Origin: Carallia brachiata | Lineage: Eukaryota; Streptophyta; Magnoliopsida; Malpighiales; Rhizophoraceae | Direction of reading: 5' to 3' | Length of the DNA: 64,000 bases | Assembly (NCBI GenBank): GCA_021464245.1 | Contig: JADCRB010000025.1 | Coordinates: forward strand, 4,963,903-5,027,902 | Part shown: piece after piece, positions 1 through 64,000 of the stretch | Layout of the letters: each line of letters opens with the position of its first letter | Numbering within the stretch: position 1 is the first letter of the stretch | Position numbers and translations under genes: made by a program | The notes under the pieces: generated by a model | Seen by the model: only the letters and a program-made list of their open reading frames with translations | Told to the model about the DNA's origin: nothing | Database searches by the model: none

Positions 1-2522
1 GAATTGCCGTAAGATGTCTGTAAGATAAAATTTTGATATAGTCTTGATCTCGTTAACAAGATCGGTAAAATTTTGATTAGATTTTAAGATTTTCATTGAT
101 TTTTTAAAAAATAAGTCAGATAATTTATAGTGAATTTATAAAAAAAATAAATTATACGATAATGTCTGATAAATGTCATTAAATTGTTTATTATCACGAG
201 GGTCTTAAAGTAAGTTTAATCCTATCAAACACTTATCACATGATTCAAACATTGATATTTTTCGCTTAAAATTCGATCTTTTACTAGTTAAAGCACACAA
301 ATTGGTAGTAATAAATTGAACAGTCTACCACACATAACTTACTGTTATTCTTGTTGTTATAGTTGGTGACTACCGTTTTGCACCTTCTTCGATGTTTTGA
401 CGGAGAAACTCTGAAAATGAGTTGAAAATCAGTTGGCTCTGAAGTTTTTGGAATTAATTGTCGTTAACAATAAAAGAATCTCTTTAATTAAATTTGAATA
501 TTAAATAAAGACAAACTTATAATCAGATGTAAAAAAGATCTCGTATTTATAAAATTTATTCTCTGATGATTACAAATATGAGGGAGGTTAATTTTCACTT
601 GTACGAGAAGCAAACTTTGTAAGTCTTTTTATTATTATTGAGTTTGATATGTACAAAATGTTTAATTTTGAACTATATCAATCAATGTTGGTTAATTTCT
701 ATTATAGAATTTACGTTATAGGATTTGATTCTATGATTTGATTTTTAACATCTTAAATCGATTTTAGGTAGAACCTCAATTAGTGTAATTTTATGCCCTT
801 TTATTTGTCACCATAAGTTTATAATTGGGAAATATATTGAGAAAAAGGAAAATGGGACAAAAAAAATTAATTTGCCATAATTAATTTTTCTTCATGTCAT
901 ACCAAATTCATTTTATCTAAAACTTATTAATTTATTTACTTGATTTATAATGTGATTGATTTATTTATGTTAACTAATTCTTATTGACACTAATCAATTT
1001 TGTTATATAAATTTAATTTAACATTTTTATACATATTATTTTACTGTCTCCTCATTTTTTTTATCTATTTTTAAACAAAAAATTCTTACTTTTTATTCCT
1101 TAAATTGCATTTTCTCAAATACAAGAGATGATAGTAAACTTTCTATCTCCTCTAATTTTTGACTCTCTTATTTTTCTCTCCCCCATTTTGTTATCCAAAT
1201 GAAGGTTATAGCCGATAGCAGCGAAATTACTCGTTCGTAAGAAAGAAAATACAACATATCTGCGTCATCATCAATTTAAAAAAGGTGAAATTCTATGTAA
1301 ATTAGCTGTAAACTGTCAAATTTAAGCCATTGCATGCAAATTTCAACTACTATTTCTTTCCACAAATCCACAATCTATTTTTTTTTTTACCTATTTACGC
1401 CACAAAGATTGCACAAAATTTTGATGTTTCTTACTTAGTTACGATGAGACGATAGTCCATTTAAGGATTTAATAATTTATTGGCATGCCTACCACCATGC
1501 TTCCCTACCCCTTCGAGTTGACATGTTGGGCATATTGACAACTAGTCTTTGCCTTGTTCTTTCATTATTTCTTTCGTCGCCAGTTGCAGTACGTAAATGC
1601 AAAATCAACACAACACAACTCAAGAAGTTCGAATTTTCTTATAAATTATTTTCATCAAATCAAATTTTATCATTTTCATTATTCTTTTATGACAAAGAAT
1701 CTCTTACAAGCTCAGTCACTAATCACGAATATCCAACCGTCAACCTACCTTTTAAAGCATAAAATTGACAGGAAATGAAATATGAGATGCTAATCACACT
1801 CTTATCATTAAATTAATTATGGGTTGTTAGTATTTTCATTATTTTTAATGATAAAACTATGTGAGCACACAAAGTGGAGTACGTGGGAGGTGTGCAATAT
1901 ATTTTACGGCATTCAATGTTTTTTTTTTAAATTAAATACAATTTTTATGAGTTAATAATTTAAATTACTATATACTCAATACTTGAGTCATTAAAAGTTG
2001 CCAACAAGATTTTTTCAATAAGAAATGGAAACAGATGATAGAGCAAGGGCTTGTTTGATATAATGTTAGAAAAAAAATTTTAATTTATTTTTTATAAGTA
2101 TAATTTATTATCAATCTTACATTATATAATAAATAAAATTTATTTAAAATAAAAAATAAAAAAATAAATTTATCAATATCACTGATAAAAGTAACAAAAT
2201 AAAAATTAAATAAGCTTCTATTCTATGTGGCATAGATACATTGATGCTCCAGTACAAACCAGAACACCCAGGCGTGCTCCTCTTCCGTATCGTTTTAACT
2301 TTAAACTTTTAACCGAAACTAAAAAAATAAAACAAAATAAAAAAAAATAATAATAATATAGCGAGATAATCTATACAGGTCAAAGTCAAACATGGTAGCA
2401 CAAGGCACTAATAAGAGAGGGGCCCATCAATGGCCACGAGTAAACCAAGTTTGGACCAAACTTCTCTGACAATCGCCGAAACCTCCCCGTTTATGTTCCC
2501 GATACGATAACCACCCCAACTC
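1..2522. other. AT-rich intergenic region
   Basis: No supportable gene. The short open frames near 1.5-1.8 kb have no family features and biased composition, so I treat them as chance. A possible small MITE lies near 2046-2217: it begins with a GGGCTTGTTTGATA-type end, ends in a weak inverted match, and is filled with TTTAAAATAAAAAAT-type repeats seen elsewhere in the window. I could not find a target-site duplication for it. Confidence 0.6.
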
Positions 2523-3401
2523 TCACCGAGTTTCCTGAGTCGGCTGCTTACCCAGCTCGATATCCGACTCGGCCGCCGCGGGTTCGCCAGACGCGGTGGC
2601 GCTGCTTGCCGAAGGAGTCGTGCTCCCTCTTCTTTCCCTGCTTAGAATCCTCGTGAATGACAGCACGCGATACATTGGCGATCTCAACGCCTGAGTCGAC
2701 GGCGACTCTGTCCTCGACTGCGGCTCGAAATTTGCCCTGGGCACTTCGATCGTGATATTCACGAGCTCAGCCGGCTTCCTTCTGCCCGGGAACGACGACG
2801 TGGAAGGACTGGTCTGTGCTCCGTCTTGCCGACACGTGGCACACAGATCAGTTGTGTCCGCCGGGGAAACCACTCGGGGCTGGGGGTTTCCGGGTACGAA
2901 TTCAACGGGGGATCGGCAGAGAGGGCAAGTGTGGTGAGAGTGGAACCACATGTCGATGCACTGAATGTGGAAGCTGTGATTGCATCTGGGCAGAGTCCGG
3001 CCCATTTCCTTCTCCTCGAATTCTGATAAGCAAACGGCACACTCAATGGGGTCCGGGTGGGTATCCGAGGAGTAAACGAACACAGGCAAGGAAGCGAGGA
3101 CATCAGCGTCAAGGCCGCGACTAGAAGAGGTGACATGAGCGGCGGCGGCGGCGTTGTTGGGGTTGCCAGGATCCACGTAAAAGACAAGGTGGGTACGGCG
3201 GGTACGGGCACGAGCAGCAAGTCGGCGGCGGCGTGTGCGGAGAAGGTACCAGCGGGCATAGAGGTGGAGGCAGACCATGAGAATGACGATAAAGAAGAGG
3301 ATGACAATAGCACTCAGCATTATCTTGCCGCTTAAAGCGTAGCCCTTCCCTGGTAATCCATTTTTAGGATCTCTGGGGTCCAAATGCGAGTCCGAATCCA
3401 T
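2523..3401 (-). CDS. ATL-type RING-H2 finger E3 ubiquitin ligase
   Basis: Intronless 292-residue protein of the plant ATL family, membrane-anchored RING-H2 ubiquitin ligases. A hydrophobic anchor spans about residues 27-49 and is followed by an arginine-rich stretch (50-69) and the ATL hallmark GLD motif at 96-98 ([11 protein letters not shown]). The RING-H2 ligands are C121, C124, C140, H142, H145, C148, C159 and C162, with the usual spacing and the Trp (152) after CID that contacts E2 enzymes. The C-terminal 125 residues are Ser/Pro/Thr-rich and probably disordered. The short N-terminus before the anchor resembles the ATL3/ATL60 type, but I would not fix an orthologue. The start ATG is followed by a normal N-terminus. 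Coding GC is much higher than the surroundings. ATL genes are often intronless and fast-responding; the target is unknown. Confidence 0.93.
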
Positions 3402-3446
3402 GGACCTTGCTTTTGCTCTGTTTCAACTCTTTGCCTATAATTTTAA

Positions 3447-3455
3447 GAAAGACAC

Positions 3456-3486
<31 letters not shown>

Positions 3487-3580
3487 GTGAGTTGAAATGA
3501 GGAGAGCGAGGAGGAGGAGGAGGAATAAAAGAAGAGGGAGGGGCGGAGAGAGAGAGAGAGAGAAGAGAGAGAAAAGGAAG
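3447..3580. repeat. GA/CT microsatellite in the ATL 5' leader
   Basis: A run of GA dinucleotides (about 3461-3486) and further GA-rich and GAG-rich sequence to about 3580 lies just upstream of the ATL start codon. On the coding strand this is a CT-rich leader, a common feature of plant 5' untranslated regions. Length is likely polymorphic. A short plus-strand open frame here is low-complexity and not a gene. Confidence 0.7.
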
Positions 3581-4373
3581 GTTCTTGAGGGTTTCTTAGA
3601 GGTGCTGACGTTGTTGCAAGTGTTCTTAGTTTACTGTTTTTGTTTTAAATTTCACACGCAATCACACGTAAAACTTCCTTTTTTTTCTTTTTGCGTTCTC
3701 TACGGCTTATTGTTTTACCAATTTTCCACAAGTGAGAGAATGGATTAAACACGGACCTTATTAAAAAAAAGTTTAGAATGTCATTGTTGACGCGGGAATC
3801 CCTGTTCGACCGATCGTGTGAAGGAAAAAGTTAAGTGAAATTTTTTTTTATATAATTAAAATAAAATTAAAATGATACAAATTCTCATATTATTAATTAA
3901 AAAAATAAAATTTATTAAATATTATAAAATAAATTATATAATTATTTTAATATTATTTAAAATATGAATATATAATAGGATTCTCGCTCAAAATGTGTGC
4001 GGTGGACTTTTCTTTCTCTTATTTTTGTCTTTTTGCCATGATTTTACGCGGGAGCACGGAGATGGCTGTTCTTTGTTGTACTTTTTTCACTGTTGAACGC
4101 GATAAGTTTTTTTTTTTTTTTTTTAATGATTAAAATTATTTCCGTGCAGTCGCTCTAGTAAGCAGTAATAATGTATGCTGCACAATGGGTTTGGTTTAAA
4201 TTTTTTTATCTTACAGAATCACGGGAAACGTATTGCAGTACATGATAAGCCAAAAATAATAAAATAATTTTTAAAATTTTATTTTCATTTATTTGTGAAT
4301 GTGATTGGTTCAGATTTGTGTTTCTTATGTGCTTCAATAAGTTTTCTCAACTAATTTTTTTTTTATTTTTCTC

Positions 4374-4419
<46 letters not shown>

Positions 4420-7400
4420 TATAGAATCATTTATTGATGTAAACACAATTACTAACTTAATTAGCTCCACGAGTTATTTATTTATATAATTTTTTCCCTC
4501 TCATTCATAATATTTTTAACTTTTTTTTTTTGGCACCTTTTTACCTTTCAAGAAACGGCATTATTGGTGGAGAAACCTCCAAAATCTATTTAACCAACAC
4601 GCGAGAGAATAAACTGGCACAAAAATTCAAGAAAACTTGGCACGCATTGCGCCATTGCCACAAATTTTTAATTTTTTTGACAGGTATGGTACTGACTGTG
4701 CATGCACATCGATGAAGGCAAATAAATTGGAAGGTGCGGTCTCGCGAGTATTGTATGCTTTCTAATGGTAATAATTTCATATGGAATTGAAATTAAAGAT
4801 GTGCTAGCTAAATCTAATTGAATGAGTGCTCCCAAAAAAATAATAAATGCTAAATCCAAATGAACATTGTTCCAAAAAAAAGATAAATCTAAATGAAACA
4901 GTAGTCGGTGGGTGGTCATGGAATGGCGAAACCTTGGGCCATGGTTTTGGCGCATAACAATAGTAATCTGTACGATGTTTCCATGTTAGCTTCCTTACGT
5001 GAGGATACCCACTTAATAATTTAGCTTCCAATGATGTAGGGTTAGTCAAAGAATCAGGTTTTTCACATTTATTGACTTTTTATGTGATTTTAGAGGAGCC
5101 ATTTTTAATTCTCTTCTCAGTCAGTTAACATTTAGGAGTTCATCACCAGAAGAAACAATATATTCTGGCGTCAAATTTTTCTCAAAAAGGAGAAGGAAAA
5201 GTTATATAATTATATTTTACGATTTTAACTTCTTTGTTCCTCAAAGAATGCTTATGATAACATTTTTTGTTTATCCGAAAAAAAAAACCCCAAACAAAAA
5301 GTTGGGTTATTTTAAACTTGTGGGCGAGCCCTTAATGATCAAAATGTGTTTTACTAGACAGACATAATCGCTTTGAAATACAAGAGCGAGAAATCTCAGA
5401 AAGGAATTGATATTGAATTTGGACCTTGGGCCTCACAATGACTCATAATCCCTATACCTGGGCTAAGCCCACATTTTTGTGGCTGAACTCTGGAGTAGGT
5501 GGCCTGCCTACTTGTGTCCAATCCGATGGTTTACATTAACAAAAAAAATAATAATAATAAACAAACAACATTAATAAAGCTCCATTTGACCAAAAAAAAA
5601 ATTAATTAAATAAATAAAGCTGCATTTCACAAAAAAAAAAAAAAAAAAAGCTCTTTTCTCTGATAGGTTGTTATCGTGTTTACACATTAATTTTTGTTAA
5701 GTATAATAGGTTTTTTTTTTTTTTTTTTTTTGGTTACAAGGGAAACAAAAAAGTTAGAAAATGAGAAAAGAGTAACTAAAACTTGAATAAAGATTAAAAA
5801 GTCTTAACAAAGAGTAACAATGTTGAAAATACAAGACTTTGAGATTGTAACAGACTTATTTAACGTACTAACTACAAGATATGTTGATATAACAACTTGA
5901 TTTTTAGTTTAACAAAAAAATTTATGTTTGTTCATTGGACCCCATTTGCCCGAGTATGTGATATTTCTATTCATGTTTTACGTGCCTTAATTTTGATTGC
6001 TAATCACGTGAGATATAGTCAAACGTTGAACATACCGAGCATTCATGTATTTACTTCCGGTAGTTGCAGATATAATAAGGCATCGTTCACGTCTTCAATT
6101 TCAAGTTCACACGTTCAAAAGCTTGCCGTCTGATGCAGCATTTAAGTTCCAGCAACAAAATTCGCTGCTAAATGTGCATTACCAATACTCCACGGCAATT
6201 TGACAATATCCATAGTTATTATCCATGGTCCTTGTGACTTCTGAACCATCGAGTCTTTTTGTTTCATTGTTAGTAAGGAGAAAAGGGTTCCTACATTTTC
6301 AATTTTAATGATTTTTGGGGGTATTGGACTCTATCTTCCACCCCTGCTAGTGCTTTAACAAATTAATTTCATATCAAAATATTAGGTTTCTACTAACCAT
6401 CATGTGAAACATGTGGTGACCGTCTCTAAGCTCTTAATAAAAGGATAAGGGTGGGCGTTGGACTATTTAACATATTTGAGTTTACTCCGCGGAAAATTTT
6501 TTCCGAAGTATTTAGAGATTAGGAGTTCAGATTTTATTTTTTTATTTTTTTGAATAGTGAACTGAGTAGTTGAGACTTAAGATTTGAGAAAGAAAAATCT
6601 GAGGGAATGATAGAATATCGAACTTTCACTCTGTCTATATAGTTGAGACACACAATTATTTTAAATAAGTTAAAACTCAGCAACTCAGCTTTTCTAATAA
6701 TTAATATCTACCTAAAAATATTAGCGCATATCTACGGAAAAAGATAGAAAAAAAAAAAAAACTTTTGCGGGTCGCAAATAGGAACATGCCAACCAAGATC
6801 CATAAACGATGGAATTAAACTGGGAGCTTTCTTCTTCCTTGTAACGTGAGCTACAGTACAAAATTGCAAGTCATACACGGAAAAGATCATTGAAAAGGAA
6901 ATTCCAACTACTTTTTGTTTTATCAGGAGGAAATAACAATAGCAGTATGGCTTTAAAATTACTGTAAATATTGGTGAACAGAGGGAAGCGGGAGTCATGT
7001 GGGCCTATACGCCACAAAAAATTGTGTTTTGGAAGTTCAAAGTTTTCTGCCAGAAACACGCAATGTAGAATAAAGATGATAGAATAATAACAAGTAAGAT
7101 AATATATATTAAGAAGGTTGAGTATTTACCCAATTAATTAAAGAGAGGGTCTCTCAATTAACAGGTTATAGTTCAAATTTTACTTAATTTTATTTATCTA
7201 TTTTTAAATTTTAATAAGACTCATTGTAGATGAAAAAAAAAGAAAATATGTATTAAGAACCATAAATTTTTTTTTTTTTTAATTTTTGGAGATAAAAATA
7301 AATTTAATATTCAGTTGTACATTGTTTTATGTTCATTACACATTCTACTATCTTATTGTCTATTAGATGTTTTTAGCGAGAAACTTGAGATTTGAAAAAC

Positions 7401-7420
7401 AAAAAAGAATGTTTTTTAAG
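3581..7420. other. AT-rich intergenic region
   Basis: No gene supported on either strand. It holds long T and A runs (about 4108-4125, 5630-5650, 5709-5731) and a compound TA/TG microsatellite. Short open frames are uninterrupted by chance and carry no motif I recognise. Confidence 0.6.
4375..4420. repeat. (TA)n(TG)n compound microsatellite
   Basis: About twelve TA units run directly into about ten TG units. It is a typical neutral plant microsatellite with no nearby gene. Confidence 0.9.
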
Positions 7421-8293
7421 ATGGGGGACATACATATAGCCTCACACTTTTCGGTAATTTTCTTTTGGTCTTTCCACCTGACGAGACTTTTCAAAGAGCA
7501 TCATTAGATGGGCAGACGCGGGAGGCAAATGACCACCAATCTGACGTGGCTGTGGAATATAAAAAATGGGTTAAAAGGTGAGATGCAATTTTTTAATAAA
7601 GGGAAATGAAGAGCACGTGAAGGTGCACAGGGAAGCAAAAGAGGGGGGAAAATTCCCTCCAAATTTCGGGATTGTCGGGAGGAGGATTAGGAAGCAAAGT
7701 GGGGTTAGATATATTGCATAGGGAAAAAAAGAGGCAGCGAAGGGGAACAGGAAATTAAAAGTGGAGGCGCATAAGCATAAGCAAGCGATATGAGGAAGGC
7801 ATAGGAGAAATTAGCGTGCACATAGAAACTGGTAAGTCCAATTGATTAAAGCACAGTTGAAATCGATTAAGCATGTACTGAATGTCGATAATGCTGGGTA
7901 TATGCATGGGTATCTGCGTGGGGATTAGGTTGGTAAAAGATTGAGGAAACAGAGGAAAGTCAGGAGAGAAACAATGTACGATGCTAGAAAGAGAAGTTGT
8001 GGGAGGGATAAAGCGTTGGCAATGGAAAAGGTAAGGGGCAGAAAAATTGAGAAGAAAATTGAAAAAGAAAGAGATAATGAAGAAGAGAAATGAAAGTTGA
8101 ATATGAAAACAATGAGAAATAGGTGGGTTAAAATGGGGTGTTAAAAAGTAGATGGTAGAAGAAGTAGAATGTGTGAGGAAGGTAGTTTGCGGGTAGTTAG
8201 AAAAAGAATGTAGGTGTAATGACATGAACGAAATGAGTTAGTTTAGTGGAATGCAGTAAGGAAGGAGGAGAATGAAGGCAGTCAAAGCAGAAA

Positions 8294-8513
8294 CTGTTAT
8301 GGTAAGAAGTTTGATAGGAGGATAAGTTGGCGAATATAGGTGCTGAAATGAAATGTGTTTAATGAAGTTAAAAGTAGTTAGGTAGAGAAAAAATTGAATG
8401 AGTCTGTTATGGTAAGGAGTGTGATAGTAGGATAAATTAGGGAAGATAGGTGCGAAGATGAAAACTATTTAGATGAAGTGCAAATTAATTGGGTAGAGAA
8501 TAATTTGAAACTA
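8294..8513. repeat. 110-bp tandem duplication upstream of the transposase
   Basis: Two diverged copies (8294-8403 and 8404-8513) both start with CTGTTATGGTAAG and share TTTGATAG, GGATAA and GGTAGAGAA blocks in order. They lie in the presumed 5' leader/promoter of the transposase gene, inside the purine-rich subterminal region of the large MULE. Confidence 0.75.
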
Positions 8514-8574
8514 ATGTGAAATTAAATTGAATGCAGGAAAGTGAAAGAGGCAGAATGTAAAGGGAAGGAGAAAA

Positions 8575-11176
8575 ATGGATGGCGTTACAAATGTGGGTGG
8601 ATTGGAAAACAGGAGTTCCCGTGGGGAAGGCAATCAATTTGGTGAGGAAATGGTAGGTGAAGAGGAAAGAGTAGCAGAACTGGAACCTAAAGTTGGAATG
8701 GGATTTGAGCAGCTTGAGGAAGTGTATGAGTTTTATAAGCGATATGCAAAAGAGAAGGGATTTGGGATATCAAAGCGTGGGAGTAGAAGGGATGTGTTGA
8801 CTGGAGAATTAAGGTGGTTGACGATAACTTGTAACAAAGGTAGGGAGCACAAGGCAAAGGGTAACAACATATTGGCACGACGTCCGAGTGGTAGGGAAGG
8901 ATGCAAAGCTAGAATCAGTTGTGTGAAGCTAGAAGGGGTATGGATAATCACAAAAGTGAAGTTGGGGCACAATCACGAGGTTAGTCCGAAACTATCTCGT
9001 TATATTAGGCAACATCGAGTTGTTGATTTTCAAAGGAAGAGGCAATTAGAAATCAATGAGATGGCAGGTTTAAGGCCATGTCAAAATGTGAAATCCGTGG
9101 TTTATAAAGCCGGTGGTCATGAAAATTTGCCTTGTTTGAGTGTGGATCTTACCAATCATGTGAGTAAAGTGCGTAGGCTACAAGTAGTGGGAGGGGATGC
9201 AGAAGCATTGCACAATCTTTTTGGGAAAATGCAGACGGAAAGTAAAGATTTTGTATATTTGATTAAGCCTGATAAAGAAGGTAGGCTGAAGCACGTCTTT
9301 TGGGCAGATGGGAGGTGCAGGGCTGCATACAAGGATTTCAATGATGTTATAACATTTGACACAACCTATCTAGTAAATAAGTATGAAATGCCGTTTGCTT
9401 GCTTCGTAGGTGTAAATCAGCATGGACATTCTATTCTTTTTGGATGTGCTTTATTGAACAATGAGAAGAGTAAGACTTTTACCTGGTTGTTTGAAACATG
9501 GTTAAGTTGCATGGATGGTAAGCATCCAGAGGCTATAATTACAGATCAATGTGCTCAAATAGGTGAAGCAATTAAGAAAGTTTTTCCAAACACACGACAT
9601 AGGTGGTGTTTATGGCATATAATGTCAAAACTACCGAAAAAGTTTGCAGGAAATGGAGAAGCTGAGGAGATTAGAGACACTATCATGTGTGCTGTCTATG
9701 ATTCTATGACCAGAAATGAGTTTGAAGAGAAATGGGGATCCATGATAAGGCAGTATAATTTGCAATCAAACGAATGGTTAGAGAATTTGATTGCAAATAA
9801 GCAATTATGGGTGCCAGTATATGTGAAATCATCTTTTTGGGGAGGTATGTCAACTACGCAAAGGAGTGAAAGTATGAACTCTTATTTCGATGGATATGTG
9901 CATTCGAGAACAACACTAACAAAGTTTGCAGAGCAGTATGAGCTTGCAGTTAGAGAGAAGGTGGAGAAGGAAATGCAAGAGGATTTTTTGTCAGGGAACA
10001 GTCAAATTCCGTGCATAACCTTGTTGGCTTTTGAGAAGAAGTTGAGAAATGCGTATACAAACAACATTTTCAGGCTTGTGCAGAAAAATCTTGTGGACAT
10101 AATGTATTGTGATGTGAAGTTGATATCTGCTGATGCAAGGAATTCCATGTATGAGGTGACACAGATTGTCAGTGGGGGGCATGAGACTACAACTCGGTTG
10201 ACGTTTTTGGTAAACTATGAATGTGATACTGTGGAAGCCAAATGCAATTGTATGCTATTTGAATTTAAAGGTATACTATGCCCTCATGTGTTCAAGGTGT
10301 TGACTTACAATGATGTTAATGTAATTCCGGAGAGGTATATACTGCGTAGGTGGCGGAAGGATGTGGCTCGTGTGCATAGTAGCATAAAGTTGGGGTGCAC
10401 ATCAATGTCAAGTGAGATGGTAAGGGCAAAACAATTAGAAGATGTGTTCTACACAGCAATGAGCTATGCTGTACGAGATGAGAACAAGTTTGACTACTTG
10501 ATGGGTTCATTGAAAGAAAACTGTGAAAGGATAGAGAAATGGCCAAACCAAAGTGGCATTGCTAACAAGGGCAAGAAAGAGCTAACGCAACCAGGAAGGG
10601 AGGGTGAAGGTAATAGTAGTGTCGATGAAAGAAGAGCAGATAGACAAAAATACAAAGATCCTGTCACCGTTAGGCGTAGGGGGAGACCGAGGACGAACCG
10701 TTTGGTTTCCAATATTGAACGAGTAAGGAAGAAAAAGAATTATGTGAAAAAAAGGGTAGAGAGGAAGATAGGAGCAGGATCTAGTGCCTTTCACAGCACT
10801 TCTGCGTCAGCATTAGTGCAACAGGTTAATTAGCAGTACAATTTAAAGCTGCGATTGTGTGAATTAATTTATTAGTTAATGTGGATAAAAAAGGTTTTAA
10901 AGGAAATGAGAAATATGCAAAATTTCAGTAGTATTAAAATAGCTAATGTATTTGTTGAATGTAGGCAACTGAAGGATATTTGGATCTAGGAAGGGCTTCA
11001 TCTTCAGTGATGGGAATGTGTGTGGGCGAAATGAACAATCCAGTTCAGGTAGAATGTTAGAAATCTAATATTGATTGTATTGGAAAGTAAGTATTTGGTA
11101 AATATGGTAGGTCTGCTTTATTTTCCCTTTAATATAATGACAGGTAGTTGTTCAATTGATGATGTGGTACCATTGA
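8575..11176 (+). CDS. FAR1/MURA-type MULE transposase
   Basis: The main exon encodes up to 752 residues without interruption (8575-10833). Residues about 45-150 form a FAR1-type DNA-binding domain with Cys86, Cys110 and the closing HNH (132-134). Residues about 235-350 are the MULE transposase core: D262 in FDTTY, D324 in ITDQ, and E432 in QRSESMNSYF fit the DDE triad. A SWIM zinc finger follows (C557-x-C559, C569-x-H571), and an AT-hook-like RRRGRPR lies near 700. If unspliced it stops at 10833. A better model may splice at CAG|GT after 10824 to exons 10965-11048 and 11144-11176, which keep frame and end in TGA. All catalytic residues are present, so it could be active or recently active. 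It is closer to transposons than to the domesticated FHY3/FAR1 genes because of its neighbours, but a domesticated gene cannot be excluded. Confidence 0.9.
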
Positions 11177-11363
11177 TGGCAGGATCAACAACATTATCAC
11201 ACAGGGATGCCATCACCTCCATTGGTTCATTTGTGGGCTCCAATTGGAAATCCAATGTATTGCGGAGTATATGGAAGTATAAAAGTTGAGTCAAGCATGC
11301 ATGGCATAGGAGCAGCGCATCATGGTGTATACCCTTGAATGTGTATGGATTGTAAATCATGTA

Positions 11364-11535
11364 TGAAAAAATTAGGCTGCCAGAATCGGGTATCTGCCCG
11401 AATGTGTTTTGTGCAACAAGACAGTGATATTGTGCAACAAAAGAAATCTGTATTTTTCTGTTGCACAAAATAGCAGTCTTGTTGCACAAAAAAATATTTG
11501 GGCAGATGCTCGATTCTGGAGCTGTAATGGCACCC
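11364..11535. mobile_element. MULE-type MITE, family A, copy 1
   Basis: A 172-bp foldback element. The target duplication AATCATGTA is perfect (11355-11363 and 11536-11544). The ends are inverted around CCAGAATCGGG...CATCTGCCC, but the outermost 13 bp differ: one end reads TGAAAAAATTAGG and the other, reversed, GGGTGCCATTACA. The interior is a hairpin with two TGTGCAAC octamers on the left arm (11410, 11431) and two GTTGCACA on the right (11460, 11481), each pair exactly 21 bp apart. It sits 3' of the transposase exons and has no coding capacity. Confidence 0.88.
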
Positions 11536-12313
11536 AATCATGTAAGCAGGTGGTATTCAACCATGATTATAATTATAATATCGGCCTGACAAATGTCTAG
11601 TTCTAGTTGGATGGGTGTAAAGTAAAATAAGATTACATTATTCTTGTTTGGGAAATTTGACTCAATGCGTTGCTCTTATGTTTGTCTTGGACGGAGTATA
11701 GTGTTTGTGAGTGAAGAATTGCTGGGCTGAGATATGATGAAGATTCAAAACTGAATAGAAAATTAGCCAGATAGTAATTTTAAATTATTATGAAATCGTT
11801 GCAATGTATGGTATATAAAATTTTGATAGGAATGTAATTAATGCGATAGTTGGAATGTGTTGGCAGCAAAAGTAATAAATTTTTTTTTGCATGGGATTCC
11901 ATAAGTGTCATATTATTGATATGGAAACGAACTGGTAAACAATAGAGGTAACTATTTAGTTGAAATAAATTAAAGGAAACATATGTTCTCATTTATATGT
12001 TGTAATTTTTTAAGAAATTATATATTCAATTTTGAATTAAGCAATAAATAAATAGTAATAATAAAAATTAATGAAGGACACATAAAAAGGTGTTTTTCTT
12101 CGGTAATGGAGAGCTCATGCTTTCATCCTTCATACAGGATGTTTGATGCTTGCCAAGGGAACATTATCAGTTTAATTTATACGTTCAAATTTGAGTGAAG
12201 TGAACTGGGACATCTAGATGTGGTCAACGGTTCTCAGGCTGCGCGTACCGATTATCTGCTTTTTGAAACTCGTACAATAAATAGTAAAACATGATCCGGT
12301 GCCATTTTTTCAG

Positions 12314-12537
12314 GGGTGCCATTACACTTCCAGAATCGGGCATCTGCCCGATTATTTTTTTGTGCAACAAGACTATGATTTTGTGCAACAAGACCATTGG
12401 TTTGTGCAACCAAAAAAATGAAAAAATAAAGATTTTTCTTGTTGCACAAAATAGCAGTCTTGTTGCACAAAATGATAGATTTGTTGCACAAAAAAATATT
12501 CGGGCAGATGTCCGATTCTGGAACTCTAATTTTTTTA
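12314..12537. mobile_element. MULE-type MITE, family A, copy 2
   Basis: A 224-bp foldback element, inverted relative to copy 1. Near-perfect 9-bp target duplication: TTTTTTCAG (12305-12313) and TTTTTCCAG (12538-12546). It has the same asymmetric ends as copy 1. Each terminal repeat contains its own small hairpin; the left one is AATCGGGCATCTGCCCGATT, two perfect 9-bp arms around TC. The interior carries three TGTGCAAC octamers (12361, 12382, 12403) facing three GTTGCACA (12441, 12462, 12483), all at an exact 21-bp period. Confidence 0.88.
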
Positions 12538-13215
12538 TTTTTCCAGTGCCTGTGCAAAAGGCATTGAGGTGAAGTAGGAAGTTCAACAATATATGAAGAA
12601 AAAAAGAATGTTGAAAAAATGGCCATTGCTCAGGTGTTGAGAAAAGACTTTAAACAAGAATAGGATATCCACCTTTTTTAAATGGCCTTATGGCCCTCAT
12701 AGGTTATTACTTTGCTAGATAACTAACGATGGGCTGATTTCAGTAGTAGGCCTAAATTTACTCCAGCTTATATGTCTATGGACTTGTATGTGGCGATTGA
12801 GGATAAATAAGTTACAATTTGGGAAAGTATGATTAGTAGTGCATAGTCTGGTCATTGCCAGCTCGAGTTTGATGTTGTAGCCCAAAATCTTGAGCATAAA
12901 AGTGTGGTATATAAATAGGCCCAATATAGATACATATAGCCCATTAACACTGAGAGGGGAATAAACCCAAAAACAAAAAATTTTTTGACTTGGTTCGGTT
13001 GGGCAGTAGTGGCAATGAACATACCTAGGCTAAGTGGTCGTGCAGCAAGCTAGGGCCCACACTGACTCCCCCAAAAAGTCAGCAACATAAAGAAGAAAAA
13101 AAAAACATTTAACTGCTCCAATCAAGCCATGCAATTCATGTACTGATAACTATGAGGACACAATAGCATGACCGATTGTCTTAAAAAATGAAGCCTCTAC
13201 AACGAAGGTCAGAAA

Positions 13216-13700
13216 TTAGTCAGAATCTGAGGATTTAAGAATGATCGCCTCATTCTGTGGACCAGCATTTGTGGCATTTTCTCCCCCCCCATTGCCAACA
13301 CAGCAGTTGTTTGTCACTTTTTTAACACTATGTAGTGCCCTTGTATTACGTACAATTACTGTTTTCCCAACTTTGATCCCAGCCCTTTTCCTAGCACAGA
13401 CCCGGAGAACCTTGGCAATGCGAGGCAGGCGGTCCCTTATTTTATATAAGAAGCAACGCAGCCAAGGATAACCGAGTTTGTTGATTAGTTCTTCAAGGAA
13501 TTCTTCAATTTCGTTCCTAAGCATCCATGCCTCATCCATGACGATACGGAAAACTTGGTATGCAGTCTCCGTATACACGGAAGCAATTTCCTTTGGTATC
13601 TGAGAAGCAGAACCTAGAAACAACCATGACGACGCTATTACATGCAGTGAAGGATAAAAGTGCAAATGTAAAACTTTTAGTTGCCTACATTTTTTCTGCA
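13216..13700 (-). CDS. Possible exon of unknown MULE-borne gene
   Basis: An open minus-strand stretch whose 3' part has balanced, protein-like composition: a segment rich in Glu/Ile/Leu (EIEEFLEELINKLG), then basic residues (RKRAGIKVGK), then an acidic tail ending SSDSD and a stop at 13216. I do not recognise the family. It lies inside the large MULE, on the strand of the Ulp1 gene but 4.5 kb beyond its protease exons, so it may be a far downstream exon or captured host sequence. The upstream 60 residues of the open frame look non-coding. Splice sites are not determined. Confidence 0.3.
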
Positions 13701-13759
13701 ATAAAATAAGGCCAAGTGTTTGTATAGGATGCATGAGATGCATGTGTGATATGATCACT

Positions 13760-15540
13760 TCAGGGATTCCTCATTTGGGGCCACAGATTTGTAAACTTTT
13801 GAGTAGTTGTGTAAGTATGAGATGAGGTGTTGTTGCAAAGATGAGGGCATGTACTTGATATATGAACATCGATTAACATAAACTATTGTGTTAAAGAGAG
13901 TGCAAAAAAAGACCACACTTCAAATAGGCTCATACCATCATATGCAAGTCCCGCAGAGGAAATCATTGTGCTCACAATTGCAGTTGTATGTTGCCGTATG
14001 AGAGAATACCAGCTTACTAAGCCACAGCTTATTTGCAACTGGGGCTTTGGAATGTGGAATGGGCATTATATAATGTCCTTCTTATATTGGCAGAAGTATA
14101 CCCTTTCATTTATCGGACGCACGAGAAATGGGAGGGAAAATTTGGAGGGAAACGCTTGATTATGGTGTGCTTAGAGACCGAAGAGGGGAGTGGTGATGAT
14201 GATAAGTGAAGCAAACAAATACTTTGTTGACACATATGCGGGCTACATCTGCTAGATGATGGTGACTGAACAGTGACTACTTTGTGTAATGTGGATCCTA
14301 CTGCATTAAATGCGGATCAACTTGGTTTGGGAAAGGATCTGGGAAGTTGGTATTCGTGAATAAGTTTGCAGTACTTCAGGCAAATTATGTGAAGCCATGT
14401 CTGATAATGCGAAGCCAATATTTTCACCATCAGTCATATACCGTAGCTTATGTCCTTCAGCTTGGAAGTTCAGACCTAAATAACCATAAAATAACAAGTG
14501 CAATGAGGAAATGTGCTTTTAACTTTTAATTAACTTTAATCGAATTTAATTTAGTGGATGGAAATTGAAGGGAAATTTGACATTCATTAATGTTTTTAAC
14601 CAGGTTTGTTTGCGATTATGAAATTCCTAAATTTTTTTTTTTTTCACAATTGCACAACTTTGCGGCACTATTAAAAATCAAACAATTTTATTTATGCTTT
14701 TAATTGGGACATATATGCATGTAGGTAAAAAAAATGTTACATTAGTAGCATAATGAGGAAAAAAATTGGCCTACATTATTTCAGCGACTATAAGAGAGGG
14801 TAATTAGCTTAATTCTAATTGCATTTTATTATTACTTTTGGTACATGTAATTGATTTCTAATACCGACGTATAGAATTTGAATGGAGACGATATATACCA
14901 ATACTCATCAATACGTGTGAAAGCATTGGAAGAAAAATTTTAATTTTAAAATGGAGGTTTACATAGTCGGATTACATGTGATAATTAATGAATTTGCAGA
15001 AAATGAGGTTCAGTATGCAGCGGTTCGTTACTTGGAGGAATCTCATTTTTGCAAAACATATAAGTTACAATTAATATATGTTTATATTATCCTGGTTCAT
15101 TTGAGCTTCATTAAAATAAAATACTAAAATTAGTGGACATATAAATCCTTCGAAAGTGCACACAATGTGCAATTTAAGAAGTTGGGATTTTTTTTTTATT
15201 GAATTCAAGGACAGATCTAGTTACAGAAGTAGGGGTAAGTGGTAAGGGTATTCACGGTTCGGTTAATTGAATTTAATAACCAAACAAGTATAAATTATAA
15301 TCTAACTGTAAACATATATTTTTGATATATATATATTTTTAAAAAAAAAGTATAACTATCATTATATATAAAAATAAATAAATGATTATTTGCGATGTAA
15401 TAATATTTTATTAACATTTATTTATTTACTAATAGTTATTGTATTAGTAATATTTTTTCTTATTATTAAAAAAACTATATTTTATTAAAAATTTAAACAC
15501 CCCTACAAGTGGTCCCCCCATTTGATACCTATAGGATAAC
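13760..15540. other. MULE interior without recognisable gene
   Basis: Moderately AT-rich sequence between the two transposon genes. Several short open frames on both strands carry no motif I can name. AT content rises sharply after about 14.5 kb, with simple-sequence stretches at about 15.3-15.5 kb. Confidence 0.45.
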
Positions 15541-15564
15541 AAATGAGAAGTCGACACATTAATT

Positions 15565-15615
15565 TGTGCAATAATTTCATTTATATCTGCAACAAATGAC
15601 AAATGTACTGCAACA
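15565..15615. repeat. Solo 21-bp-period TGCAAC array
   Basis: Three octamers, TGTGCAAT (15565), TCTGCAAC (15586) and ACTGCAAC (15607), are spaced exactly 21 bp apart with no facing arm. They look like one arm of a foldback element of the kind found at 15.7 and 17.1 kb, decayed or truncated. Confidence 0.65.
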
Positions 15616-15702
15616 AATTTTAAAATTATTACTGATTCATTGGCAAATTGAAAGGGAAAATGAAAGAAAAATGAAACGGAAATATTTTTCTATTTAATTT
15701 TT

Positions 15703-15946
15703 GAGTAAAAGTAGGTGGACGAGAAAAGGGAGACGCGAAAGAGACGGGAAAATTTTTTTGTGCAACCAACTGGTTTATTTGTGCAACAAAATGTTGAATT
15801 ATTGCAATAAAATTTGAAAGTATTTTTCACCTAATTTGTTGTTGTAGAAATTCAGCGTCTCATATAAACAATAAAGCATCTGCTTGCACAAAAAAAAATT
15901 TCGGTCGGTTTTGCATCTTATTTTTGCTGTCCACGTAACAGTACTC
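15703..15946. mobile_element. Foldback MITE, family B, copy 1
   Basis: A 244-bp element whose ends both show GAGTA...GTGGAC when read inward. The probable target duplication is TTAATTTTT (15694-15702) and GTAATTTTT (15947-15955), eight of nine matching. The left arm has TGTGCAAC at 15759 and 15780 and ATTGCAAT at 15801, exactly 21 bp apart. The right arm is decayed and keeps only one CTTGCACA (15893). Ends differ from family A, but the internal array is the same. Confidence 0.72.
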
Positions 15947-16810
15947 GTAATTTTTTTTGTATTATTTTTTTTCAATACAAACACATACTTTGTATTTTTT
16001 GTCTCAACTACAATTATTTATTTTATTTCGCACTATGTAATACACCATAATTTGTATCAATAATAATATAATATACTTTTTTATTTATTTTCTTTTCTAT
16101 TTATTATCTATTTAATTTTTCACTATCCAATCACACCGTTAACGAGTGTGATAGTTAGCTTTCGGCATGGGCCTCAAACGTACAACCAAAGCCAAGTGTA
16201 TATACGCTTGTACCGTTGGTTTGGGGTTCTAACACTGACCCATACATGTTCTAGCGTTGTTTTACTAATATTTTCTTATTTTTTGTTTTGTTTATTTTCT
16301 GCAATAAACAATAGCTTCGAACAAAATATGTGCACATTTGGAAACCATAAGTCGGCAGTCCAGGTTATTGTGACACAATGGACAGAAAAAAGTGCACAGC
16401 TATCTATGACATTTAATATGACAACTGACTGAAATTATCTCCAGCATCTTACACAGATCGTCCTTTACAAGCAATTATAGTCAACTCCTCATTATTTTGG
16501 TCCCGTCAGTCATGGACAGTTCAGTACTTTGGGGTATGGGCATGGAGTTGCATAATGGTGCATGGACTCAAAAGTGCAATGGCCGCCCAGAAAATTGACA
16601 TTTCTATTTCAATACCCCTGATTGTATTGCTAAGGTATAGCATTTATATACGAGTTTTAATATTTTCAATGTTATGTGATTACGTAAAAATATTTGATTA
16701 TAGATTAATAAAATTAAAATATTAAAACTAGTATATATAATTATAATATTTATTTAATCCTTTATTTCTAATTATAAATAGAAATAATTTAATGAAACCA
16801 TTTTTTCAAT

Positions 16811-16928
16811 TTTTTTTTTGGGTAAACATTGTAATTGGGAAGGTGAAAAAAGAATGTTCATTCAACAGGTTCGAACCGCGGACTAATGAGGGGGGCAACA
16901 CACACTTGCCACTAGACTATACTGCACC
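16811..16928 (-). mobile_element. tRNA-derived SINE
   Basis: Read on the minus strand, a tRNA-like head carries an RNA polymerase III A box (ATAGTCTAGTGGCAAG, 16905-16920) and a perfect B box (GGTTCGAACC, 16868-16877) at normal spacing. A short unrelated body follows, ending in TTTACCC plus an A run (about 16810-16819). Total length is about 120 bp. The head lacks a full tRNA cloverleaf, so this is a SINE and not a tRNA gene. Flanking duplications are not clear. It is nested in the large MULE. Confidence 0.75.
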
Positions 16929-17089
16929 ATCTGTTGTAGTTTTTCATTGTTTTATACTAGTTTAAAAAAAGTCAAGGGGGGCAAAATTCATGAATTTTTA
17001 TGCAACCGTATAGATAAAAAATGATACGAAAAGTATCGCTGTTATGTCCGTTTGACATTTATCAGTTATTCTTAAAGAGAAAAACTAAA

Positions 17090-17306
17090 GAGGACAGGAT
17101 TAGATGGACAGGAAAAGACGCGAAAATATTTTTGTGCACACAATTCCTTTATTTGTGCAACGGAAGGTTCAATTATTGCAATTGAATTTAAAGCTTATTG
17201 TCATTTAAATTTTTGTTGCAAAAATTTATTTATTTGTTGCACAAATAAACTTATTGGTTGCACAAAGGCTTTTTTCCATCTCTTTTCCGTCCACCTAACC
17301 ATGCTC
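17090..17306. mobile_element. Foldback MITE, family B, copy 2
   Basis: About 217 bp. The inverted ends match GG(A/T)TTAG(A/G)TGGAC followed by GGAAAAG. The left arm has TGTGCACA (17133), TGTGCAAC (17154) and ATTGCAAT (17175); the right arm has GTTGCAAA (17215), GTTGCACA (17236) and GTTGCACA (17257). All are exactly 21 bp apart, three per arm. The left arm is closely similar to that of family B copy 1. The target duplication is weak (AAAACTAAA and CATACAAAA), so the outer limits may be a few bases off. Confidence 0.75.
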
Positions 17307-17639
17307 CATACAAAAATCCATTTGTTTTCAATTTTAACTGTATAGTTCCAAATTGATTCAAAGCACATGCAGAGGCAAATTTTATTTCTTTAAGTAAAAA
17401 ACGTAATATCACTTTTATAAGTGCGTGTAATTAATTATACTGATGTTACGATTAAAAGAAAAAAAAATTAACTGTAAAATTCGTTAAAATTTTTGACTTG
17501 GTTTATGTGTGCTAGTGCCTGGTATTCCATAATACAATGACATAATATAGAAATTAAGGATGTATATTGGGAGTACCGATTCAATACTATTTTTATGTTT
17601 CTGTCAATTATCCTACCAATGGTTATCACAGTAATTGTT

Positions 17640-17745
17640 ATTGGTTGCACATATATTACTCAGATGTTGCACATTTCAATCGGTATTGATTAATAACAGT
17701 TTTGCAAATGTGTTGCACACATTTGCCGTTCAGTTGCACATTGTC
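17640..17745. repeat. GTTGCACA cluster, family D
   Basis: GTTGCACA at 17644 and 17666 (22 bp apart) and at 17712 and 17733 (21 bp apart). The third lies in a palindrome with 9-bp arms, GCAAATGTG and CACATTTGC, around TTGCA. The first pair and the sequence between them resemble the array near 51.75 kb read in reverse. It is probably a decayed foldback element; its ends are not defined. Confidence 0.55.
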
Positions 17746-18142
17746 ATAACTCTCCCACATTAATGACCAGCTTAGTACAAGCGCGTCTATTTTCCAATTT
17801 CTTTTTCCAAAATGGATTTTCATTCATTCACCTCAGTACCGTCCTTAACAAATTGTCACCACCGGCCGAATAGAACATGGGTGAAGAAGAAGGTTTCCTA
17901 TCACAAACAACTTCCTGATATCCTATCTCACTTCAAACCAACCAATGCCCAGGTTTCTTCGCGGACTTCATTCTCTGGATCATCAATCAAACAGATGACA
18001 TATTCCTTCCGAAAACCGAATATGTGGGTCTACAACAATGTAAGACTACATTAGTTCTTCTGTTTAAACATCTACTTTTTTTTTCCACAAAAAATAATGC
18101 AATAATACCACAGAGATGGACAACGCTATCAATCTAAATTAC

Positions 18143-21100
18143 CTTTGGGTCAATGTGAGCAAGGGTTGTCCCTTCCCATGTTTCCATAAACTTCATTACA
18201 AATATCCCACAATCATAGCTGCATTGCAAACACAACAAACATTTTATTAAATTGCCAGCTACTGGTGATGTGAAAGATTTTTTTTACTTCATCATCCAAC
18301 TAAGTTAAAAGTCTAATGATTCCGAGTTACTTATTCTCTTGTTGCGGAACTGAAACAAGGTTGATCGGAAATAGATTAAAATCATATTCCTGCCTCCCAA
18401 CATGAGAAAATGCCTTCGACATTATTGCAACCTACATATCACATCAACCAAGTCAGTACAGTTGATTACCTCAGTATTGTTTTCGCAATATCAATATGAA
18501 CTTTTTACATCAGGTTCATGACTGATGCTTACAATATGAGGCAACAAAGTTGCGCGGTCAGCAACATGCGCGTCTGCTTGGGAATCCAGCACATCAATTC
18601 GGCGGTCTCGAATATTTGTAACAAACAGCATCCAATGTTCCTTATATACAATTGGAATGAAGAGCTGCAACAAACAGTAACACATTACAAACAAAAGTTA
18701 GTGCAAATGCTAAATTGCAATAATTTAGCATTCGCGATTACTAGGTTTAAACCTCACCATGTCACAACCAAATATTGAATAACCAACATTGTGCTCGCCA
18801 AGATATTGCATGTGCTTCATAGGGTCCCAAGGCCTGCCAATGACATTGTCGGTAACATCACCCCCAGCAGCTGCAACTATAGAAACCTGTACAAAATATA
18901 TGGCACTTTCAAATAAAAAATTTGCAACCTCACTCCATTTCTAAACATAACCTCACACCAAAAACATGTTTTCCTCATAGCATTAACTGCTGGTGCCTAA
19001 TTCAAATAAACCAATCACCGTAAAAAAAGGACTAAAGTAATGCTTCCAAACACGACCCGCCTTCTTTTGTCTATAGTTTAGAAGTGCAGCATGGGCATCC
19101 ACAACCTGCAAAGAATCACACCACATTGCCAACAGAGGTTGTTATGCTATTTACAGATTTACGACCAATAGTCAAAGTTAGGGATAAACATATTTCAACA
19201 AAGAATATACACACTAAATTATTTCTTTCATGTATAAAACCCCTTAGTTTACCACATTAGAAATACGTTGTCTCGCTGCCAAACATCGTAAATCCCTTAG
19301 GTACAAATTGATCACCTTAGCTATTACCACCACCACTGGACTGTCCAATAATGATTAAGGAAATGTTAGTCACCCAAAAATGTTATTCAATAGCATTCTA
19401 GAAACTATTTTGCAACGCATGTCTTTAAATTTAAATGCCAGATTTTTTACTTGTTCTCCACATTGGATCCTCTCCCTGGCCCTCTAGTGGCCCATGTGTA
19501 CAGCTTCAGGTATTTTTGGCTCAACCGTCGATTTGGAACTAAGGTTGGAACGTCAAATGCCTGTGAAGTAGCATCAAGGGTAGCCTTTATAGCGCGTCTC
19601 TTCCTTTTTCGCACTGCTGGCCTTTCGCTGGTATGAGGACTCTCAAATGTCAACTGCCCACCATCTTGCTTCTTAACTGTCCATGTTCGCGTCGTACGAC
19701 CTACACACAAAGAAAATCAGCTTCTAACTTCACAGCTATACTAACTATGCTGCAACTTATGGTTAATCATAATTATTCAATTTTAACTTATTATATACAT
19801 TCCCCTTCTTTATCTGCGATCATCCCACTTCCAAGTAATCTTTCATTTTCTCAAAGGGAGCTAATTCCTTCAACTTTTGGTTAGTCACAATTATCCTGCT
19901 TCTTTATCACATTCAGCCTCCTTACTTTCGGTCTCCCTACAACCTAACAACATTGTAGTTTAACCTACTATTATCTCATATAAACTAAGTTCATAATATA
20001 GTTCAACTTCGAGTTTAGTCTACCACTTTTAAATGGCACATCACAATGAAATGTTATTTATAACACATCTTGCCTGATTTGATCATCTCTTCTACCATAT
20101 CTTCATCCTCATTCTCCATGTTCTTTCCACTATGTTCTCGATCATCCGGTCGACCTTCGGTTTCCAACTTGTTTTCTTTTCATTCATTCTGCTTTCCCCC
20201 TTATTCTCATATGACATTTCACATGATTTCTCTTCACTTTTATTCTGCTGCTCACTTTCACCTGTCATCACAGCATAGTTTTATTGTCGCTTACATGTCG
20301 ACATTTTAATTATTTGTACAACATAACTTTTGCCTTACAATCCATCTTAACAATCAACAAGAAAACACCACGACCGTACTTGCCTGACACTTCCACAACT
20401 GCAATCAATGACTCTTCCCTTTCTATCTCATTCAAGGGTGCACCAAACACAGGAATTCCATTTTCGTTTGTCGTTTCGCCTCGCTTCGTTGTTGTCCCTT
20501 CACTCGCACATTTCCTCTCTTCTGTATATTGCTCAACCAAAATAGACGACTCCCTATCTGCATAATTTGTTATCATCACTTGGTCAGTGCATCATAAGCA
20601 TTCTGTTTTCCTACATCCATTCATTCACACACATAAATACAAGCCCTTCCTACAACTACATACCTGTTCCTTTGCTGGCAATTTGGCCCTTCCCCTTTCT
20701 CCTCGCTCTGATTCTTTTATTTCACAGTTGCTCTCCTTTCTTTCAGCACTCCTCCACTCCTCTGCAGGGTCTTCTTCACATTTTTGACGTCCCTCAAACC
20801 TACGCCCTAGTTTCTGCCTCTTACTCTTCTTTGTTGAAACAAGTGTTTCACTTATATGGCTTCGCAATTCTGCTGTTAATGCTGAAATATGCTTCTGCAC
20901 TATTCTCTGTGTTAGTTTCTTCCAATTCAATACTACACCTTCCACTACTGCAGCCAACACCACCATCGCTTGGTACATAATTCTTAATCTGGCTTATATG
21001 GTGTCCAATAGCCTGCAATTCATTTGTACATTCAGCAACTTTAAATAAAACTCATTTAAAACTAACATGCTTCACCTGTACCTGTTCTGGATTATAGTTT

Positions 21101-22730
21101 GCATAATCATGCTCCATTGCAATACGACGCCTAACCCTTACTTTATCCCAAAACATCAATGGATGTACATCACTCGGCCTCTTCTCAAACTTTATGAATG
21201 GGCATCTCTCGAAATAGAATATCTGTATACACAAATTACAAAATTTCTTTACTAATAAGGTGAACATTTAACAGATTCTTTATAAATTATATACATACTC
21301 TTCACATCACTTACCATCAGGAACAACAAGCACCCCCCTATGCTGCGCTTCCCGCCTTCACAAATGCGCTTCCTTTCCCCTAGCGAGAAAGCTTGAATCT
21401 CCTGGCATAACCACTGCAGCACAAAGTCACCCCATTGAATTTCCTTACATCTTCTACATTACCAACCACACTATACATTTGCGGGGAAGGTGTTTGCGAA
21501 GATGTGGGACATAATACACATCCTAAAGCCAAAAGCAAAATGCTTGCTTCGTGACTTTGTCTTCCATCCCCTCACTCAACAACACATCCTTAAGCGCCCT
21601 AAAATTCAGCCTTCGTGTCCGTTTCTCTTTCCTGGAGATTTATCTTCTGCACTCACATTCTCCCCTCCTTTGCACACTTTGTCCTTCTCAATCTTCTTCA
21701 ATTGTTCTGCTAGCCCTTTAGCCACTTCTTTTCCTACCTTCTGATCATAAACAACCACCGGATTTGGACCATTTGGTAACCCCATTAATTCTGCTACATC
21801 TTCTCCACTGACACCTTGTCGCTGCCCGCGAATTACAAGCTCACAGGTAAAAGGATCAAGTGCCCCAACAATTTCATCATAAACCTCTTTGGCATATTGC
21901 CACATCTAACTTCGCTAAATGCCTCAAATCCCATTTCACTAATTATATTTCTAACCTGTGTATTCTGCCCCATTTTCCTAACTAACCTCATTATTTGTTG
22001 TGGGCAACACCGAATAGTACACAACCTGCATTAACACAAGTTTTCATCATTTTGTTGTCCAACTCTTACTTTATCTTTTCCTTTCCACTACTTTATCCAC
22101 AGTTCATATCAAGAACAGTTCATACTCACTTGGACTTCACAGTACTTCTTTCCCGTTCTCCTTCATTTTGCTCTCCACTTTCCATTGCTTCTGCTTCTCT
22201 CCGATATCTCTCCCTCCCAGACTCATCCAACTCATTCCATGCATCAGCAACTTCCCGGCGACTTTTATCCTGTCCATGAAACAAGCTACCAAATTATCAT
22301 ACATTTCTCTAAACAGAAGCCAAAAACCACAACAAAAAGCATTATTTTGTCCATGTTCTTCCTGACATTCACTCACCGTGCTCATCTTCATTTCCGTTCT
22401 GTACCTCCTCCTCTATTTGCCACATACCATTTCCTGCATATTGACATAGCATGTTATTACTCAATTATTCATTGTTCTTTTTTTTCTTCTTTTTTTTTTT
22501 TCTACACATTAACATATACAAATGGACATTACACTTACTCGAAAACTTTAAAACCATCATCCATCTTTCTCGCTTCCCTGGATCCTCGTTTTCGCCCTTT
22601 CCCCCTGTCTTCCGACCACCTTTAATACCCTTTCCCTTATGTCTTCATCACAGCTACCTGACCCCCCTTCACTCCAACAGTCCTCGCTAGATGACTCTCC
22701 ATCATATTCTGAATCACTCTCCTTCACCAT
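18143..22730 (-). CDS. MULE-borne Ulp1-like (C48) cysteine protease gene, multi-exon
   Basis: Four consecutive exons join in frame with GT-AG introns: 18886-18758, 18664-18533, 18431-18331 and 18218-18143. Together they give a Ulp1 catalytic core: IFIPI-like LFIPIVYKEHW (catalytic His), RIDVLDSQ (Asp), VPQQEN (oxyanion Gln) and YDCGIFVMKFMETW (nucleophile Cys). An exon at 19105-19019 lies just upstream, and N-terminal exons include 21222-21082 (IFYFERCPFIKF), about 21413-21315 and parts of 21.6-22.0 kb, matching the conserved N-terminal region of plant Ulp1-type transposon proteins. A plausible start is the ATG at 22730 in an acidic Ser-rich N-terminus. The full exon chain between 19.4 and 22.7 kb and the 3' end beyond 18143 are not resolved. 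Ulp1 proteases remove SUMO; the role in MULEs is unknown. All four active-site residues remain, which suggests recent constraint. Confidence 0.72.
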
Positions 22731-23270
22731 TATCACAAATCACTTGCCTTCGGTCCCCACACACTGACTGCAAATGCACTTTTGACTTCCGATGCTTCAC
22801 ATTAACTCTCGCTCTTCCCAAATAATCAATCACTTTTTCTTCTTCCCTACAAATATCACTACTTTCGTTTCCCTTCTTGCTCTTACTCTACCCCTGCTTC
22901 TCCCCCCTCTCTATACTTGTAGTCTCTCCTTTTCCCTTAACCCAATCAAATTAATTGGATAATAATTTTCAATTTTTTAACCCACCACATATCCCGACTG
23001 CTGGCCTTCTGCTACCCGATTTTGAATTTCAATTTTCAATAGTTAATCCCTAATCTTTCCCCTTTCAATTTGCTCTGTACGGTTTTTACTCTTTTTATAT
23101 TTGTGGGGCCCACATTCCACCTGGCATGTGGAACCCGTTGGGCATTATTGTCTGCCCATATAGACTTTCCCCTTTTGAAACTGCAGAAAAATTTCCAATT
23201 TTGGTACCCTGTAATTTGATACTGACATCATTCAAGTCTCAACTTTCAGACTCTCAACCGAAAGACAAAG

Positions 23271-23976
23271 AGAAAATATATATGTATTTACGTTTAGTTT
23301 GTTGATTTTTATTTCGAGTAAAATTATATTTATTATTTTTAAAATATTTATTATTTTTATATTTTATAAACATTAATTATTATTTTTAAAATAATAAGTA
23401 CAGTTTATCTCAAGATAAAATTTAAAATATTTTACTTAGAAACATGTAAGGTCACTCAAAGACAAATGCAGGAGATACACTGTTAATGGAATTGAATAGA
23501 GGGGCCGTTACAATACAATTGTAATTGGCTTGGAAGATAAACATGATAAAATTCAATGGGCAGCAAGAGCATTTAGTCAGTTTTTTCTATTTCCCAACGG
23601 TCATTCTCACCTTGAGCCCCCCAATAGCCTAAAAAGCCCTTTTTCAACTCTCTCTCTCTCTCCATTTAGCCTAAGAAAAAGCCCTTTTTCTTCTGACTAA
23701 AGAAAGTAAAATCATTAAGAAAACAGTAGTACTAGAAAGATTTACGTCTGACCTTTTATTGAATTGTAATTACACCTTAACTTTTTTTAACTATCTTAAT
23801 ATGTTTTGCAACAATCTTTTTATTATAAAAAATATTATAATAATTATAAAAAATAAAAATATAATTACATTTAGATAAAATTTCAGATGAAAATCTTCTA
23901 ATTTTTCAAGGCACTATAGAACTAGCACAGAGGCAGAGCGAGAGGAAAAATCACAAACAAGTCTCCAATATTTCCA
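23271..23976. other. Intergenic region, presumed promoter of the 24-kb gene
   Basis: AT-rich sequence between the right end of the large MULE and the next gene, with a short CT-repeat (about 23648-23663). No confident core promoter element and no gene seen. Confidence 0.45.
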
Positions 23977-24621
23977 ATGCCGGAACCTCAACACTTTAGT
24001 GACTATGGCTTTGACCCACAAATCGATTATTTTCAGGTCTCTTTCTCAGTTCACTTTTCTTTGTTTCTCTCTGTTTTTCTTCTAGATAACGATTTTCACT
24101 CACCCATTTGCTATGGTTCCTTGTCGTCAATCCAGTTCTTGGAGGAAGCAAGAAAGCACAGGAAAGAAGCAACGAGGGAAATAGACTCCGTGCACTTCAA
24201 GCTCCAGAAACCCATCTCGAAAGACGACTCTGGCAGAAAGATCCACAAGTCCTCCAAGAAGAAGCGTTGGTGGAGAAATGCCATCCTTTTCTTCAGGTGG
24301 AAGTGGGTCCACAGCCACGGCCGCCACGATGATCTTAATAATGATGATGATGATGATGATGATGATGGAGATGTGCATAGAGCCAGAGCTCGAGCTTTCA
24401 GGACGTCAATATCAGGACCTTTGTACATCACTGATAGTACATGTGGATCAAGCACTCCGTACAGGACCACTAGCCGCCCATCGTCCGGTCCGCTTGCCGG
24501 AACTCTGACTCCGACTAGGAAAGGTGAAGTGGAGATACCTTATCTTAGTCTCAGGGAGCTTAACAGGGAGCAGCAGCAGAGGATCTCCACCTCTGCTAGG
24601 CCAATATATCTGGTCACTTAA
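23977..24621 (+). CDS. Small plant-specific protein of unknown function
   Basis: Two exons, 23977-24036 and 24136-24621. The intron is 99 bp (CAG|GT...CAG|TT) and happens to stay open, so an unspliced reading would wrongly add 33 hydrophobic residues. The spliced protein is about 181 residues. It starts MPEPQHFSDYGFDPQIDYFQ, continues FLEEARKH, then has a basic, Trp-rich patch (KKKRWWRNAILFFRWKW), an Asp run encoded by a GAT repeat, a Ser/Thr/Pro region, and a C-terminus YLSLRELN...ISTSARPIYLVT. This architecture fits a plant-only family of unknown function; I recall similar Arabidopsis proteins but cannot name one reliably. No signal peptide after splicing. The basic patch may bind a partner or nucleic acid, which is speculation. 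Confidence 0.82.
   Translation: MPEPQHFSDYGFDPQIDYFQVSFSVHFSLFLSVFLLDNDFHSPICYGSLSSIQFLEEARKHRKEATREIDSVHFKLQKPISKDDSGRKIHKSSKKKRWWRNAILFFRWKWVHSHGRHDDLNNDDDDDDDDGDVHRARARAFRTSISGPLYITDSTCGSSTPYRTTSRPSSGPLAGTLTPTRKGEVEIPYLSLRELNREQQQRISTSARPIYLVT
24334..24366. repeat. GAT trinucleotide microsatellite in coding sequence
   Basis: About ten GAT units within the second exon of the 24-kb gene encode the poly-Asp run. Length changes would keep frame and alter the acidic stretch, so allele variation is likely. Confidence 0.85.
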
Positions 24622-24999
24622 TTAGTTAAACTAAACCCTTCATGTTCCAGGTTTTTTTGAGCAATGTGATTGTGTTGCTCTTTTCGTTTTCTCTTTAGGA
24701 CAGTAATTAATGTTTATTTACTAGTGGGGTTTGGTTATTATTTTAGTTATTACCATCTTTTTGGGTTTTGCCTCCTTTTTTCAGTTTGTGCAAACTGCAA
24801 AGGTTTTTGATCCGCACCTTTGGTGGATGGTTGCTTGGATCCTCCATTTGGTTGGTTGTTGCTCCCTTCACTATTGATTTTGGCAAGATAAGGAATTCGA
24901 TGGTTTGACTTTGTATTGCCACTTTCTCTTTTTCGTATTTATTAATTTGTTGCTTATTATTCTTACTCACATTTTTAGTTTAACACACATAATTTTATA

Positions 25000-25187
25000 T
25001 TATGTTAATTTAATTATTTTTTTATTTCAATCGAACTTCACTTATTGTTATGTTAATTTAATTATTTTTTTATTTCAATCGAACTTCACTTATTAATTTA
25101 ACTTACAGTTAGTAGAGTCAAATTAAAATTCTTCACTGTTATTATTTAACAGAGTCAAATTAAAATTCTTTACTGTTATTATTGATT
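25000..25187. repeat. Two adjacent short tandem duplications
   Basis: A 48-bp unit is repeated exactly or nearly so (25000-25047, 25048-25095; contains TTTCAATCGAACTTCACTT). Just after it a 37-bp unit occurs twice (25114-25150, 25151-25187; contains AGAGTCAAATTAAAATTCTT) with one difference. Two separate tandem duplications within 200 bp suggest a local slippage or break-repair hotspot. Confidence 0.85.
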
Positions 25188-26940
25188 TTTTTTCCTTGGT
25201 TATCCTTAAGCTGTTGATGGTCAATCTCATGCCTTCGAATTATAAGCTTAATGTGCATTTTTCAGTTAGTTCCCAAACGTTTGGTGGATCTATTTTTCAG
25301 TTAATCAAAAGGTTACCCCAATCAAAGTTACATTAAATTAAAAACCACAATAATAACATTTATTTAGTTTCTGATAATTTTTTTTTTATAATTTTTCCTT
25401 CAATGAAGCTAATAAAAAGAGCATACCTGGTAGGCAATTCCAAAAAGATAGCTCTTTTTTACTAGTAAACATACGCTATAGGTTGAGACAATCAAGTTTT
25501 TATGTGAAAAGTGACACATCTAATTCTAATAACATACTAATAGTGTATTCAACTGGACTCAACTAACTAATTTACACTTGCTTATTGACTTTGAAGGTAC
25601 TCTAACTAACCAATTTGCATCAACTCCAAGAGCCGTATATGAGAGCCTATTCCTGAACGACCACATTTGTATCCTATCAGAATAATGGTTGTAAAAGACC
25701 TATTGAGTTCGGAACACTACAAGTCAGGAAACAGAGCATGTAATGTAAAGCCCTTGTTTTCAGGACGAAGCCAAGAAAAAATTTTAGGGAGACCAATTTT
25801 ATATATGCTCACAATAATAAAATTAGTTTATGCGATGAAAAATAAAAAAAATAATATCTTAATAAATATTATAATTATATTTCGTGAATTTTAATGTTTT
25901 AAAATTATTTTTTTATTTTTTATATGTAATTAAATTTATTTTTTTTATATAAGTAATAATTCAACTATTTAGTCATTAATCTCTCATGTGATTGCACAAT
26001 AGATTTTTTATTATCATAAAAAAATAATTTTTTTGCATAAGTGTTATAATTAATAAAATTAAAGTCAATTTTATAAATAAATATATATTTAAATATACAA
26101 CATGTTTATAGATATTTTTTTCTTTTTTATTGTTCATTGATAATAATTTATTTTATTAAAAGATTAAATATTTTTCAAAAGACAGTATAAAAATAAGTAA
26201 AATTTATTCAAATACTTTTGAAAGTAAATGAAATGAAATTAAAAAGATAACTAAGTATATGAGCCACTTATATTTAATAAAATTTAATTTTAAAAAGTTA
26301 AATTGTAAACTTTGAAACTCAAAAAAATAATAAACAAAAAACAAATCTCAAAAAAAAAAAACGAAAGCAAAGAAAGAAAAAGAAAAAGAAAAAGAAAAAG
26401 AGAGCAGCATTTGACCTCGAATTTTCAAGAAAAAAAAAAAAGAGAGATAAAATTGTACTTGTTGAGTTTTGACCTTTGGGCTAGCCCCTCCCCCCCGGTA
26501 GGCTAATTGGTAAGTGCTGTACCTACTTGGTAAAGAAATGTAAATAAAAATCAAAAGCAAAGGAGGGCAATTTCCTCCCCTTCTCCCCATGTGCCTTTGT
26601 CCATGCCTGGTTTGAAGACAAGGACATGGATCCTTAGAAAGTTGACAAAATGTGGATTTGCGAAGTGTCGGTCTCTCTGTAGCTTACAGGAGATGTCGCA
26701 AACTCCAAGACAACTGGCGCTGGCAGCATCCTTCATGCGCCTCTTGTACGTGCAAGGTGCAACCATCGCATACAAGGTCGTTGCTACCCGTTTCTACTAT
26801 AACCTGTAACGCTGTCCCCTTTTTCTTCTTCTTTTTTTTTTTTAATTTAATTTATTTTTATTTTGAGTATAATTTATTTATAATTTTATTTTATATAATA
26901 AGTAAGATTTATTTGAAATAAAAATTGATCAAATAAAATT
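25188..26940. other. AT-rich intergenic region
   Basis: No gene supported. It contains A/T-rich simple sequence and an AAGAAA/AGAAAA-rich patch (about 26345-26400). A few open frames (25.7, 26.3 and 26.6 kb) lack motifs. Confidence 0.5.
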
Positions 26941-26944
26941 TACA

Positions 26945-27532
26945 TTTAAGGTCTATTTAAAATAAAAAATTAATAAAATAAATTCGTATGATATAAGATT
27001 ATAAGTAAATTGTACTAAATTATATATATATATATATATTATATAAATTATATATAATATTATATTTTAAATATTAATATATTAAATAAATGTATATTAC
27101 TATTTAAATTTTATATATTTAATATCAAATATTAATTTTACCCGTTCAACTACAATTAAATTGATTAAACCGATTGAATCTTGAACCTTATAATTTTTCA
27201 ATTCAATATTCAGTTCGATTATTAAAATCTTGGATTAGACACAAATTAAGGTCCATTTTAAATAAAAAATTAATAAAATAAATTCATATGGTATAAGATC
27301 ATAAGTAAATTGTATTAAATATATATATATATATATATTATATAATATTATATTTTAAATATTAATATATTAAATAAATGTATATCACTATTTAAATTTT
27401 ATATATTTAATATTAAATATTAATTTTACCTGTTCAACTATAATTAAATTAATTAAACTGATTGAATCTTGAATTTTATAATTTTATAATTTAATATTCA
27501 GTTCCATTTTTAAAATCTTGGATTAGACACAA
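26945..27532. repeat. 0.3-kb tandem duplication, AT-rich
   Basis: Two copies, about 26945-27243 and 27244-27532, run from TTAAGGTC(T/C)ATTT to CTTGGATTAGACACAA. Each contains a TA microsatellite. The copies differ mainly by C/T and G/A changes; the second copy has more T and A. Pieces of the unit (ATAAAAAATTAATAAAATAAATT) resemble repeats elsewhere in the window, so the unit probably includes an old dispersed element. Confidence 0.85.
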
Positions 27533-28470
27533 GACGGAGCTAAGCCACCGTCAACGACTTCAAGATAACCGAGTAAGAAATCAATGATTAATAAATGAGA
27601 AAAAGAGAAAGTGGTATAACATAGAATTCATTAGCTTGCCAAAATCAGTGGACTTCTCACACGGCGCAAAGTAGGATTACAATGATAAACATAAAATTAA
27701 TACATAAAATTTAAATTATTAAATTATAAAAAATATATTAATTTTTTTAAAAAAAATAAATAAAATATCAAATTAATTATATATCTTCTACTTACCGTAA
27801 ATTACGTATTATATAGTTATGCAATTTCAGCTATTTGCATTTATATGAATTTATGTCTCTATCTATAGAATGTGACTTGAGAACATGTATTACAAAACCC
27901 CTTGGGCAATAACCAAGCTAATTACAGATCTGTAACTTGCATAATATTGGACACTGAAAAAGTAGCCCAAACTCTAGTTAGACTGTATTAGGACAAAAAA
28001 AATTTTGATTTTTTATTTTAAAATTAAGGTTGCAATAATATTAAGATAACAATAAATATATTTAAAATTTAAATTTTTTTTTAAAAACAGAGATTATGAA
28101 AAGAGTATGGCCATGGTACCCCGTGTGCCAATGCATATATTGAGATAGTATTGTAAAGATCGGTAAAAATATATCGTTGCTTCTTCCAAATAAATAACTA
28201 ATGAAACAAGAACGGAGCCCATCAAGAAAAGTTGTGACGACCAAAAAGAAAGGGGACAGTGGCTTCTAAACTTCATCGCAGGAACAATAGAAGTTGAAGA
28301 AAATTGATGGCCATTTCTTATTGGATCTTGCTTTCAGCACGTAGCATCCTCTGCAAGGAAGAGAGATGGCCTCATCTCTGTTCAAAAATTATTTTTTTAA
28401 AAAAATTAAATTTAAAAAAAAAAAAACAATGGAAAACAAATTAACTGAAAAAAAAATACATCTAACTGTT

Positions 28471-28504
<34 letters not shown>

Positions 28505-28828
28505 TACACAGCACGTAATTTTTTATTACAAAACTTATTTTTGTTAAACAATAATTTTTTTAGTATAAGTGACAGCATCATCTTCTCCATTCAATTATTC
28601 TCCAAGGTCTACAACGGAAAATTACAATTAGGTCATTAATGTTCTAAGATATAGTTTCACTTTGCTTGAGAGAAGAAAAAAGGGGCTGGGCTGGACAGGG
28701 AGAGAGATTTACGAGTAGAAAATGAGAATCTGTTGGAAAGCAAAAGGAGCTTGTGGTGTGAGAAAGCAATGATGCTTTTGCTTTGCCCACAATTTTTGAT
28801 TTCTTGTAAGGTTGAAGGAAAAACTTCT
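27533..28828. other. AT-rich intergenic region
   Basis: No gene supported on either strand. It holds a TA microsatellite near 28475-28503 and homopolymer A runs. Confidence 0.5.
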
Positions 28829-29896
28829 GGTCCGTTTGGTAACGATTTTGCTTCTTATTTTTTGTTTATTTTTCACAAAAAAAATAGAAAACATATTTGA
28901 TATTATTTTTGTTTTCTATTTTTTTTTGAAAAGTTAAAAGTGTTTTAAAAAAATAAATAAATTGAGAAAACAATAAAAATGATTTTCCCATTTTATTTTT
29001 TACTTTTTTTCTATATTTTCTCTCATAACCTTTTCTCTCTCTATCCACCCTCTTTACCATATCTCTCTTTACTTATCTTATCTTTTTCCCTCTATTTTTT
29101 TTTCTCTCTACTCATTCTCTCTCTACCCTCTCTCTCCCTTTTTTATCTCTATAATTCTCTCTCTATCGTCTCTCTCTCTCCTTTTTTTGTCTCTTTACTA
29201 TTCTCTCTCTACCATTATCTGTACTCATTCTCCCTCTACCCACAGTCTCTCTCCTTTTTTTCCTACAACCGTTCTCTCTACTCATTCTCTCTTTACACAC
29301 TCTCTCTCTCCTTTTTCTTATTCTACTAATCTCTCTCTGCTCACTCTCTCTCTCCTTTTTCTCGCTCTACCATTCTCTTTACCCTCTCTCTCTCTCTTTT
29401 TGCTCTCTACCATTCTCTGTCTACCGACACTCTCTCTCATTTTTCTCGCTCTACTATTCTCTCTCTCTACTCATTCTCTCTCTACCCGGACTCTCTCTCA
29501 TTTTTCTTGCTTTACCAATCTCTCTACCCATCCTCTCTACCCTCTCTTTCTCTCTCATTTTTCTCTCTCTACCATTTTGTTTACTCATTATTTCTCTACC
29601 CTTTCTCTCTCTTTTCTCTCTCTGCTATTCTCTCTACTCATTCTCTTTCTACTCTCTTTCTCTCTCTGCCATTCTCTCTATTCATTCTCTCTCTATCTCT
29701 CTCTCTCTCCATTTTTCTTTCTCTATTTATATTTTTTTACCAATTCTCTCACTATCTTTTTTCTATCTACTTTTTTATTTTTATAAAAAAAATAAAAATT
29801 GACAATGATAAATATAAAAATTCGATAAATAGTAAAAACAAAAAAATTAAAAATAAGAAATAAAAATAAAAAATTAATAACGTCTTCAAACAAGCC
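28829..29896. mobile_element. Terminal-inverted-repeat element expanded by a pyrimidine minisatellite
   Basis: The left end reads GGTCCGTTTGGTAACGATT. The right end read inward is GGCTTGTTTGAAGACGTTATT, so the ends are imperfect inverted repeats. Directly outside each end is CTTCT, a possible 5-bp target duplication. The AT-rich arms (TTTTTATTTTTT types) also mirror each other. Between them, about 29020-29770 is a CT-rich minisatellite. No transposase is present, so the element is non-autonomous. Confidence 0.65.
29020..29770. repeat. CT-rich minisatellite (CTCTCTAC-type units)
   Basis: About 750 bp of nearly pure pyrimidine on the plus strand, built from degenerate units such as CTCTCTACTCATTCTCTCTC and CTCTCTACCATTCTCTCT. 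It creates long Ser/Leu-rich open frames on the plus strand that are artefacts of composition. Such tracts can form triplex DNA. Confidence 0.9.
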
Positions 29897-30560
29897 CTTC
29901 TTTTTCCCATGAAAAAGTTATATAAAAAAAATTTCTTTGTTATGTGTTAACTCCCAAAAATGTCTAAGAAGCATGTGCATAGCTTCCATTAGTCTTGCGT
30001 TGCATTTTTTCGATCCTTTTGTCTCCTTTCACAGCTTAAAATCTTAAATCTTTTCCCCCGCCCACCTCTATTGAAAGTCTTTCAGGCCGCTTTTCCAATT
30101 TATATCTAGTATTCAATTTTTCTATAACAAAAACCTTTTTATGGTCATAAATAAATAAATTTTAGGAAACAATTTAGAAAATATACTGGACGGGCAAAAA
30201 AACGGAATTACTCTTTTTTTTATCTTTTATTTTAGGGAGATAAATTTTTTCTCTATAATAAAAGATTTTATTTTCCATTCAATTTATTTTTTACATTTAT
30301 TTACATACGCCTTAAATTTTATATGCCACAAACTAAAATTTTCTGACTACAAACAAATAAATTGTGTAAAATTATCATATATTTATAACTGGATTATGAA
30401 GACTAAAATTAATATAACTTATATTATTTTTTCTTCTTTTAGTTCACTCCCAGCCATTTTTCTCTGCCTCGTTATCTTCTCCGTTTACTTTTTTAACCAA
30501 GCAAAGCCCGATTTTCCGGAGTCATTTTCTCAGGAAACAAACAAAAACTGTCTATTCTGC
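29897..30560. other. AT-rich upstream region of the epoxide hydrolase gene
   Basis: No gene. An open frame extends upstream of the hydrolase start to 30396, but a TATA box lies inside it, so the extension is not translated. Confidence 0.6.
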
Positions 30561-30565
30561 TGCAC

Positions 30566-30572
30566 TATAAAA
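30566..30572 (+). promoter_or_regulatory. TATA box of the epoxide hydrolase gene
   Basis: TATAAAA in the context CACTATAAAAGG, 52 bases before the ATG at 30624. It implies transcription starting near 30600 and a short leader, and it decides the start codon in favour of MEAIEHRTV. Confidence 0.7.
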
Positions 30573-30623
30573 GGAGAAACCCAAAACGAAAGCCAAAACA
30601 TTCTTAGTTTGAGAGCAACATCC

Positions 30624-32694
30624 ATGGAGGCCATCGAGCACAGAACCGTTAAAGTGAATGGAATTAACATGCACGTGGCGGAGGCAGGCCCAGCGGATGG
30701 CCCAGTGATCCTCTTTGTCCACGGCTTTCCCGAACTGTGGTACTCCTGGCGGCACCAGATCGTGTTTCTGGCCTCGCGCGGCTACCGGGCGGTGGCGCCG
30801 GACTTGAGAGGGTACGGCGACACCGACGCGCCGGAGGACGTGACCAGCTACACCAGCTTCCACGTCGTCGGCGATCTCGTCGCTCTCCTTGACGTGGTGG
30901 CTCCCGGCCAAGATAAGGTCTTTGTGGTAGGCCACGATTGGGGCGCTTACATGGCTTGGCAGTTGTGTCTATTTAGACCGGACAGAGTCAAAGGTTTGGT
31001 CAGCTTGAGCGTCAACTTCATTCCTAGAAATCCTCAAAGAAGATTTCTTGATACTTTCAGAGCTCTCTACGGAGATGATTACTACATCGTCAGGATTCAG
31101 GTTCTTTATCGATTACTTGTCATATTGCTAATTTTTGTAAATCTGGACTATTAAATTGGCAGATTGCAACGTTTGTGACTGTTTAGTAAGGTTTCTGCGT
31201 GGAGGAATGTTTTGTAATTCGTCTTTTGCTTGATTTGCTGTTGATTTTTTTATTTTAAACGATCTAATTGCCCCTTTGAAAAAAGTGAGATTTTTAGCAT
31301 ATCATTTACGTTTTTCTACTATGTGAAGCGATTGGTTAGTCAGGATGAATATTGAAGATGTTCGGGATTTGGGTCCTGGATATTAGGAAAATTCTCTGCA
31401 ATAGTGGACATCTAGGTTGCAAGGTGACGATTGGAACTCAGAATTGTCAAAGTTTGTTTCCTTAGTGGATGTGGGGACATTTTGGGGTCACTCTGTTTAC
31501 CCTTTTTGGTGCCGAGAATTGTTTTAAACAAAGGAAGTCTAAAAGGCTAAGAAAAGGATGATATAGTCATTAAGACTCGAATATAAAACCTGCGGCGGAT
31601 TTAGGATTTTGTGGATGAGACAATCAAAAGATTGTATAAACTGTAAATATGAATTCTGTGGATCAAAGTGGCATGTTTTCAGGCATCGTGGTGTCTCCAT
31701 ATCTGTCCATTTTTGTCTGTGGTGATTGGGGATTGTAAATACTTTGATTCATAAAAATTATGAGAGAAAAATATGAGTAGGGACAAGCTCTTCCAATAGT
31801 AACAGGTTACAAATATTTTGTTGCTGTGATTGTTCCAACTACCTATGCCTTGCATCTGTTCCTGCATAGAATCAAGACATTGCAACAAGGGTGTCCCAAC
31901 AGATTGTGCTAGTAGTACGTTGCATAGAGCTTTTAATTGATTGTAAAGTCACCTTGCTTGGCATTTTGAGGATGTAAATGCAAGTTGCTCACGTAAGCAA
32001 ATTCTTGGTTATTTTCTTCAGGAGCCTGGAGATGTAGAAGCCGAGTTTGCACGGATGGGTTTCGAGAGAGTTCTGAAGGAATTCTTCGCATATAGGACTC
32101 CAGGTCCTCTGTTTTTGCCTAAAGGCAAAGGTTTTGGTAATCCGTTGGACTCCCCAATTGACTTGCCCGAATGGCTGTCCGAGGAAGATATCAAGTACTA
32201 CACCAACAAATTTGAGAATAAAGGCTTTACTGGAGGTTTGAACTATTACCGGAATGTAGATCGGTATGTTCCTCTTCGATATTCAGGTTGCCATGAGAAG
32301 GGTGTTGCAACTTACAAGCATGTTACTTTTGTACTACTCTTCCACATCTGAATGAATTGCAAGTCCTTTCGTGTAATACTTTGAGAGTGCAATTTTGAAA
32401 CTGGGAACTGATCATCCTTGTTTTTTTTTTCTATCATTCGTATTGCAGAAACTGGGAACTCTCTGCACCTTGGACTGGGGCACAGGTAAAGGTGCCCACG
32501 AAGTTCATTGTGGGGGATCAAGACCTTACCTACAATTCTTATGGTTCCAAGGACTATATACACAAAGGAGGATTCAAGAGAGATGTTCCATTTTGGAGGA
32601 AGTTGCTGTGATGGAAGGTGTAGCTCACTTCCTCAATCAAGAGAAGCCCGATGAGATAAATAAGCAAATCTATGACTTCATACAAAAGTTCTGA
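30624..32694 (+). CDS. Soluble epoxide hydrolase (alpha/beta-hydrolase), frameshifted in last exon
   Basis: Hydrolyses epoxides, including fatty-acid epoxides, to diols in the cytosol. Exons: 30624-31100, 32022-32263 and 32449-32694, all with GT-AG introns. Residues 33-36 are the oxyanion HGFP, and the nucleophile is D105 in GHDWGAYMAW. The lid region contains NYYRNVDR, whose Tyr fits the epoxide-activating residue. The acid is in IVGDQDLTYN. The last exon breaks: after GGFKRDVP the frame runs to TGA at 32609-32611, while the conserved C-terminus EEVAVMEGVAHFLNQEKP continues in another frame to TGA at 32692-32694. One T missing from the TTTT run at 32591-32594 would explain it. The lost part contains the catalytic His. 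Everything else is intact, so either this is a very young null allele or the base is an assembly error. Family length (about 320 residues) would otherwise be normal. Confidence 0.9.
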
Positions 32695-33390
32695 ATTGCC
32701 AAGAAAGTGTGCGTATTTATGTCTTTATGGTGTGTGTACTATGATGTGCATTCTCTTGCATGAGTCAATAATTCACATGGATAGAAGCTTGTGCCATATG
32801 GCAGGGACTATTGTTAAGCTCTCGCTTGCGGCTTCCATTCCAATCAGATACAGCGATGTTTATGTTTGTCCTTGTTTCTCCTGGACATTTGTGCTTGAAT
32901 TATGATCCTTACCCAATTTGCAGCCTCGGGGACATATGGTGCATGTCATGGCTGGTGCCCACCCAGCCATGGAGGATGAACGCCTTAACTTGTTTATCTA
33001 TATGTTGCATATATCGTAGGACTTGGGGTAACTATTTTATATTGCGGCTTATGCCAAGTTTCGATGTGCACATGAAAAAGAAAAGGGGGTGGGGGGTAAG
33101 AGAATGGCGAGATTTGCAATCCATGAAGTATAAATATTTTCATCCACTATGAAGGATGCTTCTACTTGTACCAATTGACTCTAATTAAGACTCATAAGTT
33201 CGAGATCTTCATCTAATGACTTTAGCTACATGTGATTTTTGTTTGTGAGATTCAATAACACGCGGAAAAATCTGTTATCTTTTTTCGCAACCAAACATCC
33301 CAATGATAGATTCATATCATTCTTTTCTCATTCCCTTTCCCACGTATCTGCTCATCCTTTCTCATATATCTTCCATCCTTAAAATTGAAA
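32695..33390. other. 3' flank of the epoxide hydrolase gene
   Basis: Probable 3' untranslated region followed by intergenic sequence. Short open frames carry no motif. Confidence 0.5.
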
Positions 33391-34420
33391 TAGCATTTGC
33401 ATGGCTTGTATGGAAGTGGAGGCTTCTAACAAATGAGCAACGCTTCATTCGCCAGTTTATGTTTTTAGGAACCTGTGAACGTTGTGGCAAAGCCCGGGAG
33501 AACTTGGAGCATGTGTTTTATAGGTGTGATAAGTGTTCTAAGTTTTGAAGGAGTTTATTTCAGAGACAACAGTTGAGCATCAACCTGTTTCTTTTAAAGA
33601 TTGGTTCAAAAAGGGTGTTGTGCTAGCATATTTGTTCCAGCATGGGGGTATCTTTCCAAGCCACATTCATATCTGCTATTTGGTTTCTTTGGCAATGGCG
33701 GAATAAATTTATTTTCCATGAGGAGATAATGTTGCCGTATCAACTTGTGCATGTTGTAAAGCTAAAAGCTATGAAGCTTTATGATCTGTGTTCAGGCAAG
33801 GTGTCAGTTAAAGATATGGGTTATTCAAATGTGTGGCTCAGCAGCCTAATCTCTTGGCAGCCCCCTCCTCTTGATTTTGTGAAAATAAATGTCGATAGAA
33901 GTGCCTAGGGACCTCCTGGGATTGCCGGCTATGGGGGAGTGGCTAGAGATGGAAATGGTAGATGGATTTATGGACTTTCGGGTTATAGGGGGGATACGCA
34001 TGGTAATCGCGGCGGAATTAAAAGCAATTTGTGTTGCTTTCTAGACAGCCTGACAAAAGGACTCAAAAAAATAATTGTGGAAATAGATTCTCTTATAGTT
34101 TTGCAGAAACTCAAAATGAGAGATTGGGAGAATGATACCTACTACCTAGTATTAGCAGAATGCTTGAGACAAGCAAGTCAAGCATGGAACTGTAGACTGC
34201 AACACAAATTGAGTGAAAGAAATTTTTGTACAGATTTTATGACAAACTTGAGAAATACTCATAATGGATCACTTAAGTTTTAGGAGAAGCTACTGCCAAG
34301 AATTTGAGAATCCGCTTTGGGCTGATATTATAAGAGTTGGTGGTTAATTGTACTCACTTTATTTTATTTTGTTTTTCTGTGTTTTCCTTGTATCATCTCC
34401 AAAAAAAAAAAAAAGAAATG
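33391..34420 (+). mobile_element. 5'-truncated LINE (L1-like) 3' end
   Basis: Begins within the zinc-binding reverse-transcriptase region (CERCGKARENLEHVFYRC, about 33476-33530) and continues through a plant-LINE RNase H domain (WQPPPLDFVKINVD, then GIAGYGGVARDGNGRW, about 33850-34230). It ends in an A run at 34401-34414. In-frame stops (for example at 33906) and frame changes make it non-functional. ATAGCATT occurs at the 5' break (33390-33397) and again after the A run (34423-34430), a likely remnant of the target-site duplication. Confidence 0.78.
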
Positions 34421-35343
34421 ATATAGCATTAAGAACAACAAATTTATTACCAGAACTTTTGAGTTCTTGAATTACTGTTTCTTCTGGCCGTAATGGGTCA
34501 TATGATTTTAATTAAATGAGACTATATTATAGCGATACAATATTTTCATATGGTCAGAATGATCTAGGTGTATTCCATACAAATAAGTTAACGACGATTG
34601 CGCCAATTCTCTAGGTTTCAAAGGGATCACATAAGTGATTAAGAAAATTACAAATCCATTTTGAAGGCATCGAGTTCAAATTAATAGGCAGAGAAATAAC
34701 CTATCCCTTGATGTATAGTTTATGGTTTAATGAGTTTTTTTGATGGACCAAATCAATTAGCCTCCTAGACACGTTCTACTGCTAGTGAGTTTCATAACAT
34801 ATTAAGAGCATGGGTGCTCAACAGCTTCTGGCCTCCTACGTTTTCAACTTTAAAGAGAATATCATGGATGCCTGTAATGCCGGCAGTTATCTGTTGACCA
34901 GCTTCAACAGTTCCAACACCTGGTGGAGTGCCTGCAAAGTTAGATTTCAAGCAAACTCATTCATTTTCAGACTCAGATTTCATTCAACTATAACAGAATC
35001 GCTCAAAATCTCTTATCGAATAGTGCAGATGGTTGGCTTGGCGGGGTTATAATTTTGGACTCTAGAAATTCAGAATACTTGCATAAATACAAAATGCTTT
35101 AATTTCCACCAGGATTCATCTTACTAAATGAACATATAAAAATTGAAATGTATACAGTACTGCAAGCAAATGAAATATTGAGTGAAAAGAGAGGGAGGAG
35201 AGTGGCATTCCTAGCAAGAAACACATATGGGGACTTGCAATTTGCTACCAGTTTTACCTATGTAGCGAGGCAGTTTCACAATGAGATGGATCACCCGGTA
35301 ATAGAACATGAGAACTAACATTACGTCTTCTAAGAACATAAAA

Positions 35344-35827
35344 GGCTAAAATACTAAATTGGTTTCTAACGTTTGGGTTAAAATCTAATTATAAACACAA
35401 TATTTTTTTTTGATAAAATTAGTTCTCAACATTTTAGCTAAAGTTCAATTATGGACACAACGTTATTTTTTTGTAAAATCAGTCCCAACATTTTCATTGT
35501 AAAATAATTCAGTACTTTTCTATTATCTGACCGTTTAATTTACCAAGAAGTATATTATCTATTCGTCGTGTCATAACATTGTATTTGTAATATAACATTG
35601 CATCCTACAAAGAGGCGTTTTAACAAATAATATACGTCTTGGTAAGCTAAACAGTCAAATAAAAAAAAATACTGAATTATTTTACAGTAAAAACGTTAAA
35701 GACCGATTTTACCAAAAAAAATTTGTGATTTACCCGAAATATTAATAACTGATTTTACTAAAAATAAACGTTATATGCATAATTAAACGTAAACTCAAAT
35801 GTTAACCACCAATGTAAAATTTTAGCA
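35344..35827. mobile_element. MULE-type MITE with long inverted arms
   Basis: A 484-bp foldback element with a perfect 9-bp target duplication AACATAAAA (35335-35343 and 35828-35836). The ends read GGCTAAAATACTAAATTGG and, reversed, TGCTAAAATTTTACATTGG. The arms stay complementary over most of the length (shared TAAAATAATTCAGTA and ACGTATATTAT blocks). The end sequence, of the TAAATTGGT..CTAACGTTT type, is common in dicot genomes. It lies in the last intron of the FAHD1-like locus. No coding capacity. Confidence 0.93.
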
Positions 35828-35924
35828 AACATAAAAATGGCTGGATTGATCAATCACATCTAGGAATGAATTGGCACAAGATACAAAATGAACTCCTCTA
35901 ATGATGACAATCACTGTTGATTTA

Positions 35925-36200
35925 TGTTCCGTTTATTTTTTGTAAAATAATTTATTTTTATAAAATATTTTTAAAAAAATATTTATAGTAAAAATAATAA
36001 TTTTTTTATTATATATTTAAAATATACTTTGAATTTTTTTTAAGAAAAACATCAAGTTAAAAAAAAGGAGAATTATTTAAAAATTTCAAAATTTTCCTTA
36101 AATTTTTCTAAATTTTCTATTGTAAAATATTTTACGTGAAACAAATACTAAAAAATAAAAAAAAATTCTTATAAAATATTTTCACACAAACAAACCCACC
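35925..36200. mobile_element. Probable AT-rich MITE
   Basis: Imperfect inverted ends: TTCCGTTTATTTTTTGTAAA on the left, and on the right, read inward, GGGTTTGTTTGTGTGAAAA followed by TATTTTATAAGAA-type sequence. The interior is A/T-rich with further mirrored TAAAATATTTT blocks. It is in the same intron as the 484-bp MITE. No target duplication found. Confidence 0.5.
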
Positions 36201-37954
36201 CTTAATGCAAAAAGACTTCGAAGAACAACCATGAAATCATTTTTAGAATAAATACTTCAGTGATAGAAGAGAATTGGTGATTTTTTTTTTTTTGGGTTGA
36301 AAGCTCCTTCAGTACCTGTTAATATAATATCTCCTTCAACGAGTGTCATGGAACTTATGTGGCTAAATGAGGTAAGGAATCCTAAGAATCATATCCTTGG
36401 TGGAGCCCTTCCGCCGTACTTCTCCATCTACCTGTATTGAAATAGACCCAGAGACCTCTATCAGGTCACACAACCACATCTGAAAGGAACGTACAAACTT
36501 TTGGACGGAAAAATGATGGTTATGATTTTCTGAGACCTTTAGCCAAAGTTCCAAGTTATGAGCGGTCAGGCACAATTGACTTGGGAAGCTGCAGACATTT
36601 GATGCAGAGCACAATATTAGAGCATCATCATGGGAATAGTGAACAAGAACACATTTTCCTACAGAAAAGAATCAAAAGAAAAAAGGTAAGTGGTCTACTT
36701 ATTAAATAGTGTTGAAATGGCTAAATAATGTACGTGGGTTATATCTTGATTCTATAGGTTTCTAGTTTCATAAATACCAATAAAAACCAGTGAGGAAGAA
36801 TTCAAAGCAAGTTTGTCCTTCATTAGTGCCTAGATATCCCATCCCAACCATGCATCGTGCTTGCTTTCACAGCGCACATTATTGCACGTAACCAATAAAT
36901 CTAAATATGTCAGCTCTATTTGCTCTGTCAAGATTGAAAATTATCATTAACATGATGCAATCAAGGAAAAAAGGACCAAAAAAACAAAAAAAAAGAACAG
37001 TCCATGGAAGCCCTGCAGCCTGAAAAGACGGTAGGAAAAAAAAAAGGCATCGGATAAATAACACAACAATTACAAATAGGCCCTATTACATTTCTGAGAG
37101 AAAAGATCTAAAAAAAACACTTAAAATATAATTTGTTCAATATAGCCTGTAATTATTTTGATTGTAAATATAATTAAGTAGAAAAAAAAATTATTATTAT
37201 TTCTTTGTATACTAAATTTAACTGATTGTATATTAAATTCAAACAATTATATTCAGTTATTTTTTTGACTCTTTTTTTTCTCGTAAGTGTAACTTTTTCC
37301 TTACAAATAACATAGGGAACACCAAAATGCACACAATAATTAAAAAGGAGTATGGTTTTATTGCTCAAGTTTACCTTCGCAAAAGCTTGGATTTCCCTTG
37401 CAGTCATATCCAAAGCAACAGCATAGCCTACAACATTATAAAAAAAAATGCTTTTTTTGTTGTTTTTTTTTTTTTATACTTCTAGCTTTTTTCTTTCTTT
37501 CTTTTTTTTTTAAATAAAAAATATTTCAAAAGATGATACTGATACAGTAATAATAAGGAGAGTGAGTACCTCTAACGTAATCCACGGCGGAGGCCTCGGC
37601 CACATCGCGAGCTTTCTGGCCGATGATTACGGCGAGCTCCACTTCGTGATCCAGCGACTCCAGAGGATGCGGGATCTCGATTTTGCCGTCGTTTTCCAAG
37701 AAAGACGACGTCGGTTTTAGGAACAGCATGGGCTCCTGATTAAAATAATTAGCAAATCAACGTCTTCGAAAAGTACAAATTAATAAGGCAATTGAATTGA
37801 ATTGAATTAAAAGAAAGAAAGAACGTGATTCCACCTTGGGGACAGCGTTGCCGAGCTCTTTGGCGTGAGTGGCGTAGTTCCGGCCAACGCCGACTATTTT
37901 TGTGCCGGCTTGGAGAAGCTTCTGTACCCCGGAAGTTGCCGCCGCCGCCGCCAT

Positions 37955-40900
37955 TCCTCTGCCTTGTTTTTACAGGGAAATAGCAGCTGCAGTTTTTCTC
38001 CCCCGTTGACCGCTTACGGACAAAAATCTGAAAATTGTGGCTTGTATTTATTTTTGAGTACATATTATTATTATTATTTTTTAATAATAAAAAAAATTTA
38101 TTGTGAGTATATCTGTTATCGGATCTATAAATTAAAATTGAAGTACTACTGTGTGCATCTTATTTAACCGAATCTTTACGTGTACCTTATTCAACACAAC
38201 TCATAAGAATGATCCTCATTTAAATACTGTTAGACCTGAGATTGATCAAAATGATTATTGAATTTAAAACTAACCCGTGTGCTTGCACAGCTAAATTAAC
38301 GATTAAAAAAGGTTACCTTCAAATACAAATACAGAACCCATTCGAAGTAGCTTTTTTCTTTTTTTTTTTTCGGAGATCATAAATATTTTAAGTCTTTTTA
38401 TTTTTGGTAATAGAATATAATATATATATATATTGGTCTATGGTAGTATAATGTTTTTTTTTTGGTCATGAATAATGGTAGTAGAATATTTTAAGTCTTA
38501 TTCGGTACGAATTACAAGCCTAGAAATTTACGTGAAGCCCAATCAGCCCATTATTTTGGGAGTTTGAATCGTTTGATGTGGGCCTTTAACACTGCAATAA
38601 TGGCCCACTTGGGATAATTATCTCAAGTGTCCTTTATTCAGGCCCAAAGTTGGTCTTTGCTTTTTCTATGCGAACTTCACTTTTCACGATTGGCACACCC
38701 AAGGTATCTATTTGTGTCATGAAAATGGGCCTCAATAGTTAGCTGCGATATTTTGGGTTAAATTTCTTTTAAGCACTAGTCGTAAATCTTAAACAAATAC
38801 AACTCGTAAATCTTAAACAAATACAACTCCTCCATAATCCATTGGTATGGAACAAAGTTAAAGTGGTAAATATGTTAGTGAATCCAAAACGCCCTGTGAA
38901 AATGTTAGCTGTGTTTTTTTTTTTTCCTTTTGGATTAAATTTTCCCAGAAAAGATTAGTTTCGAATCTGGCCAAGTTTGGTCAGCTTTGGAATAATTAGC
39001 AAAAGTCCCTTCTATTTGTCTGCGAGCATGAGATCGGCAGCAAATTTGTATTCCATGGAATGCTGACATTTCTGGTTCACATGCTTTCTGGGCCCTCAAA
39101 TCCAACTCATTCACGTGATAAGCATACAATAACCACATCCTTTCATCAATTAAGCTATGCTTACCCACAAGCCTTTCCTGAACTTGTTCTCAAATGCTTC
39201 CCCATATTTATGGTTTGCCCTTGTCGTTTGTGGTCATGCATTTTCCTTCTTAATTAATGATGAACTTGTTTGGTCCGAGTCGGGCCATATTATAGGTAGA
39301 AAGTCTTACCATCTAGAATTAATTCGTTAATTAGGCCTAAAGTCATGATAATCTGTTTGTTTTAAAAGATGAAACAACATGTGATCTTGTTGGTAATTAT
39401 GTAGGAATTTTAGCAAAATGTTCAAAAAAAAAAAAAAAAGAAATAGAGAAATCAATTTACTTGCCGAAATCATTAATGGTTGCCCAACTAGGAGCTGTCA
39501 CTTATGTACTTTGTTGAATTTGGTATTGGAAAAGGTCAATTATTAAGCTGCTATTTATATATATATCATAGAGTTCAAATACACGAACAAGTGAAAAATA
39601 GATAGCGACAATTATAATGCAACTGATTGAATTGTGTAATCAAATAATTATTTTTTATAATAAAAAATTGATAAAATTATCAACGTTGTATTATTTTTTT
39701 ATTATAAATATTAATTATTTATTTATACAATTCAATCGATTGATTGATTGTTCTGTAACTTTCTCTCATATTTTTTATGCCGTCCGTATATGTTTTTTAT
39801 ATATCATATAGGAAATGACTTCATTTAAATGTCAAACCAGAACAGAAAGAGCTCGTGCTGAGTTGTATATCGAAGACATTTCAACTAGAAAACCTTTTTG
39901 TACGCGAAGGGTTCGGGTTCAATTTTAATTGCATGAATATTCATCAAATTTATTGAAATTATACATATCTGAAGCTATTAATGATATGCATGGTAAATAA
40001 TTGATTGTATCTATAGTTGAGTTGAGATCATGATATAAAGCAAACTAAATTATAAGTTGTTATATTTGCATTACATATTGATCGGGCTGGGCAAACCAAC
40101 CAATCACTTGAAAGTCCGTCACATTGTAGGGCTAAATAATTATTATTATAAGGAAAATAGTTATGCGTGGTCATTAAGCCTCATAATTGTATTAGATCGA
40201 TGTCGCATTCTTGAGTGTGAGTTTGTGCACTAGATGAATATCGTTATTAGAGTGAAACTATTGACTGTAAAAGGTTGTGTTATATATTGTCTTTTCAGTT
40301 GTGTTCTCTATTAATGAATAAAATCTATTGAGTTTGAAAAATGTATAAAAAAGAAATCTAAAATTCCTATTTACAAGAAAAAAAAAGGGAATACGGGAAC
40401 TTAAAACTATTATTGCATGATCTTAACTTAGCCTAATATAAAATAACTTTAGCCATCGACACTTACTCAAGTATTGAAGATTTTGAATATTAATTTTAAT
40501 TAATAATTAAAAAAAAAAACATGCTGGCCACACGATCTGCTTATATGCATGGTGTTATGCCTGACGGTTACTACTTACTATGGATTAACACAATTTCCTT
40601 GCGAGTCATTCATTTATCAATGACTTAAAATTTTGTTAGAATAATGTGTTTTATGGATCCGACATATAAACCATGTACTCTTTTTTTTTAGTTATTACAT
40701 TAGTAGATTTTAAATACAGAGTTAGCCGCTCACATACATAGATTCCCCAACTTGTTGCGGAAAAGTACTTTTGCAGATTGTTGTCAATATGTGCGACAAG
40801 AACCGTTATAGCGAGCACGAAGAGACACGTACACACACATATATACCTGCACTGAAGTAGTGGGTGTCCAATGCTCAAAGATCATCCTCAAGCGACACAG

Positions 40901-42927
40901 TACAATGTCAAATCTCATCAGTGGATATTAAGCTCCATTCTTATATTTAAGACTTTAGATTGGGAGATATCGATTTTAACTCTTACAGTATTTAATCTAA
41001 GTACAAGGGCGTCTGGACAAAAAAAAAAGAGCCAGGACCAAATATTTTTGGCACAGCAGTTGTCCCCTTTTGACTTCATGAATATTTATTCTCCAATAAT
41101 CTGCAGCACCATAAGACACCAAGTAGTGTGGACAATCTGACTGAAGGAGATAATGTCCACTATTCATGATCCCTGCTTGTGCGGAAACTCGATCATTACT
41201 CAACGACCTTGACATCAATGCTAGGAATAACTGTTCAGGAATGCTAGATATAATATTTTTATAATATTTATGTGTATATTTTGTTATTTAACAAAATTTT
41301 ATAAACTTTAAGTTTGTTAAAATTTAATATATAATTCATATCTTTTATCTCTTTTAATATCTTAAACTTTTAAATACAATCATTTCCTAACATGTTTGCA
41401 AAGCTTTATGACCAAGTAATTTATTGTTAGAATTGTGATGCTTTCGCATTTAATTATGAATTTTTATATATATGGTAGATCTATCTTTCATTTACCTTTA
41501 CAACCCAATAAATTTCTATGTGGGAGGACGTGTTAGAGTTTAATGTATATATAATTTATATCTTAGGATTTATTCAATAAATTAAACTTTTGCATGCGGT
41601 TCCTTAAAAAAGTGAATCATTATAATTATAGAATAAAAATTTATTTATTTGTTTAATTTTTTTCGTTATAAGTCGATCATTTTAACGCAAAAAATAATGA
41701 TTCAATAATGTGAGATATTACAAATAGAGTAGGTTTTTTATAGTTAAAAATTCATTTTAATGTGGTAATTAAATATTTTAAATTTAGATTCAAGTATTTT
41801 AATAATAAGAATTTGGAACAAAAAGAAAAAAAAATGATTTGATCTAGATTAATACCGTGCCACTTCGCGACCGGGTCAATTAAGCTAGTCCAAGCGATTT
41901 ATTTGAATATTTGAAAAATGATTACTGTTAATTGAGGTCCAAAGACAGGCTAATGCCCCCATCATAGTTGGGGCATATACTAGTCAAAAGTACTAACTAG
42001 ACAAAAAGGATACGTTTAATTCCATATCTAGTAATAATTAATTGAGAATGTCAAACGCAGGGGACCAGGCTCCGCCCCCATCTATTAAGCAGCATCTTTT
42101 ACCCTAATTAGGGTCAGGTAGGCGGTAGTTAATCCCTTTGTCGAGGATTATTTCCATTTTTTCCCCATAATTCTTTTATCGAAGTTTTTATACTGAGATA
42201 TGATGAGATCTGCCATTGGCCACTCGGGGGATTTAACATTGTAGTATGTACTAGCCGTGGGAGAGGTGTGAAAAAAAGCATGTATCTCTCATATATTTTT
42301 AATTTAACACATTATTTTTAAATATAATTCATGTATAATTTTGCACTGTATTATAATTAAAATTTATTTAAATAAAATATAATAAAATTAATTTATATAA
42401 TATAAAAATATAATTGATTAAACTATCATAAAAATGTAAGTAAAAATAACAATCACTTTATTTCACGATATTTAAATTGCTCCACGCAACTCTGTAGTGC
42501 TTTTTTGTCTCGAAAGGCAACAGAATCTTAAGGACAGATTTCACGGAATTACTACTACAGATGTGGCCTTTGGATGCGTCAATATGTTTGCCCCTGTAAC
42601 CACTACTTCATTTTTTGTTAAAATGCCACTGGCTAGTTGGGAAGGTATCACCTCACATCTTGGACACGTTAGAGAAAAATTGATTGAAAATGAAATTGGT
42701 CGACAGGATCATCAAAAGTGGATGCCATGGTGGAAAAATTGTTGATAAGATTGGTCCCTTTGGTGGATGCACATGCATTGTTGCATCCAAGCGAGACACA
42801 AAAATTAGTTTTCGTGCATGGTCAGTGATTTGTAACGACTGGTTTAATTATGATGTTTATTTTCTTTTTCGGATGATTTGGGATTGCCGTCTCGAAAGAA
42901 ATAGAAAACAAGAGTGAAGAGGGGTTG
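37955..42927. other. Long gene-poor region
   Basis: About 5 kb between the FAHD1-like pseudogene and the gypsy element. No gene supported. It includes the 24-bp direct repeat at 38781-38828, a short TA repeat near 38420-38433, an A run at 39424-39438, and unremarkable AT-rich sequence. An open region at 42.5-42.9 kb has more balanced composition but no motif I can assign. Confidence 0.5.
38781..38828. repeat. Perfect 24-bp tandem duplication
   Basis: The unit begins CGTAAATCTTAAACAAATAC and occurs twice, head to tail, without differences, which points to a recent event. Confidence 0.9.
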
Positions 42928-43776
42928 TGTTACAGAACTAAATTTCTCTTTTAAATTTTTATCTTATAATAGTATTAAGTCATATTTACTCTCAACTAAC
43001 TCGCATACACAAGATTTTGGCACAATAAAACTTTGTAATCAAGCACACAACTTACGCACATATAAGAGATATAAGTAAGAGTATACCAGAATCTTTTCCA
43101 ACCTTTATTATTTTATCTCAAAGTATACAGAGGAACAAAATCACTGAATTCTCGATAGTGTTTCATTCTTTCTCTTTGAGTAATTTTTCTCTCACTGAAT
43201 ACAAATGACAAACCTATAAAGTCTATTTATAATTGATACTCTCAACTATTTAGGGTTTAGAGATAAATGTTATCTTCCCATGATCTCTATCATAGCTAAT
43301 AATCCTCATCTTTCCACGATTTTATCCACAACTCAATCCTGATAACTCTTATCTGCTACGATCATTCATCATTTGATCTCGATAAGTCTTATCTGCCATG
43401 ATCTTTAGCCATGCATGATCTAATAAGCATTACCTCAATACTTGACTAATAGGATAGCGCCACATACGTACGTCCCCACCTTTCACACGTTGTAAGAGAC
43501 TCAGTGTCACGCAATGTCATGCAAACTTGACCAAGATTTAGTCTTGTATTTGGTTCTCTTGGCTCGAGCCCAAGACCTATCTGATAGAGCCCATGAACCT
43601 GTAAGCCAATCCGTGTCTTGGTCTACCTTGGGACCCACATGTGGGTTTGTGCATATGCTGAAACGTCTCAACTTCCACCTTACCTTAATGAGTGCTCAGC
43701 CACTCTAAAATCTCATGTTAGAAATTGGTGTAAGGTACCACCAACTCGAGCATGCTAAGTGTTTAAGGGACTAATA
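42928..43776 (-). repeat. 3' LTR of the gypsy element
   Basis: Aligned with 48245-49090 along its whole length: CAGA(A/G)CTAAATTTCTC, CTCGCATACACAAGATTTTG and CTCGATAGTGTTTCA occur in both, in the same order. Terminal bases are approximate. Confidence 0.85.
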
Positions 43777-46700
43777 AACCACCTCACCAGTTGAAACTAA
43801 CGTCCTCGTTGGTAGGGTAGATAAGTAATCTTAAACTTGTTTCTCAAACTGCTATAAAGTCACATCTTTTTCCCAACCTGTCTCACTGTTTGGGACATTT
43901 TTTCACTTGACCAAGTACTCAACCTGTCTGCTTTTCTTACTTTACCCATGCGTTTTATGATCCAAGATTCTTTCCACTTCATACTAGAACTCAGTCTTAA
44001 TTGTGAGCGAAACACGTCGTGCTTGTTTCCTCAGAAGCTCATCTCTTGCTTCCTTGTAGAAGGACTTCAAGAAACTCACATAAAAAGTTGGATACACTTT
44101 CAACCTTTCTGGGAGCTGCAACCTATATGCAACATTACCAACTTTCTTTGCCACTGTGAATGAACCATCATACTTTTGAACCAACTTATGATACACTGAC
44201 TTACTGTTAATCTTCTTCAAAATTTGGGGATTAAGTTTCAGCAACACTTTATCCCCAACTTAGAACTGCACGTTCCTCTTTGCTTTGTTAGCATGCTTTT
44301 TCATCTGTTTCACTGCTTTGTTCAACCTATTTTAGGCTTCCTCAAGCCGCTCTTATTGGGAACTAACAAATCGGTGCGCTGTTGGACATCTCCCTCTTGA
44401 GCTAGTGTTGACCACATCATTAAAAGTAAAAGGCTACTGCCCCATAACTAGCTCAAAAGGACTAAGACCTGTGGAAGAAGACTTGTGAAGATTGTAATAA
44501 AATTAGACTAAATCCAATAACTCAAGCCAATTCCTCTGACATGTAGTCACATAGTGCCAAAGATATTCTTTTAGTAGGCTATTGATCCGCTCCATCTAAT
44601 CATCAGTTTGAGGATGGTTGGCAATAGAGAACTTCAATTTTTGAACCCATCATGTTGAACAATGAGGTCTAGAACTTGTCAATGAAACAAGGATCCCTAT
44701 CGCTCATAATATCCTCTGGCAAACCAAAGTATTTCACTACATATTTGTAGAAAAGTTTCGCTGCTATTTCTACCTGACATAAATGGGGGTAAGAATGAAC
44801 ACTGCATACTTAAATAACCGATCTACTACCACAATGGTAGATCTTATGCCATCAACCTTCAGGAACCTGCTAATGAAATCTATTGAAACTGACACTCATG
44901 GCTTCATTGGAATAGGTAGTGGCTGCAACAAACCTATCTCTTTTTGCCGCTTTATCTTGTTCTGTTAATAAGTGATGCACATCTTGACATACGCTTCAGC
45001 GTCATCTGTCATCTTCGGCTAATAGTAGTAGTGAGACAATAAGACCATCATCCACTCGACATTAGGATGACCAGTCCATTGTGAATTATGGAACTCCCAC
45101 AGTATTTCCTTCTTAAGGCCTGTACCATTAAGAACATACATATGTTTACCTTTGGCATGCAATAAATCATTATTGAGCCAATATCGCTTCACCACATCCT
45201 CCTTCACTTACTGTACCATTTACTAATATGTAGCATGGTTAGAGGCCTGTGCCTTGATTTTGTCTAGTAGGTCACTCTACACTTGAGTGAGACGCTTATC
45301 GACGACTTAGGGTATATGCAACCTGATTATACTTTCCTAGCTTGTGTTCTCAAGTGAAATCGTACTCAGTCAAGAACTCTTGCCATCGAATCTATCGTGC
45401 AAAAAGCTTCTTCTAAGTTTGAAAAAATGTGTTCGGCATATTAGCAATCCGAACCACGAACTTAGTACCCAACAAGTACACTCTACAGATAAAACATCTC
45501 TTTCTCATGAGCTAAGTACCACCGCTTTACTTTGTTGAGTTTCCAGCTCTCATAAAGAATAGGATGACTTTCTTGCACCAACGTACCTCCAGTGGTTTTG
45601 TTTGAGATATTAGTCAACACACTTAAAGGCAATTCGAACTCTGACAGCCTCAAGACCAGCTCCATGGACACCGTTACCTTCAACTTGTCAAAGGTTTCCT
45701 AACAATCTGTGGTCCACCTCCATGATCTATCCTTTTTAAGTAAGTTTGTCAATGGGGCCATTCTTTTAGAGTAAACCTGCACTAACTTTCAGCAATAGTT
45801 AGACAAACCAAGAAAGGATCTTAATTCAGACACTTTTTTAGGGATTGACCACTCTACTATTGCCTCGAGTTTTACCTCATCTATTTTCACATGCCCTTGA
45901 CTCATCTTATGCCCAAAAAATATAATCTCATGTTGGGCAAACTCACACTTTTTTTTCTTTACATATAACTAATGCTCTCTCAACTTAGACAATACCAACT
46001 TCAGGCGAGATAAGTGATCCTCCAAAAACTCATTATGCACAACAATGTCATCTAGATACACAACCATAAAACAATCAAAAAAATTATGAAACACATCATT
46101 TATCAAATTACGGAAAGTAGCAGGGGCATTAGTCAAACTAGATGGCATTACCAAGATTTATGATTTTTTCTTTATCTCCTTCTGCAATTCTAACGTGCTA
46201 ATGTCTAGATCGTAGATCCAACTTGGTGAAATATCAGGTTTTGACCAGCCTATCAAACAAGTCTGCTATCAATGGGATAAGGTACTTGTTCTTTATTATT
46301 ACCTTATTCAACGCCTTATAATCCACACACATCAACAGGGAGCCATTTTGTTTTTTCTAAAACAACACCAAGGCACCATATGAGGGCACCATTGTGTAAT
46401 CCACACACATCAACTACTTCCTCAGTTATGCTAATACTAATAGACTCATGCAATATAGGGCTTGTATTGGGGGTTTGTAACCAAACACTAAATTGATCTT
46501 GTGGTCAATGGCATGCCTTAGAAGAAGACACTTGGGGAGTTCATGAGACATCACATCAGTGAACTCACTCAATTGATCCGCAACACTGTCAAGCACCTTC
46601 GCAGTAATACCTTCTTTGATCTCCATTAAAACCGTAAGGTAGGTGACTTATCCCTTCTTCAAGTCATACTCCACCTGCATAGCTGATAACATACTACCTG

Positions 46701-48234
46701 ACTTCTAACTAATACTAGAAGAGGGAGTGAATTTTCCAAACACAGAGTTTGGATGATCCTTATGTATGAACATAAGACCACCCAAATGAGGCAATAGAGT
46801 AACTTTTACCCTCACAAAAAAATCGATTTCCAGTATGATATCAAAATCATCTAATGGAACCATAGAAAAATTAAACTTACCTGGCCAACTATCAGTAGTT
46901 ACGTCTATTCCTAGTGTCGTGCCAAACACCTCTCGGACTACCAAGTTGACTGCCTTCATTTGAATCTCAATTTTGGTGACTTTCAAACCCAGTGACTCCA
47001 CTATCCTCTCAGCAACAAAGTTGTGGATAGTACTCATGTCAGCCATCGCCATCAACTCTTTATTATTGAGCTTGATCTTCACATGCATCAAGCCAAATTG
47101 TGGGGCACGTCCAGCTTGTACAACACTCACCAACTACAGAAGATTGACACGAGAGGGGCTAACATCATCTGCGATGCTACTTCTGCCACTCTCCTTAGTA
47201 ACTATAATACTTAACTTCTCCCTCTTGGGACACTTCTTAACCCTGTGTTGTCCATTACAAGCAAAACAACCAGAGTTAGACTTGCATTTACTTTATTCCT
47301 AATAGACAACTTTACCTTTATCCTTACTGCTACTGTTGTTATTATCTTTATTACCTTCCTTCTTTTTTTTGCCCTTGTCTTTGGGCTGCTTTCTAGCATT
47401 AGAATTGGAGGACTTGTTGACCTAAAAATCAACTAAACCATCAACTGTAGCTATTGCAGAGGTAGATACTTCACCCATTATCTTCTAAGTTTGAGTTGAG
47501 CCCATTGTTGAAGATTGAAAAGGAAGTTGAAAAGTTTGTCCTTATCCGACATATTCTGGATGTCAAGCATCAAGGAACAGAATTCCTTTACATAATCACA
47601 AACTGCGTTGTTCTTCTTCAACTTCTTCAGGAACTCTCTTGCAACCTATGATGTGTTGCAGGATAAGAACTGATCCTTCAACTCCTTATTCAGGCTCTCT
47701 CACGTCTTGATCTTAGGCCTACTTGCACTTACATCGTCATCCAACTGAGTCTGCCACCACAACTTAGAGTCCTTGGCTAGATACATACTAGTCAGATTGG
47801 CTTTAATGGTCGTCTAAGCACTCGAATAGAGTTCAAATATTACAACATGTCCTATAAAAAATTCTCGATCTTCTTGGCATCCCTCGCTCCCTTAAAGGTT
47901 TTAGACTCCGACTCCCTTGAAGGTTTTAGATTCCGATACCTTTATCTTGGTCGAGTCATCCATATGACCTCCGCTTGATTGAAAGCTTACAACCTTCTTG
48001 AGGATGGCTATTTCTGCTACCATCTCATCAAGTCGAGAAGCTGTGTTTGAAGAGGCCACCATCTCATGTTGCTGCTGTAGATCGATTATGTAATGCTCAT
48101 GGAACTCCAATATTTAGAACACGATGAAATTTGGATCCTCCGGAAGTTCACTAAATACCTCAAAAAGTTTGGCTACACGCTCATGAACTGCATCAAAACT
48201 CGAATCACCTGCCATTGGTCGAACCTTTATACTA

Positions 48235-48243
48235 TGATACCAA
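48235..48243 (-). other. Primer-binding site, initiator tRNA-Met type
   Basis: Immediately inside the 5' LTR, the minus strand reads TTGGTATCAT. TGGTATCA is the usual plant initiator-methionine tRNA primer site; the next bases deviate from the canonical site, in keeping with decay. Confidence 0.75.
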
Positions 48244-48244
48244 C

Positions 48245-49090
48245 TATTACAGAGCTAAATTTCTCACTCAAATTTTTACTTTATGATGGCACTAAGTTAC
48301 ATTTAGTCTCAGTCAACTCGCATACACAAGATTTTGGCACAATGGAATTTTTTAATCAAGTACACAACTCACATATTCATAAAAGATACAAGAGTATACA
48401 TGAACCTTTCTCAACCTTTATTGCTTTATCTCAAAATATATAAAGGAACAAAGCCACTGAACTCTCGATAGTGTTTCACTCTTTCTTTTTGATTGATTTC
48501 TCTCACACTAAGTACAAATGACAACCCATAGGGTCTATTTATAATTGACACCTCTCAACTATCTAGGAGTTAGAGATAAATGTTATCTCCCTATAATCTC
48601 TATCATGGTTGATAATTCTTATCTTCTCACGATCTTATCCACGACTCAATCCTAATAAGCCTTATCTCTCACGATCATCCATCATTTGATCTTGATAAGC
48701 TTTATCTACCCACAATCCTTAGTGATGTACGATTTTATGAGTATTATCCCGATACTTGGCCAACAGGATAGAGTCAAACCTGCACGTCCCCACGTTCCAC
48801 ACGTCACAAGAAAATCGGTGCCACGAAGTGCCATGCAGACTTGTTTAAAACTTAATCTTGTGTTTGGGCCTCTTGGTCCAAGTTCATGACCCATCTGATG
48901 GAGCACACGAACCTATAGCCCAGTCCATGTTTTGGTCTATCTTGAGACCCACATGTAGACTCGTGCTTATATTGAAACCTCTTAACTTTCACCTTACCTA
49001 AATTAGTATCCAGCCACTCTAAAGTCTTATACTAAGAAATGATATAAGGTGCCACCAACTCTAGTATATTTAGTGTTCAAGGGACTAATA
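48245..49090 (-). repeat. 5' LTR of the gypsy element
   Basis: Partner of the 42.9-kb LTR. On the minus strand transcription would start here. Its internal border touches the primer-binding site. The outer end near GGGACTAATAG is approximate, and I could not confirm a 5-bp target duplication. Confidence 0.85.
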
Positions 49091-51630
49091 GATTGTAAGT
49101 ATGAATTATGGAACATGAGCAATGGGAGTTATTCTCAAGACCATGAAGTTTTATTTCGTGTAGCAAGATAAAACTGCAAAAACAGATTTAGTGTTAATTA
49201 ATGGGCAAATTGGCATAAAGACACTTTGACTATAAAGGACAACAAAAGAGACAAAAGGTGGGACCTTAAGTGGGCAGAAAATTATCCATTAGAAGAAATT
49301 ATTTCCATCATAAGAAAAGCAAAGAGTTACGTTAATGAATTTCTTTGAGGGAGATTCTTCGTTAAAAAAAAAAAAACTTCCATATTCAGACAAGTGAAAA
49401 GGAGGGAGAGAACATGGTTGGCAGAGAAGTTATTCATTAGAAGAAACCACTTCCATCAAAGGAACCACATAGGGTTGTTGTGGTGACGGGGTGTGCAACC
49501 TATAGATTTGTTTGAAAGAGATTCTTCTTACAAAAAAAAAAAATTATAATAATAATAAATAGGAACCAACTTCATCAAACAAGAAGCTCCCGAAAGAAAG
49601 AACTAACAGAAAAAGATGTACAAGTAAATGCATAATATGGACAGCGCTATTTACATCATAATATTTAAAACTAATTTGCACCTTTTCCCTATAAATTAAA
49701 AAAAAAAAAAAAGATTTCCTTCTCTCTATCTGAAAGCAAGTTCAAATGACATTTTTATTGATAAAACTGTCTCTTAATCGCCATAAGCCCAATGAATGGT
49801 ACGTAGAGCTACGTTCTTCTTTATGAAACCAAATTCAGTTTGGCGTGCTTACAATTTGTGGAGAGAAGATGTTTTGGGACTCCGACTTCTTCCCTCAAAT
49901 TCCTTTTTCTTTTCATTTAATTTAGTCCATCATAAGACACATTGCGTCTTAAACAACACGACAGGGTAAGTTTCTTTTTACTTAAAAAGTTATAAATCTC
50001 ACAATCCCTTCTCCTAAAATTTACACATAATACCTTGAAAATCGAAAATTAATGTTTAAACTCTTCGCTCGGGGATTATGAGAGTGTCCCCTCAAATTCT
50101 TCAAAGATACTTGAGTTGGTCGTACAAGTCAAAGGAATTATGGTTGACCACAACAGATTTTAACAGCAAATTGCTCAACGAACTATCTATGTAATAATTT
50201 ATTTTTTTTAGAAACAAATTAAGTTATTTCAAAACTTTGTTAAGTACTACATTGAAGAAGCGTACAAATTAGAACATAATTAGAACTTCAATAATAGAGG
50301 ATGCTCGCGTTATTCCCGAACAAAATCAAGCTTACAAAAGAAGAATCAAAGAAACTGATGCAGAAAGGAGTCTGGCTGTAGTGCCTTTAATAGACAAGGT
50401 GCGTGCTCCAAAATCAAAACGTGGAGGGGCTTTTGGTCCTATAATTTTGGTTTTAGATCCATCAAAAGTTTCCATGGAAGAGCATGTGGATAAAAGGACT
50501 TTGCGCTTGCGTTACAATAATCTAAATTTCTACTTTGTTTATGATGGAGACACAGTGACACACCTTCCTATCCATCTTTCCACGGGGGTCATGATTAGTG
50601 AATAGTGGTAGCAAACGTGTAAATTAAGCAAGATTATTTTGATACCAACTAATTAAATGATATTATTAATATGGAAAATCCTTCACAGATGTAAAAATTA
50701 TAGACACAATTAATAGAAGGAAAATCTTAGAAAGCACAACTTCATTAGGCACATAGGGGCATGTAGGGTGCAAACTTGTTTCCCATTAAAAATGAGCTAC
50801 ATAGTGGTGCCTTTAATACAATAATCCTTATCTTATTAATTGTAATAATGTTTAACAAAAAGGGAAAAAAAATAAAAGAAGTTAGCTTGTTTCACATTAA
50901 TTGATTAATCGTGTCCGTTTAAATCCTAGACTTTTGAGTCTATATAATCGCTCCTATCAAGATTCCCCAATTGTCTACGAATCTTGATGCCATTCTTTAT
51001 AAAATTTTACGTACTAAACCATGTTTACCTAACAATTTGCCTTATTTGCATATGTGTGCAATAAACCAAGACGATTGATGAAGATGTGCTATCACGCTAG
51101 TGGATGGTGGAGGTCGTATTTCCTGGTGACAGCTTATCCTCTATATTAACAACACAATTCAAAGATGGAAATTCAAGTATAATCACAATTAGGATGGGCT
51201 ACGGCTGGGTACTGAAATTTCCTCACGTGGAGAGACAGATTCAGGTAATAGACCACCATCAACTCCAAAAGGCAAATGGATGTGTTGGGTTACATATACA
51301 TAAAGGACAAAATTTGATTGGAACAGCACGTTATAGCTTAGCTATTTTAGTATATATATCACACGGTTAAAAAACAAGGCTTTTATATATGTGTTCTTCG
51401 TATACTGCACTTTTCAATTTGACACAGCGCATGAGAAGGCCCATTGAGCCTTTTATTATATTGGTAGTATTCGCCTGGTCGTTACTTCAAATCTTGTTTG
51501 AGGGCTTTAAGGAACATCAATGACACAGAAACATGTAACAACAGTAGTTGCTACCCTTTCTCTTTGTTTTTTTTTTAGTATTAAATATTCATTTTTTTAA
51601 CCTCTACACAAATCAATTTTATCTTTTTTT
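49091..51630. other. Intergenic region between gypsy element and MATE gene
   Basis: No gene I can support. Two similar passages about 120 bp apart (around 49250-49370 and 49400-49530: CATTAGAAGAAA, TTCCATCA, GAGATTCTTC and an A run) suggest an old direct repeat. Open frames at 50381-50605 and 51104-51370 have protein-like composition but no motif I recognise. Confidence 0.45.
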
Positions 51631-51730
51631 TTAATTTAAGTGGGATTAATTAACAGGAGGAAATAGAGGTGGAGGGGGCTATGAGTCACATGGCGATATG
51701 TTTTTCAATTTTTTTTTTCAAATAACATAA

Positions 51731-51785
51731 GATGTGCAAACATGGAAAGTATAATGTGCAACCAAGAATTATACAATATGCAATC
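51731..51785. repeat. 22-bp-period TGTGCAA array, family D
   Basis: TGTGCAAA (51733), TGTGCAAC (51755) and TATGCAAT (51777) lie exactly 22 bp apart. Read in reverse, the array resembles the GTTGCACA pair at 17.64-17.67 kb. No facing arm is seen. It lies 450 bp upstream of the MATE start codon, so it could affect that promoter. Confidence 0.6.
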
Positions 51786-52088
51786 AGCTACCTTACTTGG
51801 TTTTACGTTGACAGTAATTACTAATTTTATTTTCTTTTTGTGTAAATAAAATTTATTTATGATCTAATATCATAAAAATTTATTTATTTTTTATTAAAGT
51901 AGACTTCACTGATTGTGTAGTATAAAATTATAAATAAATTATACTCACCTAAAAAATGTAATTCAAATTAAAAATTCTTTGCATTTTATATTTTATTTGT
52001 TTGCATATTTAATATTTTTTATCCTCACTGAGTTAATGAATTTGGCTCAATTTTTGGAAATCTGCATGACGGTAATCCCGTCCAACCT

Positions 52089-52096
52089 TATAAAGG
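52089..52096 (+). promoter_or_regulatory. Candidate TATA box of the MATE gene
   Basis: TTATAAAG in the context ACCTTATAAAGGTCC, about 140 bases before the start codon, which would give a leader of about 110 bases. Confidence 0.45.
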
Positions 52097-52232
52097 TCCA
52101 CCATCGAACCAATTTGCTTGCCAAGTTCTCTCCCACAAAAGGAGATCCCACTACTATCATTATTAAAACCCTACTCTCTGCTCTAATTACTATATCAAAA
52201 CAGAAGGCAACAAGAAAAGAAATAATAGCAAA

Positions 52233-53869
52233 ATGTTGAAGGCAAAAGATTCCCACAAGCACCCGACAATGTCAGAGGTATAATGTCTTGAGCAAATTTA
52301 TTAAAAAAATAAAAGAAAGAAAAAGATCATCTCCGGCCCCTGTAAATGTATAATTTCTTATCTAACATTAATGATTCTATTAACCTTTTTTTTTTCTACT
52401 AGGTTGTGGAGGAACTAAAGAAGATGGCAGACATAGGCTTCCCCATAGCAGCAATGGGCTTGGTTGGCTACCTCAAAAATTTGATTCTGGTTGTCTGCAT
52501 GGGAAAGCAGGGGAGCCTGGAGCTCGCCGCCGGAGCCTTAGCTATCAGTTTCACAAACATCACAGGCTACTCCGTCCTATCAGGACTAGCCATGGGGATG
52601 GAGCCTCTTTGTAGCCAAGCCTTCGGCTCAAGGAACCACTCAGTGGCAACCCTCACTCTACAAAGAACAATCGTCATGTTACTACTTGCATCACTACCAA
52701 TTGGCTTGGTTTGGTTCAACCTTAAGCGCCTCATGCTTATTCTCCATCAAGATTTTGATATTGCCCGAGTTGCAAGTTTGTATTGCCGATTCGCCATCCC
52801 AGACCTCATTGCCAATAGCCTCCTACATCCAATACGTATATATTTGCGTAGTAAAGGGACTACATGGCCATTAATGTGGTGCACAATGGCCTCTACTATT
52901 CTTCACCTTCCTATCACAATATTCTTGGCCTTCACTATTTCACTTGGGGTGCCCGGAATTGCAATTTCCAATTTTGTCACCAATTTTAACACCCTCTTTT
53001 TCCTTCTTCTTTACACATACTTTAGTACTCATCGTGTGCCCAATGACTACGAGGACGACGCGTGCGCCTTGACCACACCACTATCACCGTCGGCGGCGGA
53101 GGTGGCGACAATGTCACAGTCTTTGGTAAAATGGGGGATTTTAGTTGGACTCGCTATACCAAGCTGCGTTGCCGTTTGCTTAGAGTGGTGGTGGTATGAG
53201 TTCATGATAATCCTAGCGGGTTATTTACCAAATCCTCGTGTTGCTCTAGCCACATCGGCAATTGTCATTCAAACCACTTCCCTCATGTACACATTGCCAG
53301 CAGCACTCAGCGCTTCCGCGTCAACTCGGGTAGGCAACGAGCTGGGGGCCGGCAGGCCGGCGCAGGCACGTTTGGCATCGGCGATTGCCATAGGACTCGC
53401 CCTCTTAACCGCATCTTTTGGCTTGTTGTGGACTACCGTAGGGAGAGAATCCTGGGGGAGGATTTTTACAGAGGATAGTGAAGTTCTGGAGCTAACAATG
53501 ATTGTGCTGCCCATAATTGGGCTATGTGAGCTTGCAAATTGTCCACAAACCACCAGTTGTGGGATTCTGAGAGGAAGTGCAAGGCCCGGAATTGGGGCAG
53601 GGGTCAATTTTTACTCATTTTACTTGATGGGTGCGCCAGTGGCCATAGTCTTGGCCTTTTTTTGGCGACTAGGGTTTGTGGGTCTGTGCTATGGTCTTCT
53701 AATTGCTCAAATTACATGTGCGGTCTCGATCCTGACCGTGGTATACAAGACTGACTGGGAAAAAGAGTCGTTAAAGGCCAAAGACTTGGTGGGGGCACAT
53801 GCAGACCAAACAGACGTTCTATGCGAAGAAGCTGCACAATTTCTTAAACAAGTTGATCTTGAAAAGTGA
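52233..53869 (+). CDS. MATE-family (DTX) efflux transporter
   Basis: Two exons: 52233-52277 (MLKAKDSHKHPTMSE) and 52403-53869, joined in frame across a 125-bp GT-AG intron to begin VVEELKKMADIGFPIAAMG. Reading from inside exon 2 would miss the true N-terminus. The protein is about 504 residues with twelve expected membrane spans, normal for plant MATE proteins, which export organic cations, metabolites or hormones using proton or sodium gradients. Signature segments: GMEPLCSQAFGSRN in the first half, ASTRVGNELGAGRP in the second, and CGILRGSARPGIGAGVNFYSFYLMGAP. The C-terminal KTDWEKES is typical of the DTX48-56 type clade, but I assign no specific member or substrate. AATAAA at 53921 may serve polyadenylation. 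No damage seen. Confidence 0.93.
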
Positions 53870-54407
53870 AAACAAAAAAGAGTAAAGTTTCGGACCCAAA
53901 TGTATCAGCCAAACCCAACAATAAAATGGAATTGTTTATTAATAAAATATAATAATGTTGCTATTTTGTATAAAAAAAAATTTTAAGAAAAAAAATATTT
54001 CTTAATTACATATTATGCATAAAACATACTTTTAAGTTATAAGATAGCAATTATATAATTTTTTTTATTTTATTATTTTATATTTTATTAATCAGATTGC
54101 ATTTTATTAATTAACAATTGTATTTTATAGTGTGATTGGAAATTTTTAAAAGAAAAAAAAATTCTATTTATTTTTTTTTCTAATTATTTTCTATCAATCC
54201 AAACAATTATCTTTTACTTTTTCTCTCATAAATTATTATTTATTTCCTTTCTCACAAATTTCTAATAATTACTTTTTATCAATCATAATATCATCATTAT
54301 TATATTATTTTATATTTTTTTTCTTTTTTATTCACTTTTTTCATACCCAATCACGGCATTACGGTTCAATTCGATTACATTACAAATTTGAGCTAATATC
54401 TCTAGTG

Positions 54408-54448
<41 letters not shown>

Positions 54449-56440
54449 GAGGAGGGAGAAAAGACAGACACAGTGGCATGATGATCATTATTAGCTGGAC
54501 AAAAGTTCACACTAGATATTTTGCACTGTATAAATTCTTCATAGTTTAAGAATTCATATTGATTGCACAGGATTCATTTGGCTTGTCTTTTCAGTTCTTT
54601 TGTCTCTTCTTAAGTGTAGGTCTCCATACATTTACTCATTCGAAGCATTGGGGGCATCGCAAGGTAAAGAAGGATTTGACGGTGGAAGTTTGCCTTGGTG
54701 GTTAGGCGCATGCTTCATGCGTGCTACTACCCAATCTTTTTTAATATTTTCGTTTTTCTTTGGTGATAAAATGGAAAATTTGCAATTAAAGTTATCGCAA
54801 TTCTATACTTTAGAAGACACCAAGAACGATCTAAAGTAATAATTTGGCAATTAATCGATACATTTTTCTCAGTAATGATTTGAATTTAAATTTTATTATT
54901 GTTATTTTTTTTTATAAAGTGGATAAGATTGTGTAACGCAGTATTTAATTTAAAATTTATTAACACTTAAATCAGATTTAGGAAAGACCTACTCATCCTT
55001 ATGAATATTTGAGTAATGAATTTACTATTTAAAAGAGATTAAACGTAAACGTAACGAATAATCTTCAATTTTAATTTATATATATAATATCTTACGTATC
55101 GATAATCTGTATTTTTTTCTCTTAAAAAAGAAAAAGATACGAAGAAAGTAGGTAATTACGTCATTTGTCCCACCACTGACCTGCATTCCTCTTTTGGTAT
55201 TTTCTCTTCCTGCGAACGTGTCAATTACTTTGTCCTTTTTGGCTTTTTCGGCAAGAAGTGCAGGTGCACGATGATTTTATTTCATCGTATAGATATGTAC
55301 CCATTGTCCATAGAACAAATGTCAAAAAAAAAAAAAAAAGATTCTCCATAGAATACCATAGAATACGTAATAATTTGCCAAATAATTTGGTCATTTTATT
55401 TATTTTTTATTTTTGGTTAATTATTTAACATCAAGTGTGATTTTGTCAGTGCATCAAAGGCCACTGACGTAGACTGAGGCCCAACAGAAGCATACAAGGC
55501 TTAATGGACAAAATTCTCGAATTAGAAACTGTAGAAAAGTTTTGATATTGACTTTATTAAAATGGTTAAAAGTCTTAACCAAAAAAAAAAAAAAAAGGTT
55601 AAAAGTGTATATTTTCAACTAAGACGCTGATTTTCATATCTCTCTTTTGTATGCTCTCTATTATATCTTTTATAGAAAAAAAAAAAAAAAAGAGACTGTG
55701 GAAAAGTTTTACAATCCCAATTCTGAGACCCGAATCCCTCAAGAAGAACAAACCAATAATTAGGGCAAATTAGAATCTATTGTGGATAACTTTGCCGAGA
55801 TAATTCTGTTTAATTGCATGCTTAGATTTTTCGTAACATCTTTGCCAAAGCCGTGCTTGTAGACTTTGAAGAAGAACAAATTAGAACAGCACATGTGATG
55901 CCAAAAGTGTAAATAGCAGACCACATGCGTGCTAAGCGTCAATGCCAATTTGGAATCTTTTAACCGAAATTTGCAGCACATGACACAAAAATTACTCCTA
56001 CCTGAAGATTCTACTATTCCTAAAGAGAAAGCTACTAGCCATACGTTACTGGTGGTAACACCCAAAACAAGTATCATTGGCACAGAAAGTGAGAGCCAAA
56101 AAAAAAAAAAAGGACATGTGCAAAATATCGAGAAGAAACTTGACCATGTGTAGGGCACATGCAACCACTTGAAGTCTGGGATGTTTGTTATGTCCCATTA
56201 AACAATCACAAATTTTGGTAATAGGGAGAACTACTTCATTGTTTATTGTACTATTCATATTCTAATGAGCCTCTTATTGAACGCCGAAAAATACACAAGG
56301 AAAAAACAATTACCAAGTTTATTTTGGAACATCCGAGGTGATTAATATAATAAGTAGCTTTCAATGAAAAAGCTAATCCATCAAAAAGCTGTACATACTT
56401 CCTTGAAAATCTCTCCTTCTGCACCGTGGTACAACTATAC
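53870..56440. other. AT-rich intergenic region after the MATE gene
   Basis: No gene supported. It includes a TA microsatellite at about 54416-54443 and A runs at 55326-55340, 55581-55597 and 55676-55690. Confidence 0.5.
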
Positions 56441-56449
56441 AATTGAATC

Positions 56450-56740
56450 AAAACTTGTATACCACTTTCAGCCCCCCAAACAAGAAACCTATGCCTAACC
56501 AACAAACAGGAAACAGTAATAACCATGCCATAAGGCTCTCTGTTCTCCCTATTTCCATATTAGCCAAAGATCCAGCAAAACAATTGGACTCTCTAGATTG
56601 GAATGAAAACTGTACAGCTCCACAGCACAATCTATCAATCTGATTAAGCAAAGACAGATGCATCCGAGGTCTCCTTTATACATTCTTCAGCCACTCTACA
56701 ACACACCTGGCATCAGATTCAATGTTCAAAGAAAAAACAA
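56450..56740 (-). pseudogene. LINE RNase H fragment
   Basis: On the minus strand, ESDARCVVEWLKN is followed after a stop by LLNQIDRLC, then FSFQSRESNCFAGSLANM. This order fits the end of a plant LINE RNase H domain (ESD..VV..L, then SRESN..A.SLA). It carries a stop and has no flanking LINE parts, so it is a relic. It is too short and diverged to link to the LINE at 33.4 kb. Confidence 0.6.
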
Positions 56741-57744
56741 TTACGAATTTTGTCTAGCGTAATAAAATTTTGTGAAAAGCTTGTGATTGTGAATCTTTAC
56801 ACTTTATCTTGCATTTGATCCCACATGCCGTAATAATGATTGAGTGAATAGAATTTCGATTGGAGGAATCTTTTCAAATAAATCCATAAATACATACACA
56901 TACACTTAATCGCGAATAGAATTTTATTGACATGTACACGATGCACGGTGGCATCCCTAGTCAAAGTCTATGTTCTAACATCTAGTCAAGCATTTTATGT
57001 TTGTTTATTTCTACGAAAAACTTGCACGAAAATTACACACCTGTGAACGTGTATCTCTACGATGTCATTAAAACAATCCGATAGTTAAAAATTTAGATAT
57101 TTATTTTTGTGTGTAGAGAGATGTTTGTTAGTTATGAGAGTATATTGGTTAATGTTGATGTATAGTAATATGGATAATATTCGGTGAATGTTTTTCTGAA
57201 GGTTTGTTTTTATACCCACGGTAGGCATTTGTTGTTTTGGAAACAAATTCAATTGTAAACCATTTAGCTATGAGCCGTTGAACTAGAGATAAGGAGACGA
57301 TTTCTTTTTCGTTAACCCTATCGCCGTCGCCCTTAGTATATGACAACGGTTATAGGATATCACAAGCACGGTTGGGAATCGTAAGCTTTGGCCGCTAAGG
57401 GCAATGGCTTTTAGGTATTGAGGGAAACAACAAGTCATTTGATTAGCAGAAGAGAGTCACTAGAATTCAAACAGACCTGGACAAAATATTTTAATCAGTT
57501 ATGTTAGAAGCATAGAACTAAAATTTCATCTTTATACAGAACAAGGATTTTTGTTGACTATTGTTTTCCCTTTCGTCCAATAAGAGAAAAAAAAAATCTT
57601 TCCTAGAAAACATTTTTCCAGAAATTTATTAACAAAAAAAAAACCTAAAGAATCAATGACTCTTACAAAGACCAAGAAATATGATGTATCCAAAATCAAT
57701 TTTATGTCAGAATCGTAACCTTTAATCATTGTGTATCATCAGCG
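56741..57744. other. Intergenic, nothing recognised
   Basis: No gene, RNA or repeat that I can support on either strand. Confidence 0.45.
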
Positions 57745-57789
57745 ACAACTTCACTAAATTTTTTTTTGGGTACATACAACTTCACTAAA
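57745..57789 (-). mobile_element. Tail-only retroposon insertion with 14-bp target duplication
   Basis: ACAACTTCACTAAA occurs perfectly at 57745-57758 and 57776-57789. The 17 bp between them, read on the minus strand, are ATGTACCC followed by nine A: only the last few bases and the poly(A) tail of a SINE or LINE. The 3' end resembles that of the SINE at 16.8 kb (ATGTTTACCC plus A run). Confidence 0.8.
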
Positions 57790-60730
57790 CATGATGTGAT
57801 TGGTTGGAAAATTTTGTATAATGTTTTTATAATATTTATTAGTGTAAAATTCCATTATTTCGTAGATCGAGGAGAAAATAAAAATTTCAGATTTCAATCC
57901 ATGGGCAATTTAAACAATTTGGAGAGAGGTCATCAATATCCTTTTGCAAAATTCAGACCTGACAGGCTTTTTACATGTGAAGTCCCAAACAAAGACGGAG
58001 CCCCTGATATCGAATCCCAGCCTACCAAGTTTCCCTATATTGGAGGCCCAATGGGTCAAAATTAGGACTCAGACACCGAAAATTAGGCCCACATTATGAG
58101 TCAGATCCTTCCCAAATGGCTGTCAGAGGGATCGCCCAATGTGAACCAAAGAGAAATTGCACATTTGAAAAATGCCTTGGTGAGAGTGTTTCTTTTAGTT
58201 TTTCTTCTTCCGTATTGGGTTTATCTCACAACGTATTTTTATGGTTTTAATTATTTAGCCATCAATTGCATGCTGCCCAACTGTAAGGTTCAAATCTTTA
58301 TGTTTATGAACCAAAACAACTCTGACCTCGGAGGTCCCCTCTGGCGGATGGCAAGGCCCAAAGCTGAGCCCAATCAACACCTTGGTTACCACTCATCTTT
58401 TTTTTGATTGGGATTATTTATTGGAAGACTTAACAAGAAAGACGGTTCCTGTTTGTCAAGTATACTGAGGATTACGATAGCCAATGATGTTCCTGTTTGT
58501 CAAGTACATAATTTGAAGACTGATAAGTTGCGTACAGATTCTATGTGATGCAGCTGATTTTGGCTCCAGATAATGATTCGAGATCATAATACACCTAAGT
58601 TGGCTCCAATATGGCCAGTAATTAAAAGTTTTGTGGGTTACAGTTGGATTTTGGTGGACCAGGACATCTTTAGCTGTAGATGAGGACTAACTTAACGCCC
58701 TGACTGGTCTTTCTGGACAATTAATCACGGTGAAGTTGCAGGGCCACCTGGTCACTCTTAAAATAGGGATTTATATTATAAAATATTTTTATTTTGATTT
58801 ATATTTTTTTTATTATAATTCACTTATAATCTTAATAAACTTGTACTATGTACAGATTTAAAATTTTTTCACATAATTTTAATTTAATTTGTTCAATTTT
58901 TAGGATTTTTTTTTAACTTTTTAAAGCAAATGTTTATATTGTCACCTTTTTAATTTGTAATTTTAATTTTTTTTATGAATGCTGTTTTTTTATGATACCA
59001 ACAAATCAAATTTTGTTAGTTTTATATTGAAAATAATGAGCTCAGGTTACATAACTTTAAAAAAATATACCTCTTCTTCAAAGAATAACATGTAAATGTT
59101 GATTAAATTATTCTTATTTTTTTGTTATCAGATTTTTAAAAGTGAACGATGCGAGCTTTAATATTTATACTTCTCACGTTAATTTTGAGATTCTTAATTA
59201 GTTGATATTCCAAGCTTAACGTAGGGAAAAAAAGAAGGTGAACTCTTTAATCTTCATTATCGTATTAAATAAACATGAAAAATAATTAACAAAAATCTTA
59301 CCTTAACTTTTATTATATCTCGGAGGATTTAGCTGGGGTCCCTATTAGAGGAAGAGTTTCGTTGTGTCCAGTCATCATCTATTCAACTCAAAGAACTTGA
59401 CTTTTACTTCTAGTTTGATTAGCATAAAGTGTCAGCTAGGCCAGCCATTAGTTCCCCACTGCTTTTAAGGAATAAGTATCTTAGCACAGAGATAGGCAAC
59501 GATACTTATTCCTTTTATACCTTGAAAAACAATCGTAAACGAAACCCTCTTTTATGCAAACAACGTATTTAGCGCATTTAGGATTAAGACTAAAGGCTGT
59601 TCCATTATTCAATTTTGATATATAAAAAATTGCTTCATAAGCAAATCACGGATACTAAACTCTTTTTCAGCTTGTATAGGAGCATAGCAAAAAAAAAACT
59701 TTGTTTCTGCACCTGAGAGTACTCGCAGAACTAAAAAGTACTTGTTAGACGATTCTTGTTATTATTATTTGTAAACAATAGTAATAACTGATCTGAGTTT
59801 CAATAGATTTTTAGTTTTATTTTCATATCCTACGCTACTAATTACATGGGATGCAAAACGCAAAACCTTTTCTGATATGATTTATAAGCAAAACTGTGCT
59901 CAAAGCATTTATATTTGTATTGACCATGTTCTTGCTGAGTATAGATAAATCAATATAGATCAGTGAAAAAAAAACAATAAGGGAAAGTTTTCTTGTACAT
60001 AAGAAAATTCGTTGACCCAAGTGCAGAAACAAAGCAAAAACGTTAATTGGAAAAGGAAGAGCATACGATTGCAAAATTTTACCCAACGTAGTTTAACATA
60101 CAATCTTACAATCATATCTAGTGTAGTTTTCTCATATAATCCAATTACATTTTTTTTTTTTTGTGGTGTTCCTTTCTCGGTGCAAACTTGTTCAACATTA
60201 TTATTTTATTAGTTGTGCGTGTTTTAGATAGCTCGTTAAAAATAAAGTTTTACAATTTGCATCACAAAATTCTCATTCAATTGCTCATAAAGAGCCAAAA
60301 TTAAATTTTTTTACTATTTTTACTTACAAATAAATAATTCAAAATTAATTACTTACTGGGGAATTGATAAGTTAATTAAATATTTATTTTGACCTTAGCA
60401 TTTAGAAAAATACACAACCTTACAAAACTAAACAATATATTATATATATATATATATAAGATTAATTTAAATAATCCAAATCTTTATTATTTGGATGTCA
60501 TCATGTGAGAAATATTATGATAATATCATATTGGTGACTAAATACACAAAAAATTTTGAAGGTATTAAAAAAAAGTAAAGATATAAAAGAAACTATAGTC
60601 ACTGAAGTGATCAGTTCAACTCGTTGAAGCACTTCTACTACCATAAAAGTTATATCTTTGTATATACAATACATGCACAATTGCTTGTATTACTATATTC
60701 ATCGATGCACATTTTTCAATCACAAAACTT
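57790..60730. other. Gene-poor region
   Basis: No gene supported. GTTCCTGTTTGTCAAGTA occurs twice (about 58444 and 58489), separated by 27 bp. The remainder is AT-rich, with a TA repeat near 60441-60458. Confidence 0.5.
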
Positions 60731-60734
60731 TCGC

Positions 60735-60985
60735 TAAATTAATCATTAATCTCTACTGTATCCTCAGATAGGCAAACTGTATTCAACTTGTGTTTTAGAA
60801 CTTACTATTGCACTAAACACCAACTGTAAGGCTTTGATTGGACCTGTAGATTGAACAGTGATTATAAAACTCTCTTCCTTAGCATGGATCTCCGCAAGTC
60901 CTGGCTTACCCATTGGTTCTACATTTTTTATGGCTTCATTGTCCTAGGTGTAAAGCCCAGGTTCAACCACAATGTAAAGAGAAAT
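60735..60985 (-). pseudogene. RNA polymerase II subunit 3 (NRPB3-like) C-terminal fragment
   Basis: The minus strand reads VVEPGLYT, a stop, then DNEAIKNVEPMGKPGLAEI, then KEESFIITVQSTGPIKALQLV. After a frame change it reads CLSEDTVEIND. This order matches the C-terminal region of plant RPB3 (family pattern: YDDE, MGKPGL, FIFTVESTG, QLVLNAI, RLSEDTVE). An in-frame stop and a frameshift show it is not functional. Upstream RPB3 sequence is not visible on either side, so it is a partial copy: a truncated retrocopy or a captured last exon. Confidence 0.75.
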
Positions 60986-61705
60986 AACCTTTTATAAACA
61001 GACTAGCTAAAATAATCCTTTTGAGTTTCAACACAACTGAGCATGGTATAATTTGCAAATATATATAGTGTGTGACAATCTCCTTGATTGTTAAAACAGA
61101 GCCTTTCAAAATTAATGTTAATAATTTTTTATGGTAATAATTGTCAAAGAAAGTTACAAAATTAATGCTAATAAATTTGTATTTAATAATTTATGGTAAG
61201 AAGAAATTCGGGATGGTTAGAGACGGTTACAAATCATTCATGGTCGGTTACAATTTAAGGATGAAGATTTAAGGGAAAAAATTGGACTATTGGAGGAAGA
61301 AATTCAGTTATGCTTTCATTTGGTCTAGGCCTCTTTTTTTTTTTGATAAGAATTGAAGGGAAAAATTTAAAGGAAAAATTGTAAAAATATCAAGTAGAAA
61401 TTAGAATTAAGAAGAAACTTTTTCTAAATTTCTATTTTATACTAATTAAATAGATAGATATTTATAATAAATGAAGTTTATTTTAAATAAAAATATGATA
61501 AATAAATTTGTGTTATATAAATTATAAGTAAATTAATCTCACACAAAATAGTAAATGAAAATAAGAAATAATTTTTGTTACAATAGGATGACTGTTTCAT
61601 GAGAGAGCACTCTCTACTAATATAATATATTTGTTTTCCTATAACTCTACAGTGAAGAGCTTTTGAAATTGCAATATGAGAAAATGTTGGTGTTCACACT
61701 TTAGC
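60986..61705. other. AT-rich intergenic region
   Basis: No gene. The stretch near 61475-61545 (TTTATTTTAAATAAAAATATG and ATTATAAGTAAATT) resembles the dispersed AT-rich repeat also found at 2.1, 26.9 and 51.9 kb. Confidence 0.45.
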
Positions 61706-62725
61706 GTCATACGTTTCAGTTATATGCAACAACATTCATAATTTCTACAACAACAATTATGTTTTGTGTAACAAAAATTTACAATTTATTTTTTTTGTTG
61801 CACAAAATAATACATGTACTTACAAAAAAATTTATATATTATTATAAAATGATGAAATGTATAATTGAAATGTACTGTAACCCATATGGTTATCTAATGG
61901 AATTCTTGCAATATTTACCATATATAAGATGATTTCCTGACGTGTCTCCACATAGATTTCATAAATCCCTAAAATTGCTGTTCGATTTAGACATGAAACC
62001 GTTGGTGTGACCCAGCGCACATTTGAAGATATTTCAACTAGGGTGCGAAATTCCATTATAACTGGGGAAGATTTGTTTTTTTATTTTTTGGGGTACATAT
62101 AATAAGTGGGAAGATGCGACCTCAAATCTTGGAATATTGCCTTTTTCAGAATCGGGAATATCATCATACCTCTAATCAGGCAAACAAGAGAGGGACGAAA
62201 GAAATCATTCATGTAATTTTACAGTTATATGTAATAATATTTATAATTTTTATAATAATTATTATATTTTATATAATAAAAATTTATAATTATTTTTTTT
62301 TGTACAAAATAATATATGTACTTATAAAAAATCTGTATATTATTAAAAAATAACGAAATGTATGATTAAAATATATGATAACTCATATGGTCATTTAATG
62401 GAATTCTTGCAATATTTACCATATTTAAGATGATTTCCTGACGTGTCTCCACATAGATTTCATAAATCCCTAAAGTTGCTGTTCGATTTAGACATGAAAC
62501 CGTTGGTGTGACCCAGCGCACGTTTGAAGATATTTCAACTAGGGTGCGAAATTCCATAATTACTGGGGAAGATTTGTTTTTTTTTTTTTTGGGTACATAT
62601 AATAAGTGGGGAAGATGCGACCTCAAATCTTGGAATATTGCCTTTTTCAGAATCGGGAATATCATCATACCTCTAATCAGGCAAACAAGAGAGGGACGAA
62701 AGAAATCATTCGTATAATTTTTCCG
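61706..62725. repeat. 0.5-kb tandem duplication containing a foldback array
   Basis: Copy 1 is about 61706-62221 and copy 2 about 62222-62725, offset by 501-505 bp. The right 320 bp of each (from GGAATTCTTGCAATATTTACC) are almost identical. The left 180 bp hold a 21-bp-period array in copy 1: TATGCAAC (61723), TCTACAAC (61744), TGTGTAAC (61765), with a facing GTTGCACA at 61797. In copy 2 the same stretch is strongly decayed, C to T and G to A. Open frames inside the copies have no recognised motif. Confidence 0.88.
62556..62616 (-). mobile_element. Second tail-only retroposon insertion
   Basis: ATAATTACTGGGGAAGAT (62556-62573) and ATAATAAGTGGGGAAGAT (62599-62616) flank a 25-bp insert that reads ATGTACCC plus an A run on the minus strand, as at 57.7 kb. 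The same insertion is present in the other copy of the duplication (about 62054-62115), so it is older than the duplication. Confidence 0.72.
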
Positions 62726-63590
62726 CATAATACCTACTAGAACAGTTTGAACTCGCTTTTGGTTCCTTTTGGTATGTCAGTTTCACTATTAGTTTGAGAT
62801 TATGCAGAAACATAGGTTTGCCCATATGTTTGTAATCTTTCTCATATTTTTTTGTTGATTAATGAATAGTTTCTCATTTCTTATAAATTTTATGTGTCTT
62901 ATTTTTTAAACATGAAATTTTTAAGACAAATATGTCTAAAATCTTTACTGTCTGGACATTTTTTCTCCTTGGGACAATTTTTCTGTTAGTTAGGCACTTG
63001 GGTTGACATTTAGTTGGATTTAAAGGAACAAACATTATTATTCAGTTTAGTTTTATTAAGATCTTCCTAATGGGTTTTATCAACATTCAGGACCAGTTAT
63101 GAGTGGGAATTTGTACCTCTGAAGTTCAAGAAATGTATTACATTAATTCCAGTTGGGCACTTTAGCTTTTTTTTTGTTTTGTTTTGGTTGGAACTAATCT
63201 TTAGCTTTTGTTGAAAGTTGAAACAGACACTCTCTTCTCTGTCAGCGTGCATTTGTTCCCGAATCCCCATATGTAGTTCCAACGCAAGTATCTCGGAAGA
63301 AAAGTCTTTTGCAATGTTAATTGCCACCATTACGAACAAGGACTCTCTTGTTTCTCCTTCTGTAATTTTCTTTGAAAACTGTCGAGCTACGCTATATAAT
63401 TGCACATTAAATAGTATTAAAATAATTACATAATTTATTTAATAATTTTTATTAATTTATATTTTTTAAAAATTTAATTATTAAATAATTTATATTAATT
63501 TAATCTCACTGAATTCTTCCCTTAACTGTTTAATAATTAATGATGGACTTCAATAATTGCAGGATTTAATTTAATTGCTATTTAATCTGC
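62726..63590. other. Intergenic, nothing assigned
   Basis: A minus-strand open frame at 63097-63405 has protein-like stretches, but I cannot tie it to a family. The rest is AT-rich. Confidence 0.4.
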
Positions 63591-64000
63591 GTTGGTCACA
63601 GGGTGTCGCGTAGGATTTCAAGGGAGAGGTCGGGGGTGTTGTCTTGGGGGATCCCACGGTCGAAAACATCCTTTCAGTCTCATCTTCGCACGTGGCTTCC
63701 CAGTTTTTATTATGTCGTTCAAGGTGGCCAACGGAGTGTGGGACCCACGAAAATAGGAATAGTGGGGCCGGCTGGTTCTACTGTAGTAGAAGTAAGTAAC
63801 GGAGATACGGCACCGCACCGTACAAATGGAGCTAGCGGTTCATTCTTCGCGTTCTTATCCTCTAGGAATTAGTATGGAAAGCCATTTCTACGGTTCACAG
63901 TGGCTTTATCTTATAAAAAATTGTAAGTTGTGAAAATAGCTTGGAACAATATTTTCTTTTATCATATTCATATTATACAAAATAAAAATAAAAATTCAAA
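63591..64000. other. GC-richer block at the right edge
   Basis: About 63600-63870 is clearly richer in G and C than its surroundings and open on both strands, but shows no motif. It could be the 5' region of a gene beyond the window or a fragment of a transposon. Confidence 0.35.

Follow-up and report, generated by a model that had tools for sequence, protein, structure and literature searches.

What is a short motif doing at a nearly invariant pitch in several foldback elements of one plant locus, and what keeps the pitch constant? The question is raised by a 64-kb stretch of the Carallia brachiata genome (hereafter the window; part of contig C85), in which the initial annotation reported a series of octamers spaced by exactly 21 bp. 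All of these sites could be read and the arrays are real; several sites are degenerate, with one mismatch to the octamer TGTGCAAC at 15565, 15586, 17215, 51733, 61723 and 61765, two mismatches at 15607, 17133, 51777 and 61744, and three at 15801 and 17175 (ATTGCAAT). Exact copies of the octamer occur 22 times in the window, compared to 1.6 expected from shuffles, and the exact same-strand pairs separated by no more than 60 bp include nine at 21 bp, one at 22, two at 42 and one at 46. Across the 337.5-Mb genome, TGTGCAAC-N13-TGTGCAAC is found in 618 + 568 = 1186 places, and the reversed control in none, whereas the pooled spacers N0-12 yield 40 pairs, including 26 at N12 (control, 1), and the pooled spacers N14-33 yield 62, including 25 at N14 (control, 11). 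The counts for steps of 20, 21 and 22 bp are thus 26, 1186 and 25, respectively, and pairs two units apart (N34) number 317, with a control of 0. The window shuffles together with the reversed genome controls reject a chance origin of the arrays. The anticipated excess of the 21-bp step over other spacings is strongly borne out, and the spacing itself is kept across many different spacers throughout the genome.

The carriers of the arrays were studied on 20 loci selected by hand, with a view to diversity, from the top of the genome pattern search output, with more loci added later. Among the 33 array clusters examined, 12 show a clear 9-bp duplication combined with matching ends, and so does B1, which belongs to the same 33; for 20 clusters, no acceptable 9-bp duplication was found, in part because the bounds had to be guessed. 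The 14 elements that were tabulated, including E from the window, were all inserted in the manner of MULEs, with a 9-bp target-site duplication that is perfect in 10 and matches at 8 of 9 positions in 4. These elements are short (172-245 bp) and noncoding, have inverted ends and are present in many copies (330 hairpin-wise octamer sites of the form TGTGCAAC-N20-50-GTTGCACA in the genome; control, 1). Hence the carriers whose bounds could be set are foldback MITEs of the Mutator (MULE) type. Each tabulated MITE has, with some variation, one 18-bp end similar to GGRAAAA..TT..GTGGMC and another similar to GRGTNCCATTACGTGGMC. An arm usually contains three octamers at 21-bp steps. The distance from the MITE end to the first of them is 45-47 bp in families A, E and H, with E and H having a degenerate octamer there, and 55-57 bp in families B, F, G and J (43 in one arm).

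Within the window, MITE A1 (11364-11535, plus strand), with two octamers per arm, is flanked by the perfect duplication AATCATGTA; MITE A2 (12314-12537, minus strand), with three octamers per arm and the end order opposite to that of A1, by TTTTTTCAG/TTTTTCCAG (8/9); MITE B1 (15703-15946, plus strand) by TTAATTTTT/GTAATTTTT (8/9); and MITE E (61678-61905, plus strand), which has a degenerate array and both kinds of end, by the perfect duplication TTGCAATAT. B2 (17090-17306, plus strand), apparently a decayed B-type MITE, retains inverted arms, with flanks that match at only 6 of 9 positions. The proposal that the arrays are shared by unrelated families has to be abandoned: A and B, which are two of the seven family labels now in use, and at least five further families have the two kinds of 18-bp end and the 9-bp duplications in common and, accordingly, look like diverged relatives.

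The kinds of end and the design that are common to all 14 MITEs, as well as the similarity of many copies, are compatible with the arrays being a by-product of descent, that is, with a single ancestral MITE whose 21-bp tandem repeat is still visible in the families and is no longer bound by anything. The comparison of octamers and spacers makes this scenario improbable. Between families, identity is 85% for octamers, 44% for spacers and 33% for shuffled spacers, figures that have to be read with the understanding that copies of one family are not independent, that the MITE families are of common ancestry and that the conservation of the octamer is partly built in because the loci were picked by an exact octamer pair (29 of the 79 units are inexact). 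The 13 bp between octamers do vary, as originally noted, but unevenly: among the 79 units of the 14 MITEs, A is found in 76 at position 2 and in 64 at position 4, and T in 63 at position 13. At positions 5-11, identity is 0.315, within the shuffled range of 0.263-0.328 (one member from each of 17 spacer clusters), so that the middle of the spacer is, judging by these alignments, near saturation while the pitch holds, with steps of 20 or 22 bp being rare and the octamer staying in place. Such divergence of the spacers with so few altered steps would be hard to explain other than by a constraint on length, and the octamer and the pitch both look selected and are likely to be so.

Every array that the window has between 11.4 and 17.7 kb is contained in a much larger element, a full-length FAR1-type MULE of 15,676 bp (7496-23171; no strand assigned) with the ends GAGCATCATTAGATGGGC and GGGAAAGTCTATATGGGC and the flanks CTTTTCAAA/CTTTTGAAA that match at 8 of 9 positions. 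These bounds were found via the ends of a second element, on contig C9, and agree with those of a copy on contig C139, which is 99.32% identical over 15,740 aligned bp to window positions 7496-23174 (it starts at 7496 and ends within 3 bases of 23171) and is flanked on both sides by ATTCTATTT, a perfect 9-bp duplication. The 15.7-kb element is mobile, and the window copy moved recently. The transposase, encoded in an open frame at 8575-10833 (plus strand), contains a PF10551 MULE domain (5.5e-34) and a PF03101 FAR1 domain (4.1e-15); thus, a MULE domain is located between ends with a 9-bp duplication (8/9 in the window, 9/9 in the C139 copy), and with both domains present and many FAR1-related names among the 120 homologues listed, the element is a candidate member of the FAR1/Jittery clade. 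A search of the same genome yielded 64 transposase matches among the 60 of 661 candidates that were scored, and given that matches of 96-99% are present on several contigs (C139, C93 and, partially, C32), the element is multicopy. The relevance of this transposase, near 8.6 kb, to the arrays had been suspected, and indeed it belongs to the element that contains them. A1 and A2 were also considered as the ends of a transposase-bearing element, which is rejected because A1 and A2 are flanked by separate duplications and the bounds of the large element are 7496 and 23171.

Two further genes are found in the large element. ORF2 (13219-13770, minus strand) is a conserved small frame that matches at 50% over 133 aa in locus L026 and at 61% over 89 aa in locus L041, with no homologue at E<=1e-3 among 41 candidates. 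A Ulp1-like gene in pieces, apparently broken (18137-22030, minus strand), has a PF02902 match at 18494-18697 (1.5e-5) and a weaker one at 18137-18283 (0.011). The transposase, ORF2 and the Ulp1-like gene of the window have collinear counterparts in the C9 locus, which is matched by five pieces of the Ulp1-like gene; the C9 element, the only large element besides that of the window that was read to its ends, has a poor duplication (6/9 by eye; no 9-bp pair within one mismatch by script). No RNA families at the gathering score and no tRNAs were found. A MATE gene is approximately 75% identical to rosid DETOXIFICATION 55.

Given that A1, A2 and B1 have duplications of their own, they are nested insertions in the large element. 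The element interior also contains B0 (15565-15614, plus strand), a degenerate array with 1, 1 and 2 mismatches at 21 bp for which no ends or duplication were found, and array C (17644-17740, minus strand), which consists of four exact octamers in one orientation at steps of 22, 46 and 21 bp, with no MITE ends found. Array C was considered as a decayed MITE and rejected as such, the search having found neither ends nor a duplication. It has eight genome matches at 96-100%, all located no more than 10 kb 3' of a transposase match (coordinates compared by eye). Array D (51733-51784, plus strand), with no ends or duplication found, lies outside the MULE; the 22-bp spacing noted at these two places is correct for one step of array C and for the steps of array D. 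The occurrence of the octamer without MITE ends in arrays C and D is another argument against mere descent from one MITE.

Array C is no hairpin, with folding no better than that of shuffles (z -0.23), and this bears on the suggestion that the hairpin arms are precursors cut into 21/22-nt small RNAs, the pitch reflecting dicing. Transcribed into RNA, MITE A2 would form a long hairpin (z -17.4 compared to shuffles), as this suggestion requires; however, it accounts neither for array C nor for the octamer being better kept than the spacers between families, and dicing is a measurement of length for which no repeated octamer is needed. Small-RNA phasing is the weakest of the readings and appears highly improbable.

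The arrays are concentrated in the large element and in three diverged copies of it. With at most one mismatch allowed per octamer, the element interiors contain 11 pairs at 21 bp in the window (7.1 kb scanned), 18 in C9 (9.8 kb), 7 in C19 (7.0 kb) and 6 in C58 (7.0 kb), compared to none in the 48.3 kb of the window outside the element and none in 21.2 kb flanking the C9 element; there are also none in 5.4 kb beside C80, a transposase copy of 45% identity. The C9 copy was found through an array, and C19 and C58 were chosen by their transposase (two of six asked for); the 14.0 kb scanned in the latter two contain 3 exact pairs, whereas 0.05 would be expected at the mean density of the genome. 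A related transposase accompanies the array, at a distance of no more than roughly 2 kb, in 3 of the 20 array loci. Of the eight array groups tested in the C9 element, one has a perfect duplication that fits its ends, with none accepted in the other seven. The end of one nested C9 MITE, which has no acceptable duplication of its own, aligns to the end of the C9 element itself with a score of 22 (the highest score in 1000 shuffles being no more than 10). From this alignment, we infer that the large MULE is probably the helper that moves the MITEs. The nested MITEs could instead reflect a general tolerance of insertions inside the element. In maize and rice, other elements are reported to insert into coding MULEs more often than coding MULEs insert into other elements (PMC3903597).

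The octamers might be ordinary subterminal sites, of the sort suggested for repeats of other elements, that the FAR1-type transposase of the large MULE binds directly in transposition, with no other function. The location of the octamers 45-57 bp from the MITE ends in both arms is in line with this possibility, and so are the inverted repeats of Aedes Muta1 and Muta5, which contain subterminal tandem repeats according to the part of the report consulted (PMC5225508). Nevertheless, neither of the two large elements read to their ends, those of the window and C9, has an exact octamer near its ends, all of them being far away, and yet one of these elements moved recently; furthermore, array C sits in the element interior. 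Given the remote exact octamers and the 99.3% identical copy elsewhere, the array does not look like an obligatory end-recognition site, and we regard the ordinary subterminal-site interpretation as possible although unlikely.

The initial annotation knew of no plant element with this design. The general kind is in fact known, from MuTAnT in Medicago and Muta1 in Aedes, and the octamer array was not found in the literature searched, which covers few subscription papers; what looks new is that the octamer array is shared and that it is concentrated in the element presumed to be the helper. In the passages of the respective papers that we consulted, the MuTAnT/AutoMuTAnT system of Medicago truncatula consists, as here, of foldback nonautonomous MULEs of 200-300 bp that are flanked by 9-bp duplications and of a larger partner whose transposase is Jittery-like, but targets TA microsatellites, has a 4.9-kb partner with one ORF and comes with no mention of a spaced octamer array (PMC4486113). 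Muta1 of Aedes aegypti is likewise a foldback MULE with short tandem repeats within its inverted repeats that are common to many nonautonomous copies, but there are nine 12-bp repeats with 3-4-bp spacers, which also occupy the ends of the autonomous element (PMC5225508), whereas here the pitch is 21 bp, and the MITEs have octamers inside their inverted repeats while both large elements read lack an exact octamer near their ends. MULEs with multiple long TIRs have tandem terminal repeats as well, but repeat whole long TIRs rather than a spaced octamer (PMC3310237, in part). Grapevine Jittery-like MULEs have FAR1-related transposases, and Ulp1-like regions in either orientation occur in MULEs, but the terms 'subterminal' and 'tandem' have 0 occurrences in the main text searched (PMC2528002). 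Further context is provided by parts of PMC9569675 and PMC6431247.

A further close parallel is the VANDAL/VANC anti-silencing system of Arabidopsis, MULEs whose noncoding parts contain dense, same-orientation short motifs arranged in tandem repeats (PMC5735166, PMC10398659) and bound by an element-encoded protein (PMC5735166). The VANDAL motifs, YAGTATTAY and AGTTGTCC/AGTTGTAC, are different (PMC5735166, PMC10398659), and the 6/8 match, by eye, of AGTTGTAC to the reverse octamer in its context is only a weak lead. Membership in VANDAL/VANC is not supported, given that no DUF1985 or DUF287 match, the mark of VANC, was found in 18 frames of the minus-strand genes of the large element. Conceivably, a FAR1-type MULE lineage evolved its own docking-array system independently of VANDAL/VANC, whereby an element protein would bind the TGTGCAAC arrays at their 21-bp spacing, protect or activate in trans those copies that have arrays, and tether newly arriving MITEs to array-rich DNA, so that the helper would gather the arrays of its dependants within its interior; we put this forward as a tentative and rather unlikely extension.

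A span of 21 bp corresponds to two turns of the DNA helix, which would present successive octamers to a protein on the same side of the DNA; this part of the original interpretation fits the kept spacing. With moderate confidence, we favor the explanation that TTTGTGCAACNARA, repeated at 21 bp in diverged Mutator-type MITEs and in their presumed FAR1/Jittery-like MULE helper, serves proteins as a tandem docking site, with an accessory role apart from end recognition. A putative DNA-binding protein, likeliest encoded by the element, would bind in adjacent positions along one face of the helix, the candidates being the FAR1 domain of the transposase and the products of ORF2 or the Ulp1-like gene. 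Given the lack of exact octamers near the ends of either large element examined, this docking protein would act separately from end recognition. Its likeliest job would be to help the array-bearing copies, either through transposase recruitment or by keeping the copies unmethylated, by analogy with VANC in the case of VANDALs. The bound protein may also tether incoming MITEs, which would additionally explain their pile-up inside the helper. Direct binding of the transposase and anti-silencing in the manner of VANC can be seen either as special cases of the docking-site explanation or as its near competitors.

Arrays of sequence-specific motifs in plant transposons are best known from VANDALs. 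A spaced motif that is present in many diverged MITE families and concentrated in a presumed helper offers a concrete site and a handful of candidate proteins; the arrays, in turn, make up a natural copy-number series on which MITE activation, targeting or shielding from silencing could be tested.

Several of the octamer arrays elsewhere in the genome are carried by multi-kilobase repeats (loci L012, L013, L014, L019 and L021, 72-95% identical), which have no long frames. The near-identical loci L017 and L018, both located on contig C3 with ~131 kb between them, share 99.7% identity over 5.67 kb and contain one array each.

Within the large MULE, immediately upstream of the transposase, a 105-bp sequence is present in two tandem copies (window 8294-8509) with 80% identity between them. 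A longer tandem duplication, of a ~507-bp unit (61714-62220 and 62219-62721, copies 90.7% identical), encompasses most of MITE E. About 620 bp separate array D (51733-51784), which is outside the large element, from the open frame of a MATE transporter close to DETOXIFICATION 55 (frame at 52403-53869), with the array on the upstream side. Further long foldbacks in the window, at 35345-35826 and 39625-39737, both lack the octamer.

Direct repeats of ~849 bp (42930-43776 and 48247-49090; 78.6% identical) flank a frame with a weak similarity, under the Pfam cut-off, to aspartyl proteases (46708-47133). Together, the repeats and this frame perhaps represent a remnant of an LTR retrotransposon.
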